Part shown: positions 1-64,000 of the stretch, in pieces | Numbering within the stretch: the first letter of the stretch is position 1 | Layout of the letters: each line of letters starts with the position of its first letter | Assembly (NCBI GenBank): GCA_002189035.1 | Contig: NEEC01000010.1 | Location: 1,984,001 to 2,048,000 of the forward strand | Direction of reading: 5' to 3' | Length of the DNA stretch: 64,000 nucleotides | DNA from: Utricularia gibba | Taxonomy: Eukaryota; Streptophyta; Magnoliopsida; Lamiales; Lentibulariaceae | Program-made: the position numbers and the translations under genes | The notes under the pieces: generated by a model | What the model was told of the DNA's origin: nothing | Database searches by the model: none | Seen by the model: only the letters and a program-made list of their open reading frames with translations

Positions 1-1743
1 TGTGTCCTACTTAACACAAGCAGGAGTACGTGGATTACTCCCATCAAGTTGAAGCTTCTTTTGATAATGTGTGCTTCTATGAGGCAGCTTCATCTTCTGC
101 GTTTTATCTCAGGTTAGAACCATTCTGGACATCGAATGTGGTTATGGCAGTTTTGGAGCTCATCTCTATTCGCATGAAGTATTAACAATGTGCTTAGCAA
201 ACTACGAGTCCTCTGGGAGCCAAGTGCAGCTAACTCTCGAAAGAGGCCTTCCTGCCATGATTGGTTCCTTTACAACTAAGCAGTTGCCATTCCCTTCTCT
301 TTCATTTGATCTCATACATTGCGCAAGATGCCATGTTGAGTGGGAGAAAAAAGGTATACTTGATTCTTCTTTGATGATAGAATGGAGCAATCTTCTTTGA
401 TTTGTGATTCTTCGGATGTGGTTCAGAGGGGATACATTTGGTTGAAGCTGATCGGCTGCTGCGCCCTGGTGGGTATTTCGTGTGGACTGATCCACTTACA
501 AATTCTCAGCGCTCCCCTAGAAAAAAAGATGGCCGGAAAAAATGGAACGCCGTGCGGTTGCTTACAGAGAATCTCTGCTGGGAGATGTTGCCTCAACAAG
601 ATGAAACTGTGATCTGGAGAAAGACAAGCAAGAAGAGTTGCTATGCTGCCAGGTAAGGCAACTAGTGCCATCAGATGTTCTCCTCCTCGGCCGTATGTAG
701 TGACAGTTTGTATGGTATCAATGGGGGCGATCTTTCTTTGTAGGAAAACTGCCTCGCCGGTGCTGTGCAGCAAGGACCGTGATGTTGAAACTCCGTACTA
801 CAGAAATCTCCAGCCCTGCATCGGAGGATTCGCTAGCCGCCGCTGGGTCCCCATTGAGCATCGCAGAAGGTGGCCGGCGCAGGCTGAGCTCAACTCCACT
901 GAACTTGGACTGCACGGTAATGCTTTCATTGCTCGTACAAGATGGAGGGAAAAGTAGCTTCGTTGTAATGGAGTTCCCTTCTTCACAGGCCTGCCATCTG
1001 AAGAACTTGCTCTGGATGCCGGCTTCTGGCAAAACGCTGTCACCAACTATTGGTCTCTGCTGTCGCCCCTTATCTTTTCCGACCACCCCAAACGACCTGG
1101 GGAAGAAGACCCTTCACCACCGTACAACATGATGAGAAATGTCATGGATATGAATGCTCGTTTCGGCGGACTCAATCACGCCTTGCTGCAAACTGGGAAA
1201 TCTGTATGGGTCATGAACGTCGTTCCTACAAAAGGGACCAACACTTTACCACTCATCCTTGACAGGGGATTCTTGGGAGTACTTCATGACTGGTGAGTTT
1301 TCCATCTCCTTCCACACTGCGCACTCTTTCGTGGCAAAACAGTCCAATTTCGCAGCCGTGATTCGCAGGTGCGAGGCGTTTCCGACGTACCCGAGAACAT
1401 ACGACCTGGTTCACGCACAGGGGCTACTCTCTCTCGAGTTTTCCGACAAACCAAGATGCCAGATGATGGATTTGTTTGCTGAGATAGACCGGATGCTTCG
1501 CCCCGAGGTTCATATCCCTCCTGAACTTGCATCTTTTATACATTCAGATGCGTTAACAGGCATGGCTGATGGCTTCAAATCCAGGGATGGGTGATCCTGA
1601 GGGACACCATTCGCTTGATCGAGCTGGCGAGGTCCCTGGCGACGCACTTCAAGTGGGAGACGCGCATCGTTGAGATCGAAAGCAGCAGCGACGAGCGGCT
1701 CCTCATCTGCCAGAAGCCCTTCCTGAAGCAGCAACCGAGTTGA
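1..1743 (+). CDS. QUL1/QUL2-type (QUA family) S-adenosylmethionine methyltransferase, 3' part
   Basis: This is a plant putative methyltransferase of the DUF248/QUASIMODO family, Golgi type II membrane proteins implicated in homogalacturonan (pectin) methylation. Only the last six exons are in the window: 113-353, 427-652, 744-916, 989-1292, 1369-1507 and 1585-1743, all GT-AG and in frame (413 codons plus stop). The visible part begins with SAM motif I (ILDIECGYGSFGAHL), then ANYESSGSQVQLTLERGLPA, LPFPSLSFDLIHCARC and LLRPGGYFVWTDP. The second half has the family's paired block (NVMDMNARFGG, LVHAQGLLSLEFSDKPRC, DRMLRPEGWVILRD). Bases 1-112 read as intron, and the transmembrane N-terminus lies before the window. 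The PYYRNLQPCI and SRRWVPIEHR stretches resemble the QUL1/QUL2 (PMT4/5) branch more than QUA3. Family is certain; subgroup is likely. Confidence 0.9.
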
Positions 1744-2353
1744 TTGATGATCGATCATACGAAACTACAGCTACCCAAATACAGCACACTTTTTGTTACA
1801 CCCATCTTCTCCGAAAGCGGTGAAGCTGAGAATTCTTTTTGAAAGGCTGCCGGATTGCAGGCGTGCGGCGGAAGTGGAGCTCTGTAAGTGAACATAAAAA
1901 GGCGAAATGGCTGTGTTTCTGCTGTAACGGGACGATACATTGCGCTATCTTTAGACGGAATATAGAAATTATTTATTATTTAAATTATATATTTATTTTC
2001 CCGAATTATTAATATGTATTTATTTATTTTTTATTAGTAATATTCCTCGAAACAATCGCGTTACGCGCAGTTTGGACTTGGGAAGACCGCGTAAGAATAG
2101 TAACATGCAATCATTTATATTTATTTTAATACTTGAATATTTAGTAAATTAATATTTTATTTTACAATATATTATATCACATTTCGCAAATATTTTCAGC
2201 ATATATATATAGGTGCTGAAGAAGTATAAATTAGAACAGAAAAATATATATCTGGACCTCGGGCAGGTTTGGCCGGGATTCGGCTTTGTCGGCTTCCTCC
2301 GTCGTCGATCGGGATCCTAAGCCTCTTCCATAAGCATCTCAAAGAAAGAGACG
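1744..2353. other. Intergenic, AT-rich
   Basis: 3' flank of the methyltransferase and promoter side of the next gene. From about 1960 to 2220 the DNA is almost pure A/T, with a short GGAATAT...ATATTCC inverted pair near 1958 and 2039 that is too small to call a MITE. I see no coding exon or RNA gene. Confidence 0.5.
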
Positions 2354-4029
2354 ATGTCAGTCGTACGTAGCGCTGGGTTCCTACTCATCCCCTTCTTGGG
2401 GCTGCTGATGTCTGCCCAATCTGCTAGGGTTTCGTCATCACCGCCAATTTGCCCCTTGGTCGGCGTCACGGACTTCCTCTTCCCTTCCACCAACCGGATG
2501 TGTCTTGTCGGAGGCTCGGAGGCTCTCAGAACCGGTGGTGTAATTGAGGTATACGTTTTGCTGTGGATGTGGCCACTTTTGAATTCAGACCACCCGTTTC
2601 TCCCGATTTCTTCTTGGCGCTTTTCTGTTTGGTTTATCTGATTTTAGGTTTGTTCCTGGAAACCAGACTGAACATTCTCGATTTGCTAGAATTTTTGATG
2701 ATTAGAAATTTTACATTAAGTTGAAGATCAGGAAGACCTTGGAAGATGATTTGTTATCAGATATTTAATAAAATTATAGCTTTTGTGTGTTCTGATCTCC
2801 TTATGGGTTCCTGTAGTATTGACAAATTACTTGTTTTGAAGGGTAATGAGGTCACCTTGCAGAAGGCGCTGACTATCGTCCACAAGCATGAGTATGACTA
2901 TGTGGCTCTCCTGTTCTATTCATCCTCATGTCCTTTCTCTGCGCAGTTTAGGCCAATGTTCTCTTTTCTCTCATCGGTCTTTACTTCCATTCCCCATTTT
3001 GCAATTGAGGAATCAGCTGTAAGACCAAGGTTGGCTTTCTAGTCACTAGCTTTCCATCCTTTGCAAATAAAATTCATCATATAAGCAACTGAAGAAAAAG
3101 AACTAATTTTTTGTTTCAGTACCCTGTCAAAATTTGGAGTTCATGGTTTTCCTTCCTTTATCCTTCTAAACTCAACCATGCGTGTGCGCTATGAGGGGTA
3201 TCGTACAATAGATTCTATCTTTGGCTTCTATGATGCAATTACCGGTAAGAATCTCTAGCTCTTTGCTTATGTGAATAGTCATTTGGTTGCTGCCCAACAT
3301 TGAAATATGCCTTTTCTTTTAAATTAGTGTCCGTTCAAAACTCGAGCCTTTTTTTTTTCTTATCTTGCTTGCGTTTTTTAACTTTTCCTGGATGTGCTTC
3401 TCCAAGTATTGCCTGCTTAAAAAACGGATGGAATTTACTCTCTTGCTTAAGGAGGCCATTAAGCAAATCATGTTGATTTTGGTATGAGGATTGTTTCATA
3501 ATAGGGCTACACATGTGGTGAATCAGGGTTCATTCCTACGGTTTTTCATCACCCTTGTTAATGTCATTGTGGAATAATCTACTTTGCTTCAGGAAGAAAA
3601 GCATCACCTGACGGTGTGCTGATGAATAAGATTGAATCTTCAATGTGTGATGGAAATCATGAAAGCTTAACAGAAGCCTGCCCATTTTCATGGGCCAGGT
3701 GTCCTGAGAATTTGATTCATCAAGAAACTTACCTCACTCTGGCAACTATCTTTGTGGTCTTGCGACTGCTGTACTATGCATTCCCAACATTACAAAGATG
3801 CACCCAATCTGCTTGGAGGACTTACACAGCATATTTGACAACGAGGAACGTCTGGGAACGCCCTGCTGTCTGCCTTAATCAACTTGTGCATTTTCTAAAT
3901 TCACTCAAGAAGAGAAACTTGCAAGAAGGGGCCAAAAATGCCCAGGCATGGGCGTCAAAATCTCTGGCTTCTGTTTCACTTGGAGACACTGGCTCCAGCA
4001 GTGATGCACCTGTAAGGCGCAACGGCTGA
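2354..4029 (+). CDS. 5'-adenylylsulfate reductase-like (APRL) thioredoxin-fold membrane protein
   Basis: Four exons (2354-2548, 2842-3029, 3120-3244, 3593-4029) join in frame to 314 residues. Order: signal peptide (about 1-23), a Cys-containing luminal linker, a thioredoxin-like domain (about 67-170) with CPFS in the active-site loop and the cis-Pro region HGFPSFILLNSTMRVRYEG, then a transmembrane helix (LTLATIFVVLRLLYYAF) and a cytosolic tail. This matches the plant APRL4-7 group, which has the C-terminal Trx domain of APS reductase but no reductase domain. The residue before CPFS is Ser rather than the Trp usual in APRLs, and only one active-site Cys is present, so it is more likely a monothiol redox or chaperone-type ER protein than a sulfate-assimilation enzyme. 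Exact APRL number is not assigned. Confidence 0.9.
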
Positions 4030-4462
4030 TATTCCAGCGGTTGCACTTTCAGCCCACCCTACCCATGCCCGAAGTTACACGGTCACATTCCTGTATTATA
4101 TAATGTTTCTTATGAAGATGCAATTCGGCTGCTCTGATTGCATCTCATCGGGCTCACCTGTTACTGTTGTAACAATGTGTTGAAAGCAGCGGGGAGCAAT
4201 GATGCCTCCTGACTACCGTATGCTCTCTTTCTCATCCAATTCCTAGTTAACTTGCTGGGATTCCTTGGAGTTGTCAAGAGCCGGATTTCTAGTTTCTTAT
4301 GCTTCAGTACACACTCATGTTTCCTCCATTCACAAGTACAAGTTGGCCCATCTGTTTATTATAATCAATCACTTGTTGCTCCAATGTCCGGACAAATGGT
4401 ACAACTTGGAGTGATTTGATTTTTATTACAAGCAGTGAAGTTTATGTAGCACGCAGAACCAC
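4030..4462. other. Convergent 3' intergenic region
   Basis: Lies between the stop of the + strand APRL gene and the stop of the - strand hydrolase. It should hold both 3' UTRs and poly(A) sites. No ORF with family resemblance is seen. Confidence 0.5.
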
Positions 4463-5791
4463 TCAGCTGGTGGTGCCGGCAGCTTCTGCGGCCGGTGGTG
4501 ATGGCGGCTGCGGATTCAGGAGGAACGCCGTCGCGCGGCGGTTGAACTCCTTGGGCTTCTCAAAGATGAAGCCGTGTCCGGTGTTCTTGATCACTGTCAG
4601 CTCCGCCGTGTCCCCCAAATGCCTGATACAAAGAAGAAGAGCTCATGAACCAGACTATGGGTGTCTCCGAGTGTCAGTTATGGTGCAGGTATTGATCAAG
4701 ACACGCGAATCCTTCCCCTCAGTTCAGACATTTAGCGTGGAAAGCAAAGCTTGTCCGAACCTTTTCAGTCGGTGGGCGAGCTCCAGAGGGAACACCTGAT
4801 CCTTGTCTCCCCACACGATCAGAGCTGGCTGTTGTACAAATGGCGGAATAAATTCATTATTTAATATAAATAATCACACCCAAAGACCTCTTTTTGTAAT
4901 AAAGAAATGAATATAATAATTAATTTTGGGGAATCGGGTACTTAGGATTTGATGAGGAACCTGAGAAATCTTGGGGAGCTCCGACAGCTTTTTGCCTTCT
5001 ACCACACACTGAAGCATCTTCCTTTTCTCCTCCACGTTTTGCACGCACATCTCCTGCAAAACACACACGCACACACAAGAGATTGTGTTCTGTTGTAGTG
5101 CAGAAGCTTGATTACGAGTTGAGAAAAGAGAAGGAGAGAAGTAACTGACATCAATGAAGTCTTCCAGGAGAAACCTAGGGATGGTTCTGGGGAACTTGAA
5201 GAAAGTGTACTTGAGGAGTTTCTTTAATTTATCCGCCGTCGCGGGCATCAGGAGGGAGGCGGCTTCTTCGATGGTGTCCACCACGAAGAGCCCGCTTCCG
5301 AGGTCTCGCTCCTCCAGGCAAACGCCGGCGCAGCAGAGCACCACCTTCTCCACGGCGGAGGGGAAGTAGGCTGCCATTCTGTACGCCACAAACCCGCCGT
5401 AGCTCAGACCCACCAGGGACATTCTCTCGACGGCGTTCGCCTGCATCGCGGCCATCAGACACCGCGCCTGGAACGACTCGCTCCGGTCGGGCTGGGCCGT
5501 GTAGGATTTGCCGAAGAAAAGCAGATCCGGGACGTAGACGTTGAACCGGGCCGATAAGTACCTAATGGCCTCGCAGAAATGCCACATAGCGTTGGCGCCG
5601 AAGCCGTGGATGAGGACTAGGTTTTTACGTGCTGGGTTCGGGGTTTTGGGGACCCAGCAATGAATTCGAGTGCCGTCGCCGATATCCGTGGTTAAGGTGC
5701 GGAGGCCCGCGCCGGAGAAGGAGAGTTTGAGGCAGCGGTTTCGCGACGCCGTGAAGCTGAAGCACCTCGGCGGAGGCGGCGGCTTCGACAT
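4463..5791 (-). CDS. alpha/beta-hydrolase fold protein
   Basis: Four exons on the minus strand (5791-5150, 5053-4961, 4828-4761, 4622-4463) give 320 residues. The oxyanion-hole motif HGFGANAMW is at about 62-70. The nucleophile elbow GLSYGG places the catalytic Ser at about 130. The acid is Asp255 in WGDKDQVFP, and the His is 284 in NTGHGFIFEKP, so the triad is complete. There is no signal peptide; the Arg/Ser-rich N-terminus is not diagnostic for plastid import. The family covers plant esterases/lipases annotated from bacterial meta-cleavage hydrolases; the substrate cannot be read from sequence. The tail after the last helix is Pro/Ala rich and ends GTTS. Start: the first ATG after an upstream run without exons, followed at once by a plausible N-terminus. 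Divergently transcribed from the carrier gene across 361 bp. Confidence 0.92.
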
Positions 5792-6152
5792 TGCCGCGCT
5801 GGGAAAGCAAAGTCAAAGTGGAAAAAAACATTAAAGATGACTCCATTGATAAGGAAACGCTGCGCCTTTAGAACGCAGCGAGCAAAACGACAGACAGACA
5901 GACTCCAGAGTCTGAATGAGGTCGTCGAAGTATGGCCCAATGCGGGCCCAAGGCCCATTTCAGTTTGATTGGTTTTTTATTTTGTACTGAAAAATTAATT
6001 TGTAATTAAAGAGAAGGTTGATTTGGCGAGATTCGTGTAACGGCTACGGCCAACGCTGAAACGGCGCCGTTTTGTTCTCTTGCCCGCTTCAGTCACTGGT
6101 TCTGGTTCCGGTATCTGATTTTTTTTTTTTCATTTCGATCTCCACTTGCAGA
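5792..6152. promoter_or_regulatory. Bidirectional promoter with clustered site II (GGCCCA) motifs
   Basis: Only 361 bp separate the start codons of the divergent hydrolase and carrier genes. Three GGCCCA motifs sit at 5934-5939, 5945-5950 and 5952-5957. Site II elements (TGGGCY/GGCCCA) are known TCP-factor targets in promoters of housekeeping, organelle and translation genes. That both genes share these sites is an inference from spacing. Confidence 0.6.
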
Positions 6153-8168
6153 ATGTCTGGATGCGGCTTCCGAATCGAAGATTCTTTACGAGCATCACCA
6201 AGCGGCCCCAAAACCTCGAGTTTCTGTTGCGGTGGGTTGTTTCTTGACGCTAATGCTATGTCTTCTTCGATTGTGAAGACATTTCCTGGGGAGATACGTT
6301 CTCGCAGTCATCCTTCAGACTCGAGAAGAAATCGCGCCGAGTTTCTGTGTTTGAGCTTGTCGATTAAAGGGAAAAATGGAGACATTAGCCGTTCGGCTGA
6401 ATATGTGGACGGGAATGCTGCATTGAAGACGGATAAAGTGGTGAAGGTTAAATTGAAAGGCATCGACGCGGTTAACACTTCCAAGCACTTGTGTTCGGGA
6501 GCAGTGGCTGCCATGGTTTCGAGGTCATTCTTCTTTGTGTTATCCTCTTGCTCTAGTTGCACTTGGCGATCATCATGTTTGAATGCTATAGCGTATTTGT
6601 ATAAGCCGCTATTCAAGACGGATTTAATATCTGAATTCATTATCATGGGATTTTTTTTCACACTTCTGCATGCTAATAATGGATTCTTTGAACAGAACTT
6701 GTCTTGCCCCTCTAGAAAGGCTGAAGCTAGAGTATATAGTTCGTGGTGAGCAGTGTGGTGTAATTGAGCTCATCACGAGAATAGCGACAACTCAAGGCTT
6801 GAGAGGCTTTTGGAAAGGAAATTTTGTAAATATACTCCGTACTGCCCCTTTCAAGGCTATCAATTTCTGTGCTTATGATACGTATAGAAAGCAACTTCTC
6901 AGATTTTCTGCGAATGAAGACACGACGAATGTTGAGAGGTTTTTTGCTGGTGCTGCAGCTGGTATTACTGCTACTGTTCTATGTTTGCCATTGGATACTG
7001 TAAGTTTATGATTGTCATTGTTATATATTATTGCATTCTTAATCATATTTCTATTCTATAAAGCATACAAACATGAATTAATCCACATTACAATAATTGG
7101 GTAAGTACATTTCATGTGAAATTTGGAATCCTTGATTTCTAATGACGAACAAGTTATTGTTTCTTCTTAATTTGTAGCAAAAGTATCTGTTGTGGCTGGG
7201 TTTTCTTCGACTGATGAAGGCATTTTGTGTTGTTTCATCATGATTTATAGTTCCAAACTTATGTAGGTCTATTGATGAAACAGCACATGACCAATAGTAT
7301 CTCTGTTTCAGATTAGAACGAGGTTGGTGGCTCATGGTGGAGAAGCAATGGGGGGTGTTATCGGAGCTTTTCAGCATGTTATCCGAAATGAAGGGTTTTT
7401 TTCTCTTTACAAGGGGTTAGTGCCGTCTATTTTGAGTATGGCGCCCTCGGGTGCTGTATTCTATGGAGTATATGACATATTGAAATCAGCTTACCTCCAT
7501 TCATCAGAAGGGAGAAAAAGACTTGAGAACATGAAGCAAAAGTATCAGGATTTGAATGCTTTTGAGCAGCTTGAATTGGGACCCACAAGAACGTTGTTAC
7601 ATGGTGCTATTGCTGGTGCATGCGCTGAAGCTGCTACCTACCCATTCGAGGTTGTGAGGAGGCAACTCCAATTGCAAAGCCGTGCAAATAAATTAAGTGC
7701 AGTTGCAACTCTTATGAAGATAATTGAGCGAGGCGGTGTCCCTGCTCTTTATGCTGGGCTGATCCCAAGTTTGTTGCAGGTATTTGGAAGAACTAAATTT
7801 GTCTCCTTGCTAGAGAAGTATGTGTGCGCGTGCTTTTATTTTTCAAAACGAGATAGCTATTCAGATTATACTCATGTCTAATGAGTGGCATTTCTGATGT
7901 ACTCACACGTAGTTGCATACCATAACCGGGTGATTAAATTCACGTGCAGAAGATTTTCAGTGTAGTTGTAATAATGCTAAATTTTTCTTCTTGTCCACTC
8001 TAATTCATGCGCTAGTTTCTTAAAACCTCAGGGTAACTACAATTTTTTATTTACAGTGACACTCTTATATTTTCTAAAATTCACCTGATGGTAATCCAGG
8101 TTTTACCTTCAGCTTCCATAAGCTTCTTGGTCTATGAGTTCATGAAGATAGTTCTTCAGGTGGAATGA
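6153..8168 (+). CDS. Mitochondrial substrate carrier family protein, BTL3-like
   Basis: Four exons (6153-6523, 6696-6999, 7312-7779, 8100-8168) give 403 residues. About 110 N-terminal residues of low complexity precede three carrier repeats. The signature PX(D/E)XX(K/R) is seen as PLERLK in repeat 1, PLDTIRTR in repeat 2 and PFEVVRR in repeat 3. Each repeat also has its G-rich helix (for example GFWKGNFVNILRTAPFKAIN). Layout and wording closely match Arabidopsis carriers called probable mitochondrial adenine nucleotide transporter BTL3 (brittle-1-like), which carry a long N-terminal extension. Membrane target (mitochondrion or plastid) and nucleotide substrate are inferred from family. Start: ATG at 6153, after a T-rich leader; an in-frame ORF upstream is probably 5' UTR. 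Confidence 0.93.
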
Positions 8169-9217
8169 TGGCAATTTCTTCTCAACTTACTACCTTGGGA
8201 AACACTTTGCTGTTTGACTGGTGAAGAGTCATGATAGCACTTGCCTCATTTCCGCTTTCATTCAGTAAGGCTGCAGAAATTCTTCTTCCCCGTTTTAAGG
8301 GTTTTGGTTATGATATGTATACGTATTATTCCAAGCAAACTCTGTTGAAATCCTTTTTTTTTTTGCTTACAATTATTCAGTTTTCATTTTAATGGGGGGT
8401 CGCCAATTTCATGTGTACGCCCCCTTGTAATTGAATTTTTCAGTCTTTATAAAGCTGCAAGATTCCTCTCTCGACATCACCGTAGGAATGATTCTCTTTT
8501 ACTTCCCTCTTGATACCTGGTTTCGAATAGTAGTGTACACGCACATCTTAAGCTTTCGAAGGGTATTCTAAAATACGATTTCAATTGATGTACGTAGCTA
8601 CTTATATTTTGATAAAAGCAGCTACTTCTTTGTGTTTGAAATTTGAAATGTTGATGCTGTGAACCGACTCTGGCCATCTAAATCTCATTACTGGGATGGC
8701 TGGAGATGGGCCCTCTGGATTGAATGATCGTTAGTGTATGAACATGGAACCCATTTCAGCGGGAAGTACACTTTTATCCCAAATGGACTTAATTTGAAAA
8801 GTGATGATCAAATCAACTCACTGTTCATGCACATGCTCTTTGTATGAAATCTTTATGATTTTGTACTTGCCATTTGGCTATTGAAGCTTTGGCATGTAAA
8901 AGGTTTTAATCATTCCACATCTGTCGGCAAGGGGCTGTGTACTTTTTGAGTCATCTTCTTGCACTCTTAGCACTCACTCGAAACAAAATGATGTTCATAT
9001 GCATTCACACCAGAATCAGGGGGTATCTTAGCCCGCCGTTCCTTTACATGTTCTTCATTACAATTCAAATAACTAAACAAGTGCATGCGAGTTTTATTTT
9101 ATTATACCTCATGCCGTAATATGATGGCTTTTTGTCATGCTTTATCTCCATCGCCTATTCTGCAGAGGTGATTGAAATTGAGACATGTAACTGTTGTAGC
9201 CATCTCTCTACAACTTC
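8169..9217. other. Convergent 3' intergenic region, about 1 kb
   Basis: Between the carrier stop and the stop of the minus-strand WW gene. Contains the two 3' UTRs and AT-rich sequence. Open frames in it are short and low complexity. Nothing further recognised. Confidence 0.5.
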
Positions 9218-9908
9218 TTAACATAAGAGGCTTAAACCCTTGTCAAAGAGTTCAGCTGCAGGCTCTACCGGATGCATGAATTTGCAGTTTGGGCATGCAG
9301 GTGAAGACTTGCACATCATCACCAACAAGTAGCACTTTTTGCACACAGCTGTTAACATCTCTTGCTGGTCCTCTTCAAATGTTAGCCATGAAGGTGATCG
9401 AGTAAGACCGTCCACATTGCTTATACTGCCGGAATTCTTGAAAGGATTATTAGAAAAAAATGATGTTATTCCGGATTCTCCCCTCCTGTGACTTTTTTCT
9501 GCTTGATTAATCTCCGACGGCTGGAAGGATAGATTCAGCTCCAGTTCCAAGCTCATGGGAGCTGGATTACATGACTCCCTCGCCTTATTCCTTGTTTCAT
9601 CGTGGTAGTGTAGTTCTGCTGTCTGTGTTGGTAGAGAAAACAAACGGTGTAAGTATGCCTTTTCTTTTTCAGAAAGCATATTCGAGATGGACAGGGTCGA
9701 GTCAGATGATACGCACCTTTGGGTCGAAGCGCCCTTGCCGGTCTAGTGAAAATGGAGCTGTGCTGCTGCGATATATATCAAAAAGTAGATTCGTGCCTCT
9801 AGTTCTTTCCGGGTGCTGAGCAACTTCTCCTGCATGATCATCCCATTTCCTCTTCCTGGATGAGCTATCCTGAGGTACGTTTTCTTTTGGTGTTTGCAAA
9901 GAGATCAT
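9218..9908 (-). CDS. CURLY FLAG LEAF 1 (CFL1)-like WW-domain protein with degenerate WW
   Basis: Two exons (9908-9717 and 9622-9218; 94-nt intron) give 198 residues. N-terminus MISLQTPKEN and a basic SSRKRKWDD patch are followed by a WW-like block (about 53-80), then the family tag SLELELNL, a Ser-rich middle, and the highly conserved C-terminus MLTAVCKKCYLLVMMCK followed by SPACPNCKFMHP, with four or more Cys that look metal-binding. CFL1 proteins regulate cuticle formation by interacting with HD-ZIP IV factors. In the WW block the first signature Trp is replaced by Arg (codon CGG at Arg57), with alignable flanks LDRQGRFDPK and ELHYHDETR. The usual Pro-binding surface is therefore probably weakened, while the Cys-rich C-terminus is intact. 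An upstream in-frame ATG-less extension exists but looks like UTR. Confidence 0.8.
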
Positions 9909-10848
9909 GATGGATGAACCTGAGGAAGGAGCTTGGCTTCCTTGATAGTATGAGATGTTGCTACTAGGTATGTGGAGTGTGCGGAGCCTGCTAATTATAT
10001 AGTGCAGTTCGAAGCAGGGGGGTGGGGTAGGGGCGAACTTACTCTTCATCAGTTGTAGGATGTTTTTACTTGAACCACGTTCATCGGTTCGTCCGGAGCC
10101 ATCCGATTGAAAAATTCACATTAATGCCTTCTGATCTGATGGCTTGCATTGAATAGGTTCCAATTAATGGCGACCCCATGAACCCTGTCATAAAATCCAA
10201 ACTTTCATCAGTAAAAGAATTTTTATGTGAGAGAGTGGAGTTTTAACACAGAATGTATTAGGGAAACAGCTTTTAATGCGCACTCAGAGGTCCCCCTATC
10301 TTCATGTCAACTATTGTGAATTCAAGTTATCAAAACCCTGTTATTCACTATTTATCTCTCTAGCCAAGTTGAATGTGGTGAAGAAATCGAACTATTTACT
10401 CTTCTCTCCGCTTTGGTTTAACTCACCTGATCCTTCATTGCTCCACACACCCTCCCCTCAGTGCCTTGTTCCATCGTTTTCATTTAATGACCTAGAGGGA
10501 CAGCAGGTTTATTTTATTTTATTCATTCAGTTCACACTCACTTCACTCCATTTAAAAAAATTACCTCTCTTTTTTTACTCAACTATTATTCACTCCTGAC
10601 TGTAACTCAGCTTTGCATTCATTTAAGCCTGTGTAGTAGGCAGCCGTGGTTTCATATCCGTATCAGTTACATCTAGGTGTTTGCCTTGTGTTTTACTTGG
10701 TTTTCCAGCATGCATATATGGCAAAAATTGGGTACTCTTTAAGTATATTGAGGGTAGTGAATAGGAGAACAATCTGGTTGGGTACTGATTTGATTGGAGA
10801 TGGAGATTTAGATTTGGAGGGGGCATTGGAGAATTGCTACAGCTGACA

Positions 10849-10886
10849 GGGGGGGGGGGGGGGGGGGGGGGGGGGTGGGGGTGGGG
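10849..10886 (+). repeat. 27-base poly-G tract with G-rich tail
   Basis: An uninterrupted run of 27 G (10849-10875) is followed by T, five G, T and four G. Such a run can form G-quadruplexes and is prone to length change and sequencing error. It lies between the WW gene and SC35, closer to neither. Confidence 0.95.
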
Positions 10887-12484
10887 TTCTGGAAATCCTT
10901 ATGAATTCTTTATTGTTGGGGGCATGCATTCATCACCCTATTAACTAATTTGGTGAAGCAGCCGGATTTAAAGCTCTTCTCTACATCTTCGCGGCTATTG
11001 AATTTCACACCACCCCCATCATCTATGAAAGCATTATGATGCAACCCATCCACCTCAACTACCCTCAACTGCCTTCTCATTCCCATTGAATCGATCTGTT
11101 CACTGTGAGGTCTCTTCAGTGAGTTATTTAGAATTGCTTTCTTGTATGATTAGGAAGATCGCCGTAGCCCCCCACTGCTTACCTCTAGAAGCAAAAGGCA
11201 TACAACCGTGGTGCACTAAAGTGACAGGTCTTTAGTGTGTACCTCAACTAGTGAGTGGGTCTTAGAAGGAGGATACTGTTGTAGTATATGTATGTTACTA
11301 AAAGGAACTTGGGTCTGATAATGCATACATTTTGATATGGAAGCTTTATCCCTGAACTAAATGTTAGAACAAGCTTTTTCAATCCCTGAAGTTACATATC
11401 GATGTGAATGCAGGATTCATTCATGTTGTAATTTTTTGACTCGTTTGGCTTGCAGGCGATGACAATTCCGAAGGATGATGAGGGTGAGAGGTGGTGCATA
11501 CTACAAAACATAAAGGTAGAACCCGATTCAGAGTCCCTCTCGTATTTTGTTTCTGCTTTGCAATTCATAAATGCAATGTGAAAACTTTATGATGAAACCA
11601 TCCAACTCAACTACCCTCTTCATTTCACTCATGTTCTCTTCACTCCGTTTGAATGAATTCCATACGAGATTAGAAATGTTCTCAGAACCTGTGGACCCTT
11701 TCCACCTTGCTCAGTTTCAGAACGTTGTTTGTCGATTTTACATAGAACACATGCACTAGTAGACCCAGAATCAGGCAGACATGCTTCTCTAACAAGACTG
11801 CCTGCTCATTTCTCATTTCTCATTTCTCACTTCCCTTGTTGTGCATCCCCTTTAGACATGCTCCTCCAGAATTACGCGTGAGCACACCTGATGAGCAACT
11901 TGTTTTTGTGACATGGGAAACAGCAGGGACAGTGTCTGGAAGCAAGCCGGGCAGCCATGGATGAACAGTTAAGAAGCTTTGGTTGTGTGCATCTATCTGA
12001 TTCATGAATGTGGCAGAGGGGATGGAAAGGGAGAGGGTGTGCGTTGTGTTCGCGGAACAGCAACATGCAACCACTATGCGATTTAATGAGGAAACCGGCC
12101 TACCTGCCTTGCGTTTACTACACTATTCAATTGCATTCAATTCCAAATTGAAAGACAGGCTGAGGCTGAGGAGATGGGGAGGGAGGAGCCCCAGAACCAT
12201 CTATCTATCTGCAGCATATAAATATTTGTCTGTCATTTTCAACTCCACTTTCCCCCCTTTTACTCCCCTCCCTTCCTTTAAACGCGCCCAACCACTTCAT
12301 CTTCCTCTTCACCTCCACATTTATGCCCACCACCAAAGCAAGCTGCCGACTGTGATTTCAACACACACAACCCCACCGTCTCGGTTTTTGAAAATGTGTA
12401 CGGATGGGGGGTTATTAACTGACCCTAAAACCGACAACTCGTCGGAAAAACCAGTTGGGCAGCGACGAGGAGATTGATTTACTG

Positions 12485-12651
12485 TGGGCCCTGCGATGGT
12501 ATGGGTATCAAATGTGAGGCCCAATAGATAAACAAAGCGGCTCGGCCCAATATTGAGTGAATATGGAGGGGTCCTGAATTTAAGGGTAAAATCGTCCTGC
12601 GTTTAAAAGATGAAATAGCGGAAGGGCGGTTTTCGATTCGGGGAAACCCTA
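12485..12651. promoter_or_regulatory. SC35 promoter: site II motifs plus telo-box
   Basis: TGGGCC at 12485-12490, GGCCCA at 12518-12523 and 12544-12549, and a telo-box AAACCCTA at 12644-12651, 53 bp before the start codon. The pairing of site II with telo-box is a known signature of plant genes for translation and RNA processing expressed in dividing cells. Confidence 0.65.
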
Positions 12652-12703
12652 GAGTTGCGGACGGGCAGCTTCTCTCTGTCTGGAGGCGTCGCGCGGGGGC
12701 AGA

Positions 12704-14224
12704 ATGTCGCACTTCGGGAGATCTGGGCCGCCGGACATCAGAGATACATACTCTCTTTTAGTCCTCAACATTACTTTCCGTAATCATTCGTTTGATACGC
12801 TATTGTTTCGTTGTAATTGACAATGAATGATTTTAGTGCGTTTTTTAAATTTTTGTGTTTCTTTGTACGAATTTTGTTTTCAGGCACGACTGCGGATGAC
12901 CTCTTCCCGCTGTTTGATAAGTACGGGAAGGTAGTTGATGTGTTTATTCCCAGGGATAGGAGGTATACATTTTTATCGTTTGGTGGATTAAGTTATTCTT
13001 AGGTTTTGGATTTATTGATGGAGTGAGAGTGGTGTTGTCCTAGGACTGGAGACTCACGGGGTTTTGCATTTGTGCGTTACAAATATCAAGACGAGGCTCA
13101 AAAGGCTGTTGAAAAACTGGATGGTGGGATGAGTTGATCTTCACTGATTAGAAAATTTAAGGTTTTCATTTTATTTTACGCTGTGTATGCCAACGCAGGA
13201 AGAGTTGTCGATGGGAGAGAGATAATGGTTCAGTTTGCCAAGTACGGGCCCAATGCAGAACGCATGTACGTTTTTTAGTGTTTGCAACATCTAAGTCGAT
13301 ATTTGTGCGCAACCTCTGCCGTGCGGCCAGGTTGCACTTGTTGTTACTTTTCACCCTGTAGAAATTGGTCTAACAGCAAGCCCGTTGGGGTTTTCGTCAG
13401 ACACAAAGGGAGAATTGAGGAGCCTGTTTACAAACCCAGTAGAAGATCAAGGAGCCGTAGTCCTCGTCCTAGGTATTGTTAGGACAACTGATGATTAAGT
13501 GTCATTGAAATATGTATGCAAAGTCGTACTTAATCCATTGTCTTTATTAGTTTAATATATTCATAAAATTTTGATTCACCTAAAACAGAATTTAGCATTC
13601 CTCTCCTTGTTTTGTGCTTCAGTGGAACATTTGAATTTATTTTCAATTTTACAGGCGTGACCGTGACAGGGATTATGAAAGAGATCATAGGAGGCGAAGT
13701 CGCAGCAGAAGCAGAGGCAGGAGTGATCGCGAACGCCATCGTGGAAGGGAGAGGGAACTCCGTAATTCAAGCAGGAGTAGATCTCGAAGCCGAAGTCAAA
13801 GTGGTAGCCCTGGATATCGTAGAGATCATGGACGTGACAAGTATGATGATGACCACCGCAAGCGCAGCCGATCCTATGGAAGGTAGTTAAGAAAAGATAA
13901 AACATTTTTTTCTGTTTTATCATTGAGTGACGATGCATCTCATTCCCATGATGCTGCTTCCCCTGTTGGAAGAACTCCTAGTCCTCAGAGGAGTTCATCA
14001 CCAAAGAAGGAGACTCCTTCCAGGGGCGAAAGCCCTGTTGCTCGAAATCATAGAGAACGCTCGATCACTCCCAAGAGTGTCTCTCCTGCTCCCCGTGATT
14101 ATTCTCAAAGTCCAGCACCTCATTACGATGCTGATGTGAGTCTACTGTCCCATTTTTACATCACTGAAACATATCTCCCCGGGTAGATTTGATGGATTGA
14201 TTTTCTTTTAACATCCAGGAGTAG
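12704..14224 (+). CDS. SC35: Serine/arginine-rich splicing factor SC35
   Basis: Eight exons (12704-12779, 12884-12962, 13044-13123, 13199-13265, 13401-13472, 13655-13882, 13928-14135, 14219-14224) give 271 residues. The N-terminus MSHFGRSGPPDIRDTYSLLV opens one RRM: RNP2 in SLLVLNITF and RNP1 in RGFAFVRY, ending FAKYGPNAERI. A short hinge (HKGRIEEP) precedes an RS domain rich in RSRSRS, then a Ser-Pro-rich tail (for example GRTPSPQRSSSPKK). This is the single-RRM SC35/SRSF2 type, a nuclear pre-mRNA splicing regulator. Exon 5 is taken from 13401 because that acceptor restores the conserved AERI-HKGRI join; an alternative acceptor at 13362 would insert about 13 residues. The last exon codes for only one residue and the stop. 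SR genes are often autoregulated by splicing; no poison exon was identified here. Confidence 0.95.
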
Positions 14225-15822
14225 AGTCAAGGGAGATGACAAATGGTAACAAGGAACCTGCATCTGGCAGCGATTATCTCTGTAGGCGTTTTCATCATCC
14301 ATGTTGTGGTTGACCTTTTCTACTTTTCTGGAATGTTCGGAGGTTTATGAAGTTGCTTTTCTGTGCGGATTTTCTTGCTTCTAGGTTCTCCTGTGTGCTT
14401 TACTGTCATATGTTGATGTTGAATACTTTCTTAGTTGTGTGTGCCTTGCAACCAATCATTATGCCATTTACTCATCATGACTCTTTACTGGCCTATAGTG
14501 TGTGGTACTTGAGGAGTAGTAGTTGCTGCTTGACAAGACGGAAGCAGTTACAGTTGCTGTTTTTAGATGATGCAGTAGCGGTTGATGATGCAGTAGCTGT
14601 TAGTGCCGCTGCTCGTTAATGTTTTGCTTGCTGTTGAAGATATTCGGCTTTATGGTTTTGGCCGCCCATTGGTAGGACATAAATCACGCCATCTTGAAAC
14701 TTCATAAAATCAATCATAATGCTTTATTATACTTTGGGAATCAAAGATTGAAGTTTTCTGAGTCATTATTGTTGAGGTCGATGGGGTCGAAACTAAAGTT
14801 CTGTTGGTGCTGATGGTGAGTAAATAATGCTTTGCTGATTGTTAACTGCATCAGTTAAACAACCACCACACCACCAAGGTTCTGCTGTGGTAAGAAACAA
14901 ATTCCTTTTGTTTGCCTTGGTAAATCTGCTTAGGGATTTTGTCTTATATTCCAGAGAATCGAATTGTGAGACTGATGCTGTCTGTAGCTGAGCTGAGAAT
15001 AGTGTTAGATGGATGTTGCTGAACCGCTTTGCTGTCAACTATAGAAACAAACTGATGATGCTCTGCCATTCTGTCTGTGGCTCATCCCTGGGACTGGTTC
15101 TGCAGCTGTTTCAGTCTTCATTGCTGCTGGTCATCCATCACTCTTTTCCTTGGTTGGTCGGGTAGGCCAGAGCAGTTTTTGGAGATATTTTCTTAATACA
15201 AGTCGAATGAAGCCATTCATTCGTTTCAAGTGTCGCTAGCAGCTAGAGTTGTTTCTATTGGTCTATTTTGGAGAGAAACAAGCAAGTGGCTTGATAAGGC
15301 CGGAGCAGAGAAATGCACGGGTCCTCAAGGCTCCTCCCCTCGGTTGTTTATGGCGGAAATTACCGGCCGTCAGGCCCCAAGTGTACAAAAATACAGGCCC
15401 ATCAGAAGCCCCAGAGAAACCAGGGGAGAACACTAAATCGCAACCAGGGCCCAAACTACAGCCCCTCATAGACAATGATCCAGCCAGCTTATCTAAACTG
15501 CGAAGCTCACAGATTCCAATCCCGGTATGCCATCCACCTCTCTCAGAAAAACAAAATCTGAATAAATTATGTACAAATGCAGCATCCAGTTGGTTGTTCC
15601 CGTGGAGGTTAGACACGTTCAGTAGTTTGCGTCCTCTCGGGAGAAGCACAATTTCAGACGCTGAACGTGTTCACGCACGAAGTCTGCCACGCCTACGCTC
15701 ATTCTCTTTGTGCTGCACTTGTTTAACTTGATATCGGAGTTTCCGGCTTCAGGCTTGTGGTATTAGCTTTTGGTGTATTAGTATAGGTTGTTTGTTGCCC
15801 ATCTTCCATTGACCCATCTGCC
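14225..15822. other. Intergenic: SC35 3' UTR and promoter of the methyltransferase gene
   Basis: T- and GT-rich 3' flank to about 14700, then mixed sequence. ORFs of up to 160 codons at 15230-15731 overlap on both strands and have no recognisable domain or homology, so I treat them as chance. Confidence 0.45.
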
Positions 15823-17445
15823 ATGGCTACCTGCGGCGGCATCTCCTCTGCGGCAGCCTCGCTTCTACACCGCCCGCTCTGCTTCGCTGACAATTGGCGC
15901 CTTGTTCAGGAATCGCGGTGGCTTCCGGCCACCATCAGACGCCGTGTTTTCATGGGAAGGACCAGGGTTTCAGCTTCTGCCGCCGTCACCTTGGAGCCCG
16001 TAATTTCCCTTATGAAATTGAGTCCACCTCCAGCTTTGTTTATGCTGGCTTTTTTTTTTTCTGGTTACGTAAAATTAGGCTAACTTTATTAATTAAAGAT
16101 GGTGTTTTTCTTTTTTTTGTTTTGAAATCTCTGGAGGTTTTGGTGGACGAAGCAAAATCGAAAGTACGGAGAAGTATTTTAGCTTGCCCTATTTGCTTTG
16201 AGCCTGTTATATGGAAGGGTGATTCCAGCTTGTCCTTGTAAGTGTTGAAAAAACGGTAGCTTTGCACTTCTCTGGGCACGGAGGCAAATCTTTCATTTAC
16301 CAGGCAACGGTTTGCAGGGACTCTGCAGCACAATCAACTTTACAATGCGAAGTTTGCAAGAAATCGTACTCCGGTCGGAGTTCGCATCTGGACATGACTA
16401 TAACCAGTGGGAAGGTTTATGGTGAAGCTTTTCCTGCATCTACTCAGGTTTTCAGGTTGCCGTTGGTGTCATTTCTCTATGAAAGAGGCTGGAGGCAGAG
16501 CTTTTCTGTACTGGGTGGTTTTCCTGGACCTGAGAAGGAGGTAAATGATGATTTTCATGTTGCTGATCGGAGTTTGCCACTCCTTGCAGATGTTTACTTG
16601 GATACCTTGCAGCAATGAATATTTAACTAGAACACATTATTCTTGATAATCTGCAGTTCGAGTTGATCAAGGACTTTCTCAAGCCGGTGTCCGGTGGAAA
16701 TATCATCGATGCAAGCTGTGGAAGCGGCCTGTTCTCTCGCCTTTTTGCAAAGAGCGGGCTGTTCTCCTTGGTGATTGCTTTAGACTTCTCTGAAGCGATG
16801 CTGCAACAATGCTATGACTTCGTTAAGCAGGAGGAAAGCTTCCCTGAGGAGTATGAATCCTTTTTGGTGGAATAGTTTCCTCTTTTCCCCTACCCCCGGT
16901 GAGTGGATTCTTACACTCTTTTCTGATGGTGCAGGAACATCCTCCTCGTTCGAGCCGATATCTCGAGGCTTCCCTTCGCTTCGTGCACCATCGATGCTGT
17001 CCATGCCGGTGCTGCTCTCCATTGCTGGCCTTCACCATCCGCAGCCGTGAGTGAAATCTGCACTGGTTTCTGAGTAAAAACACCATGAATGGACATTGAT
17101 TCTCTCGCAGGTTGCGGAGATCAGCCGTGTGCTTAAGCCCGGAGGCACCTTCGTCGCGTCGACGTTCGTTCTCGACGGACCCTTCTCCTATCTTCCCCTG
17201 CGCTCATCTCTGCAACAGGTGACCCTCCGCTCTAGCCAATACACGAACTCTCATCTTAGCGAAGGAACAGGGAAAACATGACGAAATTGCTTTGCTTTTC
17301 ACAGAACATGGCTCGGTTCTCTGGGTATCAGTTGTTCCTGTCGGATACAGAACTGGAAGATCTGTGTACATCCTGCGGGCTCATCAACTTCAGATGCTCT
17401 AGAAATGGGAGGTTTGTAATGATCGCCGCCATGAAACCTCTGTAA
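15823..17445 (+). CDS. Plastid-type SAM-dependent methyltransferase (At2g41040/At1g78140-like)
   Basis: Seven exons (15823-15999, 16137-16237, 16318-16540, 16657-16850, 16935-17046, 17111-17218, 17305-17445) give 351 residues. A Ser/Ala/Arg-rich transit-like N-terminus (about 1-55) is followed by a treble-clef-like Cys pair region (LACPICFEPV and LQCEVCKKSYSG). The methyltransferase fold then shows motif I IIDASCGSGLF, a post-I acid in VIALDFSEAML, motif II-like VRADISRLPF and AVHAGAALHCW, and EISRVLKPGGTFVASTF. Arabidopsis homologues are plastoglobule or chloroplast proteins of unknown substrate. Every exon joins in phase with conserved sequence, so the model is firm. Confidence 0.93.
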
Positions 17446-17629
17446 ACCGTCTCACTGAGATGATATTATATAAATACAGAAACGTTTGTACAAATGGGAA
17501 ACAGTGATACATGTTTGATGTTACAGCAATGGGAGGAAGAGAAGATCAAAGACTTTTTTGTTGGTTCTGATATCAAAACACAGAACCCAGATGCGATCAC
17601 AAAAAGACAACCAAAAGTGTCATCGGTGA

Positions 17630-18196
17630 TCAAAGGCCGTTGGAAGGATTGAAATTGAAATCGTTACTGTAATTGTAGCCCCCGGGGAAGAAGAGGTTCT
17701 GGGCACCGGCGTTTCCGAAGCTCAGCGCCGGAAGCTGTAAATTGGGGAGGGAAGCTTGGGGATCGGTTACGGATGCTTCGAACATCGTACGGTGTCCGAT
17801 GGCTGCACTTGGGACGACGGAGTCGATGAGGACTGGCGGCTGTGAGGATGGAAACGGACTGTTGTTGGGCCGCAAACCAGCGGCGGCGATTTGGTTCAGG
17901 CGATGGGAAAACGGCAAACCGGAAAATGGGGCGGCTGGAATCCCAGTAAACTCCTGCACTAACTGTCTGAAATTTCGAACGTCGGTGGTGAGCACCGTCG
18001 TGGGCGCCCGCCGTGAAGTGCGTGTCCGCTTCCTCGTAGACGACGGTCGTAGTGAGCTTTTCCCAACGCGGCGATGTTGAAGATTTGAAGACGGGGTGTG
18101 AGTGGAGAAGGAAGAAGCCCCATTAGAATAGCTCATCATCTCCTCTTCTTCTTCTCCGTTGGACGACTGCACGCTTGCAGTGAGTGCAGAATCCAT
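17630..18196 (-). CDS. VQ-motif protein
   Basis: Intronless, 188 residues, typical of plant VQ genes. The VQ motif FRQLVQEFTG (FxxxVQxxTG) lies near residue 76, after a basic Thr/Arg stretch (RKRTRTSRR) that could be a nuclear signal. N-terminal acidic run EEEEEMM and a Pro/Ser/Asn-rich C-terminus ending FNPSNGL resemble the VQ22/VQ subgroup. VQ proteins bind WRKY factors and tune defence and growth transcription. The start at 18196 is chosen because the in-frame extension upstream is Pro-rich then hydrophobic, unlike known VQ N-termini. Only 184 bp separate its stop from the convergent methyltransferase stop. Confidence 0.92.
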   Translation of the reverse strand: MDSALTASVQSSNGEEEEEMMSYSNGASSFSTHTPSSNLQHRRVGKSSLRPSSTRKRTRTSRRAPTTVLTTDVRNFRQLVQEFTGIPAAPFSGLPFSHRLNQIAAAGLRPNNSPFPSSQPPVLIDSVVPSAAIGHRTMFEASVTDPQASLPNLQLPALSFGNAGAQNLFFPGGYNYSNDFNFNPSNGL

Positions 18197-18259
18197 GAAA
18201 GGAAGGATCTGGTTTCGTAGCTGAGAGAGAAGAATGTATAAATGTAGGAAACAATAAAA

Positions 18260-18367
18260 CACGTGCAAGTAAACGGAATATGACAGATGAATGGAGATAG
18301 GGGCAGGGCGTGGCGGTGGTGGTAGGGCCGCCGCCGAGGAACCGGCCGGTAAGTGGTGCCGGGTCAA
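18260..18367 (-). promoter_or_regulatory. G-box and W-box upstream of the VQ gene
   Basis: CACGTG at 18260-18265 and, on the minus strand, TTTGACCC at about 18361-18367 (W-box core TTGACC). WRKY factors bind W-boxes and VQ proteins are their partners, so feedback control is plausible but inferred. The G-box may lie in the 5' UTR. Confidence 0.45.
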
Positions 18368-19332
18368 AGTGGAACTCCAGTGAATGCGGTGGAAAAAAGA
18401 GTCAATGCTTTATACTTTTTATAAACCCATTTCACTCCCTCGAAAGTTCGAAATTGCGTTCTAGAGAACTCAACTTTACAATTATTACATTTTGGTTAAT
18501 TGCGTATATGGTATTTCAAATTATGAGAAGTAGAAGAAGCATCACGTCCAAGGAATCCCAACCGTTCACACTGTTTTTCTACCAAGGAATATTCATGTCT
18601 ATTTTTTTATTTCACAAATTACAAACATGAATCTATGAAAAAATAATTTCCAACTATTATTTTCTTTGAATAGAAAAGTATTGTTATTAACCTCAAGTCC
18701 AACTATCAAAGAATAGTATTATTTATCAATAATAAATGCATCATATTATTTTTAAATAAAATATTTCATGGATGACACATGAACCAAGGTGAATTAGAAA
18801 TAATAATACGAGAGTACCTAAGAAAGTATTAGATAATATGAAAAAAAAATGGTATAAATTCATAGCTTTCGAAATATAAGTCATGGCTGTTACGAGGTTT
18901 TATGGGCCGTGGGCCTAAATCTGGCGTGCAGATGGGCTACCGGCCCATGATCCTACATATGGTAAGCAAATGGGCTCTTTGTGCCTCTGGGCTGTGGAGA
19001 TATTTTTTCAATAAATAAATTATTTTATTGAAAACCATTAACGTCGTATGTGAAAATGATTTATCTTTTTTTGTAAATAAATTTTCTTTATAGAATAGTA
19101 TACTGATATTTGCTTAACTAATTGACATGAAATTAATTATACAAATAAATGATCATTTCCAATAAATATTATTAAAAGATAATATTTTAGTCCGGCAAAA
19201 AAGTGAGCTTCTCAAGAACAGCAACTTGATGGTTCATCTGATCATCATCTCCTGCAGCTTGTGATTCTGTGTATGATTTCTGTGATTCCCCCATGGCATC
19301 TGGGGATGATCTTGGGAAGGTCTGCACATTCA
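18368..19332. other. Intergenic, AT-rich with GGCCCA/TGGGC cluster
   Basis: Mostly A/T-rich. Around 18902-18945 there are four TGGGC/GGCCC-type motifs within about 45 bp (atgggccg, gtgggcct, atgggcta, cggcccat). They are far from the VQ start and on the 3' side of the 14-1-1-like gene. No coding sequence. Confidence 0.4.
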
Positions 19333-20100
19333 TCACCACAACTCTCTGCTTCCTTTGGTCGCCACCATCTTCTTCTTCACTTCTTCTTCTTGGCAGCTTT
19401 TCGCCGGAGCCGAACGGCAACGCATCAGAATGAGAGCGTTCTGCGGCGGAGAAACCGTCTTGGATTCCTCCTCCTCATCTTCATCATGATCGTCGATAGA
19501 TTTTTCTTGTGATTCGTCTTTGGTTTCGGTCAGAATCATGTACAAGTTGTAGAGTACGTCCCTTGATTGATGATGATGATCGCTCTCCGATGGGGGATTT
19601 CCAATCGACTGTAAGAAGGAAGAAAAGGACGTGAGATCGTGGCACATTGGTTTTCGTAAAATTACTACATACCGCGTCTTCAACGTCATCGTTATCGGAA
19701 ATGACGTCAGTCGCCGGAAAATTCCCGAAGCATCGGAGCTCGAGCAAGCCACTGGCGAACCTACGAGCCCCGCTCCATGACGATCTCTTTTTCCAGTTCT
19801 CTGACGACCCCTTCGGCGACGGGACTTTTACTTGTCCGGCACAGGTGACCGTCGGCGACGACGGCTCGGATGTATCCAAGCCATCGTCTTTAGCCAACAA
19901 ACAGGGGCTACCATGGCTAATACTGGAGCTCCTTAAGCCGTGAAGCTGGCGGGAGCGTCCCCGGCGGTGGCGCCCCCCGGCGCCGGCCTCACGGGGCTAC
20001 AAATAGGCTTGGGGATCAATCTCCATTGAGGCCTGGTCGGAAAACGCACCAAAGAATCCCGCGGCGGTGGCAGAGACCCCAGCCGATCTCGGCCTTCCAT
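19333..20100 (-). CDS. Syringolide-induced protein 14-1-1-like, one-base frame break in exon 1
   Basis: Exon 2 (19608-19333) and exon 1 (to 19673) contain family hallmarks: RSSSISHGSPC, SEPSSPTVTCAGQVKV, ELRCFGNFP, an acidic patch, and PPQNALILMRCRSAP near the C-terminus. Members are plant-specific proteins of unknown function named after a soybean elicitor-induced transcript. No ATG is available in the frame of exon 1. A second frame, opening with an ATG at 20100 (MEGRDRLGSLPPPRDS, then RPQWRLIPKPICSP), runs to a stop at 19933 and overlaps it. One extra base in the C6 run at 19973-19978 would fuse the two frames into a 234-residue protein. I treat it as one gene with either an assembly indel or a recent frameshift. 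A 53-nt intron alternative is too short to be likely. Confidence 0.7.
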
Positions 20101-21298
20101 CATGGAGAAGAAATCACACTGTCGGGGGCAACCCAGATGGAAAACTAGAAATGGCCAAGTCTCGCTTCAGTAGCCTCTCTTATTCCTGTCCTGATCCCAA
20201 TTTACATCAGTTTATAAAATTGTTATGGAACGACGTTGAACTCATTCCAGCCGCGAACTCGTAACATGGGTTAAAATAAACAAAATCCTGATTAAAATAT
20301 TAAATTGTTCGTACGAAAATTAGTTCATAGTGTTTTTTGTATCATTGGCATTGGTTTAGTTGGCAACTTTATGATGCTTTTGGCTGCTTGTAAGTTGATA
20401 GTGGAGTTACACACAAGATAGGGTATTAAAGAATGAATGAAAATTGGAAGAGATGAGTTGTTTGTGCTGATTAAATGGTACGTGGTTAGGTTGGGCAATT
20501 AAATTTGTTGGGTTGTAGCCACCTGGGCTGATTGGGGAAGCTACCAGCTGGCTGCCTTACTCAACTAGGCTGGGCTCTGTCTCTGTCTCCGTCTCCGAGC
20601 ACTGATACTGGATTATCCCATCGCCTGAACTCCACCGCTCTCCTCCTCACCCATCACCATGCTGAAAGCCTACTGTATCCACAAGTGTGGTCTAGTGCAT
20701 GTGATGCCATTGTAGCCATGGAAAGCCTACTCCTTTCTTCTCAGATTCATGACAACTGGGTTTCATCATGCTTTCTCAACTTTGTTCGCGTATTTAGACC
20801 ATGTTATTCCAAGAAAGTTGCATCTTGAGCTTAGTGCAGGCCAATGACAAAATGAATATAGGCAGAGCAAACAAACAAGGCAGATGGGCGAATGAAGGGT
20901 AACCTGTCTCTATCTCTCTCTGTTCTTTAGGCCAACCCTGTCCGGGTGCTTTTTAAACTATCCAAAATACACTACGCCCTTCGTACCATCCTACTATGCG
21001 CTCTGTACATGCACATGCACCATCCATCCACCTGGAAATAGACAAAAGATGGGGAATTTTATCACCCTTCTCGTTAGGAATTCACAACAAACAGAGAATG
21101 TTTTAAACACATGTATGCATCTTCACATCAGAACACCCTTTTATTTTCAAAAACAAGCATTTACACCGCCAAAATTTTGAAGTCCACGCCAAAAGCTCGG
21201 CAACAAAAAGGAAAAGGAAACAAAAGAGACATGGACAAGGCAGCTGTTAACTGAACTTTGGTAGTCCCAAGAAACGGAGGCCTCATGGATGCTGCAGT
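20101..21298. other. Intergenic: 5' flank of the 14-1-1-like gene and 3' flank of the WD40 gene
   Basis: The interval includes the probable 3' UTR of the minus-strand WD40 gene (about 21050-21298). ORFs (for example 20532-20828) are unsupported. No RNA gene recognised. Confidence 0.4.
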
Positions 21299-24200
21299 CT
21301 AAAATAAGCAATCCAAGTAGTGGTTGTATCGTTTACGTTTGAACTCCATCAAGCTGCCATACATTCTGTCAGAAACTCCCACGAACAGTGCTTCAGTATC
21401 GGGACTGAAAGAGAGTCCAGCAATCTCTCCAAAAAGATCGATTTCCTGTCCCTTGGCATATCCAGAGTGCGTGTCGAAAACGTGGACGAAGTCAGCTGGC
21501 TCAGCCATGGCCAGGAACTGACCATCTGACGAGAATCTAATTGTCCTGATTGCTCCCATCCTTCCCTTGAGTATCACTAATGACTGTGATAGGTTCCTTA
21601 TGTCCCACAATCTGCATGTTTTGTCCTGGTTGCCAGTTGCGAGGATATGTCCATCCGGGTGCCATGCTGATGCAAAGGAGTAATCTAGATGCCCACTCAG
21701 AGTACTAAGGACCTGGACATATGAAATTTTCATGTTCATGAAATGTAGGAAGGGCACCACCCAACAAAAAAAGGGTAATCCAGGACAGGATTCCATACCT
21801 TCCCTGATTGTGTATCAGCAAGCAAGCAATCCCGACTGTCACCAAGGATAGCAAGCATCTTGCCATTGGGGCTAACAGATGTGTTCTGCAACAATTTGGT
21901 GACCAGAAGTTAGGCAACCGGTTATTTTCTCGGGAACTGCTGGCGAGGTATTCATTCCCTTACATTCACAGACCAAGGGAATGTGAAACGATTCAGGCAA
22001 GTGAACTTTGCAGTATCCATGACCCTGACTTGAGCATCGTTGTTAGCAGACATGACTCTCATTCCACCGCTGCATATGAAAATTGAGAGCAACATGAGCG
22101 TATCTCGGAGGAGTTGGTGATGCGTACAGCAACATACTGGAATGCATATCAATGTTCGCTTTATACCTGGTATCATAATATATGTCCACCGCATTTGTGA
22201 TGGCATTTTCGTCATTAGACAATTTTGCACAGAAAGCAACTCCAGGTTGGTCGATATACTGCAATAGAAACCTGAACTTACTCAAAAGAGCAGTTGTAGA
22301 GGCAGCCAGGTCAGATACCAAAATCTTAGTTATGTTGGCACCTTACAGATAAACTCCCCTTGAAAGCCTCCAGCCACAAGAAGATTGTCTTTGACCGCCA
22401 TAGTACTTATCTGAACCCTTGACAGAGGTTGGGCTAAACATCCAGGGTACCTCTGGATGAACGACTCAATATCAAACACGGGAAAGGCTTTTACTCAAAC
22501 TGATGGGAACCAAGTCGACGTTCCAGGTTGTGTTCAACTCACCAGGGAGGGAGATATAGACTTGGCAACATTGAGAACTTCCGTACCCTTCTTTTGTAGG
22601 GAGGACCAGTGCATCACAGAATAGTTTTGCATCAGGTACACGTCATGTTTTGAGGTAGACCACACCAGATTTCTCAGCTGAAAAGGTAAAATCCAGTTAA
22701 AACAAATTCCACGAAGAAATGAAGTTTTCCAGGTTTTAGAGAAGAAAGGAGCACACACACACATGACCCAGCCTCAGTATACTAGTGCTAAACTACGGTT
22801 AAAAAAGGGAAAATAAAACATGAATGGATGTAAACCAGAAACAAAATGGCAAGTTTGAGCGAAATCAGTAGCAGATTAGATCAAATTTCAAGCCAATCAA
22901 ACGCATCACAGAACAAAACTGAAGGCGTCAACAGATACAGATTGGGTGATATTGCATTTGTGGTCCAACTCAGTCCTTGAAAGGCTAGTGACTAAAACAG
23001 AAGGGTAAGCAATCACATAGAACAGTGCACACAAGCATGTAAATCTAGTTATCAACTACCACAATAACTGGCTGCATAACTTAGTCCTGATCTAACCATA
23101 CTCAAAAGATCTGTATCTGCCAGCCGCTCAGACAAAAACTGCACTCCAGCTAATGTGTCTGAAATAACAAGTCAAACATAAATTTGGGGGTGGGGGTGGA
23201 GGGTCTGAAGTCCTTCAAATTTGTGTATATTACCTGCAACCTAATCAGAACTAGGCCTAACATAGTGAATAAAAAACTAAATAATGAATTCTAAATAGCC
23301 AAGTGCTAAGCTAAAAAAATTGTCCAGGAATGCCAAGTTATTGGCTCACCGGAATCTGTTCCTTGACACAAAGCTAGGAAAACCAAGGGGTGATAGCAAG
23401 GTAAAAATTTCAAGATTGCACCTCCCAAAAAGGTAAGGTGAATAATTTATCAAGCGACTCTTCGCATTTTTTAATCTGCACAAAAAGGATTAGGTAAATT
23501 ACAGGCCCAGTCCATGTCACTTGAACTGGGGAAAAGCGTCTGAAACTAAGCTATTCTCATTATCAATCATCGCGGAAGAAACTCACCCAACATCACTTGG
23601 ACGGAGAAATAATCTAAAGAACCTTACCACATATCCAGAAAAACAAGCAACGATTCAAACAAGGTGGAAAAACATCAGAAAAAAAAGTAGGAAAATGTTC
23701 AACGCTGATATAATGAGAACTTGATGCAGCTTAAAAACTTTAAACCTTCTAACAAGCGCAACTGGTGCTTCCGTGAAATGAAATAGATGCATGGAAAGTG
23801 GCTAAAAGATTGTGTAGCAACTTGCAAAAATGGAAAATAAAACTTTTGGGCAAAAGGTGAGGACGAATGAGAAGTTGCACGGTAGAGTTGGGTGTTGTAT
23901 GATCAACAGTGTGTACCACACAACCATCAGATGCATTTTCTGCAATAGAAGGCCATAGAATTTCTGTTAATCTTTACCTGAAAATGCACTATGGTAGATT
24001 TGACCACTCTAGTGTTGAATTGAAAATCGTAAAACTGATGTCCCTTCTCCACTTGGTGGCATGTCTGCGCAAAAAATAGAACAGACACATTACTTCAAAA
24101 TTACACTTAGAAGCGAGCACCCATATTCGCACAGAAATCAGATTGCAGCACGAATCAACAAATATCCGCGGGAAATCATCACCTTATCAAGATCCTCAGG

Positions 24201-24553
24201 AGAGTTAGAGAGATTTTCGTAATTCTTGTACTGCTTCAAACGGGAATCACGATACTTTTCTCTGGTAAAACTTAGTCGCTCCCAAGGAATACCCTGTATG
24301 TCTTTCCCATTCCTGGCTTCGTAAGCTGAAGTATCGGTTCTGGAATTGCTCTGTAATTGAATTCAAGATTATGCGGAATAAACCAAAAAACCAAATTAGA
24401 AAAACTTACGATATCGAAATCATCTTCAAAGTCAGACTCAGCAGACTCGTCATCGACGGAAGCGCTTCCACTTATCAGTGCAACGTCATCGTGACCAAAA
24501 TCAGAGAAGTCATCATCGAAATACTCCAACTCGTGGTTCTGAAACTGCTCCAT
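21299..24553 (-). CDS. WD40-repeat protein (C2A9.03-like)
   Basis: Nine exons, approximately 24553-24410, 24350-24183, 24064-23978, 22677-22543, 22452-22343, 22258-22167, 22069-21964, 21885-21799 and 21712-21299, coding for about 447 residues. My exon 5 length is one base short of frame, so its edges are approximate. An acidic N-terminus (FDDDFSDFGHDDVA) is followed by the family's helical segment (GIPWERLSFTREKYRD), then WD repeats; the clearest are FASAWHPDGHILATGNQD with KTCRLWDIRN, and FSSDGQFLAMAEPADFVHVF, then LSFSPDTEALFVGVSD. This matches plant homologues of the fission-yeast WD protein SPAC2A9.03, of unknown biochemical role. Intron 3 is about 1.3 kb, long for this window. Upstream to about 25170 there are probable 5' UTR introns. 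Confidence 0.88.
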
Positions 24554-27500
24554 GACTCTGCAACTACACAATAAAGGAAACATCAAATAAAATAGTCAAA
24601 CTACAACAAATCGTGCAAAACACATTTGATTCAGAGCGATCTACACACTACAGTAAAAACTCACATAAGATCCTACAGAATATTCAATCGAATAAAGCAA
24701 GTACCACTTCTTCGCTTACAAACCTCAACACAGAGTATGGAAATGCAAAAACGATAAAAAGTGGCCGAATCAATTCCGACGACGTTACAAAAGCAACAAT
24801 AATAGCAGCAAAAAAAACAACGACCAAAGATTCCAACAGCATAACGCACGCCGCACGGCATCGGAATGAATATCCAAAGAAAACAACAGGTAAAACACAC
24901 AAAACAACCGAGTCAATGGAAAAAAACTAACGAACTCTACCTGAAGTTTCAAACAGGGCACAGACCAGTGAATTAACGATGTTTTGCGGAAATCAGGGGC
25001 TGAGAGATGATCGAAGATGAAGAGATGAAAAAACAGACAAAGGATGTCAAAGTCTCGAGAAGACTCCAGAAGGAGGAAGAAAACTGACACTCCTGAGCGC
25101 CGTCCCCAACCGGTGAGCAATCCTCTGCCGCCTTTCTCTATACTTATAGTGTCAGAAAGGTTGAAGAGACTGCCGTGCCCCACACTTGACGGAAGGAGCA
25201 CGCCGTTACATTAAATGTTTGTTTTTTTTATATTTGGTGTTTTTTTTTGCCTTGTATAATTGAAACAAAGTACGGAGTTTACTTTCATTAAACCCATTTG
25301 AATTCTTGAATATCTACCTAAATCGCATAAATTTGGAAAGAAAAACAAATCATAAGTTGACTCACGCTCTACTCTCAAACCATTGACTCTTTTTAAAAAG
25401 AAAAAAAATTAGTTGGTAACGGCTTTTAAATTTGTGTCAATTATGTCTAAAATTCTCGTGCATCACTTAAATACTAATTAATGTTTGTTCTTTGAGTAAA
25501 TGAAGCATTAAGGGAAGGATGGGCATGGGCTTTGGCGGTTGTGAGAGAATTAAAATAAGTTTATTTTAATAAGATTTAAATTAATCTATTGTGTTAGTAA
25601 GGCACAGTGCAGCGAGTTAAATTAGAAACAGCAGTCAAAACAAGGAAGAGCGAGGGAGTGTGGGCCCACTTTCCCAAAACCGAAGGCGGGACCCACAAAA
25701 TATGTAGAGTAGCCTTGGCGCCACAAGGTGCGATTCGGTAGGCTTTCACGAGACGGAACACGAGGTCGCAGATGGCTTACGTGGCGGGGAGGGGGCCCAC
25801 CTGGTGGACGCCGTCAACAGACTGGCGGCCGTTCATTTAACCGTGGTTGGGTTTTTGGAAATCAGGGTGGTTGGGTTAATGTGGGGCCCAGTTGTCGTTG
25901 TCGGTCACGTGTGGGGCCTTCCTTCTTTCTTTTTTTCAAGGGGTTGGTAGCTATTTTTTAATCGACGATGGAGGTGGAAGACTGAGATCGACGGTGGATC
26001 CTATTTGGGGTGGGCCCCGTCTGCTTTTGGGAAATTCTCAATTTTTATTTTTGAAACGCATTAATTTAATTCCCGTTTTGCGCACAACTTTCCTTTATTT
26101 GTTTTATGTGCACCCGAAACAAAACAAATACAAACACATCCTCTAAAAAAAATAATTTTTCAGTACTACATTTCGCTCTTATTCGTTTTCACCCCCTTTC
26201 GTTCATTCTCGTAAATCAAGGTTCTCTGCTCTTGTTTCATGGCGATTCTACCACCTTCCCTAATTTTAATTACAAAAAAGTTCAAATTAAAATGATCCTC
26301 CTGGTCTAAAGAATGATAAAATCTTCCCAAAGAGAAAACCCCTGGCTCACTGCTGTTTTCCTGCGCTGATGCCGATCTGCTTTCTGCAACGCCTTATTCT
26401 CCTCCTCGGAGACGACGGCGGCGCTGCTGCATCATAACGGGCGTTGGGTATGTATGTTTCCGTTGGACAAAGCTACCATCATCATCATGCCTGCAAAAGC
26501 ACATTCAGATTGCACAATCAAAACCCTAGGTTGGATACCCAAAAAATATCTGGATGCCGTCGCGTAGTGTCAGCACTTTTCAGATATTTTGTGAAAACTA
26601 TCTTCGGCGTGAAGGACCCGGTTACCGATGGTGGATGACTCGTCGGAATGATTGATCCAACGTTTTTCCACATTCCGACGGCCGTGAAAGCGCTGCTTGG
26701 TTTGCAAGCCATTGGTGGTTTTACACCACGTGGGCCTGCCTTCCCACTACCATAAACACACACATCATCACATAAATTTAATTCATTTTTTAGTTTATCT
26801 TTAAATAATAAAATCAATTTAATTAAAATTCATTATCATTTAACACATATTTACAGGTGGCGCATGGATGGCAGCCTTCCATTAAAATAATAATCAGTGA
26901 TCATGGATCAGAATTCATTAATTCAGGAGTGGTTAAAATATCTAAAATAAAAGAAAATCGATGGGCGTGGTGGTGGGGGGGCACGGGAGAACTTATTCAT
27001 GATAACCATCACGTTTCCCTTTTCAGAAATGACAAAACACTTGAAGATAACTTTAAGATTCTTATCACCATGGTGACGCCACCCATGATAACCTTTTAAA
27101 TTTATTTAATTTCATAGGATAATGGCATCTCCACTGTCGACGTGGAGTACAAGATATTTTTGAAGTGATGACTCGGGGTCGGGACTGGAAAAACCATCTG
27201 GAAAGCAGTTGGGCCGCGTCAGCCCATATAGGTGCTTAGCGAAAATAACGAGCCAACCCAATACGGCGTGATGGGCTCACACCCGGCCCAAACCTCACCA
27301 CATTTGCGCACGGACAAGGTGCACTTTTCAGTTTTTAATTATATATTAGTGAAATACTATAATTGATCTCCAAGAAATTACTATTTGTAAAATTTTACTA
27401 TGAGAAAATTAATTTGAAAATATTAACTTCCAAGTTCAATTTCATTTATTCCTGTTGCTAGCCACTAATGGCTGCCAGCCTAACCAGCACCGAGTCCAAT

Positions 27501-28185
27501 TTTATTGAATATTAAAATATTAAAATATCGTAAATTAATTGTGTTCAATATTAAAAATTAGAAATAAATAATGTAAATTACATTAGTGAATAATTTAATT
27601 TTAAATTTTAGAAATTAGAAAATAAATTGTTTAATGTTTTTAGATTTCAATATTCATCCATCCTAGAAAAATAGAAATTCAGGTTTCTAAATTAATTTAA
27701 AAAATTTCCAAATATTTTGGATCCTCATTTTGACGATTAAAAAAATTAATTATAAAAATTACATTAATCAATTTATATATATTTCAAAAATACATTGATA
27801 TATTCATAATAAATTATGCAATAATTTTATTTACTAAACCCTATAATATATAATTTGATATACCAAATTTTATTATATAATTTTATACTATTACGCAAAC
27901 TTTCTTTTTGATCCTTTTCTCATAAAATAAATTTAAAATCTGAATTAGTCTATATCAGTGAAAAAGGGTTTTTAGCCTTTTTTTTGTTTGACCTAGGACT
28001 ACGTGTGTAGCTCAATGGAAATGGAGTTTTTCAATTTTTTTTTTGTAATTTCCAAGCAATAGGAATATATTAATTTTTTATTTAAAATAATAATTAAAAT
28101 ACAGCACACTTAGAGGGGAAAAAATTGCATTTATCTCATGAAAAATACACGCACTCACGAAAACAAGGGCATCTCTCCTCCGGAG
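24554..28185. other. 3.6-kb intergenic region
   Basis: 24554-25200 is the probable 5' leader and promoter of the WD40 gene. 25200-25560 and 27300-28130 are AT-rich. 25640-26000 is GC-richer, with TGGGCCC, GGGCCCAC and a CACGTGT (ABRE/G-box type) near 25907. Another CACGTG lies near 26730. ORFs such as 25728-25961 and 26518-26817 (minus) have no recognised domain. No transposon ends seen. Confidence 0.4.
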
Positions 28186-29620
28186 TTAAAAGCACGGTGG
28201 AGGCACCACTCTCCCGGTTGAACTTCCGATGACATTGGAACACGACGACGTCGCCCTTCCACCGCGGCCATGGTAGCTCAAGTTTATATTCATTAGCTTC
28301 ACGTTCCTGCAGGGAAGAGCTCCGCTGCAGTGTAATTTGACTGCGACTTCGGTTTCTGACACTCCCCAGATGTTCTTGAACGTCACGTCCTTTATCTGCA
28401 CGGCGGAGCTCGACTGCCCACAAAAAAATGAAGAAGAGAAAAGAATGTTTGATGAAAAAACGGGATAAAATCGTTCAATAATAAATGCAGGTATTGTCTC
28501 CTACTTACTCCGGCGTCGCATTGCGAAAACGGGCAGTAATTCTGATCAATAAGGATGGGGTTCCTGGTGTGCTGAATCATGATATCCTCGAACAGCATCC
28601 CAGAAGCGAGGCTGTAGGAAGAAGGAGCCCACGTCTTGATCCTAACGCCGTTGTCCGTTCCGACGAAGGTGCAATTTTGGACGTGTATGCCCTCCACATA
28701 CTCTTTTTCGTGGCTCCGCCCCAGGCTGCCGACGCTGATGCCGTGACCGGGGCCGCAACGGACGTTTTTGATGTGGATATTTTTGGCGCCGGACACCATG
28801 GAGACGCAGTCGTCACCGGTGCCGATCACCGAGTTGAAGATTCTGATGTTCTTGGACGTGCCGATGCGGATGCCGTCGGTGTTGGGGCTGTCCGACGGCG
28901 CTTTCAGGTGGATTCTGGAGATGTTGATGTTGTTGCAGGCGAAGACGACAATATGCGAGCTTTTGCTGTCAAAGGAACGAATTTTCTCCACACGCCCGTT
29001 GTTCACGAAGTCCAATCTCAATGTCTGCTTACAGCAAAACACAGCATTGGATTATTCTTCGAATTTTAGAATTAAAATAAATATTATTTATTCTCTTGAA
29101 GAAGAAATTACTCACCGTCGGGAGATCCCTGCAATGCGAATTTCTGGGGCAATCGTTATACCGCCAAGCCGACGGCCCCTGGCCGTCAAAAAGGCCGCCC
29201 TTCACCGTCAGATGATTCACATACCGGAATCCGATCCAGGTATCCTTCAGCCGGCTCCGTTTATCGGTCCGAGCTTTCAACACGCCCTTGACCAAAAACG
29301 TCGTCCTTCCCCGGCAAGGACCGGCGAACGACACCGGCCCGAGCAGAAAGGTTCCCTTGGGAACCCAGAACCGGGTGCGACCGGCATACTCACAGGCTTC
29401 CTTCCACGTCCTCAAGAATGCCTGGTAAAATTCCGATCCCGATGCGCAATTCTGGGAATCAAACGTAAAAGACCACAAATTCAATAGCACTTACCTCGGC
29501 GTTGTCGGTCTTGCCATCCGGAACCGCGCCGTAGTGAACGACATTGAAGTACTTGACGCATGCGGCGGCGGCGGCGATCTGGTGGAGGAGGAAGAAGAAG
29601 AAGAAGAAGAAGGTTTTCAT
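28186..29620 (-). CDS. Polygalacturonase (glycoside hydrolase family 28)
   Basis: Four exons (29620-29495, 29421-29116, 29024-28509, 28413-28186) give 391 residues. A signal peptide contains seven consecutive Phe encoded by a TTC repeat, then FNVVHYGAVPDGKTDNAEAF. All GH28 catalytic blocks are present: SPNTDGI, GTGDDCV, GPGHGISVGSLG and GVRIKTW. The enzyme hydrolyses alpha-1,4-galacturonan in pectin and should be secreted to the wall. Length and motif spacing fit plant exo-/pollen-floral type PGs, but endo/exo mode cannot be decided here. Exon 2 is started at 29421 because that acceptor gives the conserved NAEAFLRTWKEAC join. A TATA element lies about 50 bp upstream. Confidence 0.95.
29591..29611 (-). 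repeat. TTC trinucleotide repeat coding poly-Phe in a signal peptide
   Basis: Seven TTC codons in a row (GAA repeats on the plus strand), preceded by ACC and followed by CTC CTC. They extend the hydrophobic core of the polygalacturonase signal peptide and are a likely length-polymorphic site. Confidence 0.85.
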
Positions 29621-29667
29621 TGTGGTTTAGAAGGTGAGCGGTGGTTGACTGGCGATGAGTAAAGTCA

Positions 29668-29673
29668 TTTATA
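29668..29673 (-). promoter_or_regulatory. TATA box of the polygalacturonase gene
   Basis: TATAAA on the minus strand in the context GCTATAAATG, 48 bp before the start codon. Position and context fit a core promoter; the transcription start is not observed. Confidence 0.5.
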
Positions 29674-29945
29674 GCAGGAGCTTCCAGTTCAGACTCGGAA
29701 ATCTAGGAACTTTTCTTCATGGAAATTGTCAGTAACGGTTAATTGTAAGACCAGCGCAAAATGAGATCTGGTGATACGACAGTGTCTAATTTTGAATATC
29801 ATTTAAATTATTAATTATTAATTAATAAAATATTAAAAATATTAAGCACCTATTTTTCTAACAGAAAAGATCCACGAGGTTACCGGAACTAAACTTGTTG
29901 TTGATATAACCCTAATTGCATTCAGATCGCGATCGGTGGTCAACG

Positions 29946-30914
29946 ATGAAGATCTGCATTTTATTATCTTTGTTTGCTTTCTTGGCGGCGGCGGCGGTTG
30001 GCGGGGGTGCACCGTCACCGGCGCCTGATTGCAGCGTTGCGTTTGAAATGGAGAATTGTGCTGATTATATTCTTGACGGGAGCCTAAGTGATACTCCGTC
30101 GGCGGGTTGCTGTGGCGGCCTTAAAGATACGCTGCAAGTAAGTTTTCAGTGCGTTTGCGCCGCGGTTCAGATGGCCACGGGCATGGGCTTCGATGTTAAT
30201 ATGACGAGAGCTGACGGATTGGCCGACACTTGCCATCTTAAATCTCCGCCGCTGAGTTCTTGCACATGTGAGATGAATGATTAGTAGGTTTCTGCGTCAA
30301 TTTTGTGGATTATTTTTTGTTTTTAATTTTGATCCTTTTTTTTTTTTTGATTCGTTAGCAAGCTCCGGTCCGCCGCCCTCACCTGAAAACCCGGCGCCGC
30401 CTGCTGGATTGGATTGCAGCCTTTACGTAGGCGATTTAGGGGAATGCATAACGTTCTTGGATCGAGGAAGCAACAAGACGATCCCTTCGGAACAGTGTTG
30501 CTCCGCCTTTGAAATGGTGGCCCGTGAGAATTTTAGGTGTGTTTGCGACGCCCTGAGCACCGCCCCGATGTTGGATTTCACGATCGATTACACACGCGCC
30601 GATCAACTACCTGATCTCTGCCGAGTAGCTTCTCCTTCGATTAGTACATGCAGTGGTACATCGATATTTTTTGTTTTTTTTTCCATTTTTTCTGCTTCAT
30701 CACCTTTGCTCATTTTGTCTCCATGTACACAGTTTCTGCGCCTCCACCGGGTTATTCAGCTCCATCGCCATCTTCACCAGGAGAATTTCCGCCATCTCCA
30801 AGTAGGTTGCCGGTGTATTTCAAGCCATCGTCCTTCGTCCCCGCTCCGGCACCAAGCACGTCGGCCGGGACGCGCTTGAGCAGCTGGGCAGGATTTATCT
30901 TCTTCAATCATTAA
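29946..30914 (+). CDS. Two-domain non-specific lipid-transfer-like protein, probably GPI-anchored
   Basis: Three exons (29946-30267, 30359-30655, 30733-30914) give 266 residues. After a signal peptide (about 1-20) there are two complete eight-cysteine modules. Module 1 has Cys 29, 38, 55, 56, 69, 71, 96, 106. Module 2 has Cys 127, 137, 154, 155, 168, 170, 195, 205. Both follow C-C-CC-CxC-C-C. A Pro/Ser-rich linker (PPPSPENPAPPAG) joins them and a Pro-rich stalk (PPPGYSAPSPSS) follows. The C-terminus AGTRLSSWAGFIFFNH could be a short GPI signal. nsLTP/LTPG proteins normally carry one module and bind lipids at the cuticle or wall. The first exon ends exactly at the end of module 1, so the second module is an exon-scale duplication. 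Confidence 0.9.
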
Positions 30915-31401
30915 CCGACCAACTCTTCAACAAAACGGGATTGTTGTTTAACTATATTTTTTTTTAAATAAACGGCGGCTTCCGGAGATCTTCGTCGTCT
31001 TCCTGGTCACGAACTCCATCGGCAGATCCCCAGCATAGAAAGCCAGCCTTTTTAGAGTATTTTTACCACATTTAACTCTTTACTTAGCTGATTATGTTAT
31101 TTGTGTTTTGTATTCATCATTTTGATGAAAAAGGTTGGATTTTTATTCCTATTCATTAATTAGGGTGCATAAGTACATTCAGAGACATCAACCATTAACT
31201 TCTGCTTCAGACATTCCTGTCAGTCACCTTCATCTTCCTCGTGAAGCCAAGCGGCCTGCTGGTTCTTGTGATCACAAATAAATAGATCATAGTTTTCTCG
31301 ACTTGTGCTCGATTCAATTGAATGGGAGACGCAGGAAGCCAGCCATCCATATATAGTCTCGAGTTTACAGCATTCACATCACCTGTAGTCATACTTCAAG
31401 A
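30915..31401. other. Intergenic between LTP and EPF2-like genes
   Basis: 3' flank of the LTP gene and promoter of the EPF gene. TATATA at 31350-31355, 47 bp before the EPF start codon, is a good TATA candidate. Nothing else recognised. Confidence 0.5.
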
Positions 31402-31786
31402 ATGGCAAGAACCTCTCTGCAGTTAATCTCCATGGCCAATATTATCTTCTTGGTGGTTTCCTCCTGTGAAGCCCGAGTTCCATTTCATCGTAAATCCGAC
31501 CGGCCTTTCATTTTCCGGTTGAACGCACATGGTATCTTGCCTGATATTCATATGTTGCTTTTCTGCAGTAGAAAGACATGTTCAGGACGAGAGAATGCAA
31601 AATGAAGGGAAGATGGGTATGGAGTTTTACCCTACTGGATCGAGCCTGCCAGGGTGCTCCCATGCCTGCGGTGTCTGCTCGCCTTGCCGGAGAGTGATGA
31701 TCAGCTTAAAGTTCGCCGTTGAATCCTGCCCTGTCATTTACCGCTGCTTCTGCAAGGGAAAATATTACCATGTTGCAAGCAATTGA
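31402..31786 (+). CDS. Epidermal patterning factor, EPF2-like, missing one conserved Cys
   Basis: Exon 1 (31402-31489) and exon 2 (31569-31786) join across a 79-nt intron (GTAAAT...TGCAG) to 101 residues. Signal peptide about 1-24, a variable propeptide, then the mature domain starting near FYPTGSSLPGCSHACGVC and ending YYHVASN. This is the EPF1/EPF2 class, secreted peptides that bind ERECTA-family/TMM receptors and limit stomatal lineage entry. EPF1/2 normally have eight Cys. Here there are seven (59, 63, 66, 69, 83, 89, 91): the position corresponding to the fifth Cys is Phe78 (TTC, one base from TGC), and the loop is one residue shorter. Activity may be altered. A donor at 31532 would leave a 37-nt intron, too short for a plant. 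Confidence 0.85.
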
Positions 31787-32013
31787 AACCAGCCTCTGGT
31801 CTCTGTGTAAGAAGCAAAATCATACATTGAATGTTACAAGTTGCAAAGTTCAATATCAAGAGTATCCACCACAAATTTACAAGGAATACACAAATATCCA
31901 TACAGTTGCAATGGAAAATCAGTTACACGTAATCCCATCTTCTATCAAATTTACAGTATAACAACAATACCTAGTATGAGAAATAACCTTTGTAGAAGGG
32001 AAAGTGTTCTACT

Positions 32014-33619
32014 TTACTGCCCATCTTCATCCTTCTCAAGCTCAAGGCCTTCGGCAGCAAGAAGCTGGCTTATGATCTTTTTCTTGTCTTCTTGGTCCTT
32101 TTTACGCATTAAATCCCTTTTTCGTAAGACAAGTGTATGCCTCCTTAAAGTGTTGTTGAAGGTCTCAACTGAAGCCCTTTTCTCCTTGAACAGTATCTTT
32201 CTCTCTTCATCAGGATCAATCTGAATTCAAAATACAAGTACAGATTCAATATAATTGGATAAGAAACACAAACACATCGAATGGACAGATAAAAATAATA
32301 CCTTTGAACGAGAAAGACGGCGTACTCGTAGATTCAATTCACGCTGCTGCTGTTCGGCCCATGAAGTTAATGCCATGTCACCCCTTTGGTTAAATGCTTT
32401 TCGCTTCTTCATCAGCCACTCCATCCATGCTTGGGATGCCTAACAAAAGCATAAAAGACAACTTATTCCAAGAGTATTTCTACACATTACAGGGAACTAT
32501 CTGGAAACTCACTGACATATGGGGAAAGAAACAACACTGAAAACAAAATGTGAAAAACAACACAATAGGACTCATTCCATTCATCCATGTCCCATAGATT
32601 GAGAAACAGGGATCCCAGAAGAAGGAAAACATTGATTTTGCTAATCATGTAACATGAAAAAGAAAATGAAAAGATAGAACAATGAGAACCTTCATAGGAT
32701 TCACACGATTGTCATAGTCATACTGCTTCCTTTTCTCCACATCTATAAGAAGTTCGTATGCAGCCTGAATTTTTATAAATCGAGCTTCAGCTGTCTCACC
32801 TTCGTCTAAGGTGCCTCTTCCATCATAAACTTAAATAAGTAAAGATCGGTGTTAGTCCTAGTGTTCATGATCATAATTCTACTATGTCAGTCATTCGCAG
32901 ACATCAGTGATCACTGTTAAAAGGAAATTGTGCAGGAAAAATCCTCATAAGTTGGCAGAAGAAACTAAATAGACAAGCTTGGCATACAGTTGTACACAAT
33001 TCAGAAGCTCGTGAATGGGATAGATGTGATATGTCCTGAGGAACATGTTTGTATTGCATAAATGCAAAATATGGAATGCCAAAGAAATACCACATCAAAA
33101 ACGCTTTGGCAACCCAATTACCTAAACCACTTCACCCTTGTAAAATATGCTAATTTCTTATAAAATCGGCAACCCAATTAAACAGTGAAGGAGGATTGAT
33201 TAGGCACACACCATCTGGATGATAGAACTTAGCCAAACGCCTGTACGCGATTTTAATTTGATCCGCATTAGCATCGCCCTCCAATTCTGAAATGAAGAAA
33301 ATGAAAATTAAAGAAACCAACTTCTTCGTGAATTCGAACGCGACAAGAATACTATACCCAGAGTCTCGTAGGGGGACTTGGATTCAGTCCAATTCGAAGC
33401 CCTGGTAGCAACCATTCTCCTCTGGCGATTCAACCTCGCCCTCAATTCCGACTTCCTCTGTCCTCCCAGTCTGTCAAACGAGACCGCAAAAACCGAATAC
33501 CGATACGCAACCCTGAAATTACAATCAGGGTTTTCAACAGCAGCCATGGATCTGTAACCGCTGGCCATACAAGAAAACACGGCGTGAGGCCGGCTACATA
33601 CAGCCCTCAAAGCGTTCAT
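32014..33619 (-). CDS. J-domain (DnaJ) protein, plastid type
   Basis: Five exons (33619-33358, 33286-33212, 32829-32690, 32439-32302, 32220-32014) give 273 residues. The first ~75 residues are Arg/Ala/Ser-rich and acid-poor, like a transit peptide. The J domain follows: SPYETLG, AYRRLAKFYHPDG with an intact HPD, RFIKIQAAYELL and KRKQYDYD. The remaining half is charged and helical (RKAFNQRGDMALTSWAEQQQ, KEKRASVETFNNTLRRHTL). It lacks G/F and zinc-finger regions, so it is a class C J-protein that should recruit Hsp70; Arabidopsis At2g42750-like proteins share this plan. The HPD motif is split from the next helix by an intron. The ATG at 33619 is the first in frame. Confidence 0.9.
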
Positions 33620-34829
33620 CTCCTCCTCTGGGAACAAGCAGTTTCACGATCACAGACTACTCGATGACGATTCAGCGATCCTTCAACCGAAAACGTGCGG
33701 GAAAAGAATTGCATACCCAGAAAAACCTTGTTGCGTGGCGTTTGTTGAATCTGGACCGGAATCTTCTATTTTTATTTTCCGAAATGTCTTATTTTAATAA
33801 ATCTATTTATTGTAATTAGAATTCATCCACGTCAGCTTTAAAAGTTTTCCATTTTTGTTAAAGTATTTTGGAACACAAATTCTCAAATGTATATTCACCA
33901 CTCAAATTATGACAAGTCTAATACAATGCTCCCTTTTCTCGCTTTTATGTTACCTATTACTCCTTAAAACAATATACGAACGAACAATATTTAAAAATTT
34001 AAATATATCGATCGTCAAAAATATCAAAATATGATTGACATAAAACCTTAGTGTAAAAAATACTTTTCAATGATAAGTGTGAATTCTAATATGATTCACA
34101 CCTATATTCAAGCATGTTTTGTATTTTTAATATATGATTTAAATTATGTAGAATATATTCATTATGTGAATATAATTAATTTAAGATTATAAAACTTAAT
34201 AAAATAAAATATATATTATAAAATTCAGTATTATGATATAAATATATTTTTAAAAAAATTAAATATTATAAATTTTTAAATTAATCTCGTATTTGATCAT
34301 TAAAATAGAAATTCAAAAAATTAGAGATTTGAGTTTTTTTTATACCACATCCCTCTTTGGCTTCCTAAGCCATTATAACATATTTATCAATATCCGGAAA
34401 TTTGACGTAGTATTTATGAAAATTGAGTTATTAACTTTCATTTATTAAATTTTGGTTACGTTTGTATTCATTTTCGAAAGAAAATTGAATTTATTCATTT
34501 CTGTTTTTAGAAAAAATGATAAATAAATTTATTCATTTTTATAAACATTTATTCCATTTTCAAAAGTGTTGTATCAACATTTACGAAAATGAATAAAGAT
34601 GATATTAGCGTTTCTTACACTAGAACCCCTTTGGAGTTAAAGGTTAGGACACAGGGAGTTAGTGGTGAGGACACTTTTGGTTGTCATTCGTTCAACCAAT
34701 CTTTATTATAAGGAGTGAATTGACGGAGAAAGTACAAATACCATTGAATACTTTGGTGTTTCAACGCCTACAGCAGACATCTCTTGAATTGAGAACCACA
34801 ATTTTGAAGTGATGGTGCAGGAGATTTTG
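33620..34829. other. Intergenic, AT-rich
   Basis: Promoter of the DnaJ gene near 33620-33760, then about 1 kb of A/T-rich sequence, and the 3' UTR of the MUB gene. No ORF or RNA recognised. Confidence 0.5.
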
Positions 34830-35808
34830 CTACAAGATGGAGCAGGAGCAACCGCTCTTCGTTCCTGAAGTCTTCTTGTACTCATCTGGGACAGCAACAT
34901 TCATGTTTAGTAGTCCATATGATCAACCCCAATGCACAAAAGCAGACACTTGGCAATCTATACACTCCTGCTGCACAACTTGCAGTTCTCAACAGGGATT
35001 CATGGATTCACTCACATAGCAAGAGCCTAAAGATTATGAATCAAAACTTCTACCATGGGTTCAGTTCAACATAGCACAAGTTGGTTTGTAATGAATCATT
35101 TACTAGTACTTTTGTCCTGGGATGTGTTTATTCAACATTTTTCATGTATGATCAAGACTTTTTACCTTGGAGTTTCTGAGGAAGTACAGGGCGCAGGACA
35201 ACGTGCATTGTGATGACACTTCTTGGGAAGTCAGTTGCAGGGAGTGTTGATTCAGCAAGTGTTGTGTTGTTTTCAAGTATCTTCCCAGAACTGATCACCA
35301 TTATGTCCCTTATAACTTTAGGGGCGTTGCCTTTCTCTGCACATATGGATATTTTGTCAGGCAACCAAGCCCAATTTACTGTAAGTACATTCATAAGAGT
35401 GAAAAAAGGCAGGCAAAAACATGAACAGATGGATCATCATTAGTGCGGCTTCCTCCTACTTACACAAGGAATCAGCAAACATTTGGCAGAAAATCTATGC
35501 AAATCTGAAACTGACAGAGGGAATTGCTTCCACTAAAGATCACTTTGATTCCAAAATGTCTATCTATGAAATCAGCGAAATATGCCAACAAATCAGGAGG
35601 AATAAGATGAATCATCTGAAAACATAAGCCCAAAGCAAGAATTTTCTAAAGATAGGAAAACAGAGCTACATTAACAACCTCGAGGCCACAAAGCAACAAT
35701 CTTTTCCTTGAGAGCTGCCACATTTGCTGCAGAACTGAACTTCAATGGCCCAATATCACTGCCATCAGCAAGCCTAAACTTGAGCTCAATCAACTCTTCT
35801 CCAGACAT
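34830..35808 (-). CDS. MUB: Membrane-anchored ubiquitin-fold protein
   Basis: Three exons (35808-35679, 35336-35166, 34885-34830) give 118 residues, the usual MUB length. The ubiquitin-like fold is visible from MSGEELIELKFRLADGSD, through VAALKEKIVALWPR and VIRDIMVISSGKILENN, to VITMHVVLRPV. The last exon encodes a short Lys/Ser-rich linker ending in CSCSIL, a CaaX-type prenylation site with a second upstream Cys. MUBs are prenylated to the plasma membrane and dock specific E2 ubiquitin-conjugating enzymes. The third exon is only 56 nt and was placed by its in-phase join to the CaaX end. There is a probable intron in the 5' UTR. Confidence 0.92.
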
Positions 35809-37139
35809 CCTATCCTTGGGCTAAAACCAATGTTTGGGTTCGAAATAAGGGAAACCCAGAAGCAGAAAACAATGTTTCAAGATTAGAAACGGGTTCAGGA
35901 AGTCGAGAAACGAAAATTAAATTCTAAAGGGGCTGGGCATCCGAAAACTGGAGGAAGGAATGATTCCTATCCGCGCACCGAAGGGAAGAAGATTGCTGTT
36001 GATAAGCGCCGATGCCCGGAAATTCAGCTTAAATGGAAGAAACAAAGACCCATAAAGCAAGACTCTTCTACGCATGGAACGCGGCAAGACGAAATCAGTC
36101 AACGGGTGGCAACAAAAGTATGAATTTTTCTCCAATTATTTAACGGCTCTGTGCGCGCGTGCTCATTGACGTGGCGGTCTAGTCTCTTCTACGCTACCCT
36201 GCCTGGAAACATTTTTTTTTATTAATTATTTCTCCAATATATATTTTTTAAGCATTATCTAAATGAAAAAAAAATTAATTCAAATTCCTATAAAAGTATT
36301 AAATATGTAAAATTAAATTTTTTCCATTTAAACATTGAAAATTTCCATTGTAGTGATACAAAAATATGGTGATATTGGAGAGGTTTTTGAAAAACAAATA
36401 TTTATATGGGGTATATATTTTTTTACCAAAATGATATTTAATTCTTATTATTCGATGAAAATGACATATTTCGTTATATTTAATATAATTGATCTTTAAT
36501 ATTTCATCTATTAAATACACTTAATTCTTAAAATTTGATATATAGTTAAAATGAACCCATAATGTTTTTAATTTACATATAAATTTTATTCATAGGTGAT
36601 GTAGAGGGATTATTTTTTTATTTATTATTTAATTATTGAGTTTAAAAATAAAATTAAGCGTTTTTAAGTAAAGTAAGAAAAATGTAATTTTAAGTAAATC
36701 TATATACATAGGATTAAAAAATTCCATATAAATCTCGGACTGATTTAAACTTATCAACTAAATATCATATAATTTATAATTCTAATTTTAAACCTATCTA
36801 ATTTGAATTTGGATAGGAGGTTATGGATGAGTATGGAGTAATTAAGGTAAAATAAATAATGCTTTGGTTTATCCGTTATGGAGAGTGATTAAGGTAAAAT
36901 ATTTTCCGAGATTTGACCGTATGTTACCGAGTTTAACTCACGTTGAATTCAAATTTACCGCGGTGAAGTAAATATCTGTCTGCTAACCCTGGTTTGGAAC
37001 GGTATTAGCTGTCACTGAGTGGCTGCATCTCATCTCATATATATATATGTATATATATGTGCGCAATTCACCATGCAAAACCTCAACCGCCATTGACGGG
37101 GAAGAGAAAAGGAAAGGCAAGAAAGGAATCTTTTACTTG
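35809..37139. other. Intergenic between divergent MUB and FAF-like genes
   Basis: 5' leader of MUB to about 36130, then an A/T-rich kilobase. Near 37035-37060 an AT dinucleotide stretch (catatatatatatgtatatatatg) probably contains the TATA box of the FAF-like gene, about 80 bp before its likely start codon. No coding exon. Confidence 0.5.
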
Positions 37140-37604
37140 ATGTACAGCCCAGAGGTCTGCGATTGCATTGGGATGGAGAGTTGCGCCGATTTCGCATCCG
37201 ATGTGGAATGCACGCGCCGTTGGGGAGGGGGTATACGGGGAGCGGCGCGGCGGAGGGCGGCGGGGAGGGAGTACCCTCCGCCGATTCAACGGCGGGTGAA
37301 TGTGACGAGGTACGCGACGCCGGATGGGCGGTTGATTGTGAGAGAAGAGAAGATCCAACGGCAGGAGTATTTCCAGGCGGAGCGATCGAATGGGCGACTG
37401 GTTCTCCGCCTCGTAAATATCATCGACCGCGACGACGACGACGCCAGGGATGATGAGGAAGGAAAGGAGGAGGAGGGTGGGAGGGTGAGGGATCTGACGG
37501 CGGTGGTTGATTCCAGCGTCTATTATGGCAGAGGAGTGAACAACTGCGGCGGTTTCACGGCGACGGTGGAGACAGTGCCGCTGCGTTCGCCGCTTCGTAC
37601 GTAA
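37140..37604 (+). CDS. FANTASTIC FOUR (FAF)-like protein, DUF3049
   Basis: Intronless, 154 residues from the ATG at 37140; another ATG at 37173 (MESCADFAS) is possible. An ORF beginning at 37047 overlaps the TATA-like tract and is unlikely to be the start. The conserved FAF block is REYPPPI, then TPDGRLIVREEKIQRQEYF and RSNGRLVLRLVN, followed by an acidic run of Asp/Glu as in other FAF proteins. FAF proteins modulate shoot meristem size through the WUSCHEL/CLAVATA pathway; FAF-like paralogues are less characterised. The coding region is GC-rich (Arg/Gly-rich around RRWGGG and AARRRAAG) compared with its flanks. Function is inferred from the domain only. Confidence 0.82.
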   Translation: MYSPEVCDCIGMESCADFASDVECTRRWGGGIRGAARRRAAGREYPPPIQRRVNVTRYATPDGRLIVREEKIQRQEYFQAERSNGRLVLRLVNIIDRDDDDARDDEEGKEEEGGRVRDLTAVVDSSVYYGRGVNNCGGFTATVETVPLRSPLRT

Positions 37605-38302
37605 AACCGGAACCTTTTTCTTTTTTTTTTTACATTTTACCCCTTGAATTTCTTTGTTATCAGAGAAGTACTCCTTCAATTTCAGGCATTTACGTTTCAG
37701 TCATACCAAAATATTGCTTCTCTCCCCCCAAATCCATGTGCTTGTATTTCGATAAGTTTTAGGATTCATTAATTTTTTTTATTTCAAAAAAAATTTCCAT
37801 TTATGGCGGTGAATGCATCACTGGAAATTTATCCAGATCGGGTAAAACCATTTACCAGTGCGTTACAGCCTGTAAGTCGGGAACATGCATGCATGCCGTT
37901 ACCAAATTGCGTGCATTAAATTTAATTACATTCATTTACCTTATTATATAACCCAAAGACAAAATCGTACACGCATGGGGAGCGTGATGACACGCGTCGT
38001 TGCCTTGCCATCCTCAAAAACATCAATTATAAAAATATTCGAAAATTCCAATTTGTATCATACTGTATTTTTTATGAATAATATTAAATTTTAACAAAAC
38101 ATCAAACTTAGGGTAATATTCACATACAGAATTGATAATTAATTTATTTATTAAGGTAAAAATGTCTAAAAGTAAGGTTTATTTTCTCAAATGAATAGAT
38201 GTGTTAAAAAAAAGGCAATTTTGGATATTAATTTATCTGGGAGAACAAGGCAAACAAATCCAGAAGTACAGAGCAACTTCTCAAAGAGCGGAGAGGAAGG
38301 CG
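37605..38302. other. Convergent 3' intergenic region
   Basis: Between the FAF-like stop and the eL30 stop. AT-rich, with short T and A runs. No gene seen. Confidence 0.5.
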
Positions 38303-39424
<1,122 letters not shown>

Positions 39425-39645
39425 TGTCGGCGGCAGGAAACCAGAGATCTTCCGCGAATCGCCAGACGAGTCAAAAGAGACCGTGCATTTTTCTAGGGTT
39501 TCCTCTTTTATGGGCCGCATTCTAAACAATCCCCAAGGCCCATTTCTAAGAGAAACTCCAGGCCCATGTTACCTTCAAAACATTCCCTCTCTTCACTGAA
39601 CAGCAGACACTCAAGATCCACAACCTGCCTTCGTTATTCTGCATC
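39425..39645. promoter_or_regulatory. eL30/HIPP intergenic promoter: telo-box and site II elements
   Basis: Within 221 bp between divergent genes lie a telo-box (TAGGGTTT on plus, 39494-39501), TGGGCC at 39511-39516, and GGCCCA at 39537-39542 and 39561-39566. This is the textbook plant ribosomal-protein promoter arrangement, oriented toward eL30. Whether it also drives the HIPP gene is unknown. Confidence 0.75.
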
Positions 39646-40366
39646 ATGATCCCGAAAGAAGCCCTAAAAAACACAGACCAGATCGCTCTCACTGCAGCAC
39701 CTGAAAATAGGAACCACCCCACTCAATTCCTCATCCCAAGCAAGCAGAAACAACACCCAAAACATCCCAATGTGTCCAAATCCATCCACCACCCCCCGTA
39801 TAAAGACACCCAAATGCACCAACAGAATGAAACCGGGGCAGAGCTTCTGATCAGAAAGATGAGTTCTTCAGAGTTTATTGAGTACAAGGTTACCAGAGAG
39901 GGGAACCTCAAGAAGACTCCGCGGTATCCGATCCCAGTCTCTCTACGAGTCTTTGGCATGACTAAAGCAAGCGCCGAGATGCTTAAGAAAGCCCTCTCCC
40001 AGCTCCCTGGTACGTGACCATTGTTCTTGATCAGTCAACAAGGGTGCGTTTTTTGATCACATGTTGTTAGGGGTGGAGAGAGTGGATGTGGAGAAGGAGC
40101 ACCAGAAGGTGATTGTCACTGGTTACATGGGGCAGGACGAGGTGATCAAGAAAATTAAGAAGATGGGAATGAAGGTGGAGCCATGGCGGTACCTCCCCTA
40201 CAACCACGTCGCGCATCCGTACCACCCCTCCGTGTACGACCCCCGAGCGCCGCCGAATCATGTCCGGGAGACGAGCGACCCGGCGGTGCTGAACATGCAC
40301 CCCGATGAGGAGAGGGTGGCCACCTTGTTTAGCGACGAGCCTCGCAAGTCGTGCTATTTGATGTAG
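39646..40366 (+). CDS. Heavy-metal-associated isoprenylated plant protein (HIPP)-like, without CxxC
   Basis: Two exons (to 40009, and 40071-40366; 61-nt intron). The protein is 219 residues if the ATG at 39646 is used, or 148 from the ATG at 39859 (MSSSEFIEYKVTREG). The stretch between is Gln/His/Pro-rich and may be UTR. The HMA fold is recognisable: VSLRVFGMTK, LKKALSQLPGVERVDVEKE and KVIVTGYMGQDEVIKKIKK. The metal-binding MxCxxC loop is replaced by GMTKASAEM, with no Cys. The protein ends KSCYLM, a CaaX farnesylation motif, typical of HIPPs. It is therefore a membrane-attached HMA-fold protein that probably does not bind metal by the normal site. HMA/HIPP proteins are also known effector targets, but nothing here shows that role. 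Confidence 0.85.
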
Positions 40367-41604
40367 TCATGCTCTTCTTTACCGTGTGAATATACTACAC
40401 TACTACTAATGAATCACAGCGGACAGACACCATTTGTCTTACCCTCCTCCCTTCTAGATTCTATTTGACTTTCCTGGACCTCACAGTCAACGGTCACACG
40501 AGTGGGTTCATCTCACCAATAGATGGCAGCGCGTGGGCCCCACCACCTTCACCAATTTCAAGCAGATGTGATTGGATTCGGCACTATGTTAGAAAGTAGT
40601 TTGTGCTCCTCGTTTGTATTAAATATTTCTAAACGGGAAACATTAAAAATTTAAAATGATGTATATTTTTTATATGGTTTCAATCTTTATCTTGGATAAT
40701 TTATCATATTTTTATATCAGTGTCTTTTTTTCTATTATCAATTATAATTGAAGTTTTGTCGCTTCTAAACACCACATGACCGGCCGACCAACCAGGACGC
40801 TGATTGCGCCTAACACGATTTAGATTAAGTGAGCGCCGGCCGGGTCGGACGCGGCAGACCTCGTGACTCGTTTCACATTGGTATGTCGATTGAAATGGAT
40901 TGTTAAGTATAATAATTCTTTATTATTATTATTAATCTCGTATATTTTATATTGTTTTTTTCGTAGAGTTTTTTGAACAGGACGCTGCTAACCTGGTTCA
41001 CGTCCAGGTGCGTTCATCCCAGACACGCAGGGAGGTAAATGCCTCGTAATCACTCCCTGAGCTCCGGCACTTTCTGCAATAAGAAAAAATCTCTACATTT
41101 ATTTGCTAGGTGACTGCTGTTTCTTCGGTTTTCTGGGGGATGCAACGGGCAAGAAGATAAATCAATACCTGGTATTGTGAGTCCCGGCTCCGGTTCGTAG
41201 GATTGCGCCTTGAGGGTTCCTTCAATCATCGCTCTGAAGGGCCCCGGTGCCTGCAGTCAAAAGTGCATGTATTTTATTCCGTGTTATGCGGTCCCATTGC
41301 CAAAGACCGGCTCTCCAATCATCTTCTCTGCCTTTTAGCATCTTGATTAGGTTTAGAGGCGTGAACACGAAGCCTATGAGTGTGATGTTTGTGCAGCCAA
41401 CCTGTGGATTAAAATGTGAATGAAAGGTGGATTAGTAGGAATACTTTTCTCACCTGGAAGAGAACTGAGGCAAGCAATATGGATGCTTCCGTTGACCATC
41501 TTTCTTGCTTTAACCTCCTCCATCGCCTCATTCAATTCTTCAACAAAAGTTATTCTACCTTTCAGGTATAAATGTGCATGTGCTGAAGGGCTGTCTCTGC
41601 ACCA
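40367..41604. other. Intergenic between HIPP and sulfate transporter genes
   Basis: HIPP 3' flank, an AT-rich stretch 40600-40960, then less AT-rich DNA 40960-41600. In 41030-41400 the minus strand has splice-like blocks with short open frames that I cannot assign to a gene (see findings). The remainder is the sulfate transporter 5' UTR and promoter. Confidence 0.4.
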
Positions 41605-44601
41605 ATGGCAACCAAGGAAATGGGAGATGAGGGCATTCCGTCTTGTGAGAGTGATCATCGGACACTGCCATACAAAGTTGGTGTTCCTCCAAAGGAGAAG
41701 CTTTGGACTCGGTTTTCCAACGCAGCGAAGGAGACTTTCTTCCCGGATGACCCTCTCCGGCCGTTCAAGGATAAGTCGAGGCCTCGGCAGTTCCTTCTTG
41801 CGGTGGAGGCTTTCTTTCCGATTCTGGGGTGGATCAGAAGTTACAACTTGCAGAAGTTCAGAGGAGACATCATTGCAGGGATTACTATTGCCAGCCTATG
41901 CATTCCTCAGGTATAGTTCTTTTGCTGAATCCTCATGACCCGGTGGTCTCATTCCCCTTGGCTTTCTTCGATGGATCAGGATATCGGATACAGCAAGCTG
42001 GTGCACTTGCCACCACAGTTTGGTTTATGTAAGTGAAGCTTCACAGATCTCCTTTCACTTACCGTTAAGATGGATGAGTAGGAGCTTGTGTCTCTGAGCA
42101 TACTCTATTTATGACTGTATTCATCAGATACTAGCTTCGTCCCACCGTTGGTCTACGCGTGCATGGGCAGCTCAAGGCACATAGCCATAGGGCCAGTATC
42201 TGTAGTATCCCTCCTGATGGGGAGTTTGCTCCAGAGTGAGATTGATCCTGTTAAGAATCCAGTGGACTATAGAAGACTAGCATTTACGGCAACGTTTTTC
42301 GCCGGTATAACACAGGCTGGCCTTGGCATGCTCAGGTAACAAACATTCCTGTTATTTCATCGAAAACTCTAGCAGCGGATGATTGCAACTCAGAGCTAGT
42401 ACTTTTGCCTCTCTACAGGCTGGGATTCTTGATTGATTTCTTGTCCCATGCTGCTGTTGTTGGTTTCATGGGTGGCGCTGCCATCACCATATCACTCCAA
42501 CAGCTAAGGGGTTTCTTAGGAATTCAGAAATTCACCCAAAACACTGATGCAGTCTCCGTTATGCACTCAGTCTTCGGCTCAGCTCACCATGGGGTTAGTA
42601 TCCTCTTCACTTTCTCTCTTCAATACCTGCTCGCTTACTGACAGAAGGACTGGGACTGAGCATTTTTCAGTGGAACTGGCCCACGATAGCCATCGGAAGT
42701 GCATTTCTTGTGCTTCTTCTAGTTGCTAAGTACATCGTAAGTGATAGTAATCCACAAGCTGCATCTGTGCTCATCATACAGAAAATCTTTCCATATTCCT
42801 TATCATATAACGTGATGTATAGGGAAAAAGGAACAAGAGGTTCTTTTGGGTACCTGCAATTGCTCCACTTATCTCTATTGTTCTGTCAATACTCCTTGTT
42901 TATGTTACCCGGGCCGATAAAGCAGGAGTACAAATTGTAAGACCACTTTCCATTTGTCGTCTGCCGCCCCTGAACTACACTCCATATGAATTCCTAATAT
43001 CTGGCAACCAAACTTTTCTTGTATTAATGCAACCAGGTGAGGCATATACAGAGGGGGTCAATCCACCATCATTAAGAGAGATATATTTCACTGGTGAATA
43101 TGTCTTGAAAGGGTTTAGGATAGGCGTAGTGGCTGGCATCATTGGACTAACGGTCAGCTGCTACATAAAGTAACTCTGCTGTATTTTTCCACTGGGAGGA
43201 ATGACAACTGATACTGAATTGGTTTTACCTGCAGGAAGCTGTGGCCATAGGAAGAACATTTGCTGCGATGAATGACTATCAAATTGATGGAAACAAGGAA
43301 ATGGTGGCTCTAGGAACAATGAATATTGTCGGTTCATTCACATCGTGCTATGTAGCAACAGGTCTGCCTGCAATGTTCACTCACATTATCTGCCTTCTAG
43401 AGAAGATCTAGAGATTAATCTTCTCTTGCTGAGATTACTTGCAGGGTCCTTCTCTCGTTCATCAGTAAATTATATGGCTGGATGCCAAACTCCCGTATCC
43501 AACATCATTATGGCCACCATGGTCTTCCTGGCTCTACAGTTCATCACACCACTTTTCTATTACATCCCAAATGCAATCCTAGCTTCCATCATCATCTCTG
43601 CTGTGATCGGCCTGATTGACTACCATGCAGCAATTCTAATCTGGAAGATCGACAAAATAGACTTTGTTGCTTGTATGGGAGCCTTCTTTGGTGTTATTTT
43701 CACCTCTGTTGAAACTGGCCTCTTGATTGCTGTAAACACTCATCCCATATAACCTTTCTTCACCTCAAACCTCCACATAATGAGCCAATACTAACCAGTC
43801 TCTCCCTCAACAGGTTTCTATATCATTTGCTAAACTGCTGCTACAAGTAACCAGACCAAGGACAGCCCTTCTTGGAAAGATTCCACAAACAAGAGTTTAC
43901 CGGAATCTGCAGCAGTATCCGGAGGCGAATAAGGTCCCTGGAGTGCTTATCATCCGAGTGGACTCGGCGATTTGCTTCTCGAACTCAAACTACGTCAAGG
44001 ATAGGTGACTTTCTCTTCCTTTTTGAACCTCTCTGCATACACTAGACTCAAAAATACCAGAATCGCAAGTGCTGCATTCTGATGTCTGTCTATCTGAGCA
44101 ACACTTGAACTCCGCCGATTGTCTACAGGATCTTGAGATGGCTGACAGACGAACAAGAGAGTCTCGCATCATCTGGATATCTTCCAATCCAATTCCTGAT
44201 ACTAGAAATGTCTCGTACGTAAATTTCCCCGAAACGGATCCCAATTTTCAATTTCAAACGGTAACCCTATACGTCTGAATGTCCGATTGATTACCTTCTC
44301 CACAGCTGTGACCGACATCGACACAAGCGGAATCCATGGCATGGAAGATCTCCACCGTGCTCTCCAGAAGAAGAATGTTCAGGTAGCAGTCGAAACCTTC
44401 TCCATCGAATAAGAAACTTAACTCCGAAAATTGAGCAACCTAGCGTATTTTCTTCAGTTGGTACTCGCGAATCCGGGCCCGGTTGTAATCAACAAACTGC
44501 ATGCGTCCAATCTCGCAAACGTCATCGGCCAGGAGAAGATTTTTCTCACGGTGGACGACGCCGTACAGTGGTGCTCGCCGAAGTTCGCTGCGAATGTCTA
44601 A
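41605..44601 (+). CDS. SULTR1: Group 1 (high-affinity type) sulfate transporter, one-base frame issue in exon 7
   Basis: Thirteen exons: 41605-41910, 41980-42028, 42128-42335, 42419-42593, 42671-42736, 42823-42936, 43037-43152, 43235-43361, 43445-43731, 43814-44004, 44129-44214, 44306-44382, 44458-44601. SLC26/SulP features: FKDKSRPRQFLLAVEAFFPI, ASLCIPQDIGYSKL, SFVPPLVYACMGSSRHIAIG, FTATFFAGITQAGLG, FLSHAAVVGFMGGAA, EAVAIGRTFAAMNDYQIDGN, GCQTPVSNIIMA, and a C-terminal STAS domain with EMSPVTDIDTSGI. Pattern and intron layout match SULTR1 (plasma-membrane H+/sulfate symport) better than groups 2-4. With the natural acceptor at 43037, exon 7 loses frame at the G5 run 43053-43057. An extra G gives 648 residues; alternatively an acceptor five bases downstream (43042) restores frame with 646 residues. 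Confidence 0.92.
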
Positions 44602-45165
44602 AAATTATCGGAGAGGGAAGCTGAAGGCCTCGCCTACGCGTGGAGCCTGGGGTCCTGGTTCGGCGTTAACCATTCTCCGGGGACGGAACAGTAGCAATAA
44701 AACAAAGAAAAGCTAAAAGAAACAGAAAGAATAGGAGTCTTCTTGTAGCCGTACAATCTTCCCCTGGTGTTGCGCATGTAGTTTACAGTCTAGCGGCTGA
44801 GATTCTGTTTTCTCCAGATCCCAAATGCTTCATTTCAAGTGTATCTTCAATAGCCAGACGGATAGCCGTGGTAAAAGTATTGTGATAACTCAACCACCTC
44901 GCACTCTCCGGTCCCCTGGTTCGGCGGCGACAGCGCGGGTTTTCTCCGGCGATCTTCTCGGTGCTCCCTACATAAATATGACATTTTCGAGGCCTCAAGC
45001 AATTACGAAAGTTAATATTCATTTGCTCAACAAGAATGGTAATTATACAAATGAACGTGACTCTGTAAATGCCGGAGTTTCGTCGGCTTCAGCTTCTGAA
45101 ACCCGCTCGAAGATTATCCGGCGAGTCACCGGAGAACTTAAAAAGGCTTGCATACATAGACTACA
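44602..45165. other. Convergent 3' region of sulfate transporter and NAC genes
   Basis: Holds both 3' UTRs. A long plus-strand ORF at 44825-45469 is antisense to the last NAC exon plus UTR and is not supported as a gene. Confidence 0.5.
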
Positions 45166-47517
45166 TCAACCCACGGACCTCACTGGGGTTCCGCCGAACA
45201 TCCATATTGCAGCACAGAAGACTCCTAGGAGAGACACTAGGAGCAAAAGACAACTAGTTCTACCTTTGCCTGTACTTGGCAACACATTATTACCTGATAC
45301 AACATTCATATATCTGGTGTTCAATCTCAACCCACTAAAACTGGACATTCGCTCTAGTGCCCGATTCACAAATGCGCGTTCGGAGGCCGAAGCAGGAGTG
45401 GTAGGTATAGACTCCATATATGACCAGAGAGCAGAAGAGAACCACGAGTCGTTACCGTCATCTTCTTGATTGATTCCATTTTCACCGGCTCCGGCGGTGG
45501 CGCGGAGGTTTACATGATCAAAGCTTTGATTATCATGGGGGAAACCTACGGAGGGGAAAACTCAAACAACATTAGCAGCTAAACTAGGATGGCAAGCCAT
45601 TACAGCACGAGCTCCTTAGGCTCAAACTCCCCCATTTCTACTAGGGCTCAAGAGTTTTCGCCACCTTGAAGATGACATGGTGGCCTTGCCATACCATCCC
45701 ATCTGATCAAGATCTCATTGTGTCAGTCAACAAAATGAAGAAGCAGCTGCAGTGCAGTGAATGAAGGTATTCCTTTCATATCTAAAAACACAAAATGGTA
45801 TCGCAGTTGGAGTACCTGGATTCGACAAAAGGGCGATTTCCTGGTCAGATTCCGCAGCGTGGATGCTGCAACTCAGCCCATCCGTGTAGCTAAATTCAGT
45901 CACATTTGTAGGATGTTGCTGCATTTGATGAGCTGCGCTTGACACTGTGCTCATCGTCCCGATATCGTAGCCAAAGGAACTAGAATAACCTTGGGCCATC
46001 TGCCCTGATTCACTGATTCCTCCATCACAAAGGATCGACGACGCATCTTGGAAATCATACTCATTTAAGCCATCTAGTTCATCCAGCAGCAGCTCCCCGT
46101 AGGGTTGAACGGGGTATTGGGTAGCTGGACAGGGGCATAGCAGATCATCCATCTCTAGGAAATCTTTATCTCCAAAGATTTCCTCCTCAGTGAGACCGGT
46201 ATCTAAAACACTAAGAGCAGGAGTGGAAGAGAATTCAGGCGTTTCGGGTAAATGCAACAGAGTCATGTCTGTCTGGTTGAAGTTACTGGCTGGCTCATCA
46301 ATTCTCTGAATAAAAGTGTGGGGAACCGGTGGTAGCACGTCCCTAGCAGCATGTTCAACCAAGTTAGTCTCGGTTCCCTGCTCAGCAACAAGCTGGCCAT
46401 ATGTGATGGGTTCATCTTCGATCTGATTCATGAATTCCCTGAGATCATCTAGAGAGGACAAATATTGACCATTTTTGGGCATGATTTCCTTGATAGGCAT
46501 GGTGTCATCAGCACTCTTCGTTACAGGATTCTCCCCAACAATGAAAGGGTGAACCTCTAGATCTTCTTTATCCCAATCTTCTTCCCGGAAAGGAGCACCA
46601 TATTGTTCACCATTTTTGGGACCGGGGCCACTTTTCTTGAACACCTTGTACAATGCATAGTATTCCTTGGCCGTTGCACATCTTTTGAGCTCCTCTTCAT
46701 CCAAGGTGTACTCATGCATAACCCAGTCAGTGCGGTCTCCTCTTGGCGCACGGCCTCTGTAGAATACCAGCGTCTTCTTTATCCCAGCAGCACGAGAACC
46801 ACATGAGATGATTCTGTCTTTCCCCGTAGCTTTCCAGTATCCATGACCTGTTGCCCGATTCGACCTTGCTCCATTTGGGTACTTCCTATCTCTAGGACTG
46901 AAAAAGAACCACTGTCTGTCCCCAGTTCGAAGCTTTGACATCGCTGCAAGAAATAAGATGAAAGCATGGTAAGCAACATACCCAATCGGTGCAGTTCAAC
47001 CAAATCAAACAAGACGAAACCACCAAATAATTTTGTAAGACAGCCAGATCCTTCACAGATTAACAAAGTCTTGAAGCAACAAGTACAAAGCGAACGGGGT
47101 TGGGCGTCTTCTAATCATGTCTTATTATTGATGGCGAACCTCAAACCAAAAGAACAAGCGTAGATCAAATTTTCCAACTTCGGAACACAGAACTAGGAAT
47201 TTCCAAGTGTCCGATCAGGTGACCAGAGAAAGATAACCAAACACATACAGAACAACACTTAAAACATAAAAAAATCCATGAAAAACAGGGATCAGAAGGC
47301 ACAAGTCAACGCGAACAGAATCGAAAGAAAACCCACCAGGCAATTCTTCAGGATCACACTTATACACATCAGTCTCGCCGATCACATCCGTAAGGTGGCG
47401 TTTACGGCAGATCTTCCTCTTCAGGTAGTACCCCACGAGTTCCTCATCCGTAGGATGGAATCTGAACCCTGGAGGGAAAACTCTTTCATTATCCATGGAA
47501 TCGGAATCCAATCCCAT
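45166..47517 (-). CDS. Membrane-tethered NAC transcription factor, ANAC016/ANAC017-like
   Basis: Three exons (47517-47337, 46943-45816, 45545-45166) give 562 residues. NAC domain: [87 protein letters not shown] and [11 protein letters not shown]. The wording, with KRKIC in subdomain A and [12 protein letters not shown] after subdomain E, matches the ANAC016/017 (NTL) group. A long acidic activation region follows ([20 protein letters not shown]). The third exon supplies [15 protein letters not shown] and a C-terminal transmembrane helix ([20 protein letters not shown]). Such NACs sit in the ER membrane and are released by proteolysis to drive mitochondrial retrograde and stress genes. Missing exon 3 would wrongly suggest a soluble factor ending at 45727. 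Confidence 0.92.
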
Positions 47518-50047
47518 CTGAAAATCATAAAAAGTGAATCAAAAAATGGAAACTCAAATGACGAGAACTGGGGACTGTGTGGACAAAAGGAGAAGAATCG
47601 TGGGGAGGAAGGTTCTCGGAACCAGAGAGTGTATAAAGCGGAAATTTATCCGAAAATAAGGAGTGATATCCTACTTGCGCCTCCATCGCACTACCAAAGG
47701 CATCACTCTACTGTACAGTTGTTGGGAGCTCTTGATTCGTCGCAACAAATTACTATGTGTAGTCAGTGTTTTTGTCGTGTGGAATTCAACGTACTCAAAA
47801 ATTATAGTTTTAAAATGAGATTCAACCTATAATTCCATTTAACCATAGTTTTGACTTAAATTCTCTTCGCAACTGTTGAATCAAAATTAAATCGCTGTGC
47901 AAATATTACAAAAAATAAAAACAATTATATTAAATTAAAAAATATTTTTTTTATAAAAAATCATTAAATTAAACCTAAAAAATCATAGCTTATCGCTTTT
48001 TATCTCAAAATGAAGGAGTATACTGGTGATATATTATTTATATCTATATTAATTTTAAATATATTATGTAATATAATAAATAAATTAATAATTATTTCAT
48101 TCAATTATAAACATAAACTTTAAAATATTTTGACATTTATTAAGATGACATTAATAAATTGGAATTACTAATGTTTGACAATTGCATCGCAAACAACATA
48201 TTTTTTCTTAAAAATTAAATTTGCCCCATTTTAATATAATATATAAACCATTTTTTTTTGAATTTATTTGGAGTGAGACGCCGCCTCCTTTGACTGATCA
48301 ACAACGCCCATGCTGCACCACTAGAAGGAGGGTCCACCCGTCCGGTGGTTTTTCTCTAAATAAAACTAATTCATAGAAATGTGGCCTAAATTTGGAAACT
48401 GTGTGAAAATAATTAGATTTGCAAAATAACGTAATTCAATTTACAAAAACAAATCAAATTACGTATCATCATACGAAAACCGGGTCTATTAGAAAAATGA
48501 CCATCCAACATCAATTGTATCTTAGTCATCCTCAATTAAAAAATTTTACTTAAATATGTGAGAGAGAAGAGAAAAATGACTATATTTGTCAATAATACTA
48601 CGAAAACCATGTTTAAAAATTTGTATCTAAATGAAAGTATCAAAAATCACCTAAGCACATATTTCATCTGCGTATGATTTCATACCCTAAATTCTGAATC
48701 CAAATCCTAAAATTCAAACCATAATAGTAAGTGATTTCTATCTTAATTCAATAATATAAATTTACATCTTCAAAGATGCATTATGAAATTTGTATCACAA
48801 TACAAGGATAAATTTAAATAACATGTTATTCAATCATAATTTATAACTTCTATACTATGTAATTTTTTCAAGAATTCTCAATTTTATAATTTATTTATTA
48901 TATGGGCATGACAGAATTTCATCGAGTGCGGTTTAAGGTTTTATATCCTAAACTTTTAAATCACAAATAATAAAAGTTTATATGTCACTCAATGATATTA
49001 AAGAAATATGGTTAAGTTTGTTCATTGGATGCATGATGTAAAGTATCTGTTATACATAAGATAATTTTATATTTTTTTATAATTATATTTATTTCATAAT
49101 ATTCAAATAAATGAAAAAATTGCAAAAATAACGTTTCACATTTTGATCAATATAAAATTTTCAAGTTTTAAAATTGAAAAAAAGCATCTTAAATTATCAA
49201 AACAGTACAATGAAAATCAAATATTTTTTAAAATTTTTTAAAAATAAATCGATTCATTATGTTGTGAATCAACTTTGGTTTCAAACTTAACAAAATTTTT
49301 CGTATTAACATTTCAAGTTCGACGAATCGAATGACATCCCTTTTAGGGTTACATTGCTTTTGAATATTGTGATACATTATTATAATAGTATTAGGATTAA
49401 GACCGGTTAATTTTGATAATATGAGGAATTAAATATACAATTTCATAAATTTGGAAGTAAATTGTTTACAAAAAAACAATTTAAAAGATTTATGATATAA
49501 TTTTAAAATTTGAGAATCAAACTTTTTATATTGACTATAATTTGAAGAGGCATCAATAAACTCCATCCTCAAATAAACTTGAGAATTAAACTCATTTTAG
49601 AGTTAATCCACGGGATAAGGTGTCCATATATCTTACAAATATCATTTAAAAACTTAGTTACTTTGTAAATATCAAACCAAACCTAGTTATTTTCCTTAGG
49701 CATTTACCCAATTCACTTCCCTCGTTGCCTTTCCAGTAACATAATTACATTACCCACTTAGAAAAACTCAAACCTTAATGTTATCCTGTCAAATGCCTCG
49801 TGTACAGTGGTTGAGGGATTCAAAGCCGGACCCATTAACAATTAAATCAAAACACGCACTTCACGCGTTTTGGGGGGTTGGGTGATGGTATGTTCGAGCC
49901 CATGTCGGACAGGGGAATGTGCGAGGGGGAGGACGGGGTACGGAGGTTTCTCCTGTTTCAACATTGCAGACTCGTTGAACGCCGGTAGCTGTTCTTCATT
50001 CAGACCTTTCGATCAAGACGATCGAATTCATCAACTGTCCCGTTGAT
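47518..50047. other. 2.5-kb intergenic region, strongly AT-rich
   Basis: NAC promoter near 47520-47700. From 47830 to about 49780 the sequence is AT-rich with homopolymer A/T runs and stops in all frames. No transposon termini recognised. 49800-50040 is the EXO70 leader. Confidence 0.5.
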
Positions 50048-51703
50048 ATGCTGAGGAGTATCCAGAAGTTGATCGCGCTATCACCTTCCCCTGTGGAAGT
50101 GATCTTGAAATGGGAAAAGCCGGGCTCTTCTCCTCTCCTTCTTTTCGATGCCGGCCAGAAAGTAGTTTCCCAGTACTTGCAAGCTTTCGATGTCCTCCGC
50201 CAATCTCCCACCGACCACGATAAACTTATCTCCGATGCCCTGAAGAGGCTCAGCCGGGAGTTCGATGCTGTTTTGAAAAGATTGACTCAGCTCCAGGCTG
50301 GTGCTGCTTCAACTCTCCCTACTTCCACTACGGAGTCAAGTTCGGTGACCGATAGCACAGGAATCCCGTCCAGGTTTGAGGATTATGCTAAAGCTATTTT
50401 AGAGATACAGGGCGATGTTTTGATTGATTATTTACGCAGCGTAGCACTAAGAATGAGCTCCATGGATAAGATTGTGAAATATTATACAGAAAATAGAAGA
50501 TCTTTCCTAAAGAAGCATCTCAAAAGATTTGGTTTCGAAGAAATTCTAGTGTATGAGGGTGTTTCTTGGGATGCACTGCAGCCAAAAATGGGGATATGGG
50601 GTGACCTTTCCAGGATACTTGTTTGCTTGATTCAATATGAGAAGCAGCTATGCGAGAAAATCTTCGGAGATCATGCTGTGAGGGATAAATGTTTTATACA
50701 AACTGTTGGAAATATTGCTGTTAAACTCATTCGTTTTGCAAGAGGAATGGGCTTTCAGAAGAAGCAGCCTTATCATGGAATGGAGAGAGTTTTGGACTTG
50801 TACAGTTGTTTCATCTGGTTTAAGGCAGAGGCTGATGCCCTTTTCGTCTCAAAAACTGGAGAAACGATCAGAAAGTTATGCCAAGAAACCTTATTCAATA
50901 TTAAGAAGGAGATGGAAACCATGCTTCGTGATCTCAGAAAGGATGTTGCAGATGAACATTACGAAGTTCCTGATAATAGTTGTGAGGCTCTGCTACTAAC
51001 ACGCGAAGTGATGCACCAAGTAAGTCTCATAGCTAGAAATGGTAACCAGCTTGCAAGCTTAACCATAAAGGCTCCTCCTTCGAATGTGGATGGCTTGATT
51101 ATCCACCACGATGATATGCATGACAGAAACCCCCTGGATATGCACTTTATCTTCATCGTTGCAGTTCTGCATCTCAAGCTGAGCAGGAAATCTAAAAGTT
51201 ACAATAATCAGTCATCAAGGCTGTTATTCATGATGAATAACACACATTTTATGATCAGATCCATCGAAGGATCAAATAAGTTGCAAGAGAGTATTGGCTC
51301 TGAAACTCTCCGCAGGTTGAAAGAGGATTTGGATCTCAAGGCATCAAGTTACTTAGCATCTACTTGCAAGGAGCTGGTGAATTGTTTTGATGAGAAAGGG
51401 CTCCGTCGTCGAGAATGGTTCAAATCCTGGTACCATAAAGCCGCAGCCAAGAGGATTCAGGCTTTCAATTCTGCTTTGGAGACAATGCAGAGTAGTCTTC
51501 ATCCCCTTGGGATGATTAAGGATTCGGAACTCAGGACCAGAGTTTGTGACGTCTTGCATGCTACTGTGTCTCCAGCCTACATAAAATTTCTGGACAAGCT
51601 TGAGAAAAACCAGGAACTGGGGCTCGTTCTGCAACAGAATGCAAAATATCCTCCAGAAAACCTTCGCCATGTCTTATATGAGAAATCGTCTGTTCATGCT
51701 TGA
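50048..51703 (+). CDS. EXO70: Exocyst subunit EXO70 family protein
   Basis: Intronless, 551 residues, as for most plant EXO70s outside the A clade. An N-terminal region (FDVLRQSPTDHDKLISDALK, SREFDAVLKRL) is followed by the Exo70 helical fold: RFEDYAKAILEIQGDVLIDY, KKHLKRFGFEEILVYEGVS, WDALQPKMGIWGDLSRILVC, then RPLFMMNNTHFM-type block (LLFMMNNTHFMIRSIEGS) and KSWYHKAAAKRIQAFNSALE. It is about 80-100 residues shorter than typical EXO70s, and the extreme C-terminus (PENLRHVLYEKSSVHA) is divergent. The protein should tether secretory vesicles at the plasma membrane; plant EXO70s have expanded in immunity. Subgroup not assigned. It lies 510 bp upstream of, and parallel to, an NLR gene. Confidence 0.92.
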   Translation: MLRSIQKLIALSPSPVEVILKWEKPGSSPLLLFDAGQKVVSQYLQAFDVLRQSPTDHDKLISDALKRLSREFDAVLKRLTQLQAGAASTLPTSTTESSSVTDSTGIPSRFEDYAKAILEIQGDVLIDYLRSVALRMSSMDKIVKYYTENRRSFLKKHLKRFGFEEILVYEGVSWDALQPKMGIWGDLSRILVCLIQYEKQLCEKIFGDHAVRDKCFIQTVGNIAVKLIRFARGMGFQKKQPYHGMERVLDLYSCFIWFKAEADALFVSKTGETIRKLCQETLFNIKKEMETMLRDLRKDVADEHYEVPDNSCEALLLTREVMHQVSLIARNGNQLASLTIKAPPSNVDGLIIHHDDMHDRNPLDMHFIFIVAVLHLKLSRKSKSYNNQSSRLLFMMNNTHFMIRSIEGSNKLQESIGSETLRRLKEDLDLKASSYLASTCKELVNCFDEKGLRRREWFKSWYHKAAAKRIQAFNSALETMQSSLHPLGMIKDSELRTRVCDVLHATVSPAYIKFLDKLEKNQELGLVLQQNAKYPPENLRHVLYEKSSVHA

Positions 51704-52213
51704 ATTTATTGTTCCATACACATGTATATTTTTTCAATCTGCTAGTTACAGAAGCTGAATGAAATGTGAGGGAACACACTGTAATCTCATCAGTCATCAC
51801 CATGTATTCTTAATTGGACATTCATTAGATAAAGGCATTTACTTTACATGTCTTTCTAAATGTTCAAGCTATACCAGCAACTGTACAAGATGAACTATCA
51901 AGGAATGATCAATGGTAATTGATCTGTTTGCCTGGTTTTTCTTGTACTGTTCTCCCTTGAACCTTCTGCTCCTGTCAATACAAAAAATGCATTCCTACAG
52001 GTCCATGATTGGTTTTCTGTGGGGTCATCCGTTGACTACTTCATTGAGGTATGAAACTTCCTTGGGGTTTCCTCTTCCTACAGAGTAAAGAGCTCCTCCG
52101 CAAATGATTTGCATTTGATGTTTTTTTTTCTTTCTTTCAGATATTTGTCGCAATTTTTTTAGCGATCCATCATCTTCGCCAGATCCATCCAAAAACTGAG
52201 ATTTCAGTCATCC
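51704..52213. other. EXO70-NLR intergenic region, 510 bp
   Basis: Holds the EXO70 3' UTR and the NLR promoter/leader on the same strand. A pyrimidine-rich stretch (ttttttttctttctttcag) ends at 52140 and could be a 5' UTR intron acceptor of the NLR gene. Confidence 0.4.
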
Positions 52214-55032
52214 ATGTCTGACGCAGTGTTGTCGGGGCTCCTGAGTCAGTTAGCCACGATCTTGCAGCAGCAGATCGAGGGAGAGGTGAGATTAGTATCC
52301 GGGGCTGAAAGGGAATTGAAAAAACTGGAGAAAGAGCTGAAATCAATCAAGGCTGTGATTGCTGATGCTGAGAAGAAGCAGATTAAGCAAGAGCAAATCA
52401 AAATTTGGCTTGAAAGCCTTAAAGATGTTGCCTTTGACGCCGAGGATGTTTTGTGCGAGTGGATAACGGCTACGAGGAAAGCAGAAATGTATCACGAGAA
52501 TCACAAGGTATTGGCTTCTCTAATGTTTTTATCTGTTGGTTTTGACAGAATTGTCCTGCGTCGTGGTGTTGCCCTAAAGATAAAGGAAATCAATGAAAGA
52601 CTGGTTGAAATTTCGGAGCAGAAAGATCGATATGGGCTGAACGCTTTTGCTGAAACCACATCATTTGAGAGGCCAAAAGCAGTATCGTATGTGGATGAGT
52701 CGCAGGTGATAGGTAGAGCTTCAGACAGTTCTAGAATTGTAAGCATGTTGTTGTCTGATGGTAATCAAGAACAGGTACTAAATGTGTTCTCTATCATCGG
52801 CATGGGGGCATTGGCAAAACAACCATAGCACAAATGGTGTACAAGGCCGAAGATGTTATGGATCATTTCGACAAGAGAGTATGGGTGTGTGTGTCTGATC
52901 CTTTTGATGAAGCCCGAATAGCAAAAGCCATTGTAGAAGACCTTGATGATGATGTTCCTTGCTCAGATGAGCTTGAAACCGCGACAAGAAAAATCAGGTC
53001 TCGTCTGGGAGGGAAAAGGCTCTTGTTTGTCCTCGATGATGTTTGGACCGAGGACTTCCTGAGATGGGAGCAGCTTTTCCACTCTTTCGCTGTTTGTGCA
53101 GCTGGGAGTGTTGTTCTAGTGACTACACAAAAGGAAACTGTGGCAAGAGCAATGGGAAGCAGAGACGAGATCCACTTGAACCTATTATCAGATGCTGAAT
53201 CTTGGTCCTTGTTCCAAAAGTTCGCATTTGCAGGGAGGTCTAAACAAGAATGCCTTGTCCTAGAGAGTGTGGGAAGGAAGATAGCAGAAAAATGCAAGGG
53301 ATTGCCCTTCTCTCTCAAAACTATAGGAAATCTGGTGAGGTTCAAGAAGACCCAGAATGACTGGCTTGATATTTTGAATAGTGAATTTTGGGAGCTTCCT
53401 GAAGGTGTAAGACTATTCCCCCCTCTAACGTTGAGCTTCTATGAGCTGCCTTCTCCTATGAGACAATGCTTCTCATTCTGTGCATTCTTTCCCAAAGATC
53501 ATGTAATCGAAGCTGATAACCTCATCAAGCTTTGGATGGCACAGGGCTATCTGATCCCTTCTGGGAATGTGGAGATGGAGACATTAGGCCAGGAAATTTT
53601 GGAAAATCTGGCTATGAGCTCTTTCTTTCAGGACATCAAGAAGGACAAAGATAATGAAAGAATTCTAAGCTTCAAGATGCATGATATGGTGCATGATTTT
53701 GCATTGTATCTAAACAGGAATGACTTCTCTTCTGTCAAGATAACAAATGGTTCAGCACAAAAGTTAGAGCCTTCCCATGAAGGGGCTCGTCATTTGATCT
53801 TGATACGAGAAAAAGACACCCGTTTCCCGGACATTCATCATAATGCAAAGAAGCTGGCTTCGCTTTGGGTTCAAGCTTTTTATGATTCACCTCGTATAAT
53901 AAAAGGTCAGCCAGAGAGCATTGATTCAGCCTGGTTTCTAGGCTTGAACCGCCTCAAGGCACTAGACTTGAGCAGAAACATGATAGGCGAGCTTCCAAAA
54001 GAAATCGGAAACCTGATGATGTTGAGGTATCTGAACTTATCACACAATCCATTTGTCGAGTTGCCTCAGACATTGTCTGAGTTATTCAATTTGCAGACAT
54101 TGAAGCTTAATTACTGTTGTCATCTGGTAAGTTTGCCACTGAAAATAAGAAAGTTGATCAACCTCAGGCATCTTGAGATCAACAACACTGAAAAGCTCAA
54201 GTCATTGCCCAAAGGTATTGGGCATTTGGTTTGTCTTCAGACTCTGAGCAAGTTCACCATTGTCCATGGGAACAGCAGCGTTCACGCACCTGTGAGTGAT
54301 ATGGAAGATTTGAAGAACCTCAACAACCTCAGAGGTTTTCTGAAGCTCGAAGGACTTGGATACATATCAGGTGCCACTGAAGCCATGGAAGCTGAGTTGA
54401 AAAAGAAGATTCATCTATCTGAGCTACAAATGGAGTTCAATGATTGCACAGGTAATGGTAGAGAGGATGAGGTGATCAAAGCTCTAGAGGTTCATGAGAA
54501 CTTACAGTCACTGCAAGTAAACTTATATGGGGGGACTCAGTTTCCTTTCTGGTTCACTAAACTGAAGAACTTGAGAAAGTTATGTCTGCAGGACTGCAAA
54601 AACTGCTCAGATTTGCCTCCTCTGGGAAGCTTGCCAGCCCTTACTATTCTCCGACTGGAAAGACTCAATGCATTAAAGTGTCTTGGAATGGAAGGATCAG
54701 CTTCAATGCCGTCGGATGAACAAGCATTGTTTCCAAAACTCGAAAAGCTCAAGATTTTGAAATTGGAGAACTGGGAAGAATGGCATGTCAATGATACATC
54801 CACAGGTGGATCAAAGCTCCATGATGGAAGCTTGTTGATGTTTCCTTGTCTCAGGTATCTGAAAATTTCACACTGCATCAAGCTGAAGGCGCTGCCACCA
54901 CCTCTTCTCCAGGGAAGTCCAATGGTGAAACTGCGGATCCGAGGTTGCCCATTTTTAAAGAAACAGTACAACAAAGAAACTGGAGAGCACTGGAGCCAAG
55001 TCTCACACATACCCAAAATCAGAATTTCATAG
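52214..55032 (+). CDS. CC-NBS-LRR disease resistance protein, frame broken at the P-loop
   Basis: An intronless NLR in two overlapping-frame pieces: codons from 52214 to a stop at 52828, and a second frame to 55032. Coiled-coil Rx_N domain (KELKSIKAVIADAEKKQIKQ, DVAFDAEDVLCEW), then NB-ARC: SIIGMG..GK P-loop at the break, kinase-2 LLFVLDDVW, RNBS-B VVLVTTQKE (Gln for the usual Arg), CKGLPFSLKTIG (GLPL), CFSFCAFFPK, and KMHDMVHDFA (MHD). About ten LRRs follow (LKALDLSRNMIGELPKEIGN onward). The break is at GGGGG 52804-52808: a sixth G would restore GMGGIGKTT and a 939-residue protein. As given, the nucleotide-binding site is destroyed. NLRs sense pathogen effectors inside the cell. Confidence 0.9.
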
Positions 55033-55169
55033 GGGCGCTTGCGGTGCTTATTAATCGATGTTTGTTTTTACAAAATTTGGCATAACTGTCAACAATGGAT
55101 AGCCAAAGTTTTTTCCATAGAGATTTTTGAATGAATCCAAATGGCCCATGCTAGTCTGGTGGAAGTTTA

Positions 55170-55985
55170 AACAAGCAGAGTTTTCAATCAAGCTACTCTC
55201 GGTTCCCTGCAGGAAGATTATCATGTTCATGAAGACCGAGATTATCCAGTGAAAGGCAAGTATTGATCATTTAAACTTTAAAACCATGACTCCACTGAAA
55301 GCAGCATGTTGTTGGGACTCTTCAGTGCAGGATTCTCCTCAGAATGGAAGATTGAACCTGAAGATCTTCCTTATCCCAATCCTCTTCCCGGATTACAGCT
55401 CCCATTTTCAGGGCCAGGGCCACTTTTCTTGAAGACCTTGCACAATGCGTAGTATTCTCCAGTATCCATTACTTGTTGCTCGATTTGGCCTTTCTCCATT
55501 GGCGAACTTCCTATTTCGAGGACAGAATAAGAACTACTGCCGGTCTCTGGTTCTAAGCTTTTGACATCGCTGCAAGGCAGTAGCATGGTAATCAAAAGAA
55601 AGGAATCACAAGCTACACACCAAAGCAAAGGGCGCGGGCGCCGACGCTTACAAAAGATTTGATGTCAAGTAACAACATCCTATATTAGAATCAAATCCCA
55701 CACAACAAAAGACAGCAATCAACGAATGCAGCCAGACGTCTAACACAAGACAGAAAGATCTTACGAACAAAGGAAATGTGGATAAAATAGACAAGCAGCC
55801 GTTTACAGAAGAGCGAATGGCAAGGCACCCCACAAAGCAAATTTCCAGGATCACATTTCTACGCATCAAACTTACCGATCACATCAGGATGGTGGCGCTT
55901 ATAGCAGATCCTACTCTTCAGATAGTACACGACAAGTTCTTCATCCGTGGGGTGGAATAAACCGGAGACCCATTCCCATCCCAGC
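55170..55985 (-). pseudogene. Degenerate partial copy of the ANAC016/017-like NAC gene
   Basis: On the minus strand two blocks match the NAC gene at 45-47 kb. Block 1 (about 55985-55850) aligns to its exon 1 ([20 protein letters not shown]) but has a TAT-to-TAG stop shortly after and a lost donor. Block 2 (about 55575 down to 55170) begins at the same TTGCAG|CGATGTCAAA acceptor, has an extra A soon after, a TGG-to-TAG stop where the parent has RQWFFF, and a deletion of about 160 nt joining GYW directly to EYYALCKVFKK. Weaker similarity continues to the region matching GTETNLVEH of the parent. The acidic region and TM exon are absent. It sits between the NLR stop and the p23 promoter. Confidence 0.88.
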
Positions 55986-56318
55986 AACATAACAGGCGCA
56001 TTGAGAGTCTTCCGCTTCGGGTGGATCCGGCGATCGCGAAGACGACGAAGGGAAGAGAGTGCAGAAATTTGCAATGAGCCACTCACGAGCTGCCACATCA
56101 TATATATTGTTTTATTATTTTTTTTCCCAAACTGGTCTGAGAGGACAGCGGTGCGGGTCTGATCCATGAGCCAAATGCGGAGGTTGCGGGCGAGTTCCTT
56201 CGAAAAGCATCTAGAAGCCCCTCGAAGTTCTTGAAGAGCACCGATTCCATAAGCTTTAAAATCCCATTCCCGTCTGAAATTTGCAATCTTTCTGCTGCTC
56301 TGATCGCCAACTGCGAAC
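55986..56318. other. p23 promoter and leader
   Basis: Between the NAC pseudogene and the p23 start. A minus-strand ORF through it is an extension of the pseudogene frame and carries no family sequence. Confidence 0.4.
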
Positions 56319-57689
56319 ATGAGGTACTACACTACTGCTCTTAACCGCCGCTTTTGTGAACCTCTTGGAGTTTCTGTACCTAACGATTGGGTTCATGGTT
56401 TAGTTCCCGGAAGCGTGATCACTCGTTTCCTGTTTTCTTCTTCTTCTTTGAGGTAGTTTGTGTGTGTTTTTTTTTTCTGTTTTGTTGTCCAAATTTTTTC
56501 CAACTGAAGAAACAAGGCTAGTTAGTAAGCTTCTCCGATGAATCAGGACTTTCGAGTTGATGAACTATTTTGATTAGGGCTTATGCTTCGGCGTGATAGC
56601 TGCTGGCTTCTACTGACAGGGAATATTTGTTTCACTTGCCGCCTCCGGCCTTAGGATTTGTTTTCTCCTGTCCAGTGTGCTTCAGATTCTAAAATTCGTA
56701 GTAGGAGAGTCCGGTGTATTTGCCTAAAATAATTGAGTCCTGTTTGCGCCGGTTGATCGGTGCGTTACGATTTTTCAAGACTTTTAACTTCAATTCTTCT
56801 GTGTGAAGCCGACACCCGCTTGTAAAATGGGCACAGAGGTCCGACAAAGTGTTCATCACTGTGGAGTTACCTGATGCAAAAAATGTGAAGCTCAATCTTG
56901 ATCCCGAGGGAAAGTTCCAGTTTTCAGCTAATGCTCCTGATGGGACACCGTATGAGATCGGCATGAACCTTTACGACAAAATCGATATCAATGTAAGTGC
57001 CTCCGATTTTCCTCTTTATTCAGGAAAGTAAGAGACGTCTTAGATAAATGTTCCATGCATTTTGCTGTGGTGTATGCATGTGGGTGGTAGTTCGTTCAAG
57101 CAAATCCCTTCGATGGGTTTATCCTTTTTTTTACGCTCTTGAACCTGCGTGATTTTTTAACTTTTGTATTGGTAATCTGAACTCAGGAGAGCAAATCGAA
57201 CTCTACTTCTCGACATATTTGCTACCTTGTGAAGAAAGCAGAGAGTAAATGGTGGAGTAGGCTAGTAAAGGAGGGGGGGAAACCACCCGTATTCCTGAAA
57301 GTCGACTGGGAAAAGTGGGTGGATGAAGATGAACAAGATGAAAAAGGTTAGTATTTCAGATCGCAGTTCCTCTCTTCCTTGAGACTCCCATCTGATGCAG
57401 AACTCTTGTGTCTCTCAGCCGGCTCCGATTTTGGGGACTTCGATTTCTCTGTAAGTAATTGCTACACACACATATTCCTGTTTGTGGGCATTGCGCTGAT
57501 ACCGTCACATTTGACCTTTGTGTTCAGAATCTTAACATGGGTGGCGAAGCAGAAGATGAAAGCGGTGACAATGAGGAAGAAGAGGAAGGCCCAACAGCCA
57601 CCAGTGGCTCAACAAGTGAAATTGCTGAAACCATGGCACGAGGGAAAATGCATCAGCAGTATTTCCTCTCTTCTCGAGGCGTGTTTTGA
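56319..57689 (+). CDS. HSP90 co-chaperone p23
   Basis: Five coding exons (56319-56323, 56809-56992, 57187-57346, 57419-57450, 57528-57689) give 180 residues. The first coding exon is only five bases (ATGAG), completed across a 485-nt intron to [17 protein letters not shown]. The CS domain continues with [51 protein letters not shown] and [20 protein letters not shown]. An acidic tail ([14 protein letters not shown]) lacks the long MGG repeats of p23-1, so it resembles p23-2. p23 stabilises the closed, ATP-bound HSP90 complex in cytosol and nucleus. The five-base start exon makes this gene easy to misannotate from 56849. Confidence 0.93.
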
Positions 57690-57942
57690 ATGTTGATAGA
57701 CTCCTATATCCCTTTCTTCATCTCCTGTATGCATAGTTCTGATCATGCTTTATCTTTTCAACTGTCATATGCTGCATTGCTGCTACAGTTGAGATACAGA
57801 GTGAGGAGGAGGGAGAGGGGGGTTAATTTTCATTATGAAATATCATTTGCCTACAGATTAATTTCTATTTTTTTCCCCAAAAAGTGCCTAGAAATTACAA
57901 TTGGGGTTTGGGCACAGTGAATAGTCAAATTAGATTTTAGGG
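57690..57942. other. Intergenic, p23 3' UTR and promoter of the two-TM gene
   Basis: 253 bp, same orientation on both sides. No distinctive element apart from a purine-rich patch near 57797-57820. Confidence 0.4.
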
Positions 57943-59196
57943 ATGGCGACGGCGGACGGGGAGCAGGTAAGAGAAATTGAAGAAGATGCGCCACTGCTAT
58001 CGAAGGGGGTGGAGTTGAATCTGCTGCGATTCAGCGACCGCCGCGGACAGTCACGACGAAGGTTCCGGAGGCGGAGGTGCATCTTTACAGGCAGGGGAAG
58101 GGTCCGATCGATGTCGTGAAAGTGGCACTGGGCGGTTGGGAACAGGATCAGTTGGATGTCGGGGAGATTCTGAATAAATACGGCTTCAAGTCGGTCTACG
58201 CATTCGTTCCAGGTTCTGGTCGCGGCGTGCCGATTCGGTTCATGAGGAATGGCCGGTCCTTGCTTACGTACAGAGATGGCTCAGTTATATACCTCGATGG
58301 TGAACCCAAGGTGAGCAGACAAGAAGCCGATGCTTCTATTTATTTATTTTTCTCCCAAACGTGTGTTGATTTTCCTGTTTTTTTTTTGGGATGTCGTGTT
58401 TGATCATGGAAACTTGCGTTTAGTAGGATTCTTAGATGAAATTCCGGGATTGAATTGATTTTTTGTTTAGAATGAAGAAAGTTTATGCAGTGATGGTGCC
58501 TTCAGTGTGGGTACTGGAAAGCATTTCAACTGTAAATTGTAGCCTTTTGATGCTTCTGCAAATTTTAGGCTATTTTTCTGTTTTTCATCCTCGCGGTCAA
58601 AAATTGGCGCCTTCCCGACTCCTCTCGTGGTATGTGTTTCCCGGGTTTGGACTGTTGGATTGCGCATTTTTTTGAGTTTCTTTCGGGGATTGTTGAAGTT
58701 TTATAGGAGATCATGGAGAAGCAGGGAGCTTTGTAAAGCCATTGAAGTTTTTCTGGAATGCAAACAGTTGCTGACTATTGTGTGCCTTTATTATGCTGGA
58801 AAATCCTGTGAAATCTTCCCTTGGTTGACTGAGTATTGTGATCTTGATCTGCACTTATCCTAAACAGTTGCAGCTCTTTGATCCACTTGTGGGTTTATTA
58901 TGTTTTCTCCCTCTACGCTTTTTTCTTGGTGAAGTTTACGGTTGTTGTTAATGCAGGACTCACTGGTTCAACCGATCACCAAGATTATAGTAGGGGTTGC
59001 CGTTGTAACTCTGATGATTATGTTTGTCGTTAGAGAGACTCCAGAATGGGCAAAGAAGCTTAACTTTTCCGGCAGTGGCATCCCTCCATGGATTCTGGCC
59101 TGTGCAGTTATTGTTTTCACACGACTGAGGAAAAGAACCCGTAAGTTCTTGGAAGCAAAACTCAGTGACAAGTTGTTTTTCCCTTTCGTTTTGTGA
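57943..59196 (+). CDS. Plant-conserved protein with two C-terminal transmembrane helices, one-base frame break in exon 1
   Basis: Exon 1 57943-58310 and exon 2 58957-59196. The conserved core is EVHLYRQGKGPIDVVKVALG, GGWEQDQLDVGEILNKYGFK, VPIRFMRNGRSLLTYRDGS and VIYLDGEPK; exon 2 has TM helices KIIVGVAVVTLMIMFVV and IPPWILACAVIVFTRLRKR with an amphipathic segment between. I recognise it as a conserved plant family but know no function. The ATG frame (MATADGEQVREIEEDAPLLS) does not match the frame of the core. One more G in GGGGG 58005-58009 joins them to 202 residues. The C-terminus is uncertain: read-through gives RTRKFLEAKLSDKL and a stop at 59196, while a GTAAGT donor at 59141 could splice to 59216 and run to 59418, overlapping the neighbouring kinase tail. 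Confidence 0.75.
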
Positions 59197-59377
59197 GCAA
59201 AAATTACATAAACAGTGAAGTCCAAAATCCGGAGGATGTTTCTCCCAGACGGTGTAAAAGATGCTGCTGTTAAGCAGCAACTGATGGTTTTGTTGACTGT
59301 AATAAAATGGATGAGATGTATTGCACTATTTTCAAATCTACAAGTCACAGCATCTTCCCCGTTGCCCAAGTCTCCAT

Positions 59378-61572
59378 TCAAGTGCACTCAAACAGCTCTT
59401 GGTCGGAATCTGACCTGATTTGTTCAAGGAATTTGAGGGCTTCTTCCATTGAAGGCCTGTTATTAGGTTCATAATTCAAACATATTCTAGCAAGCGCTGC
59501 AGTAGCATGGGCAGCCTTGGGAGTATACCTCCCGTTCAGTGAAGTATCCATGATATTCGCCAACTGTGCTTTTTTATGCAAGCGAGGTCGCAACCAATAG
59601 ACGAGGTTGGTCCTCCCATGTGGACGACTCGGATCGTTGACACGTGATCCCGTAAGCATTTCTAGCATCACGACTCCAAAACCATACACATCACACTTGG
59701 CAGTCAAGTGACCTGTGTATGGAAGAAAACCAGTTAGTATTAGAAAGAAATGTATTACAATTCCAAAAGAGATTAATCAGTTTGGTAATAGGAAAACTGT
59801 CTTTCATCAAACGCTCCAGGAAGGATCCCGGTTTCATTTCTCAATCCACAGTGAGGATTCTTACCTGTTTCCATGTACTCAGGAGCAGCATAACCTTTCG
59901 TGCCTATTATCTGGGTGGTTACGTGGCTGAGGTTTTCTGCAGGGCCAGATTTTGCCAGACCAAAATCACCGATCTTTGGACTATACATCTGAGAGGCGAG
60001 TATCAAAAATGAAATGCAAGAAAAACGCTACGCATGATTGCATCCAAAGTTGGCGAGGCGACTTAGCATGAAAGGCTGTGTGTGTGGTCTCATCATGATG
60101 AAAAGAAACTAAAACGCTAGAGGAACTAGCCATGAACTAAACTACAGCATGCATGCAGCATGTGGGGCTTACGTCATGAAGCAATATGTTTGATGTCTTT
60201 ACGTCTCTCCATATAATGTTCAATGAGTGCAACAATGCAAGTCCTCGAGCAACTCCAGTTAGTATTAAAAGCCTCGTATCCCATCCAAGCACTGGACGAT
60301 CCTCTGTTAATAAAAACTGTACATTATAAGGCACTCGTGCTTCATGAATCTGGGTGGTTGGAAGGGAAACATGATCGCTCACTGTTAAAAAGGTGAACAT
60401 CCAGGCTGCCCAATTCCATGAATTCATATACAAGTAGTAGTTCCTTGTCTTCGCAGCAGTAGCCCAGTAGCTTGACCAGGTTAGGATGAGAAATCTTTGT
60501 AAGATGTATGATCTCCGACTGCAAGGACACTATAATAAGCTTTTAAAATGAAGAAACAATATCTATGTACTCCAAAAGCACGGGACAACTTTGCGCTAGA
60601 AAAGCACCCAAGAACAAAAGGCTGGGAAAGTTTTTTCTCGTTATTCAGACAGACAGAAAATTGTAATTGGAATAACACTTCAAAAATAATTGCTCGAATG
60701 ACACTCAGGATACATGGAAAGCAAGCACATGATGATAACTGAGGCAATGAGGAACCAATTAATCATGTTTTGTTACAGTTGAAGTGAGTGCGAGAGATTC
60801 ATGAACTAGGTGAATAAGGACAAAGCTACTGTTATAGACAAGTAAAATGAACAGAAAAACTGCAACCACTTGAGATTTCAAAGTTACCTTCCACTCTGCA
60901 ATCCCTTGCATGCTATCAGAACTCAACCTTTTAACAGCAACTGGGTAGCGTCTTTGAATTCTACCATCAGAATTCTTGAACCAACCTTTATAAACTGTCC
61001 CAAAGCCCCCACTCCCTAGGGCTGTACTGAAGTTTTCTGTAGCGGCCCGCAGTTCTGAAAAGGAGAAGACTCCATCTCCGGGAGCTGTAAAATATGCATT
61101 TTTTCAGTCCAAAGCTGACGAAGAATAGTGTTAATGAAGCTTGGAAGCACGAGTGTTCTTCCAGATCTAAAAATTGCTAGTTTTTTTTATTTTTGACCAG
61201 TGAAAAGATTTATCTAGCATACATGAGAATGCGAAGCTACGGAGTTAAAGATCGCGGACCAGTTTCCCAAATAGCTGTTAAACAGGATCGCAGAAATAGG
61301 ACTACAAAATAGAACCTTCCAGCACAATGCATCCATTTACTTGATGCAGCAGAACTCTCTTGGGGAGGGGAAGTTGGAATAAGAAAAATGTTTCTCGAAT
61401 ATGCTATGCATGATTCAGTACCTGATACTGGAATTGTGGAATCTTCCATTGATGACTCTTTGGTCTTCCAAACTGCATGAAAAGGGAGAAAACGTGCTAG
61501 CTTACCCATCGCAGTTTTTCTTCCATGCTTTTTACTGCCTGACAACATTTGGTTCTTCGATTGTGCCGTCAT
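59378..61572 (-). CDS. Receptor-like cytoplasmic kinase (RLCK VII/PBL type) with WRD catalytic loop
   Basis: Six exons (61572-61422, 61084-60888, 60518-60383, 60303-60173, 59988-59865, 59712-59378) give 357 residues. Kinase motifs in order: [14 protein letters not shown] entry, [11 protein letters not shown] Gly loop, VAVKRL Lys, [20 protein letters not shown], catalytic loop [43 protein letters not shown], and [11 protein letters not shown]. There is no transmembrane segment. The layout fits RLCK VII, cytoplasmic partners of receptor kinases. The usual (H/Y)RD is WRD (TGG); Asp and the Lys/Asn of the loop remain. The N-terminal exon starts inside copy C of the local triplication ([20 protein letters not shown]) and has no Gly2/Cys acylation site, unusual for RLCK VII. 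Confidence 0.88.
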
Positions 61573-62010
61573 ATCTGTGGAGCCAGAATGTATGGTTGTA
61601 AGTGGGAGAAAACCTGTTTTGATAACTGGGACAAACTAAGATACCCTAGTTATTTAAAGCTCACCCACTGCAGTTTTTCTTCCATGCTTTTTACTGTCTG
61701 GCAACATTTGGTTCTTCGACGGTGCCAGTGGGGCTGTTTCATTAGCTGGTCCAAAGTTTAATACCCTAGTTCTCTCGACTCGCTCAGAAAATGAAACTGC
61801 TATGGGAACTGGGATAAACTCAGGTACCTTAGTTTCCTCAAGTTCACCCATTGCAGCTTCTATTCCATGCTTTTTACTGCCTGACAACATTTGGTTATTC
61901 GACTGTGTCATCGGGCTGAGAAGCCAGAGGGTGCGGTAGTAAACGGGAGAAAATCTGTTTTCCTAAGCGGGATAAACTCAGATACCCTAGTTATCTCATT
62001 TGGCATCAAA
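61490..62010 (-). repeat. Three diverged tandem copies of a ~160-185 bp unit between two kinase genes
   Basis: A core reading CAAATGTTGTCAGGCAGTAA on the minus strand, followed by AAAGCATGG, recurs at about 61865-61895 (A), 61682-61712 (B) and 61522-61552 (C). Flanks repeat as well: each unit begins with AACTA(G/A)GGTA(T/C)CT(G/T)AGTTT and ends with AAACTGC(A/G)(G/A)TGGGT. Each has a possible AG acceptor before and a GT donor (GTGAAC, GTGAGC, GTAAGC) after, so the unit resembles a duplicated exon. Copy A overlaps the CrRLK1L C-terminus and stop; copy C holds the RLCK start codon. Confidence 0.85.
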
Positions 62011-64000
62011 GATTTGCCATGTTCCTGCTTTTCCAGTGCAAGTTCCAGGTTTACAATGACATGAGCTAGTGTTGGGCGTTTACTTGGCTCATCATGCAAA
62101 CATTTCTCAACGATCCCAAGAAATACTGCCAGACTATCTGGTGATATTTCCTTTTTTATAGATTCATCAATAATCAAGTCACGTTCACCATTCCAGATTT
62201 TATTCCGAGCCCAGACAATTAGACTGCGCCTATCCTCTGCTGCGAATGGCTCCACTGCTGGTCTGCCACAGAGTACCTCTAACAACACCACACCAAAGGA
62301 GTAAGTGTCACTCTTGGCGGTGAATCTCTGAGTTATGATATAATTTGGGTCCAAGTAACCAGGTGAGCCCTTCACGTGTGTGCTTACTAGACTTTGCAGC
62401 ACCTTCCCACTCTCCCATTTAGCTAAACCAAAATCTGAAACCTTTGCTACAAGCTTTTCACCAAGTAGAATATTTGAGGACTTTATATCACGGTGAATGA
62501 TCTCATGTCCAGTGTGAAGATAGTCTAGCCCCCGAGCAGCTCCAATGCATATGCCCAGTCGTTGGATCCAGGAGAGAGAGGAGGCTTCTGCATTTTTCCT
62601 AGAGAATTTATACAGATGATCAGCCAGCGATCCGCAAGGAATGTACTCATAGACAAGTATCATTTCACGATGCGCCTTGAAGTATCCAATGAGAGAAACC
62701 AGGTTGAGATGCCGCAGATCAGAAAGAGCTTCAATCTCTGTCCAGAACTCACGCTTCCCTTGCTTGGAGTTTGCCTTCAATCGCTTAATGGCCACTGTCT
62801 CCCTTCCATTGTCTATTGTCCCTTTGTAGACGTTGCCAAAGCCTCCCCTTCCAATCAGAAATCGGTCATGGAAGTCATCCGTACTAGATTTGATCTCATC
62901 AAGTGAAAAAAGACGGCATAGCCTTTTAGCCCTTGCGGACGGCTTGTTTTCAGCCACATCTGTGAACTCAACTCCGAGGATCTTTCGCAGGAGGTGAGCA
63001 ATAACGTTGGCCAAACAAATCAAAATAACGATGACATTGGAAAATCCATTTCTACGACCAATAAGCAAGAAGAATGCATGCAGACCAATGAGTGGCGATG
63101 AATTTGGCACTGATGGCAAGATGGGATTTAGGCCTGCAAGACTGTTGTCGAAATTGCTGATCTTGAATATCTCAAATCCCTCAAAAAGATCATTTCCATC
63201 AGTGAATCCATATTCAGAATGGAAGGAAACAACAATGTCACGCTTGGCGTCCCGTTTTCGTCCACTCAGCACCACCATGTAGCTCTTTTGCCATAAGAAA
63301 CCTTCTTCTTTCCTCGACTTCAGAACGTCCTCGGCAGTGGCTGCGACTACCCCATCAATGACAACCGAGAAATCCTTTCCTCCGGCTTCTACAGTTTTGA
63401 GTCCAATCTCAGAGAAGTGAACCCTTACCATGTACCTAAATCCCACATCCACTGATGTCTTCCATGTCATGTTCTTCTCAATCGTTGATTTATCCTTCTG
63501 CTTCAAATTTCTTTTCCATGTGCGTGCAAGGTTTCCTACATCACCAACCAGGGTTGGAACTGAATCCAATTTCATGTCCACTCTTCGCACAATTTCTACA
63601 GCCACACCCCTATCGATATTCTGTCCAACTAGTGGAACCCCATTTGCTCCCCCTGACAGGACAGACCAGAAGGCAGTGAAACAATCTCAATGCCGTTTAC
63701 AAATGCATAAGCCTTGAATAATGGAGACGGTATCGGAGTAAAGATTATATCTAGCGGCTGATTTTCTTCAACCGTCAAGCAAAATTCCTTGACAACAGTA
63801 TCCAGCGCAAGTGCGCGGGCGGTGATGGAGGCACTGAAGTTATATAAAAGAGTGAAGGAACCAGCTTCAACACTGAATAAGTCGGTGATATCCTCGAATC
63901 CCTTACCAAAATGAAGACGGATGAACTTCTCGCCGGGATTGAGCCGAAATCCATACGAAAATTGCGCGCGAGAAACCCGAGCCGTGGAATACGGAACCAT
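61908..64000 (-). CDS. CrRLK1L (FERONIA/HERCULES-type) receptor-like kinase, 5' end beyond window, one-base frame break
   Basis: The malectin-like ectodomain is partly present (SYGFRLNPGEKFIRLHFGKG, DFSVVIDGVVA, GFEIFKISNFDNSLAGLNPI), followed by a hydrophobic segment FSNVIVILICLANVIAHLL and a kinase domain: IGRGGFGNVYKG, VAIKRLK, GYLDYLHTG-type helix (ARGLDYLHTG), HRDIKSSNILL, VSDFGLAKWE, GSPGYLDPNYI, SFGVVLLEVLCG. This is a plasma-membrane wall-integrity/RALF receptor family. The ectodomain frame (64000-63629) and the rest (63605-61908) are offset. One additional G in the run 63649-63653 (C5 on plus) would give the family sequence SGLSCQGGANGVPLVGQN and continue. The single long exon is typical of the family. 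Stop at 61908-61910 overlaps an ATG in repeat copy A. Confidence 0.9.

What the first reader, a model, noticed from the sequence alone, without database searches (positions are those of the whole stretch)
19973..63653. Five independent frame breaks, each repaired by one extra G in a short G run
The 14-1-1-like gene (C6 at 19973-19978), SULTR1 (G5 at 43053-43057), NLR (G5 at 52804-52808), two-TM protein (G5 at 58005-58009) and CrRLK1L (C5 at 63649-63653) each lose frame. In every case the direction is the same, one base missing, and adding a G rejoins conserved family sequence. In three (NLR, SULTR1, CrRLK1L) conserved residues pin the break to the run or within a few bases. Random mutation would mix +1, +2, stops and other bases. 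A shared direction and context points to homopolymer undercalling in the consensus. Intact longer runs do occur (G7 in p23 near 57272), so it is not universal.
Basis: partly seen in the sequence, partly recalled or inferred. Interest (0 to 1): 0.85.

Follow-up and report, generated by a model that had tools for sequence, protein, structure and literature searches.

The report
Assembly drops bases in G runs
Several plant genes in this window look broken because the long-read assembly left one base out of short runs of G or C; this is an ordinary sequencing artefact, and duplicate contigs in the same assembly show it directly.

Summary
All five runs are where stated. Each leaves its gene one base short, and in four of them relatives in the same genome pin the break to the run or a few bases around it. 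The fifth (two-TM protein) has no relative and is bracketed only by its open frames. The 14-1-1-like gene has two further -1 breaks: one best placed in a C5 run (19288-19292), one in a GAA repeat (about 19365-19389) that is not a homopolymer.

The assembly (100 Mb, 516 contigs; consistent with the PacBio-only HGAP assembly of the bladderwort Utricularia gibba) holds redundant contig copies. Six such pairs (30.7 kb) differ by 2 substitutions but about 26 indel blocks. G/C runs of 5 or more disagree in 8 of 27 cases, A/T runs in 7 of 193 (p = 7e-5). In 38 NLR and malectin-kinase loci (94 kb coding), all eight breaks outside the window in otherwise intact genes are -1; six lie in G/C runs, none in 276 A/T runs of 5 or more. 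True pseudogenes in the sample show mixed lesions and stops.

Most breaks are therefore consensus undercalls, not biology. The 14-1-1-like gene may be partly decayed. No reads were available for the window's own sites.

The parts
19973..19978 (-). C6 run (G6 on coding strand) in the syringolide-induced 14-1-1-like gene; one base short, frame break
   Evidence: DP alignment with both paralogs places the -1 at this run
19365..19389 (-). second -1 frame break of the 14-1-1-like gene, in a GAA/GTG repeat without a G/C homopolymer; not in the original finding
   Evidence: L071 alignment; weaker, called with one of two paralogs
19288..19292 (-). C5 run (G5 on coding strand), third -1 frame break of the 14-1-1-like gene, before the conserved C-terminal GGI..I..R..SCRR stop; not in the original finding
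   Evidence: coordinates
43053..43057 (+). G5 run in SULTR1-type sulfate transporter exon; one base short
   Evidence: frames and paralog exons L067, L068
52804..52808 (+). G5 run in the P-loop (GMGGIGKTT) of a CC-NB-ARC-LRR gene; one base short
   Evidence: Rx_N in one frame, NB-ARC/LRR in the next; -1 localised to 4 nt inside the run
58005..58009 (+). G5 run in the two-TM protein gene; one base short
   Evidence: only bracketed: break within 57981-58119, downstream frame lacks its own ATG; no paralog
63649..63653 (-). C5 run (G5 on coding strand) in the malectin-like ectodomain of a CrRLK1L kinase; one base short
   Evidence: -1 localised to a 13-nt interval containing the run
57273..57279 (+). 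G7 in p23-like co-chaperone gene, frame kept: shows the undercall is not universal
   Evidence: read from the sequence, run listed

Best explanation
The breaks are consensus errors of a PacBio-only assembly. Short G/C runs (true length 5-7) were called one base too short, which shifts the frame of otherwise intact genes. Shown: the genome holds redundant copies of the same DNA that disagree almost only in homopolymer length, mostly G/C when counted per run, and breaks of the same kind and direction occur in otherwise intact genes on many large contigs. Inferred: that the same process made the window's own breaks, since no second copy or read of those sites was available.
For: Six redundant contig pairs, 30.7 kb: 2 substitutions against about 26 indel blocks; G/C runs of 4 or more discrepant 12/106 against A/T 8/503 (p = 1.6e-5); of 5 or more, 8/27 against 7/193 (p = 6.6e-5). 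L019 (3.4-Mb contig) and L021 (32-kb contig) have zero substitutions; each lacks one base at a different G/C run where the other copy has it. In 38 family loci (94 kb coding) the eight breaks outside the window in otherwise intact genes are all -1; six lie in G/C runs, none in 276 A/T runs of 5 or more; G/C runs of true length 5 or more broken 5/54 against A/T 0/276 (p = 1e-4). Genuine pseudogenes in the same sample (L012, L024-L026) show mixed +1, -1, 2-base shifts or stops. SULTR1, NLR and CrRLK1L are otherwise open through the read exons or homologous span. U. gibba was assembled with HGAP from about 88x PacBio reads (PMC5793159); that paper describes HGAP as using only PacBio long reads and polishing with Quiver. 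RS II assemblies have more indels, reduced by Illumina polishing (PMC8495745), and homopolymer-length errors are the commonest residual error of long-read-only bacterial assemblies and cause frameshifts (PMC8812927).
Against: No read data, cDNA or redundant contig covers the window's own sites. The 14-1-1-like gene has a third break outside any homopolymer and two intact paralogs, so it could be a decaying duplicate. One break outside the window (L007, small contig) is not in a run, and one (L047) is in an ambiguous CCC/T context. Redundant-contig rates include small, probably low-coverage contigs and so overstate the rate in large contigs. One of the six pairs is weaker as same-locus evidence: L024/L025 are two copies within one small contig.
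Confidence: 0.93

Rival explanations
1. Genuine pseudogenisation: the genes carry real frameshift mutations, as expected in a lineage known for gene loss.
For: The 14-1-1-like gene has three breaks, one outside a homopolymer, and two intact paralogs. Real pseudogenes do exist in this genome (L012, L024-L026).
Against: SULTR1, NLR and CrRLK1L each have a single lesion and no stop or second shift in the part read. All breaks go one way and sit in G/C runs, unlike the mixed lesions of the real pseudogenes.
Confidence: 0.05
2. Real length variation of homopolymers in the plant (allelic or somatic slippage), faithfully recorded in the contigs.
For: Redundant contigs could be haplotypes.
Against: Only 2 substitutions against about 26 indel blocks in 30.7 kb; allelic copies normally differ at least as much by substitutions. 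A/T runs of 5 or more, which also slip in vivo and are far commoner, disagree about eight times less often per run (3.6% against 30%).
Confidence: 0.015
3. Programmed -1/+1 ribosomal frameshifting or RNA editing restores the frame at G runs.
For: Shared run context at unrelated genes.
Against: SULTR1 paralogs encode the same stretch in frame without any G5-6 run; other CrRLK1L and NLR genes are in frame at the site. Unrelated genes would have to share the device.
Confidence: 0.005

Closest known systems
Residual homopolymer indels in long-read-only assemblies (PacBio RS II / HGAP-Quiver)
   Same: Single-base indels, enriched in homopolymers, very few substitutions, frameshifts in otherwise intact genes
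   Different: Nothing essential; here the bias to G/C over A/T runs is measured from redundant contigs of the same assembly
Pseudogenes
   Same: Frame breaks in genes
   Different: Pseudogenes here carry mixed shifts and stops; the genes in question carry one -1 in a G/C run (14-1-1-like gene excepted)

Membership tests
Long-read consensus homopolymer undercall | Same DNA assembled twice differs by indels, not substitutions | tested here: met
   2 substitutions against about 26 indel blocks in 30.7 kb
Long-read consensus homopolymer undercall | Differences concentrate in homopolymers and rise with run length | tested here: met
   G/C runs of 3, 4, 5, 6: 2/345, 4/79, 6/22, 2/5 discrepant
Long-read consensus homopolymer undercall | Frame breaks are deletions of one base | tested here: met
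   8 of 8 outside the window in otherwise intact genes, 7 of 7 in it
Long-read consensus homopolymer undercall | Raw or accurate reads show the longer run at the site | not testable with these tools
   no reads available; none of the window sites tested has a redundant contig copy
Long-read consensus homopolymer undercall | Assembly made from long reads without short-read polishing | tested here: inconclusive
   literature only: U. gibba assembled with HGAP, a PacBio-only pipeline polished with Quiver (PMC5793159); species identity inferred from contig statistics
Pseudogene | Several lesions of mixed type, including stops | tested here: not met
   SULTR1, NLR, CrRLK1L: one -1 each in the part read, no stops. 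14-1-1-like gene: three -1 breaks, no mixed type, undecided
Programmed ribosomal frameshifting | Shift site conserved among relatives | tested here: not met
   paralogs encode the same stretch in frame without the run (SULTR1) or without a break (14-1-1)

The most novel reading that the evidence does not exclude
Some of the breaks, most plausibly those of the 14-1-1-like gene, are real and mark a duplicate that is decaying, with G/C-run slippage as the first step.
Probability: 0.06. Interest if true: 0.25.

Novelty: not a real feature. Interest (0 to 1): 0.15.

Why it matters
It is a warning for any gene-loss or pseudogene claim made from this assembly: in the conserved gene families sampled there is roughly one false frame break per 12 kb of coding sequence, and about one in ten G/C runs of five or more in coding sequence is short. 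The redundant contigs give a reads-free way to measure such error in any assembly that keeps them.

Tried and rejected
Looked for a redundant contig over the window's own sites: none for SULTR1, NLR, two-TM or 14-1-1. Paralog-based localisation alone with 75%-identical references misplaced two breaks (L019, L021); direct DNA comparison fixed them. +1 or +2 calls in non-pseudogene loci appeared only at alignment ends (L008, L029, L042/L043 C-terminus), upstream of the homologous start, or where the reference itself lacked a base; low-identity alignments (L050, L051, under 45%) gave shift calls with only one of two references. None of these was counted. Candidate breaks in L038 and L057 were left out because those genes appear to contain introns. 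Asked whether the published truncation of UgDCL3 (PMC8333044) could be such an artefact: it does not look so; see noticed items.

Full report
1. What the window is. The window lies in a 3.5-Mb contig of a plant assembly of 100.09 Mb in 516 contigs. This fits the PacBio assembly of the bladderwort Utricularia gibba: a paper on that assembly mentions a 6.8-Mb unitig (PMC8333044) and contig C451 here is 6.82 Mb. The species name is an inference. A review states that U. gibba was assembled with HGAP at about 88x from PacBio reads, and describes HGAP as using only PacBio long reads and polishing with Quiver (PMC5793159).

2. Observation. All five runs are at the stated coordinates. NLR: the Rx_N domain is in one frame and NB-ARC plus LRR in the next; two references both give a single -1, localised to four bases inside the G5 of the P-loop. 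CrRLK1L: single -1 with two references, localised to 13 bases containing the G5. SULTR1: paralogous exons on C412 and C3 read KITAG-VNPSS and HIKRG-INPSS in frame, and the window's frames switch exactly at the G5; by reading, the other exons are open. 14-1-1-like: two intact paralogs (C98, C409) place the first -1 at the C6. Two-TM protein: no paralog; the break is bracketed to 57981-58119, where the G5 is the longest G/C run (a G4 is also there), and the downstream frame has no ATG of its own before the domain.

3. More breaks than reported. Against its better-matching paralog, the 14-1-1-like gene shows two more -1 breaks: one best placed in the C5 at 19288-19292, after which the frame ends in the family's conserved ...GGI...SCRR-stop, and one in a GAA repeat near 19365-19389 without a homopolymer. 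The 3' part is divergent, so these two are less certain. The window thus holds seven -1 breaks, six of them in G/C runs.

4. A natural experiment. Family searches showed that some small contigs repeat parts of large ones. Six near-identical pairs (30.7 kb aligned) differ by 2 substitutions and about 26 indel blocks. G/C runs of length 3, 4, 5 and 6 disagree in 2/345, 4/79, 6/22 and 2/5 cases; A/T runs of 5 or more in 7/193. For runs of 5 or more the G/C to A/T contrast has p = 6.6e-5. In the pair L019/L021 (no substitutions in 3.7 kb) the large contig lacks a G in a G4 and the small contig lacks a C in a C5; each run is complete in the other copy. So undercalls occur in large contigs too.

5. 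Breaks across the assembly in conserved genes. A frame-aware protein-to-DNA alignment of 38 NLR and malectin-kinase loci (94 kb of homologous coding span, some of it redundant; two of the 38 are window genes) found eight breaks outside the window in genes otherwise intact: L007, L016, L019, L021, L047, L053 and two in L055. All are -1. L016 and L021 are C5 to C4, L019 G4 to G3, L053 G5 to G4, L055 G6 to G5 and G5 to G4; L047 is in an ambiguous CCC/T context and L007 is not in a run. None is in the 276 A/T runs of 5 or more (G/C 5/54 against A/T 0/276, p = 1e-4). By contrast L012 and L024-L026 carry several lesions of mixed type or stops, as real pseudogenes do.

6. Conclusion. The best explanation is homopolymer undercalling in a PacBio-only consensus, strongest in G/C runs; literature describes the same class of error (PMC8812927; PMC8495745). 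This is shown for the assembly and inferred for the window's sites. There is no new biology here; the value is a caution for gene-loss claims and a simple calibration from redundant contigs.

Noticed in passing
L073 (G000:C213:2753600-2763300): The published N-terminal truncation of U. gibba DCL3 (PMC8333044) does not look like a frame artefact: the candidate DCL3 exons (PAZ, RNase III) start near 6.7 kb of the locus, no Dicer_dimer match lies upstream, and by eye an SR-type splicing factor on the other strand (about 4.2-5.3 kb) occupies the space where a helicase would be.
   Followed up: partly
G000:C377 vs C321, C439 and C415 vs C414, C422 vs C414: Small contigs repeat parts of large contigs; gene counts from this assembly (for example NLRs) are inflated by these copies.
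   Followed up: partly
window 10849-10875: A run of 27 G in the assembly, flanked by further G5 runs, while short G runs are undercalled elsewhere; origin unknown.
   Followed up: no
window about 19608-19672 (- strand): A 64-nt GT..AG intron-like insertion in the 14-1-1-like gene that both paralogs lack.
   Followed up: no
window 61440-61910: Near-repeated segments (CTTCCATGCTTTTTACTG..TGACAACATTTGGTTCTTCGA) between two kinase genes, seen by eye.
   Followed up: no
L012 (G000:C304:2291954-2295607): A genuine-looking NLR pseudogene near an intact 93%-identical copy (L010), with shifts in both directions; a useful in-genome control.
   Followed up: yes
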